DNA from: Adineta ricciae
Taxonomy: Eukaryota; Rotifera; Eurotatoria; Adinetida; Adinetidae
Assembly (NCBI GenBank): GCA_905250025.1
Contig: CAJNOJ010000135.1
Coordinates: forward strand, 62,001-126,000
Direction of reading: 5' to 3'
DNA length: 64,000 bases
In this document: one piece after another, positions 1 through 64,000 of the stretch
Numbering within the stretch: the stretch's first letter is position 1
Layout of the letters: each line of letters begins with the position of its first letter
Notes under the pieces: generated by a model
Told to the model about the DNA's origin: nothing
Database searches by the model: none
The model's input: only the letters and a program-made list of their open reading frames with translations
Made by a program: the position numbers and the translations under genes

Positions 1-282
1 ATTTGATATTTCTTCTTCTATTCTTTTTTGATTAAATCAACATATTCAACTAAATAAAACTAATCGAGAAACCTTCACATTGAACAATCCTTGCATTTCC
101 GATACTCAATGCCGAAAACATCTGTTCACACGTACAGATCAGTTTTTGACAACCAGCGCCATCTATCGAATGCATCATACCAGAGGAAAACAAGTAGTAT
201 TACTAAGCGATGAGTTAGATTCATGGTAGCAAATGAATAGTTGAGTTTGAAAGTTCATTTTGTGTTGCAAAGAATTACAAAT
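1..282. other. 5' flank of IFT81
   Basis: No coding or RNA feature is recognised here. The stretch is AT-rich and ends immediately before the IFT81 start codon. It presumably holds the promoter and 5' untranslated region, but no convincing TATA or initiator motif stands out. Confidence 0.4.
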
Positions 283-2874
283 ATGGTTGAACAATTGAAA
301 TTTATTGTTGAACAATTAAAACGACCGCCATTCAATCGGAAAGATTATAATATTCTTACGTTTGATAATTTAACAAATAATCAATTGTTGCAAGTTTTAA
401 CTGATGTATTCGCAGTTATTGATCCGAAGGAACAGGCGGTAAGTGAAAACAATCTCAACGGATTTTCCTTGTATTTACTCTTCATAGCATAAAATCGATA
501 TTCGTGATGAAGAACCAGATAAAACTGCAACTCGGCACATGAATACATTGAAGATGCTCGGCTATCGGCCGAAATTAGACACTGACGTGTAAGTCACTGA
601 GACTTTCGAAGAACAAAACCAAGATTTTCTACTTTTAGAAACACCTTTCGACAGAATTTAGTCAGTGGTGATAAAAGCGTTGTTTTTCCAATTTTACAAT
701 GGTTACTCGAAAAAGTTCCTGAGCACAAAGAACGTGCTTATCTCGGTCGATATTTATCTCGAACGGAGGTCCCGACCGAGTTTTTAAGCGATCCAGAAAT
801 CGCTGAGCAATACGAACGAGTAAGTCCTTATTTGTTTAGGCAAAAAAGAAACTCATCTGTAAATTTCACTTAGTGTGACGAATTGATGGAAGAATTCAAG
901 GAAATTCATCACGCATATAAAGAAACCACGTCAACTCCGCATACGATCGAAGATCTTCGACGTGACATAAAACAACTTGAGGATGAAAAGGAAACGTTAC
1001 AAAAACGTCTGGAAAAACAAAAACCACGTGTTCAAAAAGTTCCCGCTGCACAAATTGAACTTGCGAAAAATTATCGACAGGAAGTGGAAAAAGAAGCGAA
1101 ATTAAACACGATGAAACAGGATTTACAAAATGCAATCAACCAATTAGAACAAAAGATCCAACGTCTCGAACGACAAATCGCTGATCAACGTTCGTCATCA
1201 TATGATCAATCACCAGAAGGTAATTCTCATCCATAATTCGTTTTCTTCTTCTTCTCTTCATCAATTACAATTGTTTTCCTTGATAAAGCGATTATGAAAC
1301 GAATGGAAGAAGAAAATCAAGTAAATAGTTATCTCGTAACCGAGAAATTTCCTAAACAACTAAGTCAAATGAAAACGAAATTGAAATATTACGAAGAAGT
1401 AACAAGCAACAAAGCATTAGGACAAACAGAACTTACAAGTTATCGAGCAAAAGTCAGATCGTCTCTTCCACCATTTTGATTCTTTTATTGAAAATTCTAT
1501 GTATTTAGATTAGTGAATTAAACTCGGCGATCAATAAACTTCATGAGAAACGTGTTTTAATCAAAGATCCAACGGCAGATAACTTAGCTGTTTTCCGTCA
1601 ACAAGCATTGATCGTTGCGCGACGAAAAGAACAAGCTGCTGAACGCCTCACTCAACTACGCGCAGAAAATGACGTACTCGAAAAGCAATCCGGAAGAGGT
1701 GCATCTATCAATGGTGGTGGTGGTGGTGGTGTATCATCTCTAATGAAACAAGCAGGACATATACCGCAAGGAGAAGAAGTATGTTTTTAATCTGAAAAAT
1801 TGATTTTCTCATAGATTTCAATGTTTAGTTTCAACGATATGTGAATATGTTACGAAGCAAAGGTAATGCGTATAAACGAAAACGTCAGGAATTGAATGAT
1901 ATGACAGCGGAAATACAATTGCTGAAAAGAACGGAAGAACTTCTCAAGGAACAAGTTGAACAAATCAAAAGTCGAATGGTAAGAAAATGATTTCGTTTGA
2001 TGGAATTTTGAAGAAGAAATTATTTAGTCTATGGAAGAACGTAAACAAGGTATTGAAGGATATTTTTCCACTCAAGAACGTTTGGAACAGTTATCAACAA
2101 TGAAAATGGAACAAGATGAACTAAAAGGCAAATCACTCGATGAAATTACAAATTTAATCAAAACATTAAACACACGAATATCATCGAAGAAAGCAGAACT
2201 TGATCCAATTCTCAAAGAAGTTAAACCATTACGTGCAAAAGTTCAAGTAAAACAGTTTGAAATCGGATTGTTACATGAAACTATCTTCTCCATTTAGGAA
2301 TTGCGTAGTGAATATGAAGCGAAGAAGACTAAATATGATGCATTGAATGCAAATTTCGAAAGTAGTCGATCAACATTAGAATCCGTATGTATCCAAATGA
2401 AATTCATCGATTTTTATATTGTGTTTTATCTGACATTTGAAGGAAGTTCGAGGTTTTTATGACGAACAATACGCGCAGGAATCTCGTTTTCATACATTAC
2501 GTGCCCAAATGTTAATTCATGCTGTACAATTAAAACGAGCCAATGATGAACAAAGTTCATATATGTCCAAAGACAAAGCAACAAAATCAACAAGGTTTGT
2601 CGAGAAAAATAATGAGATGTTTTCGAAATTTCTTTTCATAACATTTTAGAGAGTTACTTAATAAACAAATTAGTGATTATGAAGTTCGTATCAAAGCTAA
2701 TCGTGATCGACAAAAAGCTACGAAAGATGTACACATTGATGGTACGAAACAAATGAAATATTGGCGTGATCTTTTACGTATGATGGAATTGAAACAAAAA
2801 TTAGCTACGGTAACAAGTTTTTCCTTTCATTCATCATATTTTCTCATTTGGTTTTTCTTTAGGGAGATTCATAA
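283..2874 (+). CDS. IFT81: Intraflagellar transport protein 81 (IFT81), 12 exons, complete
   Basis: IFT81 is a core subunit of the IFT-B train. With IFT74 it binds tubulin and carries it into growing cilia. Exons: 283-438, 488-588, 639-819, 874-1219, 1289-1452, 1509-1778, 1829-1978, 2028-2246, 2298-2384, 2443-2594, 2650-2809, 2863-2874. The spliced product is 665 aa; the human protein is about 676 aa. The N-terminus (MVEQLKFIVEQL, then NILTFDNL and LLQVLTDVFAVIDPKEQ) matches the calponin-homology-like tubulin-binding domain. The rest is heptad-rich coiled coil with family-typical stretches such as YLVTEKFPKQL, RTEELLKEQ and KYWRDLLRMMELKQKL. The ATG at 283 is preferred over the upstream TTG in frame because the family N-terminus starts there. 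All junctions keep phase. One oddity is a run of six Gly (GGT x6, 1713-1730) in the coiled-coil linker. The last coding exon is only 12 nt (Gly-Asp-Ser-stop), and the vertebrate C-terminal tail is missing. Confidence 0.95.
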
Positions 2875-3846
2875 TTTATCAATATTTCTCTTCTCTTGTT
2901 TTGTCTTTTTTTTTGTTTTCATGCGTTTAACTATATCTGAACTATTTACCTTTATGAAGATCAAGAATATGAATTTGTAATGTTTATTACAATCGATACG
3001 ATTGAATTCTAACTTTGAAGAGCAAAGATTAAAGTACTTTAATATCATTTTATGGGAAATTCGATGAAGTTTCTAGTCTAACATTACTGCTGAAATAATC
3101 TTTTTTTTCTTAATGAATTAAAAGAGAAACTATTTGATTATGGTACTGTTAAAGACAGAACAAGCACAATTTCTTGTATTTCCTTGAGAAAAAAAAAGTT
3201 ATTGAATGTCGCATTCAAGGTGATTCATAATCAATCAATAAATACTTGTATTGTTTATCATGCATCTAATAACATCTGAACCACTTCTTCTATCTTTACT
3301 TATACATAAGAGAAGACAAAAGGAACAGAAATGAACTGATTTTCTCTGGTCATTGTGGTTTTCTCCTCTTCTTATCGCCACTAGAATCTATATTGATGTA
3401 TTTGTTCGTAATATTGGTAACACTCGTTATATATCAATGTGTATATTTAGCCGAGAAAAAAGGAAAGAAGGGGAAAAAAAAGGAAAAGAACGATAGAATA
3501 GTGTACATGCGATCCGAGAAATATCCTCAACCGAATAGTTACATACATCGACGGAACTCGTTTCTCGTGTGTTTGCTCGCGTACAAAAACATTCTCTGTT
3601 GTTGTTCGTCCAGCTCCATGCCTATACGATTGTCAGTAAAACAATGTTCTAACTGCTTCTACTTCTCTTTCTCCTCCTAATCCAACACTTGAAGATATGA
3701 CGACGAGAATATTACGGAAACGAATGAATCTTTCTCATATGTAATATATCGCCTAAGAAAGAATACGTAACAATCTCATGTCTAATAAGATCATTGTTCT
3801 CATTCAATCTTCTTTACCAAAAAGACCAAATTTTTCTTGATTAATC
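2875..3846. other. Intergenic region between IFT81 and the giant obscurin-like gene
   Basis: No coding frame here resembles a known protein. An AATAAA at 3237-3242, about 360 bp past the IFT81 stop, is a possible poly(A) signal. The purine-rich run near 3455-3490 encodes only low-complexity sequence by chance. The right half should contain the upstream promoter of the next gene, but no motif is decisive. Confidence 0.4.
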
Positions 3847-6800
3847 ATGGCTGATGATAATGATCTTACACGAAAACGATTACAATTATTATTCGACGAT
3901 GATACACGTAAGTTTTACATAAAAATTGTTTTGTTTATGTGTGTGTAAAACTAGCGACAAACAAATTTTTGAGTATTGTCTCCACACCAATTTCGATCGT
4001 CACAATTGAAGAAATTTGAAATACAGAATTGATTTCGACATCGATAGAGATTTTCATTTTGCGAACAAGAATGAACAGCTAGAAGATCAAAATGAAGATA
4101 GTCATCTATTTTTATCTTTTTGAGAAGTTTCTTACGGAAATTAATCGCAACATTCAGCACAAAACCACTTCCAACTTTCCCGTCGTTATTCGAAATGAAT
4201 TCGATTACTACAGTGTTTGTTGTATTTGTCTAAAGATAAATAATCAAAAGAAAAAGATTAACAAAATGAAATTACATTTACTCGTAAATAGTATTGTTGG
4301 ATTCCACATTGAGATGAGTCGGTTGGATTCATTAATGAAACATAATCTTTTTTACCATCATAAATCAATAGTTTATCACCACCACACGCGATATCCATTT
4401 TATCAACGACAATAATAATTCGTTGATTGACTGTTGCTGCTTTGATTGTTAATAAACAATCGAGATTCTCGCGATAGAAACCCGATGAAAGACTGAAAAA
4501 TGTTCCCGGAAGTGAATCACCATTGAGTTGAATTGTTTTTCCACAAATTCTCTCCATATCTAAAACGATCATTGGAGAAAAATTCAAATAATTCTATTCA
4601 TTTGTCTTACTTGGAGAACTGTAGAGAGAACCCGTACCACGAGCGTATACAAACGATGGAATTAGAAGAAAAACAAGAAATATAGTTCGACTGTTGACTA
4701 TGTCCATCGTTGAAAGAATGTTTTTCATTATTCATATCCAGTTTGAATGTTTATTTATATGTAGAAGATCTTTTTCTTCTTGTGTAATCGTTTGTGAAGA
4801 AACGATTGATACTTGAATGTTTTGAAAATCATTGAGGAAAGCGGATTGTATCAATGTTATCGACATTTTGTTTATATGTAAGTGTCTTATGTTGATATAA
4901 GCAGAGAAATACAATTCGAACCTGATTTGTTAACTAATAGCCAAGTAGAATCGTGTCCAAACAGAGAAGAACGACAAAAATCAGGAGTCAACTATGCAGA
5001 AACTTTGAGTTTTCACCCGTGAGTCATATGTACTGTAGGAACTGCAATAAGAAACTCAGTTGTTTTATGCTAATTCACCTGACTAAACGGTGTAAAACAA
5101 AATTTCACTCTCCTTTTGAATGTTCTTGTGTAAACGAACTCACTAATCGATACTAAAAGTGTACGAAGAATACATTTGAGTCATGAAAGAATCTATGGTA
5201 TAGACGAGACAGGAAAAAAGGCGCGTCGAGTTCTGAAATCTATCGGAAAGATATTTTCTCGTGAAAGTGTTTAATCAATGACATTTCCAGCGAGAAGATA
5301 TATCAGACTACAAAAATATAAAATCGACCTCGAAATAATCTTTATACTGTGTTACAAGGTCAATTTATTTTCCCATATTCAACTGTTTTTTCTCTCTCAT
5401 CTCACATATCGCATTGATTTTTGGCAGAAAAACTTCGACTTACGTCAGTTGGTAAAACTTCATCAATGTTAATGATTTCTTCGTGATCGATCGGATGAGA
5501 AGAAATTGTTGTTTGTTCGTAGAACAGGCAAAGTCGATATCATTAGATATAGGCAATCATGGATTTGCTGTTCTACTAATGCTCCTGGAGAGAAACCATC
5601 CGTATTCGCTCATGTACATATCATTCCTTTTCTCTCCTCGGTTTCCTTGTTGTCCTTACAGAAATATATACAAATTTCTTCGTCATCTATCGAATAATAC
5701 AAGCAGAACCGATAAAACCAAATCAATGAATATCTCTCGACAACACCAGTACGTTCCTCATCAACTACAGATAACTCGAACAAATGAGGAAGAAAACATA
5801 GAGAATCACATGGATTGTTGTCTTCATTTCTACGCATCAACAACACGATAATCAGTCTCGTTCCTTCTTTACATACGAACGTTCTTCAAACCACAAAAAA
5901 AGAGATTTCGCTCTTTTTTTTTAAACCTATTCTTTAATGGATTTCGATGAATTTTTAGCGGCTCCTGAAATTGTTCGTCGTCTTCTCTCTCAAGATGCAT
6001 TCGAGAACGAGACTGTAACGTTCTCATGTACTGTACAAAATGTTGGTAATGCAAATGAAGAGGAACCATTTACCATCACTTGGTTTTTTAATGATAAACA
6101 AATTCAATCGAACACCGACAGATATATCATCGATGAAAACTCCAAAACTGGCATTTGTTTATTAACAATTAAAAACATCGGAGCAGATGACGAAGGATCA
6201 TATCGATGTGTAGCCACAAACAAATTTGGATCATCAGTTACGACTGGATTTCTTGCTGTTCTAAGTAAAAACGATAAAGACATTTGTCAGAAGGAAAACG
6301 TTTGTTTGTTTTAGGAAGAAAACGATCTCAATCACCATCGCCTAGTCGTAATGCCAGTCCAAATCGTTCATTAAGTCCGTCAAGCAATCGTCTACGTGAT
6401 CGAAGTGTTTCCCCATTACGATATATTAATTTACCATATTCGAAATTAGCTCGAGTTACCGAAGAACTTGAAAATCTTATCAATCCATTAGCATCGACTG
6501 TTCATGAAGAAGAAACAGAAAATGTCGTTCCCGAAGATAAAGAAGCAACACCAATTAGCTCAATAATCGAAACTGAACAAATTGCAAATATTCCGTTAAA
6601 AGAACCATCTCCGACAAAAATCATCGAACCTGAACAATCAATTGTTCTTCCCATTGTTGAAGAGACTCAAATCGATTCAAGCAAAAAAGAAGTAAGTCAC
6701 ACAAATCTTCCTATCTTCACCAAGGTTTGAAAGCCACTCAACGGCTTCGTTAGATAGATTAGATGATATACAAATACTCCCATTAGATCCATTTTCGCAT

Positions 6801-9800
6801 CTATTCTTACAAGTAGGAAAAGACTTCTTCCGATTCAAATCGATTTGCCTCAATTCCCCAAACATCAATAACAACAAATGATATTCATCAAAAAGTCTTG
6901 TGAATGTCACAACACATCAGTCAGTTGTTAGTTGTAGTTTATAAAGCAAAAAATATATTTTAGTCGAAGAAATAAGTCTTACCTTAAACCTTTCCTAATT
7001 ATCTCTAGAACACTTACGATTGAAGAGAATGGAATGTAAAAAAGACTATGATATGCATATCTCTCATATATATTATTGACATCTAGACGATTGAATTGAC
7101 GTCTGCAGTTGTTTATTTATCATGTTTTGTGATGAGGCTGATTAACTGCAGATGGAATGTCAAAAAAAAAGAATCTGAGAAAGACTAAAATAAATAAGAG
7201 AACTGAAGATCAGCCATTCTCGATTTCTTGATTGTCACTTGTTCGCATTTATCCATTGATCTGCAATCTCCAACAAATCAATATTCTCGCTCTTAGTACA
7301 ACATCGATGAAAAATCTTGATAGGACTTTCTAGACATCAATGTATTTATACAGATTTGTAGTCAATCCGACTTCTTATATGAATTCTATTGAGTAGAAAC
7401 CGTTCGAATGAGAACTTTCATTACTATTTCGAAGGAAAATATTCCACTTGTGAGATCGAAGATGAAACATCGATTGGATATTTTCATTTTGTCTTTGTTA
7501 GGAACAATCAAAACCAGTGATTATCAGAAAATTACCGTTGGTGGTACGAATAACTGAAGGCGAAGATCTCGACGTTAGTTGTTCAATAGCCGGTATGATT
7601 ATCTAATGAAAGAATTCACTCTTATGTGTGTTTGTTAAGGTGTACCGGAACCGACAATTCGCTGGACAAAAGATAATGCTGATATTCGTGAAGATCACCG
7701 CGTTGATATTTATTCCGATCGCGGTGCTCATCATTTAGAAATAAGTGAAGTCTTAACGTCCGATGCGGGTCAATACACAATTTATGCAGAAAATTCTTTG
7801 GGAAAGATCAGTGCTGAATGTCAAATTGAAGTTCTGGAAAATACGGATAAAGTAAAACGATTGAAAGTAGAAGGTTTATATGCATACGGAGCACGGTAAG
7901 TTAAAGAAACGAAAATTGAAGAAGAGTTGAAATAGAATTTTAGACAACAAACATATAAAGCACCGGAATTTTTGATAAAACCAGCCAATCGAACGATACA
8001 TGAAGGTGAACAATTTCAAATCTTTGCAAAAGTGATTGGTAAGATGAAATTAATCGAAGAATTTTCACGATTGATCGATCTATTTTGTAGGTAATCCAGC
8101 ACCGCAAGTTCTTTGGGTTCGATTAGGTAAAGCCTTAGAAGATGATGATGGTTATCATCGAATTTATGATCGTAATGGTGAAAATTACTTTGAAATTCCA
8201 AAAATTTCCATTCTGGATGCCGGAGAATATTCTTGTATTGCTACAAATATGATGGGAGCTGCTTATAGTACATTTATTATTTGTGTGGAAGGTAAATTTC
8301 ATTGGTAAATGTGAAATTCAAATCGAACTTCGAGTTTTTAGCTATGACTGAACCAGAATCCACTGGTTCGGAAATCGAAGAACGTTCTGCTAATGTTTCC
8401 GATGTTGATACAAATGTTGTACGTGATTTGAAAGTTGAAATTTTTCTTTCTTGACGATGTTTTTTTGTTAGATGGAAGATTTTCCTGAATCAATTGCTTC
8501 TCAATTGATTGACAAACATGTTCGACAACATCGACAATTGAAATTATCTGATCAATCCGATGTGGTTTGTACAAACAAACTCGATTGCTTTGAATCGATT
8601 TCTAAATATCAACATTTTAGGATTATTTCTTCTCAGATTTCGTGTTGAAAGATGATTTTCGTGATGAAGCTCGAGATGTTTATATGAACAAAGGTGATAT
8701 GGTTGAAATCGTTGATATTGATAAACAGGATAAATGGCTTGTTCGAAACAAGAAAAATTTGAATCAAGTTCGAAGAATTTTTCTTTCAAACATTTTTCTC
8801 TTTAATTCCTTTTTCAATAGATCTGTTATGTACCACGAGAATATCTTGAAATGGTACCTGATACTGACATCTCTCCAGCTGGATTAAATCTGACATATGT
8901 TGAGCCAATTCAACCGCGTATGTAGAATACTTTGTCGATTTCAGTTGGGAAATAGAGGAGATTTTTCAGTTGATATAATTATTATTCCCTTGCGGTTTGA
9001 TCTTTCCAAATGAAAAACGCTTTTCCCAGTACATATGATATTTATCAGAGTATACATATCCATTTCTTTCATTTAACCTCTAATAAGTATTCAGAGATTA
9101 GTTTTAATCGTTGTCAGAGTCGAATTCTATTACTCGTTCAGATTAATAAATGAGAGAAATAGTTTTTCTTGTACATATATATATATCATGCTGATTAATG
9201 GAAAATAGTGGCGAAAACAAAAGTATCTTGGTAAACGTCTCTCGACATGTATACATTGACCCACCCACTCAGTGTTACCAAGAAGAAAGAAGAGGAAAAA
9301 AATGCTCAGTCTTATATCGATACATTAGGAAGCAAAAGAAACGGCGAGAAAAAAAATGTTGAGATATTAGTGCCGCTGTTTTGCTTATTCTTACTCTCAT
9401 TTAACCTACGTATCCACGTCGGCAATCGATGTATCGTAGTGCCCGTTGTTGTTGTTGTTGTTGTTTCCTTCTAAATCCATTACAATCATTGATGTACATA
9501 AAGAGAAAAGGAGAAATTAGTCATTGGTCTCGCGTTTCGCTTCCTACTCTTTCCCTTTGTAGGGAATCGCATATGTATCTTTCCTCGTTTGTAACATAAG
9601 AAGGAAAAAAGAAGAAAAGAAAAGAATATAGACGAATGTACAGTAACAGAAAGGAATCTTCGTTGCTGATAACTAGCGTTTGTTTCTTTTCTATCTTCGT
9701 CTATTCATAGGTTTGTTCTTCATCAAGGCTAGAAACAATTTTCTAATCCGTAGAAATTGACGGATAACCCATTGTTGTTTTCCGCGGTTAGAACTCGTCG

Positions 9801-12800
9801 AATTTTCTACAGTCGACGTTGTCTTCAGTAATTGAGTACGCGTGTTATCTGCTTTATTGTCTGTTTGACGAACGACGAAGAGCATCAAGAAAAAGAAGAA
9901 AAAAAAACGGTTTCAGTACATATATATCTGTCTTTAACTGTCTATATCATCTTCTTCTTCTCGGTCGATCAACTTTTTTTTTTCTTCTTTTTTCCTCTAT
10001 TCCGTTTACGGATAAGCAGATAACAAAAGGGTAAGTTTTCATCGCTTCTGTGGAAAGAATATCTTCTTTTTATTTGACTCGTTGATCATTTCAGTAGAGA
10101 ATTTTGTGAAGTTCATTGAGAACGAGAATCAGCATCAAGATAAACACATTAGATGTTTCACAGAGTGACACAAAATGCGTAGTACGTGTGTTGTTGAGTA
10201 TCTTCTTTCATTCGAGTATTTTTACTTCCCAGTACTGACAGAAGATATTGACAGGTAATTGGAAGGAATTTCTTTCTTCAGATGAAAAATAACATTCCGT
10301 TTTATAGAGAAAAATCAGTCGAAATACATAATGAGACAGCTGTTGTCCTTCGAGATATCCACAAAGATTAATGAGAAATGCTGAACATTTTTCGAGTTGA
10401 GAAACGATTTTCTCGAATTGATGACATCTGGTTATTTCATGGGCAGAAACGACACTTTCGTCCTCGCAAAGGTTACCTAAGTGCATAATGGACTGTTGAT
10501 AGAAATCGATTGTTTATTTTACTTGATAATATGCAAGATTTTTACAATATTGAAAATAGAAAGACTTTTTTTCCGTTCGCGGAAACGTGAATATTGACAA
10601 TTGTTAGATAAACAACAAAATCCGAATCGTCTCATGTAAAAAGATACATCGAACAAGTAATTTTATATGACAAACATACTTGATATGAGATTTCTTTCAT
10701 AGACCCACATTGCAAGAAAAGCAATTGTCCATATCGATCACGGTGAAATGATTTCATTGACTTATTTCTCGTGCTCAATAGATTGATTAGGATAAACAAC
10801 TTACGTAAAAGATTTCTATCAATCGAAAATCGTTAGGATAGTTTAGTTATTCAAGGTAAAAGTTTACAATTAATTATTTCATGTAAGGGGAGATAGCAGC
10901 AAGATCTTAAGTTTTATGTTGTGAGCGTGATAATTGTCTCGATATCTAAAATAGAGATGTTTAGGATTGTTTAGTTGTATTAATTGATTTAAGAATGATG
11001 AATGACATTTTGACTTCTTCATTTTTCTTCAACATCAATCAAAAATTCTTTTGCATGAAACAGTTTTTCGGTACATCTCGAGAGTCTATCAGTACATTCC
11101 TCCGCCCCCATCCAATCCATTTACTTAATAACTTTTGAAATGGAAGTAAAAACTTCAACGCAGTTTAATTTTCGTGAGTTGTCAGAAAAGTATCAATTCC
11201 CTCATACACCTCTCAAAGTAAATTTGAAGTTTCTACATATGAAAAACACGTATTGGATTGAGACAGAGGAATGTATCGTCAAGTTTTCCTTCGTCTGTGC
11301 CAATCCATATGATTTGATAGAGCTCAGAAGAATGCATCAATCAATGTCGATGTTATTGTCAGACAAGCACCGTTTTTGTTTCTCACATACAATTCTTATC
11401 CGTCATCTTATCCTAATCGAGTCCAAATGTATCTTCCGACAACGATCTAGCGATATCTATCGATCGTCTATAAACAGAATCTTCTTTAAAAATCTTTTGC
11501 TTCTCTTTTTAGTTGTTCCTAGCAAACGAACATATACGAAAAAGTCCGGTGTAGTGGCCAACAGTATCGACAAACGTTACAATCCGACAAATCAAGAAGA
11601 TCAAGATTCATCCTCAAGTAGTGATGATTTAAAAACAATGACAGAGGTTTGTTATTCACAAAGACTTCGTTTTCATTGAGAAATATCATCCGATCGATAA
11701 ACATCAACTCGCGTTGACTCGGACACAGTTAACGAGAATATTTCCTCATTCTGTCATACTAGTAGTGCTTATTTAGAATGAAAAGAAAAACTATAGAAGG
11801 AAATCAAAGATAACAACAGTTAAAAGAATATCTCTAGTTGACAATTAAGTAGGTGTTGATGGATTTGATACGAAGTCACCAAGGACAGTCTCCGCCTACA
11901 TCGGGAAAAACATGCGTCAAATTTGGAACGTCGCATTTTTTGTTTTACTTCTAGGAAGCTGAAGTTTATTTTGCAAATTCGGATTATGTTCCTACACGTC
12001 CAGATGGGATTTCACTTGCCGAAAATCAACTTGTCGATGTGCTTGATTCACATGATCCCGAACAATATCTTGTTCGTACTCGAGCACGTAAAGATGAACG
12101 GCCAAAAATCGGTTGGGTGGATGCATGTTTTCTCGAGAAGAAGTCAACTAACATAGGACAAGTATGTTCATATCTTGCATTTTCCTTTTCTCTACTTACG
12201 TAGATCATTATGGACATTGTCGTTGTCGTTGCTGCTGCTGCTACTGATTTCTTCATGTTCTCGCGAAAATCGGTTATTCATCGTATGAGAAGAGTTCTTT
12301 CATTCGTCGATATTTAGCAGACAATCTATTCATATGTGTGTGTATAAGTGATATGGTACGTGCGCGTAAGAAAAATAATGGATCAATAGTCTGTTGTTGA
12401 TGTGTGTTTCATCACGTATTTATCTCTTTTTTCCTCCTTCGATTCGATGATAAACAACAAGTGGAAAACGACAGAACAGAAATCGAGAAGGAAACATGAC
12501 ATTTTCTTCAGGCGTTTACCAAAACGAATAAAAGAAAGTTTTTCTTTTTTCCTCCCATCGGTTTTGATTGTACATGATAGATGAATACCGAACCTGATCT
12601 CAGTCTCTTTCTCTCTTGATATCGAGAAACAACGGATAAAGAAAGCTGGGAAAAGCATCATATTAGTATTAATAGGAAGCAGAGAAAAAAGAAAAACGAG
12701 CAACGAGACAAGCGATGATGTGACAAAGATGTTCGGATGAAACGATGCGCCTGCTGCTGTTGTTGTTGATGATGATGTTGTTAGTCCTATACCTGATATA

Positions 12801-15800
12801 GCTTTCTCTCTTGCCTTTCTTCTCTTCTCTTTCATGAATCTTCTTGTCTGAAATATATATCTGCGTTTGATTATCATCGTTTCTCGTCATTGTGAAGTTG
12901 CGCAAGACAAGAAGCATCTGTACTAGTCGACTAGAGAGGAAGAAAACGAGTGGGTTATTACTAAATATTCGCCTGTTGTCTTCGGTTTATTCTTGTCGTT
13001 GTCAACTCATCAAGATAAAGTAATTGCAATCAAGACGACAAAATAGCAAAATAGTCCAAATTTGGAATTTTTTTCATCTATATTAATATGTCTTCGCCAA
13101 CGTGGTATCCGACAGACTTATCATCGTTGTTATTCGACAGTGATCGGTATCGCCGTAGTGTAAGCGAGCAGAGACATACTATAACAACGCATGAATATCA
13201 TAGTTATTCGCGAACAGAATCACCGTGTGAATTACGAAATTATTGTGAATATTGTCCGTGTATAAATTGTCGCCGTTTCCGTCAACCGTTTTATCGACAT
13301 CGAATGAGTCGAAGAGAGACACGCAGCTATACGCCGAGAGGTCATCAAGAGTACTATTCGAGTGCTCATTCTATTCGAGATGAATTAGCACGAAATAGTC
13401 CGACAGGTTTCGAATTGTACGTTCATCAACATTCACAAGCTCCACAATCGCCTTATCAGCAGCAACGACAACAACAACAGCCCTACCAACCTCATCATTT
13501 TCACGACACGAGTCCATATGATCAACAACGACCTACACGTTCATTACAGATTAATCGACGTAGTACACGTGAAGTTCAACCAGGCGATCAAGCCGTACCA
13601 AATACTGCAAACTCTAGTCGACAAGACGAGGCTGTCATTAAGCGAAGGTAATTGATATTTTCATTATTTATTCGATAAGACATAACAAAGTGTTGGCCTG
13701 AGCATTTAATTCAGATAGATAAGCACAGAGATGATGTAATCGAATAAGATGTTTATTTTGATTGATGGATCAAGGCTATAAATGGTGTAGTTAGTCAGAG
13801 AGGTTACCCTTACCCTTAATTATCGATCGATTTCGAATGAAATATACAACAATTGACGACCTGTTTTCGATTTTCTCTCCCTCCCCCGCACGTCATTTAT
13901 CTTTCCGTTAGGAAATCTCATCTGTTATGCGAATGAATCAGACTGACAGTTAATCGTCATATTTCTATGAAAAACAAAAAACTTCTTTTACAATTAAACA
14001 AATGGTGCATGTGGAGTGTTAAAAAATATAATTAATCAGACGAATATTTGCCTTTAGATACGCCTTCGCTGACATTCTCGAAAGCGAACGTTCATATGTT
14101 GCTGATCTTCAACGTATTATTGAAATTTATCTCTATGATTTAACTCGTCAAGAATGTCCGTGGTTCGTCAAAGAAAAAAAAGATCTTCTTTTCAGCAACA
14201 TTGAAGACATATTCGCATTCCATAAAGTGTACGTTGCTTTTTTTGTTTCTTCGTTTCGTTCTAATCACCACTGATTTGTCTTTATTTTTCTAAAGATTAT
14301 TCTTAAATGACTTAACTAATGCTATTGAACATGATCCAAAGGAATTGGCTTATGTCTTTTTACGTCGACGAGATCAATTTTTAAATCTTTATTCTCAGTA
14401 TATGTACGATCGAACACGATCTGAACATGTACTACAAAGCAATCCAAATATTCAACGTTATTTCGATGATTTAAGACAACGATTAGGTACTCAAACAAGT
14501 GACTTATCACTTAACAATCTACTTAATCGTCCCATTCAACGACTTGAAAAATATAAGACTATTTTACAAGTAAGACAAGATGCATCTTCATCTTCTCTTC
14601 ACAATATTTTGATTTTTAAAGGAAATGATTAAATATACGAATCGTATGCGTGAAGATAGTTCAGCATTTCAGCAGGCTTATACAATGATAAGCAATGTTA
14701 TGAACGAAGCACGTCAACGTGATGCAACAGAATTGATTGATAATCTACCGTTTAGTGCCGATGAATTAGGAGAATTGAAACGACATGATGTAGTGTTGAT
14801 TAAAACAACAGATTATGATGGAGATTCGATTAATGAAACAGGAACGCGACTACGCGAAAGATTTCTTTATCTATATCGACAGAAAGTTGTGGTTTGCCGA
14901 CGAAAACGTGTTGATAGTCGTTTGGAAGCAAGATCTTTAGCATTTAAACAAGCGTATAATGTAAGAGAAAGATTTGCGCTTTTCAGAGATTTGAATTTGT
15001 TTTATTTAGACGAATGAAATCACTTTTATTCAAGAGAATTTTCCTGATGATGATAAAAAATTCGAAATTACATTTAATGACCATGACCGTGTTACATTTT
15101 TCGCTCGAAATGCTTTTTCAAAAATGTCTCTAGTGCGATCATTGAGAGATAATCTCAAAGCTCTTGGTAAGAATTTCACTTCTATACGGTAGAAAGACAA
15201 TTGAATCGTTTTGTCAAGGTTTTGTCGAAGAAATTGAAATGATCGAAACACCCGAACCAGAAGATGAAGCAAGACCAAAACGTCCCGCCTCGAAGAAACG
15301 CACCATGGAGGTTTCTGAATCAGCGGTAAGTAGAAATTTCGATGAAAATTCGTTTGTGACTTTTGTTTATGACAGACTATGGAACAACAGAAACGTGGTC
15401 GGTCATCAGGACACACAACAACGTCGGGTACATCGGACTTTTATTCAGTTGGAAGTGAAAGCGAATCAAGTTATCAAACCGCTGGAGAAAATGATGATTT
15501 TAAGCCGAAATTTTTGAAAAAATTAAACGATACTTTAGCCACAGGTGAGTCTCTTGAGAGAAAAAAAGAACATTCATGTAATGGTTGTTTTGGTTTTTAG
15601 AGGGCGATTTCGTGACATTAGAATGTATTGTTGTTAGTACAACACCTGTGCATGGAACTTGGTTTAAAAATAATATTCCATTGCAAGATAGTGCGGATTG
15701 TCGACAGATTCAAGAAGATAAACTTTTCAAATTAATTGTTAAAGTATGAAATGACGTTTCACAAGAGAAATTCTTGATGAAAAGTTTTATTCTAGGAAGC

Positions 15801-18800
15801 TTTTGCCGAAGACGGAGGAGTTTATTCAATTAAAATTTCCAATCATGCCGGAACAGTCTCTTGTAGTTGTAAATTATTCGTACGAGAAGGTAACAAACCA
15901 TTCCGCAAATTTCCTTTCTTCAACACTTCTATTTAGAAATGAGCGACGAACGAACTTTACGTGAAGATTTAGTTATTCGCGAAAGTTCATCACCCGAAGC
16001 TAAACGAGGTAATACTAATCTCATTATTTTCTCGAATATTTCCCTGTTCTTCTTTCCTTGATTAGAAGCGACTGATAATGAAGAAGAATTACGTATTACC
16101 GAATTGACATATGATCAGGGTGGGGCGTATAAGGTCACACCACATGTGGGACGTGCACCCATATTTCTCCAATCACTTATGCCAGTTATTTCTAAGGCAG
16201 GTGATATTGTTACGTTGAAATGTACTGTTACAGCAACACCAATGCCAGCTGCTACATGGTCTGTTGAAAATCATGTTTTCGAGAGCTGATTTTTATTTGT
16301 TTAATCTTTTAGGTATAAAAATGGACAGGAAATTCACGCTGGTGGACGTTGTTCGATGTTTAATGATCAGAATGGAAATTTTTCATTGGTTTTATCTGAT
16401 GCGTTGCCACAAGATTCAGGTTCATATGAAATAACAGTGAAAAATCAATATGGAACAGCGAATTCGAAAACGAATTTACAAATTCTCGGTTTGTTTTTGT
16501 TGAAAACCACAAATTCGAACGAAAATGTTGATTTTTAGAACGCGAAAGTGTTTTCATTCCTGTTCCTGTCACTCGTTTTTCCACTGAAGAATACGGAACA
16601 GCGAAATTAGCATGTGCAGTTAAACGTACTGATGTCAATGTCGATTGGTATCGAGGTGAACAAGCGTTATTTACTGGATCACAAGCTGAAAATCATAAAT
16701 ATAAACGCATTGACGATGGTTTACAACGAGAATTAATCGTCAAAAATGTTTCACCTGATGATCAAGGAGATTATGTTTGTCAAGCAGACAAATATCGAGT
16801 CACTCTTCATCTTAATGTTCAAGGTTTGTAGAATTTAATAAGGTCATTTAAATACATAGGGGTATCAATAAGTTCTCGTAGTTGTTCGTTAGTCTTTTAA
16901 CCTTATCGATCTTGTTCATGAATTTCACGTGTTCTGGTACCGACATATGTCGTGCGTAAAACCGCCAATAAGAACTTTCTTGCATGCCCGTCAGAGAAAA
17001 TACCCAATCGATTTTCTGAGACCACCATTTCCGAAATGGAGAAAGAGCACATTGATGTCTCAACAAGACTCGATCTTTACTGGGCTTCACGGCTACGCAG
17101 ATTCACCGTGAGTTAATCATCGCTTACGGACCTGATGCTGTATCATTCAGCACCGTTGTTTACTGGATTGGTCAATTCGCGAGCGGACGAGACTCGTTTG
17201 AAGACGGCCCTCGGAGTGGTCGCTCTGTAACCGTCGTTACCTCGAAGAATATTCGTGCTGTTGAACTTCTAGTCACCGACGATCCGCACGTTACTATTGA
17301 TTACACCGCATGAATACATGATATGTCACACGTATGCTTAACACAATCGGTACGGAAGCTAGGACAGAAAAGATCCTTGTCGACGACTCACGCCATCAAA
17401 CTTCACCATGACAATTCTCGACTTGATGTCAACAATCACATTCTGGGCTATATTCGAAAGAAAAAACTCAAGGTTATGGCCCATCGGCCGTATTCCCCCG
17501 ACCTTGCTCCATGAGATTTCTGACTTTTTGATCGATTGAAACAAAGTCTCGATACGTATCCGGACGGTAAAAGTCTCGCTCGAGCCGTAACCAAAGAGCT
17601 GAATAAGATATGTATTAATGAATATCGAAAGATATCTCAGAAATCGATTGAACTGATGAGACTTTGTGTGGAGCATGGTAGGAACTACTTCGAATATTTG
17701 CTGTGAAGAAATCGTGAAAATCGTATGTCTGTCAAAAAATAAATGAAACTACGAGAACTTATTGATACCCCTATGTATAAAGAAATCTATGGAATTTATA
17801 GGACCCGCTGCTGATTTTGTTCGTCCATTGGAGAATCTTGAAGTAACAGAAAATAACGAAGCTGTTTTCGAATGTCAATTATCGAAAGACGATAGTCATG
17901 TTGAATGGTGGTTTCGTGGCACACCCATTGTTCCATCTCATCATCATCTTATTGCCTCACGTGGTGTTATTCATCAATTAATCATCCCAAAAGTTGCCAT
18001 GAATGATGAAGGAGAATATTCTGTACGTGTTGATAACAAAAATACTTCGACTGCTCAATTATTTGTTAAAGGTGAATCTTAGTTCATTTTTCTCTTCAGT
18101 TTTTCATTATTTTTTGCTTTCATAGAACAACCGATCATTTTCCGTCGTCCTCTACGTTCACAAATCGTCGAAGAAAGTTCGAGTACTATCTCAAACAGTG
18201 CAGTATTCGAATGCGAATTGAACAAACCGTTAAAACAAATGTTATGGTTTAAATCCAATGTTCAACATCTTGCACCGTCGGATAAATATCATATTGAATC
18301 GTTTGCCAATGGTCTCATTCATCGATTAACCATTCGAAATGTAACTTTACGTGACGATGGCGAATATACGGCATCGACTGGACTGAATACATCACAAGCA
18401 CGATTGACTGTTGAACCGTTAATGCCAATATTCGTTGTTCCTTTAATGGATGCACGAGCAAATACAAGAGAAACTGTAAAATTGTCGTGTGAGACGAGTA
18501 ATCCTTGTCAAGTTGTTTGGATGCATCGAGGAAAGAAGATTATCGAGAATAGTTATAAATATACGATAGGTAAGTGAAAAAACTGATGGAAAGGGTTGAT
18601 TGGAATTCGATTGTTTGAAAATTTGTAGGAAGTTTTAATAATTCGACTTTACATACCCTTGATATTGAAAATTTGGAACTACGGGATCAAGGTGAAGTCC
18701 TTTGTTCCATCGCACAACATCCAACGATATCAACAGTTTGCCATTTACTTATTGAAGATGCTCAACAACAATGTAAATCCTATGTTGAGTGATTTGGACA

Positions 18801-21800
18801 ATGTTTATCCTTTTTTTATTGTTTTAGCGGCTTTTCAATCGCCATTGAAACCATTTATGGAAGTTGTTCGTGGTCAAGATGCCATTCTCAATTGTGAAAC
18901 ATACGATTCGACATATTTTCAATGGCTTAAAGATGGTACAACATTAATGGCCACAAGTAACAAATTTCGCACACTCGGTGATGATAAACATTCAACATTA
19001 ATTGTTAAACAATTCAGTGAATATGATGAAGGTGACTAAACTTTCCATTTTCGGGAAAAGAAATTCATTTGTTCATCTTTTCTCGTAGGAGTCTACACAT
19101 GTGTTACTCGAGAAGGTCAATCAACTTCAACTACTCTTCGAACGATGATTTCACGTGAACGAACACCACGTAGTGAAGAACGTTTTGGTTCGTACATGAA
19201 AATCGATTCGCCACGATCGAGTCGAACTCCTGAACTAGGTGGTTATCGTTCAAGTATGAGTCCAACAACTAGTCGATATGTTCCATCATTAGCCGGTGAA
19301 AATGAACGACAACAATCGCCGCGTGTCGAAGAAACACGTCGAACAAAGAAGATAACAATACAAGAAACAAGTGAACAACGTTTACCATCCACAGCAACGA
19401 AAACGAGTACAGCGACATTTCGTCCAAGTACAAGTCCAAGTCCACAACGTGAATATATTCGTAGTGGTTATTCGTCAGGTACAAGTCCTGAACGAGAACG
19501 TCTTTCTATGCCACGTCATTTTTCTCCAACGACAACGTATAAAGCATCGAATCAATTACAAGATTTCGGTCATTATATCGATCGAAGTTCAAAATCGCCA
19601 TCGCCATCGCCAACAAGAAAGACAAATATGACATTTACAAATATAACGCCAACAACGAAAATGCCGCCGGTTTATGAAGAACAGGATGAACATCATCGAC
19701 ATCGATCATCTGTAACATTTTCTCCAAGTCGATCACCAGCGAGACAATCTGTTGAACGACGAGTTGTTGAAATGCAAATACCAATGAGGTACACGAAAAT
19801 CTTTTCTTCTTGTTTTTCATCTTTGTTTCTTCTCGATTTAGTCCGTCAGCCACACATCGCGAGTTAAAACATGCTCCATTCCGAGAAGAATCGATTCCGG
19901 AAGAACGAATTCAATTTCTCGATAGTGAACAGTACGATAAACAAACGCCAATCTTTCATCGAGAAGAACCTTATGGTCTAAACACTTCACGTATTCAAGT
20001 AACAGAAACAATCCCAATGATACACATAACTCAACCGTTGATTGATACACGTGTCGAACAAGGCAAGCCTTTACGATTGGTTGTGGAAACTTCTCAACCA
20101 TCGAGTGAAGCCGTTTGGTTTAAAACCGATATTTATTCATCTGCACCAAATCAAGCGAGAAAACTCGATGAAAGTGGAAAATATCATATGATCACTCAAG
20201 GAACACGACACATTCTGATAATTCCGAATGCGACAGCAGAAGATAATGGAGAATATATTTGTCGAATTCAAAATGCTATGACACGTGCACAGGTACAAGT
20301 CACCAACGAAGATTTACAATTCATTCGACGTTTACCACAATCGATTGATGTGATCGGTGGACGAGATATTCTCATCGAGTGTGAAATGAATAAAATGGAT
20401 ACACAAGCAATCTGGAAAAAGGATAATGAAGTTATTCGAGTAAGAGAATCTTTTAGAAACAAAACAGAATTTCACTCAATTCGGCATTTTTAGTTTCCAC
20501 AGAAATTTCTTCCAATTTCGGAAAACAAAAAACATCGATTGATAATCAAAGATGCCAGTCCGGAAGATTCGGGCCTTTACACAGTCATTGTCAATGATCT
20601 CGAATCAACGACATATGTAAATGTCACACCGGAGCCATTATTAATCTTGAAACCACTACAAGATCAACGTGTTCATTCAGGTGAAACAGTCACATTCACA
20701 TGTGTTTGCTCGAAGGCACCGAAAAGTGTTCAATGGTATTTGAATGGTTATCCACTACCCACAAATGAACGTTATCAAACGAAATTAGTTGATCGAGACA
20801 TTCAATTAACGATTATCAACGTTCAAGAAACGGATATTGGAACAATCACATGTTGTTTAAACAATACAATTACAACAGCAAATTTAACATTGGATGATAA
20901 TGATAAAACATTGAAATTCATTAAATTATTAGAAAACGATGACACAGGAAATCTTCAAGTTGACTCGCCATTTATGTTGGAATGTCGAACAAATCGACCA
21001 ACATATCAAATACGATGGTTTAAAGATAATCGAGAAATCAGTCAATATGATCAAATTATGAAGACCATATCCGATGGTTGTACACATGTTCTTCAAGTCT
21101 CACGTGCTCAACTCGAACACACGGGACAATACCGATGTGTCGTAGCAGATCGTCTCGAAACCACATGTCACATAACAATCCGTGAACCAGAATACCGTTT
21201 TGTTCAACCATTACCATCGAACATTCAATTTTCACCTTTAACTGACACTTCATTAACACTTGATGCTACATTAAATCGTAAACCAACACGCGTTCAATGG
21301 TATAAGAACGGTATAGAGATTTATCCATCGCGAAAGTATGAATTAGCAAATGAACATCACGTCGTTGCGTTAATCATTCATGATTTATCATCGGATGATC
21401 AAGGTTTATATCGATGCAATATCGGCAATAATCAGACAACAAGTGAATGCCAAGTATCGATGAATTTGATGAGTGAAAATGATCAACGACTGATTAAACC
21501 ATTAGAAGATCAAAATATTTACGTTCATGACACATGTACATTGACTGTACAGTTCCAAGGTGATGCACCAGATGTGAAATGGTATAAAAATGGACAGGAA
21601 ATCCAAGCGAGTAAGAAATATCGTTTGATGCATCATGGAAATGGACAAACATTAGTCATTGATGATTGTCAATTAACACATGATCAAGCTTATTACAGTT
21701 TACGACTTGCGAGCAATCCGAAAATTGATTTGACATCCTGTTATGTTCAAGTCAAAGATAAATTTGTTAATATTACGAAACATTTGGAACCACAGCGATG

Positions 21801-24800
21801 TATTCTTGGACAGGAACAACAGGTAAACATTGAATTGCAATGATAAATCAAATAATTTCTTTCCTTATCAGGTTCAATTCGATTGTGAAACAACTCCAAC
21901 TGATAAAAAACCCATTTGGTACTTCAATAATCGTCAAATCGACAATTCCGCTAAATACGAATTAATATCTACGGATAATACTCATCATTTGTTATTCATT
22001 CATCAACCTGAACTATCCGATCAAGGTCAATACACTGTCGCATTTCCTGAAAGTGATCAATCTTCAACTGCGAATCTTCAAGTTTTACAAACACCATCGA
22101 CTTTGGAATTCATTCAACCACTCGACGAAGTTTTCCTTTGCGAAGAAGGCGAGAGTTTCGTTCTTGTCACACGCACAAACAAACCGACAAACGTCAGCTG
22201 GATGAAAAATGGGTATAAACTATCGTTGAAACCTCGATTGGACTCTCTTCCTACCAGCGAACATCGTTTATCTATTGAAAAAGCACAAAAACTCGATCAC
22301 GAAGGCATTTACACATGTATCATCGATGCAAATAATGTCGCCACACAATGTCAAGTGAAAATTCTTGAACGAGAACTACAATTAATTCAACCATTACCAA
22401 AACAAATACGTTTAAATGAACAAGATACATTAACATTGATCTGCGAAACGAATCGCAAACCGAAAAAAGTCCAATGGTTTAAAGATCAATCGAATATTCC
22501 ACTTGAAACAACGAATTCTCTGATGATTATCAATGCCGACGAGACATGCACATTGATCATCAACCACGCGAATAAATTCGATTCAGGAACATATACGTGT
22601 CGATTAGAAGATCGATTAGTCACTATTTCGGATGTGAAAGTTCAAGAATCATCTGCACAATTTGTTGACGGACCACAATCTTATCTTGTTTGGAAACGAA
22701 AAGAAGATGGACCTGTTGCAACAATTAGTTGTACATTGAATAAACCGAATATTTCCGTTAAATGGTTTCGAGAGAATCAAGAAATTCAACCGATTTACAA
22801 TGATAAATATGAGTTTATCACCGAAGGTTCAATTCAATGTTTATTAATACATGATGTTCAAAAAGAAGATTCTGGTAAATATGTCATTTCATTAGGACCG
22901 GTCTACCGTGCTTGTCATCTCGAAGTTATCGATGATACGGGAATGTCGACTGATGACGAAGCGTCCGACCGACTTCTCCAACCGATCTCTTCACTTCAAC
23001 GTCAAGAAATTCTCGAAGGAGATTCGTTAACCATTGAAGTCTCTCCGGACATTCAAATTCATTCGCCGAATCAAATTCGTTTGCTGAAAAATAATCGACC
23101 GGTAACCGATTTTTCCCACGTAAAATTAGAACGCGATAATTCCATCCCGAATTCGAATCGCTGGGTGATTCATTTGTTCGATGTCGATCTCACCGATTCA
23201 GGAGTTTATTCGATTGAAATAAACAATCAACCACGACAAGACCTTTTGGATTTATTCGTGAAGAAACGACCGATTCAAAGACAATTGATCACTTTACCAA
23301 AAGATGAATTTTATTTACACGAAACGATTACATTGGAATGTAAATTCGAACGACCGATTAAAACGAAAAAATTACAACCAACTTGGTTTAAAAATGGTAG
23401 ACCACTTCAATCATCCAATCGACATTTGATTAACATTGAAAGTCAAATGAAGGATGGACCAACAAAATATTCTCTAACAGTCAAAAATGTCGATTTCACC
23501 GATGAAGGTAAATCTACGTACATTATACGAAAATTTTCTTCAAATCTCTCGATTTCTTTTTCAGGTATCTACGAATTACGTAGTGATTATCTCATTGTTG
23601 AAACTCCATTGATTCGTATCATCGAACGACCAGTTCAACCAACTCCTGTTCGCACAGTAACTGCAGGAGATAGTCTTCAAATCGATGTGAATATTGATCA
23701 GCCCAACTCTCCAGATAATCTCCTCGATCAAATCACCGTTCTTAAAGATAATCGTCCGATCATCAACAAACCGGAAATTCACAAATGGTTCGATGGAAAT
23801 CAATTCAAATTAGAACTGCGAAATCTTGCATTGAATGATCGTGGTCTCTACGAAATCGATATTCAAGGACAACGCACACCGATCTGCTTACTCGATGTGA
23901 AAGAACGTCAACCCGAAGTATTTCTTCTCGAATTAGATCGAGATACATTCGACGAAGGAGAAACAATTCGTTTGTCATGTACATTTCCTCAACGTCCAGG
24001 TCCAACTTCGAATTGGTTTAAGGACAATCAACTAGTTCGCTCAAATGAAAACATTCAATTGATTGATGAGAATAACACGTTAACGATTATTATTCGCAAT
24101 GCTAAACGTTCTGATTCGGGTGTTTATGAAGTTCGAATCGGATCGATCATTGCACGTGCACCAATGATACATGTTGTGCCCAAACAACAACAACCGGATG
24201 TTCCAATTCAAAATGTTCGAGAAGGAGATACAGTGACTCTATCAGTCGAAGGTCTACAAGCGAATATCCGACCACAAGATATTCATTTGTTGAAAAATGG
24301 AAGACCAATCATGCCGATGGAAAAGCCCAAAGTAAATTTTTTTGAGCAAGTTTATCAAAATCGCTTTTCTTCTGTTTAGGTTTCGATTAAACGTGAAGAT
24401 GATAAACTTCGAATTGTCCTACAAACATTGGCTCTCGATGATTCAGCTCTGTATAGTGTACAGATTCAAAATGATGTTCATCCATTGGCACAGATTGAAG
24501 TTGAACAGCGTCAACCGGAGATTCAAGAAATGCAATTAGAACAAGATACTTTCTTTATCGGCGATACAGTTACACTGGATTTAGAATTTACGAATGAACC
24601 AATTGAACAACCACGTTGGTCAAAGGATAACCGAATTCTAAGAAACAATGATCGAATTTCCATTGAAACTGTCGGAAATCGAGTTACCTTAATCGTCAAA
24701 GATTTACGATTAGACGACGCAGGTAAGTCAACGAATATCGATCTATACTGTCGAACTTTCTCGTCTTTTTTTCAGGTATCTATGAAGTCCAAAGCGGACC

Positions 24801-27800
24801 CTTAATCGTCCGTACTCCATTCATCAATGTTATCGAACGTCCACAAGATGTAACCGAAATTGTTGATGAAACCGTGACCTACACAATCACACCAAATCCA
24901 CCAGTTGACACCAAAGTATGCACAATCAAAGAAGGCGACAGTGTCACATTGAAAATTGCCTCTCCGACTCCATTGACCGTTCACGATGTTCAATTATTCA
25001 AAAATAATCAACCAATTCCAATGGATAGTGAAACACGTAAACATCTCCAAATCGAACAATACGGACCGAAAGACGTTCGTTTGAGCATCACCGATGCACG
25101 TTTGAACGATACAGGAGATTACAGTGCATTGATCAATGGTCAATTTCAACCAATAATAGCACTGAATGTTCAACCACGTGAAATGCAAATTCAAATGATC
25201 GATCTGCCTCAAGATACTTTCAATGAAAGCGAAACATTGAAAATCGATTGTCAATTTCCTCAAGGAAATCTCAATCAAGATTACAAATGGTACAAGGACA
25301 ATCAATTATTAACCCCAAACAATCGTGTCGAAATTCGCAAAGATGCTTTCAATGATTCATTAGTTATCCACAACTTAAACTTATCCGACGCTGGTGTCTA
25401 TGAACTCAAAAATGCGAATACAATTTTACGAACACCACCAATCAAGATTCTTCCATTGCAACACGTTCGACCACAAGTTGGCTCGAAACTTGTACACGAA
25501 GGTGATACAGTGACATTTGAATTAACCCCGAACTATGATGTTCCATTGAATAAAATCGAATTGTATCACGAAGAAAATCCAATAACACATGAACCGTTTG
25601 TTCATATGAAAAAAGATTATAAGTCTAATGCGATCACAGTTCAACTAGAAGATATTAAACTCACCGATCAAGGTTTATTCACTGCGGTTGTTCAAGGACA
25701 GTCTGTTCCATTAGCTGAATTAATCGTCGAACCTCGTCCGGTTGTTATACAGAATATGGATTTACCAAAAGACGTTTTCTATACAAATGAACGTCTCGAA
25801 CTCGAATGCGAATTTCCACAAATTCCAAAAGGTGAACAACCACAATGGTATCGAAACAATCAATTATTACACTCGACACCCAATCTTCATATTGTTCAAG
25901 AAAATAACGGACGAAAACATTTGTTGATCATTGAACATTTACACCCAGATGATACAGGTCAATATGAATTACGTGTGAAGGGTTTAATTGTTCGAACACC
26001 ATTGATACGAGTTATCGAAAGAGAAGAACAACAAACACCGTATTATGTAACCGAAGTTGACGATCAACTGGACAAATCTCGACAACGACGATCAAGTCAA
26101 GTTATTATCGAAGATATCACCGATCAGCAGAATATTTCATGTAAATTTCAAACATTTTTTCTCTTTTTTCTATTTCAATTTTTCACCTTTTTTTTTAGAT
26201 CAAGCAAATATCTACGAAGATACTCAACATGTGCGCCAAGGTGATTCCGTTCACTTGAAAGTTATCAGTACTCTCGATGTTAAACCCAATCAAGTTCATT
26301 TGATTCATAATGGTTTTCCTATTGACACACATAAACGTCCATCAATAACCGTCGATCGTGTTTCACCGGGTACCTACGGAATTTCTCTACTCGACGTTCA
26401 AGTTCCTGACTCCGGTCGATATGAATATCATATTGAAGGTGCACCAGTACCTAAGCATTTAGTAACAATGTACGTCGAACCACGACAAGTTAAACAGAAA
26501 GTTCTTCATCTTCCTCAGACAACATTCAATGTCGGCGAATCGATCTTATTCAAAGTTGATTTCGATGAACAAGATAATCTGAATGAAACACCGAAATGGT
26601 ATCGAAATGAAATGTTAATTCCAATTGGTTCAAACCAACGACAAAAACAAACGATAGATTTGTACAATCGCACACATACGTTTGAAATTTACAATTTACA
26701 ACCAGAAGATAGTGGATCGTATGAAATGCGTACTTCACAATTAGTCGTTAAAACACCGGAGATCAAAGTCATACCGAAAGCAATTGTTGAAGAAGTTGTT
26801 CAAGAACCGATCACTCGGCAATCATCGATCACAATCGATATGAACAAACACAAAGAACAACCAGTGTATGTTCGATTTTTTACAGAGAGAATTATCATGG
26901 AAACGATTTTGTTTTTTTAGAGAAATGCAACCGATCGAAGAATTTCAACCTGTGGAAGAAAATATTCCTGTTCATGATGTCACTGAAGGCGATATGATGC
27001 ATTTAACTGTTGAGAAACCAGCAAATGTTCCATTATCAAATATCAAAATCTTCAAAAATTATCAACCACTGCTTCCATCAAAGAATATTCTCATTCAAGC
27101 AACATCACCAACAACGATCGATATGAAATTCTCGCCTGTCGAATTAGTTGATCAAGGTCACTATTCCATCAGTATTCAAGATCAAATTCAACCAATTATG
27201 CAATTGAATGTTCATGAGAAACCAGTTCAAAGACAAATTATGAATCTTCCACAAGACACTTTCTTAGAAAATGAAACATTGACAATTGAATGTAAATTCG
27301 ATGTGAAACCGGATATTCCATTTGTTTGGACAAAAGATGGATCGTATTTGATGAATGACTCACGAATTAGTATTAAACAGAAAAACGAAACATTTACATT
27401 GATCATTAAAGATTTACAATTAGCTGATCAAGGTGTTTATTCATTAGAAAGTAAATATTTGATCTTGGACACACCGTTTATCACCGTTCTACCAAAACCA
27501 GAACAACCAACGATTGAAATTGAACACGAAGAAACGACAATTACGATACAAGTAAGATGAACAGATTGTTAGAGCGAAAGAATTGACGAGTATCACTTTA
27601 GCCAAATGTATCTGTGACCAATACGGATGAGCAAATCGAAGAGATTGTGATAACACAGCAACCTGCTGAACCAATTCAAGCGCCTACAGCGAAAGTTCAA
27701 ACTGATGAGACGATAACGACAACAACCAATGTCGAAGAACAACAACAACCAACATTTCAAGCAAGTTCATCAGCAACGCAACCTGAGGTAAAATATTCAA

Positions 27801-30800
27801 AGAAAAAGTCTTAGAGTTTTTTTTATACATAAACATTCTTTTCTAGGAGACTATCTCAACAACAACTGAAGTGGAACAACAACCGGCATTACAAGTGACA
27901 GCTGATGCATCGTCAACACAACCAAAAGTAGAGGAACAAGTAAGTGATCTTTGTTGTGCTGTTATTGTGTGTTGTGATCTCATATGCGCGATCGAACTAC
28001 TAAAATGAGCACGAGAAATGATTATTGTTCCTACTTCGTTACAATAATCGATATATTTTGATTGCGTGATTGTGCGAATGAAAATATGAACGTGTTTTTA
28101 GTCGTCTAAAACTACCGTGATCGAATCCGTTCGTGAAAAGCCGCAAACGACTACGCAAACTGTAATCGAAGAGGAAACCATTCTTGAGGAAAAGCCACAT
28201 CAGGCCACGAAACCTCAAGAGACTGTTGTAGAGAAACCAAAAGCACCTACAACTGATACGATAGTTACGACTGTTGAAGAAGTTTTAATTGAGAAGCTGA
28301 AACGACCAACTACGACAATTGAAGAAGTTATTGTAAAACAACAAACACCAATTCCAACTAAATCTGAAAGTACCGATACAATCGAAGAAGAAGAAACAAT
28401 CGTGACACAGAATTTTCCTCAGATGCAATATGACGCTCCTAAAGAATCAACTGTCAAAACAGAGAAAACGATTTCTGCTGAACAACCAAAAGTAGAGTAT
28501 CACGTTCACGAAGAGATTGTACCGACACCTGAAACTGGTGCCACCGTGACAGAAACTGTCACTACTACCACTACCACTACCATAGATCAAGCTATAAATC
28601 ATCCAACTAAACCTTCGGAAACAAAGCCCATTATTGAAGAAGTGACGACCACAGAGAAAGTCTCGATCGAAAAACCGAAACCATCCGTTGCTATAATCGA
28701 AGAGATGACGACTAATGAAGAATTCATTGAGCAAAAGAAAGCTACTGATCTCAAGCAACCATCCGTAACGACTTCTGTTGAAGAGACACGTGTTATTGAA
28801 CAGAAGCCAACAGTGACTGTCATGGAAGAAAGTAAAACCGAAACAAAACCACAAACTGTCGAATCAATCATAACAACTAAAGAAATTGCCGTTGGGCAAC
28901 CAGAACAACCAACTGTTGCCACGAAAGCAACTGTCGAAGATATCACCACTACAATTGAACAAAAACCCGCTATTGAGGAAAAGGCACCCGCACCAAAAAC
29001 AGTAGAGAGAAGTGAGATAATCCAAGAACAGCTTACTGTCACTGAGCAACCCATCGTTACAACCGGATTGGAAACAAAGCCTGACATTCGTACAGCTATT
29101 ACAACCGCTGAAGTAGTTCTGGCAGAACAACCTACAGCAACTATAGAAGAAGTCACGACCACAGAAGAGCAGATCATCAACCGTCCTCAAGAAAATAGCA
29201 CGATTGAAGAGCAGTATACTATAACGCAGCAACAGACCCCCAAACAACAAGTCGAAACTAAACCTGAAACAGCAACAACAACTACTACAACTATCACGGA
29301 AGAAGTTACTGTTGAACAGCCAAAACAACCTTCGGCAACTATCGAAGAGGTCACAACTACCGAAGAAGTTATCGAGCGCCGACATGGCGTACCCTCTACT
29401 GTCGAGGAAATCGTCACGGCTGAGAAACCTACTGAAAAAGTTACGACTACAGTCGAAGAACAACGTATCACTGAGCAGAACGCTCCGGTAAAGACAATCG
29501 AACAAACTGAAACTATAGAAGAAGAGGTTACTACTGCTGAACAACCAAAAGTAGAACAGACTGTCACAAGAGAAATCGAAACTAAACCTGAAACAGCAAA
29601 AACAACTACTACTACTGTCACTGAAGAAGTTACTGTTGAACAGCCAAAACAACCTACAGCAACTATCGAAGAGGTCACAACTACCGAAGAAGTTATCGAG
29701 CGCCGACATGACGTACCCTCTACTGTTGAGAAAATCGTCACGGCTGAGAAACCTACTGAAAAAGTTACGACTACAGTCGAAGAACAACGTATCACTGAGC
29801 AGAACGCTCCGGTAAAGACAATCGAACAAACTGAAACTATAGAAGAAGAGGTTACTACTGGTGAACAACCAAAAGTAGAACAGACTGTCGCAGGAGAAAT
29901 CGAAACCAAACCTGAAACAGCAAAAACAACTACTACTACTGTCATTGAAGAAATTACTGTTGAACAGCCAAAACGACCTACAGCAACTGTCGAAGAAATC
30001 ATCAAACGTCCTCAGGAAATACCCTCTACTGTTGAGGAGATCATAACGGTTGAAAAACCTACTGAAAAAGTTACGAGTACAGTAGAAGAACAACGTATCA
30101 CTGAACAAAGCGCTCCGGTAAAGACAATCGAACAAACTAAAACTGTAGAAGAAGAGGTTACCACTGCTAAGCAACGAAAAGCAGAACAGACTGTTACAGG
30201 AGAAATCCAAACTAAACCTGAAACAGCAATGACAACTACTACTACTGTCACTGAAGAAATTACCGTTGAACAACCAAAAGTAACCGGCGAAGAAAGTATT
30301 GTGCGTCCTCAGGAAAAACCTTCTCTGGTTCAAGAAGTTACTATGACTGAAGAAGAACGCATAATTGTAGAAGAGCAATTTATGGCTGCTGAACAGGCAA
30401 AAGTAGAGCAAGCGAATATCACAAAAGAAATCGAAACCAAACCTGAAATCACTAATACTACTACAACTAGAGAAGAAATGGTACTGGAACAACCGAAACA
30501 ACCAATCGCAAGCATAGAAGAAGCTACTACCACGGAAGAGATTGTTGAGCGACCACGAGAAATAACTTCTGTTGTGAAAGAAGTCGCAACGAATGAGAAA
30601 CCTAAAGAAAAACCTGTGGCAATCGTGGAAGCGAATGAACTTGCCGAAGAGCAGGATACTGTTGTTGAGCAACCAAATCTCCAAGAAGTCGAAACGAAAC
30701 CTCAAGTAAGCACGAGAAGAATCGTAACTGAAGAAATTGTCGAGCATCCACATGAAATACCCTCTACGATTGAGGGAATCGCAAAGTTTGAAAAGCCGAC

Positions 30801-33800
30801 CGAAAAAGTTATGACTACAATAAAAGAAGAGTTAACCGTCGCGCAACAACCAACTGTGAAACAAACTATCACGGACGAATTTGCCGTTGAACAACCGAAG
30901 ATAGCTACCGAAGAAATTGCGGAGCATCCTCAGGAAAAACCGTCTGTTGTTGAGAAAGTCTTTACAACTGAAGAGGAACATGTTATTGAGCAAAAAATAC
31001 CCGTGGCCACAATTGAAGCAAGTAAAGCAGTGCAAGAACAATCTATCCCTATCGAGCAACCAGAAATGAAACAAACTGTCACAAAAGAAATCGAAACTCG
31101 ATCTGAAACAATGACCACAGGCGCAAAAGAAATTTTAGCTGAACAACCAACTGTTACGCAAACTGTCACGGAAGAGGTCGTTGTTGAGAAGCCGAAACAA
31201 CCTACGGCAACTATCGAAGAGCTCACCACCACAGAAGAAGTTATCGAGCGCCGACATGACGTACCCTCTACTGTTGAGGAGATCATGACGGTTGAGAAAC
31301 CTACTGAAAAAGTTACGACTACAGTCGAAGAACAACGTATTACTGAGCAGAATGCTCCGGTAAAGACAATCGAACAAATTGAAACTGTAGAAGAAGAGGT
31401 TACTACTACTGAACAGCAAAAAGCAGAACAGACTGTCGCAGGAGAAATCGAAACTAAACCCGAAACAACAACAACAACTACGACTACTGTCACTGAAGAA
31501 GTTGTTGCTGAGCAACCGAAACAACCTACGGCAACTATCGAAGAGGTCACAACTACCGAAGAAGTTATCGAGCGCCGACATGAGATACACTCTACCGTTG
31601 AGAAAATCATCACGGCTGAGAAACCTACAGAAAAAGTTACGACTACAGTCGAAGAACAACGTATCACTGAGCAGAATGCTCCGCTAAAGACAATCGAAGA
31701 AACTGAAACTATAGAAGAAGAGGTTACCACTACTGAACAACCAAAAACAGAACAGACTGTTACAGAACAAGTCGAAACTAAACCTGAGACAGCAACAACA
31801 ACTACTACTGTCACTGAAGAAGTTGTTGCTGAGCAACCGAAACAACCTACAGCAACTATCGAAGAGCTCACCACCACAGAAGAAATTATCGAGCGCCCAC
31901 ATGAAGTACCCTCTACTATTGAGGAGATCATGACGGTTGAGAAACCTACTGAAAAAGTTACGACTACAGTCGAAGAACAACGTATCACTGAGCAGAACGC
32001 TCCAGTGAAGGCAATCGAAGAAACTGAAACTATAGAAGAAGAGGTTACCACTGCTGAACAGCCAAAAGTAGAACAGACTCTTACAGGAGAAATCGAAACT
32101 AAACCTGAAACAGCAACAAACACTACTACAACTATCACGGAAGAGTTCGTTGTTGAGCAACCAAAACAGCCTACAGCAACTATCGAAGAGCTCACCACCA
32201 CAGAAGAAATTATCGAGCGCCGACATGAGGTACCTTCTGCTGTTGAGAAAATCGTCACAGCTGAGAAACCTACTGAAAAAGTTACCACTACAGTAGAAGA
32301 ACAACGTATTACTGAGAAGAATGCTCCGGTAAAGACAATCGAACAAATTGAAACTGTAGAAGAAGAGGTTACCACTGCTGAACAGCCAAAAGTAGAACAG
32401 ACTGTTACAGGAGAAATCGAAACTAAACCTGAAACAGCAAAAACAACTGCTACAACCATCACGGAAGAGATCGTTGTTGAGCAACCAAAACAGCCTACAG
32501 CAACTATTGAAGATATCACAACCACAGAAGAAGAAACCATCAAGCGTCCTCAGGAAAAATCTGTTATAGTAAAAGAAATCGCCACAGTGGAACAAGAGAT
32601 ACCAGTGAGAACGGAAAGCGAAGAAGTTGCGTTTCAAAAGCCAAAGGAAACCAGCACAAAAACAGAAGAGATTTTTGAGCGTATTATTGAACAGAAAACT
32701 CCAGTGGCAACTGTCGAAGAAAGTGAAACTGTAGAAAAGCAGTTTCAAGTCGCTGAGAAGCCGACTGTTACAGAAGAAATCGAAAGTAAACCTAGAAAAA
32801 GTACAACTATCACGACAAGTGAAGAAGTTACTAAGTTCGAAGAAGAACGTGATACTGAGGAAACAGCACCCGTGACAACAACCGAAGAGAATGTAACTGT
32901 GGAACAAATTATCAGAAGAGAAGTTGAAAGTAAACCGGAAACAAGCACAACTACAGAGAAAATCACTGAAGAACAGTCCATTAGTCGGGATGAAATTACC
33001 TCGACCACGGAAAAAGTTGAAGAGAGCAAACCTCAAAAAGAAGCAGTCACTACAATTGATGAGGAGAGTATGGTTGAAGAACAAGCGCCAATTATAAGAA
33101 AGGAAGAAATCCAATTTCTAGAACAAACACCTGGTCGAAAGGCGATTGTCGAGGAGGCTCAACCATTCCCCGATAGTACTTCTATAGAAGAAGTAACCAC
33201 TGTTGAGTCGTTCGAAGAACGTCCTAAAGAAGGAACGAAACCTACAAGTACTATTGAAGAAACATTAACTACGGAAGAACTTGTAGAAGAAAAACCGATC
33301 CAGGAGATAACAACTAAGATTCCAAAAGCAGAAATCCAACAAACAGCCACTGAACAAAACGTTATAACAAATGAAACAATCCCAATTGTTGCGGAGGATT
33401 CAGTGGAAGAAATTCGAGCACCTAGTAAAACAACATCATTGATTGAAGAAGTGACAACAGTTGAAGAAATTCTAGAAGAAAAACCAAAACCATCAACGGT
33501 AATTATCGAAGAAGTGACTACAACAGAAGATATCACTGAAGAAGAAACAACGCCACGTATAGAAGAAGTAGTAGAAGAAGAAATAACAGAACCGATTACC
33601 GAAGAAACAAGAAAACCGACTGAAAAACTACAATCGAAAGTTGAAGAATCACTCGTTCAAAACGAAACACTCAATTTCGAAGAAGAGAAAGTAAGCGTGC
33701 TACATGCCGCCGTCAATAGAACGCGCTGCCGCATTAGAATCGCTTGTAGTTCGAACTAGACGGATTGATATCTCGGCGTGACTACGCTTTCATGCCTGTA

Positions 33801-36800
33801 GCTACTATGCAGGCTTCATCAAGCTTTTCACTTTTTCTTTCGCATGATAACTGCAATAATATTCGTATACTTTGAAACGTATCATTTTAGCAAACACAAC
33901 CGAACGTCGCACCTGTCAAACGAGTTGATGAAAACAGTAATATCACATTGAAAGTTGAAACACCAACCAGTAAAAACATCGTTATCCTAAAAGACGGTGT
34001 TCACGTAACTGAATCTGATCATATACATATCAAACCTCTTTCATCAACTGTAACGCAAATTGAAATCGTCAAGGCTAAACCGGAAGACGAAGGAGAATAT
34101 ACGATTGTTGTTGATGAACAAGAACAACCTCTCATAAAACTCGAGGTTACACCTAAACCAGTCATTCGACAAGAAATGCAATTACCAAAGACTAAGTTCA
34201 ATGAAAAAGAGACTTTGACTATTGTCTGTCAATTCGATGCTGCACCTGAAGAACCATTCGTTTTTCTTCATAACGAGCAACTCATTGTTCCCGATTCTCG
34301 TGTGACAACTACTATCGAAGATAATAAATATACTATAGTCGTCAAAGATCTTCGTCCCGAAGATGAAGGTGTTTATACACTTAAATCAGATCATTTGGTT
34401 CTCGATACACCAACGATAACTGTTGCATCAGAAGAAAAGAAACCAGAGACTGAAATAGCAACAACAACAGTCCAGCAAGAGCAAAAAGTCGTTACAGTCA
34501 CACCCGAACAACAAGAAAAAACAGAAACTGTAAAAGTCGAGGTAAGTGTTTTTCGATGCGAATCTAGAACATCGTGTGTTTCGTTCAAATTCAACAAAAT
34601 TCGCTTGTTCGTAGACAGCAAAAGTCGATATTGATATGCCGGTACACGAAGTTGAAGAAACTAGTACAGTCACTCTCACCATTGAAAAACCACAAGATAC
34701 AACAACAAAGGATGTTGTTCTACTCAAGAATGGAGAAGAACTCAAACCATCCGATCATGTCAAGATCACATCCAAATCACCAACAACCACCGAAGTGCAA
34801 ATCGTCAAAGTCAAACCAGAAGATGAAGGTGATTATACAGTTGAAGTCAAAGGTGTCGAGCAACCACTTGTTCGACTGAAAGTTCATCCAAAACCAGTGA
34901 TTCGACAAGAGATGCAATTACCAAAGACACGATTCAACGAAAAAGAAACCTTGACTATCGTTTGTCAATTCGATGCGGTTCCTGAAGAACCCTTTGTGTT
35001 TCTTCACAATGATCAACCGATTGTTCCTGATTCACGTGTGACGACATCAGAAGAAGGAAAGCTGTTTACCATAGTTGTAAAAGATCTTCGTCCGGAAGAT
35101 GAAGGTGTCTATACACTGAAATCAGATCATTTGATTCTTGATACGCCAACCATTACAGTTGCAGCCGAAGAGAAGAAACCGGAAACAGAAACAACAACAG
35201 TAGTCGAAGAGGAAGAAACGATCACAGTCGCACCGCAACAAGAACAACCTAAAACGACCATTGACGAAGTGAAAACTACTACCGAAGTAATAGAAAATAA
35301 ACAGGTAAGTTTTTTCTTGATCGTTCGTTTTTCAAGCTCTCGCTAATATTCCTTGTGGTTATTCAGCTTGAAAAACCGCTCGAATCTCCTGTTCAAGAAG
35401 TTGAAGAAACGACGACTGTCACGATGACTGTTGAATTACCCGAAGGCACTTCGCACAAAGAGATCATTCTCTTAAAAGATAATGAAGAGGTCAAACCCTC
35501 CGAACACATCAAAATCGGACAAACGACTTCAACTACCACTGAAATTCAAATCGTAAAAGTCACACCCGAAGACGAAGGCACATACACTGTCAGTATCGAT
35601 AATCAGCAACAACCTTTAGTCGAATTAAAGGTTATTCCAAAACCTATCGTTCGCCAAACGATGGATATCCCACAAACAACGTTTAACGAGGGAGAAACAT
35701 TGACTATCAAATGTCAATTCGATAGTATACCAGAAGAAACGTTCAAATTCTTGTTAAACGAACGACCACTCGTTTCGAACGATAGAATCACGACTACTGT
35801 GAAAGATAATACGTATATCATCGAAGTGAGAAATTTGATACCGGAAGAAGACGAAGGTGTCTATACATTGAAATCCGAACATTTGATTCTTGACACGCCA
35901 TCGATCACTGTACGTCGAATTGATCGAAAAGAAAACGAAAATGTCGTCGAAGAAATCGAAGAAGAAACGATTACGGTCGAATCCGTGAAAAAGCCCGAAA
36001 TAACCGAAATCGAAATCGTTGAAAAACAAGAAGAGAAAGTAAGTCGCACGTCAGAAATCTGCACATACATAAATCAATCGTTTTCTCTATTTGAAACATT
36101 CGTTCAAATTACTAGTTCGATTCGTATGTCTTTTTGCAGTTACCTGAAACTACCGTAACGAAAACAGAAGAAACATCAACTATCGAAACTTCTGTAAATG
36201 TCGAAACACCGGCACCTGTTCAAACAGCAACAGTGACTGAAATTGTTGAAGAACAAGTACGAGTAACGAATATGATATTCGTAGAAAGAAGAAAATGAAA
36301 TATCGTTCTTTTCTAGCCGATTGAAACCAAAGTTGTCGAAGAAAAAGTAACGACAGAAGAAGTGCAAACAATTCAACCAACGGTTTCAAGTGAACAAGTC
36401 GAAGAGATTACTGTAATTATCATTTCTGCACGCTACTTCCTCGTAACTCTTAATGAGAAACTATCTATCTTGTAAATCAAAAGACAGGCAGTATTATGTA
36501 TAAACATACTTATATCATAGTGACTATATAGTCGGATAATTCTATATATTTTCGCACTAATTTAACGATTACCTTCCAAAAATACTAAAACACACCGCAT
36601 ATCGAGAGGAGATTATTCACCTTATACAACGGAATATAAGTTGAGCATACAGTTACGACGCTCAAAGTATATCCTCTTGCATCGTGTTCATCACACAAAA
36701 GCTACTTGAGACGAGATGTAATTAATAAAACTTTCTAATTTAAATACTATACAGATCGATACATCGAAGTTTTACGCAATGGGAAATCGCATTTTCTTTC

Positions 36801-39800
36801 TAAAATCATCTTTTAGTCATTCGTTCAAGAAGAAACACAGAACGTTGTATCCAAACCTGCTCCCACTATCGAAGAAGAGCAACCAAAACCTGTGGAAGAG
36901 AAGCCAGTTCAACCAGAGCAACCGAAACCTATTGAAGAGAAGCCAGCTCAAGAGGAGCAACCGAAACCTGTGGAAGAGAAGCCAGTTCAACCAGAGCAAC
37001 CGAAACCTATCGAAGAAGAACAACCTAAACCAGTGGAAGAAAAGCCAGTTGAACAACAACAACCAAAACCTGTTGAACAAGAGCAACCGAAACCTGTTAA
37101 AGAAGAACAACTAACACCTGTGGAAGAGAAACCAGTTCAACAAGAACAACCGAAACCTGTTGAAGAAGAACAACCAAAACCTGTGGAAGAAAAGCCAGTT
37201 GAACAAGAGCAACCAAAACCTGTTAAAGAAGAACAACTAACACCTGTGGAAGAGAAACCAGTTCAACAGGAGCAACCGAAACCTATTGAAGAGAAACCAG
37301 TCGAACAAGAACAACCGAAACCTGTTGAAGAAGAACAACCAAAACCTGTGGAAGAAAAGCCAGTTGAACAAGAGCAACCAAAACCTGTTCAAGAAGAACA
37401 GCCTAAACCAGTAGAAGAAAAACCAGTTCAACTAGAGCAACCGAAACCTATTGAAGAGAAGCCAGTTCAACAGGAGCAACCGAAACCTGTTGAAGAAGAA
37501 CAACCAAAACCTGTGGAAGAGAAGCCAGTTCAACAAGAGCAGCCTAAACCAGTAGAAGAAAAACCAGTTGAACAAGAACAACCAAAACCTGTGGAAGAGA
37601 TGCCAGTTCAACAGGAGCAACCGAAACCTGTTGAAGAAGAACAACCAAAACCTGCGGAAGAGAAGCCAGTTCAACAAGAGCAGCCGAAACTAGTAGAAGA
37701 AAAACCAGTTGAACAAGAGCAACCGAAACCTGTTGAAGAAAAACCAGTCGAACAAGAACAACCTAAACCTGTGGGAGAAAAACCAGTCGAACAACAGCAA
37801 CCGAAACCTGTTGAAGAAGAACAACCAAAACCTGCGGAAGAGAAGCCAGTTCAACAAGAGCAGCCGAAACCAGTAGAAGAAAAACCAGTTGAACAAGAAC
37901 AACCAAAACCGGTAGAAGAAAAACCAGTCGAACAACAGCAACCGAAACCTGTTGAAGAAAAACAACCAAAACCTGTGGAGGAGAAGCCAGTTGAACAAGA
38001 GCAACCAAAACCTGTTCAAGAAGAACAGCCTAAACCAGTAGGAGAAAAACCAGTCGAACAAGAACAACCGAAACCAGTTGAAGAAGAACAACCTAAACCA
38101 GTGCAAGAAAAGCCAGTTGAACAAGAACAACCAAAACCTATGGAAGAGAAGCCAGTTGAACAAGAGCAGCCGAAACCAGTAGAAGAAAAGCCTGTTGAAG
38201 AAGAGAAACCGACACCGGCTGAACAGATTGAATCGAAAGTTGTGGAAGAAGAAATCATAGAAATAATCGAAGAAGAACAACCGAAAGAAGTCAAACAATC
38301 GGAGGAAAAAGTATGAATAATACAAAACGGAACTTCTTTTATCGGGTTCACATGTAATACTTATTTTAGCTGATCGACAAAGAAGATATCGAAGGGGAAA
38401 AAGTTCAAGTCAAGCAAGAGGAAGTACTTGTTACGGTTGAAGCTGAGAAACCGATTGAAGAAAAAAAAGAGGTTACTACAAAGGAAGTCGAAGTAAGTTT
38501 GACTGACGAAAGATCGGTAATACATTTGCCGAATTGTTTTCAGCTTGAAGAAACTACCGAAATCGAAACTCCAGTTCACGAGGTTGAAGAAAATTCAGCT
38601 GTGACTCTTACAATTGATAGACCTTCGCGCGAGATTACTCTTCTCAAAGATAATGAAAAGATCACGCCTTCCGAACACATCAAAATAGTTGAAACGTCAC
38701 CGACTAGTACCGAAATACAAATCAATAAAGCTAAACCGCAAGACGAAGGAATCTATAGCGTAATTACCGATAATAAACAGCAGCCATTGATGCAACTAAA
38801 GGTTATACCTAAACCTGTCGTTCGTCAAACGATGGTCATTCCTCAAACAACGTTCAACGAAGGGGAAACATTGACTATCAAATGTCAGTTCGATACTATA
38901 CCAGAAGAAACGTTCAAATTCTTGATAAACGAACAACCTTTGGTACCTAATGATCGTATTTCGACTACAATAGAAGATATGACATATACAATTGTGGTCA
39001 AAAATTTGAAACCAGAAGATGAAGGTGTATACACACTGAAGTCGGAACATTTGATTCTTGACACACCATCGATTACCGTTGTGTCCAAACCAAAGCAAAC
39101 AAAACAGACTGAAACAACCGAAATCGTTGAGGTGCAAGAAGAAGCACCTGTTGGGGAAGAGAAAACGGAAATCGTGAGTGGATGATTAAATAATAAACGC
39201 TTTTGAATGAATTCGCTCGATCGAGATAAACAAGCTTTTGTGATTCAAAATATTTCTCTTCTTTTAGCCGCAAACAGTTGAGGAGACGGAAGTCGAAGAA
39301 ACAATTGTTACTGAGGAAATTCCGCGACCTCATGAAGTAACTACTACCGAAATCGTAGAAGAAACAGTTGTGGTTGAACAACCACAAGTAAGAAATATTC
39401 AACAATCAGGAAAGCTCACATCTTGAGTGATTAATTGTTTTTTTAAGGAGACCAAAAAGGAAACTCCTGAGTTGCCTGTTCAAGAAGTTGAAGAAACTAG
39501 TACAGTCACTCTCACCATTGAAAAACCACAAGGTACAACAATAAAGGATGTTGTTTTACTCAAGAATGGAGAAGAACTCAAACCATCCGATCATGTCAAG
39601 ATCACATCCAAATCGCCAACTACAACCGAAGTTGAGATTAAGAAGGTGAAACTCGAGGATGAAGGCGATTACACTGTGAAAGTGAAAGGTGCTGAACAGC
39701 CACTTGTTCGACTGAAAGTTCATCCAAAACCAGTGATTCGACAAGAGATGCAATTACCAAAGACAAGATTCAACGAGAAAGAAACCTTGACTATCGTTTG

Positions 39801-42800
39801 TCAATTCGATGCGGTTCCTGAAGAACCTTTTGTGTTTCTTCACAATGATCAACCGATTGTTCCTGATTCACGTATAACAACAAGCGTCGAAGATAATAAA
39901 TACACAATAGTTGTAAAAGATCTTCGACCTGGAGAGGATGAAGGTGTCTATACATTGAAATCAGAGCATTTGATTCTGGATACACCAACTATTACGGTTG
40001 CAGCCGAAGAGAAGAAACCGGAAACAGAAACAACAACAGTAGTCGAAGAGGAAGAAACGATTACTATCGTACCAGAACAACAACAACCCGAAACTATTGT
40101 TCAACAAGAAGAAACTGAGGAAATCGTTGTGGAAACGAAAAAGGTTAGGAAATCAATTGACACAACATAATCCTTTATATGATTGTGATATGTCTTCTTT
40201 TCACTATTTTCAGCCTGAAGAAGTTCCAGTTCATGAAGTCGAAGAGAACACTACCGTTACATTGACTATCGAAAAACCACAATCGACTCCAACACAAGAC
40301 GTTCATCTTTTTAAAGATGGTGAAGAAGTTAAACCATCCGAACATGTTAAATTAACAGCTACATCACCAACGACAACTGAGGTACAAATTGTCAAAGCAA
40401 AACCAGAAGATGAAGGAGAATACACCGTCATAATTGACAATAAAGAACAACCATTGGTGAAACTGAAAGTTCATCCAAAACCAGTGATTCGACAAGAAAT
40501 GCAATTACCAAAGACAAGATTCAACGAGAAAGAAACCTTGACTATCGTTTGTCAATTCGATGCAGTTCCTGAAGAACCTTTTGTGTTTCTCCATAACGAA
40601 CAGCCTATTGTTCCTGATTCACGTATAACAACAACTGTCGAAGATAATAAATACACAATAGTTGTAAAAGATCTTCGACCTGGAGAGGATGAAGGTGTCT
40701 ATACATTGAAATCAGATCATTTGATTCTGGATACACCAACTATTACGGTTGATGTCGACGAAAAGAAACCTGAAATCGAAACACGAGTAGTGGTAGAAGA
40801 AGAAGAAGAAACGATCGCAGTTACTCCACAACAACCCGAAGTTACTGAAGTTGTGGAAGAACAAGTACAGGTAGAACTTTTTTCCGCTGTTGTGACCATC
40901 TCGATAGATTTTGCACATTTCTTGTGTATGTACATCAAGACACATTTGCACGCTTTTTCTCTCTATAGGAAATCAAGAAAGCACCAGAAATGCCTGTTCA
41001 AGAAGTTGAAGAAACTAGTACAGTCACTCTCACCATTGAAAAACCACAAGGTACAACAACAAAAGATGTTGTTTTACTCAAGAATGGAGAAGAACTCAAA
41101 CCATCCGATCATGTCAAGATCACATCCAAATCGCCAACTACAACCGAAGTTGAGATTAAGAAGGTGAAACTCGAGGATGAAGGCGATTACACTGTGAAAG
41201 TGAAAGGTGCTGAACAGCCACTTGTTCGACTGAAAGTTCATCCAAAACCAGTGATTCGACAAGAGATGCAATTACCAAAGACACGATTCAACGAAAAAGA
41301 AACCTTGACTATCGTTTGTCAATTCGATGCAGTTCCTGAAGAACCTTTTGTGTTTCTTCATAACGAACAGCCTATTGTTCCTGATTCACGTATAACAACA
41401 AGTGTCGAAGATAATAAATACACAATAGTTGTAAAAGATCTCCGACCTGGAGAGGATGAAGGTGTCTATACACTGAAATCAGATCATTTGATTCTTGATA
41501 CACCATCGATCACTGTTGATGCTCAACCTAAGAAACCAGAAACAGAAACGACAACAATCGAAGAAGAAACAATAACTATCGAGACACCGCAAGCACCTAC
41601 TACTACTACGGAACAAGTAGTGGAAGAGGTAACATTTCGTAAACAACATATAAATCTTCTCTTAGATTCATTGCATTTTTTTCAATTCATTCATTTCTGC
41701 CTTTTTGTTTCGCCTAGGTTGAAGAAGTAGTTGAAGAAATATCAAAAGTCGAAGAAGTATGTCTTCAGAAGTAGTGTCATTCAATTCTTTCATTCCTTCA
41801 AAATTCTAGGCTCCAAAAGAAGATGAAACTCATCACAGTGAAATCGAGATTCCAATTGTAAAAGTCCCCGAAGGTGATACAATAACAATTCGAATTCCCG
41901 GTTCTAAAACAACCGAATCCAATGAAATCAATCTGTACATCAACGATCAGCCGATTAAAACATCAATTGAAGAAGACACACGCATCACAATCGAAAAAGA
42001 TGGTCAAACCGATAACTACGTCGTTGTCTCCGATGCTAAACCAGAAGATATTGGTCGATATACAGTTGAATTCAATGGTAAATTACAACCACTCTGCATG
42101 CTTGAGATCACTCCAGGTCGTCCGAAGAAATCAGAAGTGGAAATTCCAATCAAACAAGGAGTTGTCGAAGAAGTCGTCGAAGAAGAAATAGAAGAACAAC
42201 CCGTCACCGAAATTCCAACTCATGAAGTTATCGAAGGTGATAGTGTGAACTTAACCATCGAACGACCAAAAGACACCGATGTAAAACAAACATTTTTGTT
42301 ACAAAACGATCAAAGACTCGATCAGAATACTCGATTAACAATTCAATCAGCTTCTCCCACAACAACGGAAATAACTCTTCTCAATGTCAAACCAACTGAT
42401 GAAGGTGTTTATTCCATTCAATTTGGTAATCAACCAAGTCAAAAACTCATGAATCTGAAAGTTTTGCCCAAACCGATTGTTCACGATTCGCTTCATTTAC
42501 CAAAGGAAGTTTTCGATCAGGGTGAAACATTAACAATTGTTTGTGAATTCGATAAAAAACCTGATGAAAACTTAACTTGGAAGCTGAATGATCTGCCATT
42601 AAATCAATTGAAAGACGATCGAATCACAATTGAGACCAGCGATGATGGAAAATCTTATACATTAACTGTGAAAGACTTACGTCCGAAAGAAGATCAAGGA
42701 ATTTATAAATTAGAAAATTCGCATTTAGTTTTGGAAACACCTTTTGTTCGTGTTATTGAAAATGTCGAAGAAGAACAAGAAGAAACAACGATTCTTGTGG

Positions 42801-45800
42801 AAGATGAAGAAACTGAATCATTCGAATTACAAAGGAAACCAAAAGTCGAAGAAATACCAGAAGAAGTACGACTAAAATTTCTCTTTTCTAAAGCAAATTT
42901 TCTTCTTTTCTTTTAGCAACCAAAGAACATCACACAAGAAATTGTTCCTGAAGAAGTTGTCGAACAACAAGTTCCAGTTCAAGAAGAGGAAGCACAACCT
43001 CAAGTAGAAGAAGCACAACCTGTAACTGAGCCAGTGCCAGAAACACAGGTGGAAGAACAAAAACCACAACCAAAATTTGTCAAACTCCTTAAACCAAATA
43101 AAACAATTCTTCTTGAAGGTGAACAACTTGTTATTGAAGGAGAACTTGATTCTATTCCAACCAAAGTTCAATTATATATTAATGGTCAACCCGTACCGGA
43201 AGATCGGGTTAAAGCTGATATTAAAGATAAAAAAATCAAATTTACACTTGATAACATCAAACTGGATGAATCGGGTGATTACAATGCGAAGATTAATGAC
43301 GAAGTTGATAGTCCACCTGTATCAATCACAGTTAATGCTGACCTTCCTACATTTATCAAAAACTTGACGATTAATAAACAACAAGCTGATGCTGGAGATA
43401 CTCTAAACTTTGAATGTACACTCAATAAACCATTTGATGAAATTGTTTGGCTTAAAGATGGTAAACCGATCGAAACAGATGCTCATATTCAATTCACTAA
43501 AGATGGTCCGAAACTAAAAATGACGATTAAAGACATCAAACCTGAGGATCATACTGGTACTTATTCAGTTCGCGTCAAAGATGTGGAAAGTGACAAAGTT
43601 ACAGCCATGGTGGCAAAGAAACTGCCGAAATTCATCAAAGATCTCAAACCAAATAAAACGACATTAACAGAAGGTGAACAACTCATTCTTGAATGTGAGT
43701 TAGACGCTGCTCCAACTACTACTCAATTGCAAATCAATGGTCAACCCGTACCGGAAGATCGAGTAAAGACAGAAGTCAAAGATAAGAAGATTAAATTCAC
43801 TCTGGATAACATTAAATTGGACGAAGCTGGTGATTTCAATGTTAAAGTCAATGACGAAGTCGACAGCAAACCAGTCGCTATTACTGTCAATGCTGATGTA
43901 CCCAAATTTGTCAAGAATTTGAATATCAACAAGAAAGAATTTGATATGGGAGAAACACTCAACTTTGAGTGCACATTGAATAAACCATTCGACGAGATTG
44001 TTTGGCTTAAAGACGATCAACCAATCGAAGAAAACGCACATATCCAATTCACCAAAGATGGTCCTAAACTAAAAATGACTATCAAAGATGCACAACCAGA
44101 AGATCATACAGGTACATACTCTGTTCGAGTGAAAGAACTAGAGAGTGATAAAATACCAGTAACGGTAGCAAAGAAACTACCGAAGTTCGTGAAGGATCTG
44201 AAAGCCAATAAAACTACATTAACTGAAGGTGAACAACTCATTCTTGAATGTGAGTTAGACACTGTTCCAACCACTGCTCAACTACAAATCAATGGTCAAC
44301 CCGTACCGGAAGATCGAGTAAAGACAGAAGTCAAAGATAAGAAGATCAAGTTTACATTGGACAATATCAAGCTTGATGAAGCAGGTGACTACAACCTTAG
44401 AGTTAACGATGATGTTGACAGCAAACCAGTATCTATCACTGTTAATGCCGATATCCCTAACTTCGTCAAGAATCTCACCATCAACAAGAAACAATTTGAT
44501 ATGGGAGAAACACTTAATTTCGAATGTACATTAAACAAGCCATTCGATGATGTTGTCTGGTTGAAAGATGGTCAACCAGTTGAAGAAAACGCACATATTC
44601 AATTCACCAAAGACGGCCCTAAACTGAAACTGACTATCAAAGATGCACAACCAGAAGATCACACAGCCACATATTCTGTTCGAGTCAAAGAAGTAGAGAG
44701 TGACAAAGTTCCTGTAACTGTGACCAAGAAAGTGCCGAAGTTCGTGAAGGATCTGAAAGCAAATAAAACTACATTAACCGAAGGCGAACAATTGACCCTT
44801 GAGTGTGAACTTGATATGGCACCGACCGACGTAAAATTACTCATCAATGGTGAAGAAGTACCAGAGGATCGTGTGAAGACTGAAGTGAAAGATAAGAAGA
44901 TCAAATTCACCCTCGATAATATTAAATTAGATGAAGCTGGTGACTATAACGTCAAAGTAAACAACGAAGTCGACAGCAAACCAATATCAATCACAGTGAA
45001 TGCTGATATTCCTAAGTTTGTTAAGAATCTCACTATCAACAAGAAACAATTTGATATGGGAGAAACACTCAACTTTGAATGCACATTGAATAAACCATTC
45101 GACGAGATTGTTTGGCTTAAAGACGATCAACCAATCGAAGAAAACGCACATATTCAATTCACCAGAGATGGTCCTAAGCTAAAAATGACCATCAAAGATG
45201 CACAACCAGAAGATCATACAGGTACTTATTCAGTTCGCGTCAAAGATGTGGAAAGTGACAAAGTTCCTGTAACTGTGACCAAGAAAGTGCTGAAGTTCGT
45301 GAAAGAATTAAAGGCAAACAAAACCACATTAACAGAAGGTGAACAATTAATACTTGAATGTGAGTTAGATATGGCTCCAAATGACGTGAAACTATTGATC
45401 AATGGTGAAGAAGTACCAGAAGATCGAGTGAAGACTGAAGTGAAAGATAAGAAGATCAAATTCACTCTCGATAATATTAAATTAGACGAAGCTGGTGACT
45501 ATAACGTCAAAGTAAACAACGAAGTCGACAGCAAACCATTATCAATCACAGTGAATGCTGATATCCCGAAATTTGTGAAAAATCTTACCATCAACAAGAA
45601 ACAATTTGACTTAGGTGAAACGCTGAACTTTGAATGCACATTGAATAAACCATTCGACCAGATTGTTTGGCTTAAAGACGATCAACCAATCGAAGAAAAC
45701 GCACATATCCAATTCACCAGAGATGGTCCTAAACTAAAGCTGACTATCAAAGATGCACAACCAGAAGATCATACAGGTACTTATTCAGTTCGCGTCAAAG

Positions 45801-48800
45801 ATGTGGAAAGTGACAAAGTTCCTGTAACTGTAACTAAGAAGATACCGAAATTTACCAAAGAATTGAAAGCTAACAAGACAACATTAACAGAAGGTGAACA
45901 ATTAGTATTGGAATGCGAACTTGACATGCCACCTACCAATGTCAAACTACTAATCAACGGTGAAGAAGTACCAGAAGATCGAGTGAAGACTGAAGTGAAA
46001 GACAAGAAAATCAAATTCACTCTCGATAATATTAAATTAGACGAAGCTGGTGACTATAACGTCAAAGTAAACGACGAAGTCGACAGCAAGCCTGTTTCAA
46101 TTACAGTGAACGCAGATATTCCTAAATTCGTCAAGAATCTCACCATCAACAAGAAACAATTTGATATGGGAGAAACACTTAATTTCGAATGTACATTAAA
46201 CAAGCCATTCGATGATGTTGTCTGGTTGAAAGATGGTCAACCAGTTGAAGAAAACGCACATATTCAATTCACCAAAGAAGGTCCTAAACTAAAACTGACT
46301 ATCAAAGATGCACAACCGGAAGATCATACAGGTACATACTCTGTCCGAGTGAAAGAAGTAGAGAGTGATAAAGTACCAGTAACGGTAACAAAGAAAGTAC
46401 CAAAATTTGTCAAAGAACTAAAAGCAAACAAGACAACATTAACAGAAGGTGAACAATTGATATTCGAATGTGAAGTTGACATGATACCTGAAAGTGTTGA
46501 ACTAAAACTTAACGGAGAGAGTCTTCCGAATGATCGTATCAAACCTGAAATGAAAGATAAAAAACTCAAATTCACTTTGGATAACATTGAATTGAATGAA
46601 GCAGGCGACTACACAGTTAAAATCAATGATGAAGTCGATAGTAAGCCCGTGTCGATCACAGTCAATGCAGACATACCAAAATTCGTCAAGAACTTAACGA
46701 TCAATAAGAAACAATTTGAAGTTGGGGAAACACTCAATTTCGAATGTACACTCAACAAACCATTCGATGATGTCGTCTGGCTGAAAGATGGTCAACCAAT
46801 CGAAGAAGATGCTCATATTCAATTTACACAAGATGGTCCGAAATTGAAACTGACGATTAAAGATGCCCAACCGGAAGATCATACAGGAACATATTCAGTT
46901 CGTGTGAAACAAGTCGAAAGTGACAAAGTCCCCGTGGTTGTTCAAGAAAAACCATTGACATTTGTCAAAGATCTTAAAGCAGTGAAAACAACTTTAGATG
47001 AAAATGAAACTTTGGAATTCTCATGTCAATTAAGTCGACCATTGAAACCAAATGAAACTGTCCAATGGTATCGGAATGAAGTTCAAATTCCAATTGAACA
47101 AGATTATCCCAATCAACAAATCAATTTAGAAATTCCTGACGTTCAGCCGACCATGTCTGGTGAATATCGTTTGGAAATTGCCAGTTCTGGTCAACCAAAA
47201 CCATTAAAAAGTTCTTCAATCAAGATTACGATCAAACCAGAACAAATCAAATTCGTCAAACCACTTCATGCTTTGAAGAATCCACTAAACGAAGACGAAA
47301 CTCTCGTTCTCGAATGCGAATTGGACAAACCAACATACAAATCAGTCGTTTTCTTCTTAAACGACAAACCATTAAACGAAAATGAAGATGATCGTGTCAA
47401 AATCACTCAGACCGGCAACAAATGGCAAATTCAAATTACCAATGTTAAACAGGACATCGATCAAGGCGAATATACTGTCACCATCAACGAAAAAGTCACT
47501 TCTCCAAAAGTCAAAGTGACAATTCTAAAACCATTGACATTCGTTCAAGACTTAACTGTTTCGAATTCGCAACCAATCACTGAAGAAACCATCACATTCG
47601 AATGTGAACTATCTCAACCATTACCATCTGGTGATGTGAAAGATCTTTCATTTACTTTAAATGGAAAATCGTTGTCTAACGATCAAGCAAAACGTTTGAA
47701 AATCAACATCAGTTCATCGAGTCCGAAAATCAGCATAACACTAACAAATGTGAAACTGACCGTTGATCAAGGTGATTATCAACTAAAAGTTCTTCATCCT
47801 CAAGAAATTCAATCACAAACTGTTACTGTTACAATTCGACCGAAACCAATTGAAGTTCTTCAGCCGCTGCAACCTGAAAAAGCTGAGACCTATGAAGATG
47901 ATACACTTCTTCTTTCAACTAAACTGCAAAACGTTCCTGAAAATCCTACAATCGTCTGGTTAAAAGACGATCAACCATTAACAATCGACAATAAACGTAT
48001 TCGTACGATTCCTTCACGTGATGGTCAACAATTCAAACTATCAATCGACAATGTTCAATTAGATCAAAGTGGAACATATGCATTACAGATTAATAATGAG
48101 AAAATCACTGAATGTGATGTGCAAATCAAATCAGTTCCATTAAAAACTGTCGTACCATTGAAAATCATCGGAACACCAGTTGTGAACGGAAACGTTGACT
48201 TAGAAATCGAATTAAATCGAGCGAACGTTCCATTCATATGGATGAAAGACGAAACACCATTGGAGAGTCAACCCACACCAGTGAAAGATCAAACAAAATA
48301 TCGATTAAAACTGTCGAAGTTAACACTCGATGATTCAGGAGTTTATTCAATTAATTTCAACGACGGAGAATTAGTTGAACAAGTAAAACTATCTGTTGCT
48401 TTACCACCATTAGAGTTTGTCGAACAATTGAAATGTCTTCCGTCGGATGATGTCGAAGAAGGTTCCGATATTCTTTTGCAATGTGTTCTGAATCGACCAA
48501 TTGATGACGAATCCATTCCGATAGTTTTAACGAAGAATAATAAACCATTAACAGCAAGTGATAGTGAACGAGTGAAAATCGAACGAGATGGACCAACGGT
48601 GAAAGTTCATTTAACAAATGTTAAACCGGACGATGCTGGTAAGTTTTCCTGAGAATTTTGATTTGATAAATTGTTGATATTTCTTTCAGGAACGTATAAA
48701 GTAACAATTGATAAAACAAAAGATACAAGTGCCAGATTGAAAGTTCATGACAAACCATTAGCAATCGTCGAACAACTTCATCTTGTCAATCCTTCCGATG

Positions 48801-51800
48801 ATCAAAATACTGTTGAAGAAAGTAAACCATTCGAATTATTCATTCGATATAACAAACCTGTGAAGAATCTCGTTCTCAATCGAGACAACAAACGTCTTCC
48901 AACCGATAAACGCATTCAAATCTTGTACGAAGATGATTCATCTGCTGTTCGCATCCGTTTCGATGCGGCACAAGCTGATGACAAAGGAAAATACGAAACA
49001 ACAGTAAAAGATTCAACAATTTCGGATAAAGATGGTCTTCGAAGTCAAACGGTGACTATCATTGTTAAACCTTTACCTGTTTTATTCACATCGGATATCG
49101 AAGTATCAGTGCCGGATAAGGATAAGATTCCCGAAAAGACTGAAGCAACATTGACTACAACGATAAATCAAGAAAAAGGAAAAGTGAAATGGTTTTTGAA
49201 TGACAAAGAAATTAAAGAAGATCAAAATCATAAGATAACAATAAAAAATCTTCAAAGACAATTAACAATCAAATCAACTGTCATTGCTGATTCGGGAATT
49301 TATACAGTTAAAAGCGAAGATGATCAACGAACGATTGAAATCACCATCAAAGGTACGAATCTCGATTTCACAAATTAATTATTTGTTTTTCTTCTTTAGA
49401 CGATCTTCGTTTCACCAAGGAATTAACTCCAACGGAAGTGAACGCAACTGAAGGTAAAGACAAAGAAGTCAGTTTCGAATGTGAAACATCGAAATCCACT
49501 CCGGTTCAATGGTATCACGATCAACAAAAGTTATCTCCAACCGAACTGAAGAAACATTATCAAATTGAATCAACGAAGAATAACACGATTCATAAATTGA
49601 AGATTCTTCAACCAGTAGCAGCGGATTCAGGTGCATATCGATGTGTTTTACCAAACAATCTCGAAACAACCGCACAGTGTACAGTCGAACCAGCAGGAAT
49701 CGATTTTCAACAGCATTTAACCACACCTATTCATGTCGAACACATGAAAAGTGCTTTATTAGAATGTGAATTAACTCGAAAACCACAGCAAGTAGTTTGG
49801 AAAGACAAAAATGGACAAATCATCGAGGATGGAGACAAATACGAAATCATGAACAATGGAAAACTACAAGGTAAACTTATTTTCCTCTCATTTCCAAAAA
49901 GATTTTTCCTTTCCTGTAGGTCTCGTTATCAACGATTGCGATGAAAATGACAACGGACAATACACAATCACCATTGACAATACGAAATCTTCAACAGCAG
50001 AAGTGATCGTCGAAACGGTAGTGGAAAAAGCTCGATCACCATCACCACAAGCTGCTTTTCGTAAACTCCTTCCGAACGAATTAACGACCAATCAAGATGA
50101 AGATTTTCTTCTCGAATGCGAAGTCAATGATGAAAATCAAATCACCAATTGGTACTTAGATGATGATCTCATTGGACCAACCAATCCTCGATTTCAAATT
50201 ATTAATAAAGGCATCATTCGGCAACTAAAAGGTGAGAAAAAACAAGAATATTCTTCAAAGAATGACTTTTCTTTTGCGTCTTTAGTTCTCAAAGCGGAAT
50301 TAGATGACACAGGCAAATACACATGTCAAGATCGTGACACTGGTGAAAGTACAAACTGCGATGTGACTGTTAATAAAGCACCTGTTCGAATTATTAAAGG
50401 TCTACCCGAAACACTACTTGTTCCACAAGGTAAATGACGTCTTCTTCATTTTGTCATAAACGAGTTCGTTCATATTCATCCATTTGCATTGACGGATGAG
50501 TGACGATTATGTAAGGAGCAGGTTTTTGTTCTTGTTGAACATATTTCATTCGAATAGGCTGTTTGACTTTCGTTAAAGCATAAATCAGAATCGGATAAGC
50601 GTGTAGAGAGATAAATATATAATTAACCAGAAGAATGTCAATTATCTGATTTTGAACTTTCAAAGGAAGTCGCAGAAATAGATAAAGATTCGTCGGACAT
50701 AGAGCAAAAACGTAATAGAGAGTGTAAATATTCAAGTGAATGAGAATTCGATGGAATTTTTTCTTTGATCGATGACGGGTAATCGATGATTGAATACGAT
50801 TGGTGTGAACTTCAATTCGATAGATGAGAAAACTAATCGCCAATAGCATGAAAGCGAATGGAAGGAGAAATTGTAAGGAAAACCAGATAAATTGAAATGT
50901 TAACGAACTGAAATAACAAATTATACACAGAGATGCATCTAAAGAACATTTGGCAAGAAGAACGAATAACGTGATAATTATACTGCATGATGAAAAGATA
51001 ATTAAGAATGGCATAAACTGTCTGAACCAGGATAATCGTATGTTTTGTGAATAGAATATAAAAAAAGTTCTTTCTAAACTCGCATAAGCTAATGAATAAC
51101 CAATTCCAGCTGATGCGACGAAGAACGCTATTAAATTGAAGTTGCATAACAGTCGACGTTGTTGCTCAGATATCCATAGCGAGTAATATTCGGTTAGTGT
51201 ATGTAAAGGCGTGCTTATCACGGATAAAAGTATAGAAAATCCCAAGGAGAAATGATAAACATAGGTTAAATGTGTCCGTTGGTATTTGTAACGAAAGTAT
51301 CGGAATAAACTCAATGTGGAAAAGACAATGTCGATAATGGCACTAAGCCAGATGAGAATATGTTGTTCGAAACGAAATGGATTCGTAGAAATACGTTCAG
51401 AAGATGCAAGAGTAACGTTCATGTCGGAAAAAAACGAGAAGAATTAATGAATAATAATATAAAAAAAAGACGAAGAAGAGTCGTTTTTCACCTTTCCTTC
51501 CTTGAAAAAAACTTACGGATTTCTAGTTGATGTAAAAAGAATGGCAGATTATGATGAAAGTTAACCGTCGAGATTAAAAAAGGAAAAAAAAAGAGAAACG
51601 CAAGAGAAAGAAAAAGATGAGTTCGTCTATCAGAAAGTCATGACAATTAACTTGATGATAAATTCTTAATTAAACCACGACTTTTTTCTTTCTCAGGTGA
51701 ACAATTAAAACTTGAAGTAGAATTGTCACATCCGAATATTCCAAATTGTCGCTTTGTCAAAGATGATGTCAACAATCCACTCCGAAAGGACAAACGAATT

Positions 51801-54800
51801 CGTCTTATCTCTGAAGGAACACGTCACACACTTCTCATCGACAATGTTTTGCCCGTCGGCGACTCGGGTGTTTACGAATTTCTCGGTCCGAACGAATCTT
51901 TACGTTCAACCTGTCAAGTGACTGTTCAATCTTCGCCAAGTAAAATAACTCAACCATTAAAAGATGTAACATTACAAGAAAATCAAAATTTAACACTCGA
52001 AGCACGTGTAGACAATGAACACGCTCCTGTGACTTGGTTTATTAATGGAAAAGAAGTTTCTCCGTCAGTCGATGCACCACATATCACAATCATGTCTAAA
52101 GGACGACGACATACATTAGTTGTACAGAAAGTCAATGCTCAACAAGACGCGGGTAAATATGAGATTCGTACTCCGGACGATGCTAGTTCATGTCAAGTGA
52201 CTGTCGAAGAACCCGGAGCACCTCCGGCGGACTTTACAAAGAAATTGCAAAATGTTGAAACTGAAGAATTTCAAACTGTTGAATTAAAATGTGAAACAAA
52301 TCGGGAAAATTTACCGGTAGAATGGCTGAAAAACAACGAAGTCATTCAAACAACTGAACATTTTACCATCGAAACCAACGGCAAAATCCATTCGTTAACG
52401 ATTCTAGACATTTTGGTCAACGATCAAGCAACATACACTTGTCGAATTCCATCGAATGGAAAAACAACAAATGCATCCGTTAAAGTCAAAGAAATGCCCG
52501 CAGATTTCGTTCATAAAATTGGTAAGAAAAAACCTTTCTTTACACAACGAACATTGATTTTATCTTACATTTATTTCAGAATCCATTGATGCGATCACAG
52601 GTGACACAGTGACATTCGATTGTCAATTAAACAAACCGAATATCAAAGTGAAATGGCTCAAAGATAATAAACCTTTAACATCGAACGATCGAATTCAACC
52701 ATCGATCGATTCTGAGAATGCCGATATTCATTTATTAACATTGAAAACCGTCGATGCGAAAGACGCGGGAACGTACACATGTGTCATCGATCAACCAGCG
52801 GGAAAGAAATGTTCAGCTCCATTAACAGTAAAGTCGATCACATTGAAATTAACAGAACCATTAAAAGATGTTTCATTGATTGAAAACGAAGATTTAATTT
52901 TGAAATTTGTCGTTTCACATGATTTGAAACAAACTCCTGTTGTGTGGAATTTCAACAACAAACCAATACAATCTGATGATCAGCGAATACAAATCGATCA
53001 AGATGGCAAATCATATTTCTTAACAATCAAACAAGTTCAAATCAGCGAACAAGGCAAATATTCAGCAGAAATTCCATTACATAAACTTACCACATCAGCG
53101 AAAGTCACAGTCAAGCCGGAAGACATTCAAATTGTCAAACCTTTGTCACTCGTTCCCGATGAAGCTCATCCTGACAATAGAACTCTTGAAATTCAATTCA
53201 GCAAACCTTTATCCACTGATGTTGTTCTTCTGAAAAACGGTGTTAAACCAACACGCAAGATCCCAGTGGAAAATCTCAACAACGGAACATATCGATTTCT
53301 CTTAGAAAATGTCAAACCGGAAGACTCTGGTCTATATGAAGTGGTCATTCGTCCGGACCTCAAAAGTTCCATTCAACTCGATATTCAACCAAAAGAAGAC
53401 TTGGACTTTCTTCTTCCATTAAAAGATCAAATTGAAATCAACGAAAACGAACCAATTCATCTCGAAGCGAAATTAACTCGTCTACCCGATTCACCAAGTG
53501 ACGTTGTTTGGTTACGCAATGGCAAACCACTTCCAACCTCGGTGAAGACTGCAATCAACGAAGATTTCACCGTGACTTTGGATATTCCTCAAGGAAAGAT
53601 CGAGACTGATGCAGGAAAATACACACTACGCTTACCAAATAACAAACAAAGTTCATCACAAGTGAATATTCTGAAGAAAGTCACGGCGAAAGACGAAAAT
53701 CAAATTGTTCAACCATTGCACATCATTCTCGACGAGAACCAAACGAATTTACAATTAAATAGCAAAGTGATATTGAGATGTAAAACAGCTCTACCAGTTA
53801 AGAATGTCGAATGGTACAAAGGCGGGAAGAAAGTGTCAACACGTCGAACGAACGCTGTCAGCACCGAAAATTCCACTCAACATGATTTGATTCTTCCAAA
53901 ATTAGACGTCGAAGATCTCGGAGAATATCGCGTTGTTCTCGATACGAAACTTGACTCTTCGGTTAAACTTGAAATTCCGCAAGAGTTAAGTCCAATACGT
54001 TGTGAAGGTCAACCGATCGAAGGTGAAACCATCACATTGATCTGCGAAACAACACTTCCACCAAAACAAATCCAATGGTCACCAATTGTCGATCGAAAGC
54101 GTTACGATCAACAAGATCTATCCTTAAAAATCAAGAATCTCAATCTCGATCAAGATTCCAAAGTTTTCACAATCGATGTTGATGGTCAAAAACAATCTTA
54201 TGAATTAACCATTCAACCATTACCATACAAATTTCAAAGTTCAATCATCGAATTAAATCCAAAATTACCAAAGGAAGATGACAATGTCACTTGTACTGTA
54301 ACATTGAACAAGCCAATTAAGGATCAAGTTGTTCAATGGTATCTTAACAATGAATTAATTCAACCGAATGAACGTTTTAGCGTTTCAAATGACGGTCCAC
54401 GGACAATGTTGACCATCAAAAAAGTTCGTCCAGATGATGCCGGACAATTGGAATGTCGAATTCCAACATCCAACGAAAAATTAACAACTGAATTGAAAGT
54501 CAAAGAAAAACCATTGACAATCGTTAAGCCATTAACAGCTGATAAGGATAAACCAATGGAAGGAGATGATGTTACTTTATCATGTCAATTCTCACGAAAA
54601 CCAAAGACTATCGAAGTTTATAAAGATGGAAAACCTGTCGAACTTGATCAAGACTTGAACGAGATCAATGCGACATTCACAATTCGTTTACCGAAGACAA
54701 AACCAACAGATAAAGGAAAATACTCCGTCATCGGCGATGGAGTGGAAACATCTTATACATTAAGATTAACACCAAATCCAATTAAATTCACCAAACAATT

Positions 54801-57800
54801 GAAATGGGATAAAGAATCTCCGTATGAAGAAGAAACTGTTCAAGCAACATTCACATTAAGTCGCTTACCAGATAAACCAATTCAATGGTACAAAGGTAAA
54901 ATCGCTCTTCCAACTGAATCCACATCAAAATATAAATATGAACAAATGGATTGCACATTTACATTAACAATTCCTTCGACTGAGTTGAAAGATGCAGATA
55001 CATATTCAGTTAAACTTCCTGATGAAACACAATCATCAGCTCGTTTAAAAGTTCTGGAAACACCTGTGAAAGTGTTAGTTCCATTGACACTCCAACCAGC
55101 TGAACCAGTTCTTGGAAGTGAATTTACTCTATCGATAACATTGAGTCGAGATGTGAAGAACAACGCCAAATGGTTGAAGACTGGGAAAGATCTTTCACTG
55201 AAACGCGACTCGAGAATTTCATTCAAACAAGAACCGGACGATGAACACCAAGGTTTTCGATATTTAATCACTATTCGAGATGCTAAACCTGAAGATGAAG
55301 GCGCCTATCGATTCGAAGTTGAAGCCAATCAAATCAGCGAATCGAAAACTGTCAAATTACTCGAACCGAAGATTCTCATTGTTAAGTGCGACGAAATCCT
55401 CACTGGAAAAGTTGGCTCACCCGTCACATTCACATGCGAATTGAATCTTCCACAAGGTCATGTCACTTGGTATCGCGAAGGTATCAAATTAACATCATCG
55501 GACTCGACACCATTGAAATCAACAGGATTAACAGTTAAAAACAATGAAAATATTCGAACGTTGACCATCAATTCATTGAAAAAGGATGACTTTGGTTCGT
55601 ATACAGTGAAGACCAAAGATGACAAACGGGAAATTCAATTGAAACAACAAACGGATGATGATGGATTGAAAGTTCTCGAACATCCGGGAAAACTACTCGA
55701 TCTAGATCAAAATGATCAATTACAACTTTCAATTGTCACGAACAAAAAATGTCCAATCGAATTTTCAAAAGATGGAAAAGTCTTGAAAACAAGTGAAACA
55801 TTTGATAAAGATAAATCTCGATATACAGTGACATTTACAATCGACAAAGTCGATTTCAGCGATCAAGGAATTTACAAATCGATCTTACCAGGTACAAAGT
55901 ATGAATATCAAACTGAAGTTTTAGTTCACGATCCTTATCAACGACAAAAGGTCGATGTTGGTGAAGCGGAAGAACCATTGTTATTTGTGAAGAAATTAGA
56001 AGATCAGACAGTAAAGGAAGGTGTAGAAATTATTCTCGATTGTGAACTGAATCGAACGCCAAAATCTGCATCGATTTGGACACGAAATGGAAAAGAATTG
56101 ACGAGTAATGATCAAATCGAAATTATTCAAGATGACAAACATCTTCAATTGAAAATTCGAAAAGTTGCATCGGACGATCAAGCTGAATACACACTTAATG
56201 TTGAAAATCTCCGTGGACATGCTTTCATCGATGTGGTAAGTCACTTTTTCTTCTCAATTTCAGCAAAAACTTGCTTTTCTTTCATAGCTAACCGATCGCG
56301 TTCGATTTACTCAAAAACTCAATGACACCATCGTTAAAGTTGGTTCTCCGATCGTTCTTGAGTGTAAACTATCTATTTCTGATACACCAATTACATGGAA
56401 ACGAGATGGTCAACCTCTTGATAGCAAATATTCGACTGTTGATGGATATTTACATACACTTCGTCTACCATCTGCTGAACTCGATCACAGTGGAAAATAT
56501 TCTGCACACTACAATGATGAAATTGATACATCTTGCACCGTTTCTGTTCAAACTGAATTGGTCTTTGCCCGAGAATTACCTTCAGAATTAACTCTCAAAG
56601 CCGGTCAAAATCTTTTACTCGATGTGGAAACAACACGTCCGAATAAAACTGTTCAATGGTATCGCAACGGTCAACTGATTCCTCGGGTCGGTGATTCTCG
56701 TCATCGTCTGGCTGATGATAAATACGATCATTCAATCAAACTTTCCAAAGTCACCGAACAAGATGATCACGACATTCTCTACGAATGCGAATGCGATGGT
56801 GTGCGAACTCGATGTCGGGTCTATATTCAAAAAGAACCATTAGTTTTCTTCAAAGATCTGAAGGATACGAAATATGATTTAGACGATCGATTAGTATTTG
56901 TCGTCAAAATGAACAAACGCCCATCGAATGACGCGCGTTGGTTACACAACGGACAAGTTATTGAACCGTCGGATCGAATCAAAATCACCTACGACGAAAA
57001 AGAACATGAAGCGAAGTTAATTATTGAAAATTCCAATGAAGCTGACCAAGGAAAATATATGTACGATGCAATTGAAGCACGAACAAGTTGCACAGCTGAT
57101 TTGAAGGTGGTAAAAATGGAATTTGTTCAAGAATTGAGAAATCGATCGGTGAAACAAGATCAACCTGTCCAATTCGAATGCGAAGTGAATAAAATTCCCA
57201 CAAAGGTTGTTTGGCTGTTAAATGGACAAGTGATTGAACCAGACGGAACAAGATTTGAATGTGTCACATCACCCGGAAAGAAAAAATTTACATTGAAGAT
57301 CAAACAAACGTTGTTATCCGATGCTGGAGATGTCACCGTAAGAATTGATGATCAGATCGAATCAAATGCAACTTTAGATGTGAAAGGTTTGTGTGAATTT
57401 GAACGAAGATGATAAATGAAGTTATGATTATTTAGGAATTCCAATTGAATTTGTGAAAAGTCTGACGGGTGCTCGAGTTAATGAAAACGATACAGTTAAT
57501 TTCATTTGTGAATTAAATAAACCGAATATTCATGTCAAATGGTTTCACGAAGGAGAACCGATTGCACTTGGTATGGAATGGATGATTCAGTTTCGAAAAA
57601 GAACTTTCTTCATCTGATTTTATTTGAATTTAGATGATCATATTGATATTCAAGCGAAAGGAACTGTTCATTCATTGAAGATTTCCAAAGTTGCTTGGAA
57701 CGAAGGTGGAGAATACAAATGTGTTGCGGACGGTGGAGCGAAAACAAGTGCTACATTGATTGTCAAAAGTAAAAGGAAACTGTTTGCAACAGCATCATCA

Positions 57801-60800
57801 AATTTTCTCTTTTCTTTTAGCAACTCCAGTAACATTCACAAAACTTCTCGAAGAACGTATGTGCAATTTTGGCGACTCTGTTGAATTTACATGCGAAACA
57901 TCGAAACCATGTCGTGTCGAATGGTTTGTCAATGACAAACGTCTCACTCCTCAACAAGTTGATATCGAAACCATTGAGAATAAACACACACTTCGTCTTC
58001 CGAAAGTTAAATTAACCGACAAAGGTTGGTATAAATGTACCGTTCAAGACGAATTTACTGAAGCGAAATTAACGATCATCGGTAAGGAAAAACATATGGA
58101 AAAGTTTCTCGAAAGGAAAGATTTTTTTTGTGCTTTTAGACAAACCCGTCGAATTAGTCGAACCACTGACAGATGTTAATGTTCAAGAGAATGAAAATGC
58201 CACATTGATTTGTCAATTATCCAAACCAGATATGGATGTCGTTTGGTATCAAAATGACCGACGAATCTTTTTCACACCTCAATCGCGAATTCGTGCAAAA
58301 CAAGTCGATACGTTCTATAAATTGTTGTTAGATGATATTGAATACGATGATCAAGGAGTGTATGAAATGAGATGTGAAAATTTGAAAACATCGTGCCATT
58401 TGACAGTGAAGAAATTGGAAACTACGTTTCTTGATCATTTGAGAAATTTGAACGTACAAGAAGGAGTAAGAAACGTGAAATTCATTCCGTGAAATGTCAC
58501 GAATTCGTTTGGTTCGTTTCAGGAAACTGCGCGATTTCAATGTCGATTATCGAAATTGAGTTCCAATGTCCAATGGTTCAAAGATGGTGTTCGAATTTTA
58601 CCAAGTGATCGAATTGTTTATTCAATCAAAGGTGATCTTTTGTCATTGACTATTCACAATGCACAAATCGAAGACGAAGGAAACTATCGTTGTATGATCG
58701 ACAATCAACATACCGATGCAACATTAACTGTCGAACGTAAGTTTTACAACGTAGAAAGTTTCTTTCATTGAATTTCGTCTTTATTTAGCATTACCTGCCG
58801 TTTTTCTCAAATATTTACCGAAAACTTGGACGGTTTATGGTGATGAACCATTGGAATTGTCATGCCAAATCTCAAAACCGAATGTTCCAGTGATCTGGTC
58901 GAGAGATGGAATTCCAATAAGTGAAAAAGAACAAATGAGAAATGAAGGATTGAGATATAGTCTTTCGATTCCACATGGTGTTCGATCGGGTTTATACACA
59001 ATTCGAATCGATGATGTCAATGGACAAGAAAGTAGTTGTCAAGTGACAGTGGAGGATTTAGCAGAAAATGAACGAAAGAAACCAAAGATTATTCGTGGTC
59101 TGGAAGATTTGAATTTATCCGAAGGTGAAACATTGGAATTAAATTGTGAATTCCAAGGTGAAGATGTCGAAGCCACTTGGTTTCTAAATGGAATTATGCT
59201 TCGTACGAATGTTTTTACGACGCTCAATTTCAAAGCCAATGAATTGGCACAATTGCTGATGAAAGAAGTTTATCTTGAAGATGCTGGATTGTACAAATTA
59301 CGTTTGAAAAATAAATTTGGAGAAGTATCGACGTCGTGCACTGTGTATGTTCGTCTACGGGAACTTGGAACAGATCAACGAAAGATGAGCAGCGAAGATC
59401 TACCACCGAAGTGAGTCATTTGAGTGTTTGCTTGCGGTTTTATGCAATTTTTTGTAGATTTATTCAACCTATCTCGGATGTTTATGTTCATCACGGTCAA
59501 GAAGCGAATTTTCGTGCGATTATTACTGGACAGCCTACACCAAAAGTGACTTGGTATTGCAACTATAAGAAAATCGCCAATAATGAGAAATATCGTGTGA
59601 CACAAGAGAAAGATGAATATGTATTGGCGATTTTACAAGTCAATGAAAATGATGAATGTGAATACACATGTAAAGCAGAAAATCCTGTGGGAGAAAAGAC
59701 GTGTTCAGCGAATTTACATTTAATTGGACCATCGAAATCACAATCGTACGTTGAACTGTTGTTTTTCTCAGAAAGAAACGGACTTTTTTCTTTTGTAGAA
59801 CTGATGATATCGCACCGTCATTCATTCGTAAGCTTCGTAATTGCACAGTCATCGAAGGTCAACGTGCGAAATTCGATTGTTTTATCACTGGTCAACCGAA
59901 TCCAACGATTCGTTGGCTACATAATGGTTTAGCCTTAGATATCAATGAAAATCCCATGAAATATTCGTCACAAATTCAATCGAATGGAAAAGTTCTATTA
60001 ACAATTGAAGATTGTTCACAAGAAGATGCTGGTGAAATAACAATCATCGTTGAAAATCGTGCTGGATCAACACAATGTTCCGCAGAATTAACTGTCGAAC
60101 CTCATCATGAGTCCAGTCGATTAAAACGTCGTGTTAGTTTTGACGTTCCGGAATTGTCATCATCATCCGGCAAACAAGGAGCTTTACCATTACCACCATC
60201 AAGATTGTTATTAACGCCAAATTCGAAATCAAGCTTGAATTTGAGTTGGGAACATTCACCTTCGCATAGTCGAACACAGCCTTGTACTTACATTGTGGAA
60301 TTGAGAGATCCAAGAACGTATTCATGGACAACATATGTTTCAGCATTACCTGGTTTGTTTAAAGAGACTGCGATTTGGTTGATAGTTGTTTGTTCTTTGT
60401 AGATACGAGTTTGCAACTACGTGGTTTGAATTTGAATCATATTTATGCAGTTCGAGTGCGAGCAGAGAATGCGTTTGGTGTAAGTGATCCGTCGCAACCA
60501 GTTACAAGTCGACTTCTAAGTCGAAGTAAGGATTTTTGAATGAGAAGATTGAGATTTGTGATTGAACTAAATTTAGATGATCGAGGAAAAGAAGATGAAG
60601 AACCAATAAGTAAAACACGACGATTACCAACTTCCTCATTGGATGATTATGGTATATTCTTTACAGAAATGACTTGATTAGTATGCATTTCTCTTGATTT
60701 AGGAACTCGACCATCATTGCAAGTCGATGGACCTGATATTCAATACTTTCTCGAAGGACAAAATGTTCGAATCACCATGTTACTTGTTGGTTATCCAATT

Positions 60801-63800
60801 CCTGAGTTAACTTGGTATCATGATGTAAGTTTTCCCCTTCAAAATTCCGATTTCCTAATCATTTCTCATTGATTAAGGGCGAGAAAATCTCTTCATCCGA
60901 TCCTCGTATCAAATCATTCAATGATCATCGTGGTTATGCTTATCTTTCCATTGATTCTGCCTTAGCATCTGATGAAGGTACTTATGAAATCGTAGCGGAG
61001 AACAAATATGGCGTTGCTCGTCATACGGTCTATCTTTATCTTGCCGATCCGCCAATGTTTCTCGAACCATTACAAGACACTCGTTGTCGAACGCATGAAA
61101 CCTTCCGTTTGGAATGTAAAGTCGATGGAATTCCATATCCTGAAGTACGATTCTATAAAGATTGGCGGTTGTTAACTGATTCATATCGAACGCGCATAAG
61201 ACATATTGAACCGGATATTTGGCAATTGACAATTTACGGTGCAATCGAAAAAGATACTGGTCTCTACACTTGTACAGCAAAGAATATCGCTGGAGCGACT
61301 TTATCATCGGCAAATGTTAGTGTTGAAGACAATTTATTGAATATTCCACGACCGGATCTCGAAAGATCGATTGTAACATTCAAAAAGAAACGATTCGACG
61401 AAGATTATGATATTTTAGAAAGAATTGAACAGTAAGTCTAAGACGGGAAATAGATGGAATAGAATTGACAATATGATTTGTTTCAGTGGACCTATTTCGT
61501 CAGTTTATCGTGTCATCGAACGACGAACAGCAAAAGAACGTATAGCGAAAGTTGTACATAATCCGAAATATTTCGACTGGCTTCGAAGAGAAATGGAGAT
61601 CCTTTCGCATCTATATGATTCAAATATTCCCCGATTACATGACGCTTATGAGACGGATAAGATGCTTGCAATCGTTTTCGACAAGTAAGTTCAAATCGTG
61701 TGAAAACACCGCGAAAACGCAGATTTTCTTCTGATTTAGTATCCAAGGAGACGATCTACTCGAACATCTTCTCAACCGTCGAACCTACACCGAACATGAC
61801 GCATCATTAATCATTCGTAATCTCGTTGAAACATTGAAACATTTGCATTCCAGAAATATCGTTCATCTCGATATCAAAGTAAACCTATTTTTCTGCACGA
61901 ATTTCGTTAAATAATTCTCTCCTTTCTATTTCAGCCTGATAACATCTATATTGATGATCGATATGATCCAATTCGCGTACAATTATTAGGTTTTACTAAC
62001 GCCCGTCATTTGACAGGAACATCGAATGTGTATTCTGATTACGGCGCACCGGAATATATCGCACCGGAAATCATTCATCGTTATCCAGTATCTCTCACAA
62101 CGGACATGTGGAACATGTATGTGATTTGTCATTTAGTATTTACTTATGTTGAATTGTCATTTTTAGTGGTATTTTAACGTATTTGTTGTTGGGTGGTCAA
62201 ACGCCGTTTATTGGTGCAAATGATTTTGATACTTTACAAAATATTCGTCAAGGAAGATGGACATTTGGTGATCGATTTACGAATATCTCACCAGATGCGA
62301 AGGACTTTATCACACGTTTGTTGAATCCTGATCAACAGAATCGTTTAACAGCGGAACAAGCATTAAATCATCCATGGTTGAAATATGCACTGCAACAAAT
62401 TGATAAAGTTCCAATTTCATCTGATCGACTACAAGGATCGTACTCTCGACAACTTTTTGATGTGAGTTTATTTTAAACTTTGTTCTTTTTACAAGATTTG
62501 GTGATTTTAGCGTGAATATCGTCGTACTTCTTCGCGACCTTTACCAACAATTAGCGAAATTGCTTCAATGCGAGGTGATTTGGGTGGTTATGGCGATGAT
62601 AGAGAACGAACTTACGATGATCGTCATATTCGAACACGGGCACGACGTACATCCCGAGGTAAATTGAAAACTTTATCTTACACTAATTCAATTTATTTGA
62701 TTGTAGATATTTCATTTGATGATCATGATCACGAAATTCATCGTCGTCCATCGATAATCGAAGATGAAAATCTCACACCTGGCTCGTACCTTCTTCCAAT
62801 CTATGATGTCGATTTTGCCATTCGTATGCGTGGTTATCGTCGATCAAGTTATCAAAATCGTTACACATCGTCCGAATATCTCTACGCACCACCTGTTGCT
62901 CCTCCTGAACGTCTTCTCGCACGTGATACAGTCAAAGAACGTCTTCATGTCGATGCGCAAGGACGACGAGTACGGGGTTGTTCAGCCGTACCACATAGTG
63001 GCTGTTCAGCATCGCGAGAATTAAGTGTTCAACCAGGCGGTACACGAGGAATTTCAGCAACACCGTCCTTCTATGCGCCGTATGGACGAACAAGTGAATC
63101 ACCTGCACATGGCTATGGATTGTCGGCGAGATACGGAAGTACATCGCGGTTATCACCATTTCCAGGTGGTACGGCACGTGCGCCAAGTATTCCAAGAGAA
63201 TTTCAAGCACAGGGCTTTACAGAAGATCAACGGGCATCACGAGGCGAAGGTAAATCTAGTAGAAAAGAAGAAAATTGGTTTAGATGAAAGAGTTGCTTTG
63301 TAGGTTTTGCTGCGGTGTTCAAAGAAAAACTAGTTGATACATCATTTTTGGTTGGTGGCACAGTTATTTTACGATGTAAAGCACAAGGCAATCCATTTCC
63401 ACGTATTTTTTGGTATCGAAATGATGAATTCATCATCGAAGACGATCATATTCAATTTGCTCAAGGCGAAGATGGTCTTTGTACATTAACAATCACCCAC
63501 TGTAAAGCAAGTGACATCGGTATTTACCGTTGCGTGGCACGAAATCTGTATGGTGATGCATCATGCAAAGCAAGATTATTAATCGGAGGTAAAGAGCAAT
63601 TTTTTCTTCTAATTCGATCATTGTTAACGAATCGTTTTCATTTTAAAGATGTTCCTGATCGACCACAACGTCCAATTGTAATTGATGTTTCATCTAGTCA
63701 AGCTTATCTTGTTTGGAGTTCACCATTGTATGACGGTAATAACGACATCAATGGTTTCCGTGTTGATTACAAAGCACGTGAAGATCTTAAATGGACACAA

Positions 63801-64000
63801 TCAACATTTACCATTGAAGAATCTGCATTGATCCATGGATTGAAACCATCGACGTTTTATCGTTTTCGTGTGTCTTGTATTAATCGTGTGGGTATCTCAG
63901 CGTACTCCTGGGCATCGGAAGAAACTCGAACACTGGATGAAAATGCGGAAAATAATCGATTATTAACGAAAATTGATCGACAATCAGCTTATCGTTTACT
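3847..64000 (+). CDS. unc-89-like: Giant UNC-89/obscurin-like muscle protein (3' end beyond window)
   Basis: This is one gene running through almost the whole window in about 85 exons with consistent splice phases. The family members (nematode UNC-89, vertebrate obscurin) are sarcomere M-line scaffolds and Rho-GEFs. The order SH3, DH, PH, long Ig array, Ig-Ig-FN3-Ig-Ig-kinase-linker-Ig-FN3 is the UNC-89 order and is not found in titin or twitchin. Exon 1 (3847-3907, MADDNDLTRKRLQL) joins in phase to the Ig exon at 5959. N-terminal exons (3847-12161) give 714 codons, and those from 13088 to the edge about 14,600 codons. That makes it nearly twice the family's usual size. The excess comes from a PEVT/PEVK-like region (27602-33690, 36817-38310) and recently amplified Ig pairs. 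The join between the exon ending at 12161 (phase 0) and the RhoGEF exon at 14058 (needs phase 2) must pass through the 13088-13647 exon, for example by internal acceptors ending at 13459 or 13549. Alternatively the two halves are separate transcripts. The second kinase is expected to the right of the window. Confidence 0.88.
3951..4707 (-). CDS. Secreted CUB-LDLa domain protein nested in intron 1
   Basis: This is a four-exon minus-strand gene: 4707-4611, 4559-4282, 4229-4136, 4078-3951. It gives 198 aa with all phases consistent. It starts with a signal peptide (MDIVNSRTIFLVFLLIPSFVYA). A CUB domain follows: it opens CGKTIQLNGDSLPG, has LDCLLTIKA and CGGDKLLIYDG in the middle, and ends VGSGFVLNVAINF. 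A short LDL-receptor class A module closes the protein, with six Cys in order within SCSQNENLYRCRNQFC and NCDDRNWCGDNT. The Ca-binding acidic residues at the end of a classical LDLa (DGSDE) are reduced to GDNT, so calcium binding may be weak. The protein is probably extracellular and involved in adhesion or protein binding; no specific role can be assigned. The gene lies wholly inside the first intron of the obscurin-like gene, antisense to it, with its stop only 44 bp from that gene's exon 1 donor. Confidence 0.8.
4708..5958. other. Rest of intron 1 of the giant gene
   Basis: This is upstream sequence of the nested CUB gene and the 3' part of the obscurin-like intron 1. Short open frames at 4953-5156, 5278-5472 and 5483-5851 resemble nothing I know and show no splice-consistent partners. 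An in-frame ATG at 5937 runs directly into the first Ig exon (MDFDEFLAAPEIV), so this stretch may also contain a second promoter. Confidence 0.4.
5959..6264 (+). other. Ig domain 1 of the giant protein
   Basis: This I-set immunoglobulin domain is encoded by one exon. It runs from PAPEIVRRLLSQDAF through the B-strand Cys (TVTFSCTVQ), the core Trp (ITWFFNDKQI) and DDEGSYRCVATNKFG with the F-strand Cys. Both disulfide cysteines and the Asp-x-Gly-x-Tyr-x-Cys signature are intact. The acceptor is at 5957-5958. Confidence 0.85.
6315..6691 (+). other. Ser/Pro-Arg-rich then Glu-rich linker
   Basis: This exon encodes a disordered segment. It begins RRKRSQSPSPSRNASPNRSL, with many Ser-Pro steps flanked by Arg, and then becomes acidic (Glu/Ile/Pro-rich). 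Ser-Pro clusters are common phosphorylation targets, and nematode UNC-89 has a comparable KSP segment elsewhere. The exon ends SSKKE in phase 0. Confidence 0.7.
6692..7501. other. Intron, about 0.8 kb, no gene seen
   Basis: The intron runs from donor GTAAGT at 6692 to acceptor TTGTTAG ending at 7501. I see no transposon, RNA gene or splice-consistent open frame in it. Confidence 0.5.
7502..8291 (+). other. Ig domains 2 and 3
   Basis: Exons 7502-7592, 7640-7895, 7944-8038 and 8091-8291 encode two I-set domains, each split by a short intron after the B strand. Ig2 keeps the B-strand Cys (LDVSCSIAGVPEP) but has Tyr at the F-strand Cys position (GQYTIYAENSLG). Ig3 has the reverse: Ala instead of the first Cys (QIFAKVIGNPAP) and a normal GEYSCIATNMMG. 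Neither can form the canonical disulfide, which is common in intracellular muscle Ig domains. Confidence 0.8.
8342..8564 (+). other. Short acidic linker exons
   Basis: Exons 8342-8418 and 8472-8564 encode an acidic linker (EPESTGSEIEERSANVSD, then MEDFPESIASQLIDKHV). They join in phase to the SH3 exon at 8621. No domain is recognised. Confidence 0.6.
8621..8917 (+). other. SH3-like domain 1
   Basis: Exons 8621-8767 and 8821-8917 give a beta-barrel pattern typical of SH3: ARDVYMNKGDMVEIVDIDKQ, then DKWLVRNKK, then ICYVPREYLEMVP, where YVPREYLE corresponds to the family FPSNYVE strand. The intron between them uses a weak donor (GTTCGA) after Asn-Gln. This SH3 is additional to the one immediately upstream of the RhoGEF domain; UNC-89 and obscurin have a single SH3. 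The exon ends in phase 1 and joins perfectly to the exon at 11513. Confidence 0.65.
8918..11512. other. Large 2.6 kb intron
   Basis: This is the largest intron of the giant gene that contains no recognisable second gene. It holds simple sequence, including (TA)n near 9173-9186, (GTT)n near 9445-9464 and CTT/TTC-rich tracts near 9945-10000. A 92-codon minus-strand frame (10208-10486) and a plus-strand frame entering exon 11513 from ATG 11140 are not supported by any family similarity. Its position ahead of the SH3-RhoGEF module makes regulatory content plausible, but nothing specific is seen. Confidence 0.5.
11513..12161 (+). other. Ser/Asp linker and SH3 domain 2 (RhoGEF-proximal)
   Basis: Exon 11513-11646 is a linker (VPSKRTYTKKSG ... 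DSSSSSDDLKTMTE). Exon 11955-12161 encodes an SH3 domain reading EAEVYFANSDYVPTRPDGIS, LAENQLVDVLDSHDPEQYLV, RTRARKDERPKIGWVDACFL. It closely follows the pattern of the UNC-89 SH3 (Asp-Tyr near the start, VEVLD strand, WLVRT, GWV..FxE). It should bind proline-rich partners and sit against the DH domain. The exon ends in phase 0. The 308-bp intron between the two exons shows nothing else. Confidence 0.8.
12162..13087. promoter_or_regulatory. Intron with a possible internal promoter
   Basis: This non-coding stretch precedes an in-frame ATG (13088) that opens a 187-codon exon spliced to the RhoGEF domain. The sequence just upstream is T-rich without a good 3' splice site, so a transcription start in this interval for a shorter GEF-first isoform is plausible. 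Trinucleotide runs (GCT near 12231-12242; GTT/GAT near 12757-12780) are present. No core promoter motif is certain. Long minus-strand frames here (12383-12877) look like chance. Confidence 0.35.
13088..13647 (+). other. Alternative first exon: Arg/Gln/His-rich N-terminus before RhoGEF
   Basis: The exon starts MSSPTWYPTDLSSLLFDSDR and continues as a low-complexity Arg/Ser/Tyr/Gln segment. It includes a Cys-rich patch (CEYCPCINC) and a Gln run (QQQRQQQQPYQPHH). It ends DEAVIKR plus two bases, which join exactly to the exon at 14058 to give a continuous KRRYAFADILESE. No acceptor with a good pyrimidine tract precedes the ATG, so it is probably a first exon. For transcripts arriving from the SH3 exon (phase 0), in-frame internal acceptors end at 13459 (CCTTATCAG) and 13549 (TTCATTACAG). 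Confidence 0.65.
13648..14057. other. Intron, 410 bp, no gene seen
   Basis: The donor GTAATT is at 13648 and the acceptor ..CCTTTAG ends at 14057. Nothing recognisable lies between. Confidence 0.5.
14058..14720 (+). other. DH (RhoGEF) domain
   Basis: Exons 14058-14228, 14296-14569 and the start of 14622-14960 encode the Dbl-homology domain. Conserved region 1 is ILESERSYVADLQRIIEIYL. CR2 lies around IEDIFAFHKVLFLNDL. CR3 contains LNNLLNRPIQRLEKYKTILQ, the signature helix that contacts the GTPase (Arg-Pro-x-Gln-Arg-x-x-x-Tyr). The family catalyses GDP/GTP exchange on Rho-type GTPases; the UNC-89 GEF acts on RHO-1 and the obscurin GEF on RhoA/TC10. The key helix is intact, so activity is likely, though substrate choice cannot be read from sequence. 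Confidence 0.9.
14740..15260 (+). other. PH domain following DH
   Basis: Exons to 15166 and from 15219 encode a pleckstrin-homology fold: a LGELKRHDVVLIKTT strand, RERFLYLYRQKVVVCRRKRV (outer-strand basic residues), EITFIQENF, KKFEITFNDHDRVTFFARN, and the C-terminal helix MSLVRSLRDNLKAL. It packs on the DH domain in the family and modulates exchange or membrane association. The acidic/Ser linker exons after it (15219-15544) lead to Ig4. Confidence 0.8.
16855..16883 (+). repeat. Left terminal inverted repeat of the mariner element
   Basis: These 29 bp are identical to the reverse complement of 17747-17775. They are preceded by the TA target-site copy at 16853-16854. Confidence 0.92.
17071..17706 (+). 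pseudogene. Broken mariner transposase
   Basis: Block 1 (17071-17310) reads like the N-terminal helix-turn-helix half of mariner transposases, including LGFTATQIHRELI, VSFSTVVYWIGQF and EDGPRSGRS. It ends in a stop at 17311. The region that should carry the first catalytic Asp is deleted: only about 90 bp separate the blocks where several hundred are expected. Block 2 (17398-17706) has KLHHDNSR with the second Asp (codon 17410) and HRPYSPDLAP followed by the third Asp (codon 17515). That leaves 34 residues between them, the mariner D34D spacing. TGA stops flank the third Asp. It cannot make an active enzyme. Confidence 0.88.
17747..17775 (-). repeat. Right terminal inverted repeat of the mariner element
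   Basis: This is the reverse complement of 16855-16883 over 29 bp without mismatch. It is followed by the TA at 17776-17777. The host acceptor site lies only 24 bp further on (17800-17801). Confidence 0.92.
19145..19990 (+). other. Ser/Pro/Arg-rich linker
   Basis: Exon 19089-19788 and the start of 19842-20439 encode about 270 disordered residues between Ig10 and Ig11. It is dense in Ser-Pro and Thr-Pro steps (RSSRTPELGGYRSSMSPTT, RPSTSPSPQRE, SSKSPSPSPTRK, FSPSRSPARQS). The composition suggests multisite proline-directed phosphorylation. There is no folded domain. It resembles the 6315-6691 linker in style but not in alignable sequence. Confidence 0.75.
20014..27551 (+). other. Ig domains 11 to 34 (24-domain array)
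   Basis: By hand count 24 consecutive I-set domains lie in exons 19842-20439, 20494-21822, 21872-23507, 23565-24331, 24380-24722, 24776-26140, 26199-26865 and 26921-27551. The first ten (to about 22950) have full Cys pairs and xxFIxPL starts. From about 22970 the array becomes a dimeric repeat. One type has no cysteines (for example VREGDTVTLSVEGLQ ... IHLLKNGRPI). The second type starts LPQDTF/LPKDVF, keeps only the B-strand Cys and has Glu-Leu in place of the F-strand Cys (GVYELKNANTI). Each pair is about 200 residues. The same two-type pattern recurs in the exons 33891-42865, so the two zones share ancestry. Confidence 0.82.
29220..30290 (+). repeat. 324-bp (108-aa) tandem repeat, block A
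   Basis: Equivalent points (the Val/Ile-Thr-Val-Glu-Gln-Pro-Lys motif) fall at 29305, 29629, 29953 and 30259, with spacings of 324, 324 and 306 bp. Each unit runs from ETKPETA..TTTT through QPKQPTATIEE, VIERRH.VPSTVE, EKPTEKVTTTVEEQRIT and APVKTIEQ. Long stretches are identical at nucleotide level between units, indicating recent duplication or gene conversion. The last unit has lost 18 bp. Confidence 0.85.
31130..32540 (+). repeat. 324-bp (108-aa) tandem repeat, block B
   Basis: The same unit as block A recurs, with equivalent points at 31177, 31501, 31822, 32146 and 32470 (spacings 324, 321, 324, 324). About 900 bp of diverged, related sequence separates the blocks, so the array was amplified in two places or its middle has decayed. 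All spacings are multiples of three. Confidence 0.85.
33691..33890. other. 200-bp intron with palindromes
   Basis: This intron follows the 5.6-kb exon. Its 5' half is visibly richer in G and C than neighbouring introns. It carries a perfect 12-bp palindrome at 33747-33758 (TAGTTCGAACTA) and an 8-bp palindrome (GTAGCTAC, 33798-33805) framed by GCCTG/CAGGC arms (33794-33798 and 33810-33814). A normal pyrimidine-containing acceptor ends at 33890. Confidence 0.6.
33891..36038 (+). other. Ig-pair exons, copies 1-3
   Basis: Exons 33891-34541, 34615-35304 and 35367-36038 each encode one Ig pair plus an acidic Thr/Glu tail. The first Ig lacks cysteines (VEETSTVTLTIEKPQ, VVLLKNGEELKPSDH, DEGDYTVEVKG). 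The second opens KPVIRQEMQLPKTRFNEKET, keeps one Cys (LTIVCQFDA) and ends GVYTLKSDHLILDTPTITV. Each exon is a multiple of three with phase-0 borders, so each is a cassette that can be duplicated or skipped whole. Confidence 0.85.
36140..36412 (+). other. Two small acidic linker exons
   Basis: Exons 36140-36256 (117 nt) and 36317-36412 (96 nt) encode Thr/Glu/Val-rich linker (LPETTVTKTEETSTIE; PIETKVVEEKVTTEE). Both are phase 0-0 cassettes like the PEVK mini-exons of titin. Confidence 0.65.
36413..36816. other. Intron, 404 bp, no gene seen
   Basis: The donor GTAATT is at 36413 and the acceptor ..CTTTTAG ends at 36816. The intron is AT-rich, with no transposon or RNA feature recognised. Confidence 0.5.
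36817..38310 (+). repeat. Lys-Pro-Val-Glu/Gln (PEVK-like) short-repeat exon
   Basis: One 498-codon exon, phase 0-0, consists mostly of units of 13 residues (KPVEEKPVEQEQP, 39 bp) mixed with 8-residue units (KPVEEEQP, 24 bp) from about 36880 to 38215. Only Lys, Pro, Val, Glu, Gln and a few Ile/Ala/Met/Leu/Gly/Thr occur. Units differ mainly by synonymous or Gln/Glu changes. The composition is close to the titin PEVK and implies a flexible polyampholyte chain. A tail (EEEIIEIIEEEQPKEVKQSE) leaves the repeat. The short period makes copy-number variation between alleles likely. Confidence 0.88.
38370..42865 (+). other. Ig-pair exons, copies 4-7, linkers and a three-Ig exon
   Basis: Ig-pair exons are 38544-39173, 39448-40143, 40214-40870 and 40969-41628. 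They are interleaved with linker exons 38370-38492, 39268-39387 and 41718-41756 (the last only 39 nt). Exon 41810-42865 carries three Ig domains (IVKVPEGDTITIRIPG; VIEGDSVNLTIERPKD; HLPKEVFDQGETLTIVCEFD). Domain types match 33891-36038. Exons 39448-40143 and 40969-41628 are nearly identical over more than 400 bp, including silent sites. Every exon length is divisible by three. Confidence 0.85.
43067..46950 (+). repeat. Seven-copy 555-bp Ig-pair super-repeat
   Basis: Within one 5.7-kb exon (42917-48638) seven tandem units of about 555 bp (185 aa) each encode two Ig domains. The first starts PKFVKDLKANKTTLTEGEQL and the second PKFVKNLTINKKQFDMGETL. Unit starts are near 43069, 43622, 44179, 44734, 45289, 45844 and 46399. 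The first Ig has one Cys (ILECEL) and ends DEVDSKPVSITVNAD. The second has FECTLNKPFD, a core Trp and EDHTGTYSVRVK, with no F-strand Cys. Units 3 to 6 are the most alike at DNA level; units 1 and 7 are the most diverged, as expected for unequal crossing-over. No introns interrupt the array. Confidence 0.9.
46951..50429 (+). other. Ig domains after the super-repeat
   Basis: Exons 42917-48638 (3' part), 48690-49352, 49400-49870, 49920-50231 and 50286-50429 encode about eleven more diverged Ig domains. They start, for example, LTFVKDLKAVKTTLDENETL, IKFVKPLHALKNPLNEDETL, LRFTKELTPTEVNATEG and AAFRKLLPNELTTNQDED. Most have the B-strand Cys. Full Cys pairs return from about 49440 (GAYRCVLPNN, GKYTCQDRDT). 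Introns here are phase 1. The last exon stops inside an Ig domain (VRIIKGLPETLLVPQG), which resumes at 51697 after the receptor-bearing intron. Confidence 0.8.
50454..51422 (-). CDS. Seven-transmembrane receptor (rhodopsin-type GPCR), single exon, nested in an intron
   Basis: The ORF is 322 codons, intronless. The N-terminus MNVTLASSERISTNPF has an Asn-x-Thr glycosylation site. Seven hydrophobic segments follow, roughly at residues 22-45, 54-78, 90-115, 133-158, 170-198, 225-250 and 262-285. TM3 ends SLERTFFIFY, where Glu-Arg corresponds to the (D/E)RY motif. TM7 carries LHAYPILIYAL in the NPxxY position, with His-Ala replacing the usual Asn. The C-tail is short and basic-to-polar. It is probably a chemosensory or peptide receptor of an animal lineage-expanded class; no ligand can be named. 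The gene lies antisense inside the 1267-bp intron 50430-51696 of the giant gene. Its stop codon is only 25 bp from the host exon, so the two mature or precursor transcripts must overlap. Confidence 0.8.
   Translation of the reverse strand: MNVTLASSERISTNPFRFEQHILIWLSAIIDIVFSTLSLFRYFRYKYQRTHLTYVYHFSLGFSILLSVISTPLHTLTEYYSLWISEQQRRLLCNFNLIAFFVASAGIGYSLAYASLERTFFIFYSQNIRLSWFRQFMPFLIIFSSCSIIITLFVLLAKCSLDASLCIICYFSSLTFQFIWFSLQFLLPFAFMLLAISFLIYRIEVHTNRIQSSITRHRSKKKFHRILIHLNIYTLYYVFALCPTNLYLFLRLPLKVQNQIIDILLVNYIFISLHAYPILIYALTKVKQPIRMKYVQQEQKPAPYIIVTHPSMQMDEYERTRL
51697..59410 (+). other. Distal Ig array (about 26 domains)
   Basis: Exons 51697-52521, 52580-56235 (3.7 kb, about 12 Ig), 56288-57386, 57436-57570, 57634-57768, 57821-58081, 58140-58465, 58523-58736 and 58789-59410 encode this array. 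Domain starts include SKITQPLKDVTLQENQNL, ADFTKKLQNVETEEFQTV, LTIVKPLTADKDKPMEG, LLFVKKLEDQTVKEGVE, VRFTQKLNDTIVKVG, VTFTKLLEERMCNFGDS and PKIIRGLEDLNLSEGETL. Most distal domains (from about 55980) have canonical Cys pairs; many in the 53-55.9 kb exon lack one or both. Introns are mainly phase 1 at or inside Ig modules. Confidence 0.8.
59458..60525 (+). other. Ig-Ig-FN3 module
   Basis: Exons 59458-59745, 59799-60352 and 60403-60525 encode two I-set domains (FIQPISDVYVHHGQEANFRA; APSFIRKLRNCTVIEGQRAK) and a fibronectin type III domain (about 60180-60525). The FN3 has LNLSWEHSPSHS, YIVELRDP, LNLNHIYAVRVRAENAFGVS. Between Ig and FN3 lies a short basic Ser-rich stretch (SSRLKRRVSFDVPELSSSSG) containing a KRRVSF phosphorylation-like site. 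In UNC-89 and obscurin an Ig/FN3 block likewise precedes the first kinase. Confidence 0.85.
60703..61331 (+). other. Ig-Ig immediately before the kinase
   Basis: Exons 60703-60824 and 60878-61431 encode two Ig domains (LQVDGPDIQYFLEGQNVRIT ... YEIVAENKYGVARHTVYLYL; PMFLEPLQDTRCRTHETF ... GLYTCTAKNIAGATLSSANV). The linker exon 60577-60651 connects them to the FN3. The second Ig has both cysteines; the first lacks them. Confidence 0.82.
61396..62395 (+). other. Protein kinase domain 1 (probable pseudokinase)
   Basis: Exons 60878-61431 (end), 61487-61684, 61740-61878, 61935-62116 and 62167-62461 encode a kinase fold of the titin/MLCK-like group. The Gly-rich loop is lost (ERIEHGPISSVYRV, one Gly). 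The VAIK Lys is kept (RIAKVV, codon 61548) with a helix-C Glu (REMEILSHL). The HRD loop is HLDIKPDN (catalytic Asp codon 61870). The DFG motif is LGF (61986-61994), so the Mg-binding Asp is absent. APE is present (APEYIAPEII), as is the C-lobe (TYLLLGGQTPFIGAND; LTAEQALNHPWLKYAL). Without the Gly loop and DFG Asp it is unlikely to transfer phosphate. The first kinase of UNC-89 is also regarded as inactive, so a docking role is likely. Confidence 0.85.
62511..63249 (+). other. Interkinase linker, Arg/Ser/Gly-rich
   Basis: Exons 62511-62658 and 62707-63249 encode about 230 disordered residues after the kinase. First comes an Arg/Asp-rich stretch (REYRRTSSRPLPTISEIASM; RERTYDDRHIRTRARRTSR). A Tyr/Pro/Gly/Ser-rich stretch follows (RGCSAVPHSGCSASRELS; GRTSESPAHGYGLSARYGST). 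The segment right after the C-lobe (SSDRLQGSYSRQLFDREYRR) occupies the place of the regulatory tail that blocks titin-like kinases. The rest corresponds to the long interkinase region of UNC-89, reported to bind phosphatase and LIM partners. Confidence 0.7.
63304..63588 (+). other. Ig domain between kinase 1 and FN3
   Basis: This is a canonical I-set domain on one exon: FAAVFKEKLVDTSFLVGGTV, ILRCKAQGNPFPRIFWYRND and IGIYRCVARNLYGDASCKAR. Both cysteines and the core Trp are present. It is positioned as in the UNC-89/obscurin C-terminus, just ahead of an FN3 and the second kinase. Confidence 0.88.
63649..64000 (+). other. FN3 domain and linker running off the window
   Basis: The exon starts DVPDRPQRPIVIDVSSSQAY and continues LVWSSPLYDGNNDINGFRVD and GLKPSTFYRFRVSCINRVGI, a complete fibronectin type III domain (to about 63930). 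The following residues (RTLDENAENNRLLTKIDRQS) are linker. The exon is open to the window edge; the second kinase domain should begin shortly beyond. Confidence 0.88.

Follow-up and report, generated by a model that had tools for sequence, protein, structure and literature searches.

The stretch of Adineta ricciae DNA analysed here (hereafter the window) comprises 64,000 nt of contig CAJNOJ010000135.1, positions 62001-126000, within an assembly of 130.46 Mb and 1,033 contigs (GCA_905250025.1). It carries a giant gene that, by its domain order, is UNC-89/obscurin. An IFT81 gene lies at the window start, upstream of the obscurin gene, where one exon was recognised by Pfam and the remainder by eye, and a solute-carrier-like gene, recognised by eye, follows downstream from 66.8 kb. 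In our splice-aware reading, the obscurin gene runs from an ATG at position 5937 to a stop at 65140 in window coordinates, which is 1,140 bases beyond the window end, and the resulting model consists of 81 exons with 45,822 nt that encode 15,273 residues and a protein of 1,738.7 kDa. A first-pass annotation of the same DNA had the feature begin at 3847. Coding begins near 5937 instead, and a coding start at 3847 was rejected: the interval from 3847 to 5937 received a single 57-nt exon (4158-4214), which is unsupported and appeared in a model that had fused neighbouring genes.

The model was shaped in part by its constraints. Since the gene finder disallows in-frame stops and both gene ends were fixed beforehand, the stop-free single chain is partly so by construction, and the presence of one gene is an assumption of the model once the ends are fixed. 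When the ends were left free, IFT81, the obscurin gene and the solute carrier downstream were merged into one model, a consequence of the low weight that the gene finder gave to start and stop signals. Several corrections were made by hand: two exons were added (the first RhoGEF exon and the first exon of the first kinase, PK1), the interkinase and last Ig exons were re-placed, one donor was picked to preserve the frame, and one false intron was taken out of the second kinase, PK2. The informative support for the reading comes from its mostly short, canonical introns and its long open exons; 66 of the 80 introns measure 120 nt or less, the median is 55.5 nt, and most are canonical and have good sites. 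Two donors, at 15089 in the PH part and at 60245, are not credible and mark model errors, with 84% and 77% of decoy donors, respectively, scoring equal or higher. Because some joints, such as these two, are still plainly wrong, the residue count is approximate. The modelled exon end at 60244, in the Fn3 domain, is probably too early, and the SH3 exon probably does not end at 12087, as modelled, 12161 being the better position; the linkage of this exon to its neighbours is weakly modelled. The features of the gene are collected in Table 1.

Table 1. Features of the rotifer obscurin gene in window coordinates.
Feature	Position	Strand	Evidence or remark
N-terminal exons: three Ig, S/P-rich linker, SH3-like half exon (8637-8767, under the Pfam cut-off)	5937..8767	+	
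SH3 exon	11955..12161	+	PF07653, 24.8 bits, cut-off 21.8; strong donor 12162
Open frame with ATG, no good acceptor before it	13088..13648	+	Possible alternative first exon
RhoGEF (DH) and PH	14058..15325	+	Pfam PF00621 83 bits, PF22697 30.6 bits (PH cut-off 27.7)
First Ig array, with S/T/P-rich insert at ~19.1-19.9 kb	15376..27551	+	
PEVT exon, 1,863 aa, ~108-residue repeat (324 nt)	28102..33690	+	No Pfam match
Three paired-Ig exons between the two putative spring regions	33891..36038	+	
PEVK-rich exon, 498 aa	36817..38310	+	
Four further paired-Ig exons (38544, 39448, 40214, 40969)	38544..41628	+	
Single exon, 20 Ig by iterated profile, among them a series of 185-residue paired-Ig repeats	42917..48638	+	
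C-terminal Ig array	48690..60192	+	
Fn3 split over two exons	60193..60525	+	Two partial matches (positions 2-40 and 48-83 of the 84-position profile), neither reaching the cut-off alone
Ig-Ig before PK1	60703..61431	+	
PK1 kinase domain	61487..62461	+	
Interkinase linker, ~230 aa	62511..63249	+	Disordered side of charge-hydropathy plot
Ig, Fn3, lead-in to PK2	63304..64000	+	PK2 continues to 65140, outside the window

Two introns of the gene contain other elements. The 1,267-nt intron at 50430-51696, which has excellent splice sites, encloses an intact open frame of 329 codons on the minus strand (50457-51443) that by eye resembles a seven-helix receptor; this frame matched no Pfam family, and no second copy of it was detected in the assembly at E 0.001. 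At 16824-17801 lies the decayed remnant of a mariner/Mos1-type transposase (HTH_48, 3.6e-7).

From its N terminus, the predicted protein consists of three Ig domains, SH3, RhoGEF-PH, an Ig array, the PEVT exon, paired-Ig exons, the PEVK-rich exon, a long Ig array and a C-terminal kinase block, for which Pfam gives the order Fn3-Ig-Ig-PK1-linker-Ig-Fn3-PK2. PK2 lies mostly beyond the window, at about 64.1-65.1 kb. Pfam recovered Ig, RhoGEF, PH, both kinases and Fn3, together with a modest SH3, and the PDB matches of the RhoGEF/PH region were Trio, Rho GEF 25, Dbs and Kalirin. It is from the C-terminal order and the SH3-RhoGEF-PH block, which forms part of an N-terminal order Ig-SH3-RhoGEF-PH, that we identify the gene as UNC-89/obscurin, and the framework proposed in the first-pass annotation is borne out by the Pfam domains and by this order. 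When the assembly was searched with a 112-aa RhoGEF query, only the window copy was found, while an 88-aa PK1 query found only the window copy and a kinase on another contig, C10. The Ig domains were counted with a profile seeded with five Igs of the window and iterated on the obscurin protein itself, which yielded 107 domains at E<0.05 and 0 in the reversed protein, in keeping with the roughly 107 counted before. In the exon at 42917-48638, the independent Pfam I-set model marked 16 stretches, compared to 20 by the iterated profile. Fn3 matches in the obscurin locus occurred only near the kinases, with 150 of 191 candidates scored in one search.

Both kinases look degenerate or inactive from their motifs. 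PK1 has kept HLDIKPDN and carries LGF at the position of DFG, whereas in PK2 the catalytic loop reads HLNINPSS and the DFG motif reads DFS, leaving PK2 without the catalytic Asp, Lys and Asn and the DFG expected in the invertebrate obscurin pattern. Pairwise searches of the PDB placed the obscurin chain 8ak2 fourth for PK1, at 2.1e-47 and behind three twitchin entries; for PK2, DAPK3 came first, and no chain named obscurin was present among the best 60 matches listed. The parts of PMC10129394 available to us describe PK1 of invertebrate obscurins as a pseudokinase and PK2 as probably active, and the mammalian obscurin kinases as active. In contrast to this published invertebrate pattern, the rotifer PK2 also lacks catalytic residues, and both kinases are probably pseudokinases serving as scaffolds. 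If neither kinase retains its catalytic residues, as it seems, scaffolding would be uncoupled from enzymatic activity in this tandem.

A single gene with a single transcript across the locus is likely from the gene reading, in which the model was forced into one gene. On both sides, the PEVT exon is bordered by strong splice sites that had not been used to train the site score. The donors there are equalled by 0.02% and 0.64% of decoy GTs, and for the acceptors the proportions among decoy AGs are 1.8% and 1.6%. Within the middle of the gene, the joint 36412/36817 is the weakest: its donor is equalled by 33.7% of decoys and its acceptor by 8.5%. The donor at 36413 is doubtful, with slightly better alternative in-frame donors, and an AATAAA or ATTAAA is present at 36724, within this joint. 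In addition, weak sites join the exons in the 8.8-14 kb interval, and the ATG at 13088, whose open frame sits just upstream of the RhoGEF, could begin a shorter form. These weak joints, the ATG, the polyadenylation-like motif and the constraint of the model to one gene would all fit a locus whose internal promoters and polyadenylation sites yield several shorter proteins, with ends near 36.5 kb, say, and starts at 13.1 kb or close to the kinases, so that the full chain of 15,000 residues is rare or absent. Such a mode of expression has a parallel in C. elegans, where unc-89, according to the portions of PMC12812942 consulted, has three promoters and gives rise to at least 16 polypeptides of 156-900 kDa. 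We nevertheless hold it to be rather unlikely here, given that the 66 introns of 120 nt or less leave little space for promoters or 3' ends and that the Ig modules flanking 36.4-36.8 kb are duplicates of one another, points that still allow short isoforms to exist alongside a long one.

The middle of the protein is set apart by its composition. The PEVT exon consists of 22% E, 21% T, 10% V, 9% I, 8% K and 7% P, has a net charge of -232 and contains 18 aromatic residues; with 46.4% P/E/V/K it is hence not PEVK by composition. The PEVK-rich exon comprises 28% E, 22% P, 17% Q, 14% K and 13% V, amounting to 76.5% P/E/V/K, and repeats with periods of 13 and 21 residues. Including their flanking linkers, the non-Ig stretches measure 1,997 residues (45.6% P/E/V/K, 20.5% T) and 674 residues (70.6% P/E/V/K), giving 2,671 in all, close to the approximately 2,500 codons of PEVT/PEVK-like sequence that had been estimated at first. 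Neither exon has a Pfam match at E 0.001. In a charge-hydropathy analysis with 51-residue windows, 91% of the windows in the PEVT exon and 100% of those in the PEVK-rich exon fell on the disordered side, although this is a blunt measure, since 39-55% of the windows in Ig blocks and 69% of those in the RhoGEF/PH region did so as well. A 216-aa piece of the PEVT region, modelled from the single sequence with AlphaFold, had a mean pLDDT of 39.1 and displayed low-confidence strands rather than plain coil. At 0.38 nm per residue, simple arithmetic gives a contour length of approximately 1,015 nm for the 2,671 residues. Read in antisense, the PEVT exon (28102-33690, minus strand) also contains open frames of 655 and 539 aa, probably as a by-product of codon make-up, and open length alone is therefore no proof of coding.

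This composition makes an elastic role of the middle plausible, and it is in this respect that the notion of a titin-like spring and obscurin signalling in one protein has to be qualified: the anatomy agrees with it, while the elasticity is a plausible reading of composition only. The force borne by the middle, its location and its elasticity are what we infer. Elasticity inside an obscurin is already known from C. elegans, where, in the sections of PMC10129394 at hand, the interkinase linker of UNC-89 responds to pulling as an entropic spring and is also a scaffold. That linker thus has a bearing on both sides of a further possibility, namely that the disordered middle of the rotifer protein is a phosphorylation and docking platform or a spacer, not a load-bearing spring. 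The scaffold function of the worm linker would favour a platform, as would the 444 Ser/Thr residues of the PEVT exon, 161 of which have an acidic residue three places on. Its spring-like behaviour argues in the other direction, and both the composition of the middle and the tandem Ig arrays that surround it fit a spring. We therefore regard a platform or spacer as a secondary possibility only, and the platform and spring roles are mutually compatible.

Other Ig-rich giants are encoded in the assembly, but at separate loci, with a twitchin-type locus on contig C10, a related one on C24, and Ig arrays on C469 and C37/C113. Locus C10 has a kinase fragment amid Ig and Fn3 domains whose best match among solved structures is twitchin (1.7e-51), and C24 is its relative at approximately 71% DNA identity. 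Loci paired at this level, like the short introns, would be in keeping with a bdelloid; a search for the bdelloid telomere repeat gave 38 overlapping matches, its control being a rotation of that repeat and hence no real contrast. On C469, a frame-by-frame count at E<0.01 gave 190 Ig matches across 60 kb, which the stricter criteria of the tree described below reduce to 147, and no Fn3 match was seen, with 150 of 191 candidates scored. C37 is a relative at approximately 72% identity, and C37/C113 were counted as giant Ig-array loci. The Ig count of C469 may be inflated, because the locus contains an 18-kb tandem copy of itself at 94% identity (3603-21731 and 21779-39940) with a 12-N gap at the joint, which is either a real duplication or an assembly artefact. 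Several hundred residues of a KKAEEDKKAAE-type repeat at C469:2725-5071 and 20142-23316 appear by eye to form a single alpha-helix or coiled-coil rod, not a PEVK spring; the low-complexity part of C469 is thus a charged repeat of KKAEE type, as opposed to PEVT in obscurin. On its architecture, not on a tree, C469 might be called kettin/Sallimus-like. The presence of the twitchin-type locus (C10 and the related C24) and of the Ig-array loci (C469, C37/C113) speaks against the earlier suggestion that the obscurin gene compensates for a missing titin, and replacement of a missing titin was accordingly rejected. Titin roles are probably filled by these separate twitchin-type and Ig-array genes.

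We then considered where the extra sequence came from. Copies within the gene differ from one another, with 80-96% identity between PEVT units and 71-89% between the paired-Ig repeats of exon 42917. Together with a window that contains no N, these differences make it very improbable that the locus is an assembly artefact in which repeats were over-expanded or two genes were joined by the assembler, an explanation for which the highly repetitive middle would be the natural setting. Estimates of dN/dS show purifying selection between the copies. The median was 0.19 for the paired-Ig exon copies (below 1 in 17/17 pairs with finite dS, of 21) and 0.07 for the repeats in exon 42917 (below 1 in 14/14 pairs with finite dS, of 21), many dS values in both comparisons being above 1 and near saturation. 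For the seven PEVT units, dN/dS was 0.36, with 20 of 21 pairs below 1, compared to 0.54 and 1.21 in the shifted frames. All 17 modelled exons between 27602 and 41810 are phase 0-0, as opposed to 2 of the 62 other internal exons, of which 24 have lengths that are multiples of 3; skipping or duplication of the middle exons is therefore possible without a break in frame.

The relationships among Ig domains were examined in a tree of obscurin and loci C469, C37, C24 and C10, for which rows with E<1e-3 and at least 50 profile positions were taken (105 of 107 for obscurin, 147 of 190 for C469, 40 of 55 for C37, 11 of 42 for C24 and 7 of 31 for C10) and which 309 of 310 domains entered; C20, C35, C173 and C113 were omitted, and nearest tips were read without branch supports. 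The nearest tip was another obscurin Ig for 77 of the 105 obscurin Igs. This held for all 49 Igs around the putative springs (aa 2891-10491, bounds set after viewing the list), some at distances of only 0.01-0.1. For the remaining 28 obscurin Igs, all of them outside aa 2891-10491, the nearest tip belongs to another locus and is at least 1.3 away. Consistently, the 216-aa PEVT piece gave 13 matches in the assembly, all 13 inside the PEVT exon and none elsewhere. Because the spring-flanking Igs are nearest to Igs of the same gene and the PEVT piece matches only its own exon, the middle region most likely expanded from within the gene. In this reading, the middle grew as frame-neutral exons were duplicated within the gene, with purifying selection acting on the copies.

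The same results bear on a hybrid in the stricter sense, as the first-pass annotation might be understood, in which titin-type Igs and a PEVK segment moved into obscurin and replaced a lost titin. The titin-like composition of the PEVK-rich exon (76.5% P/E/V/K) and the 28 of 105 Igs that have their nearest tip elsewhere could be cited for such a fusion, those Igs all being outside aa 2891-10491 and at distances of at least 1.3. The nearest tips of the 49 spring-flanking Igs and the search with the PEVT piece led us to reject a capture of titin modules, and, with twitchin-type and Ig-array genes at loci of their own, we consider a titin-obscurin fusion extremely unlikely.

In UNC-89 of C. elegans and Drosophila, SH3 precedes RhoGEF, and the C. 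elegans protein has a KSP-repeat region. In the part of PMC4413555 that we consulted, KSP refers to titin. According to the available portions of PMC12812942 and PMC10129394, the C. elegans and Drosophila proteins share with the rotifer protein a RhoGEF on the N-terminal side, followed by many Ig domains, Fn3/Ig, PK1, which is a pseudokinase, a disordered interkinase linker, Ig-Fn3 and PK2. Unlike them, the rotifer protein has 2,671 PEVT/PEVK-like residues in its middle and three Igs before SH3/RhoGEF. These three Igs differ from the ecdysozoan layout and slightly resemble the chordate one, Ig domains having been inserted ahead of the RhoGEF in chordates as described in the consulted parts of PMC12812942. 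Vertebrate OBSCN shares the RhoGEF, the Ig array, the two kinases and an Ig before the RhoGEF, and almost 70 domains are given for vertebrate obscurin in the sections of PMC3859903 seen. The same parts of PMC12812942 put obscurin at up to approximately 900 kDa in C. elegans and list isoforms of approximately 970 kDa in vertebrates. At about 1.74 MDa, the rotifer protein is thus roughly twice as large, which agrees with the initial estimate that known obscurins are about half its size. No PEVK-like region of vertebrate OBSCN is mentioned in the portions of the literature consulted for this comparison. Our literature search likewise found no titin-length spring in the middle of an obscurin, within the parts of the papers available, and no paper treating both obscurin and rotifers.

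Titin is laid out with A-band Ig-Fn3 super-repeats, and its PEVK motif is approximately 28 residues long. The obscurin locus differs in that it lacks such super-repeats and possesses a RhoGEF and tandem kinases, and its main repeat is the 108-residue PEVT unit, not the titin motif. It resembles vertebrate titin in a tandem Ig array with a putatively disordered, partly P/E/V/K-rich stretch of comparable length, the PEVK of human soleus titin reaching up to 2,174 residues in the consulted part of PMC3859903.

Overall, we favour, with a probability of about 0.6, a single UNC-89/obscurin ortholog that approximately doubled in size. The gain would stem from duplication of the gene's own paired-Ig modules and from the growth of two charged and probably disordered repeat regions, PEVT and PEVK-rich, in mid-protein. 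The protein would occupy the M-line, as other obscurins do, and its middle could behave as an entropic spring that links the RhoGEF part at the N terminus to the kinase part at the C terminus. The length of this spring might be tuned by exon skipping, because all 17 middle exons are phase 0-0, and the spring would add compliance to obscurin, not stand in for titin. More speculatively, and with much reserve, obscurin in this lineage might be an isoform-tunable elastic filament, a single chain of approximately 1.7 MDa in which 2,671 residues would provide an unfolded contour of approximately 1 micrometre, with a RhoGEF on one side and a double-pseudokinase scaffold on the other. Sarcomere stretch would then be sensed by obscurin alongside the twitchin-type and Ig-array giants but without depending on them.

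In the usual view, obscurin is the scaffold and titin is the spring. If the reading favoured here is true, a muscle spring would have arisen convergently, from obscurin's own sequence and alongside twitchin-type and Ig-array genes, which would open the question of what a spring within obscurin does.
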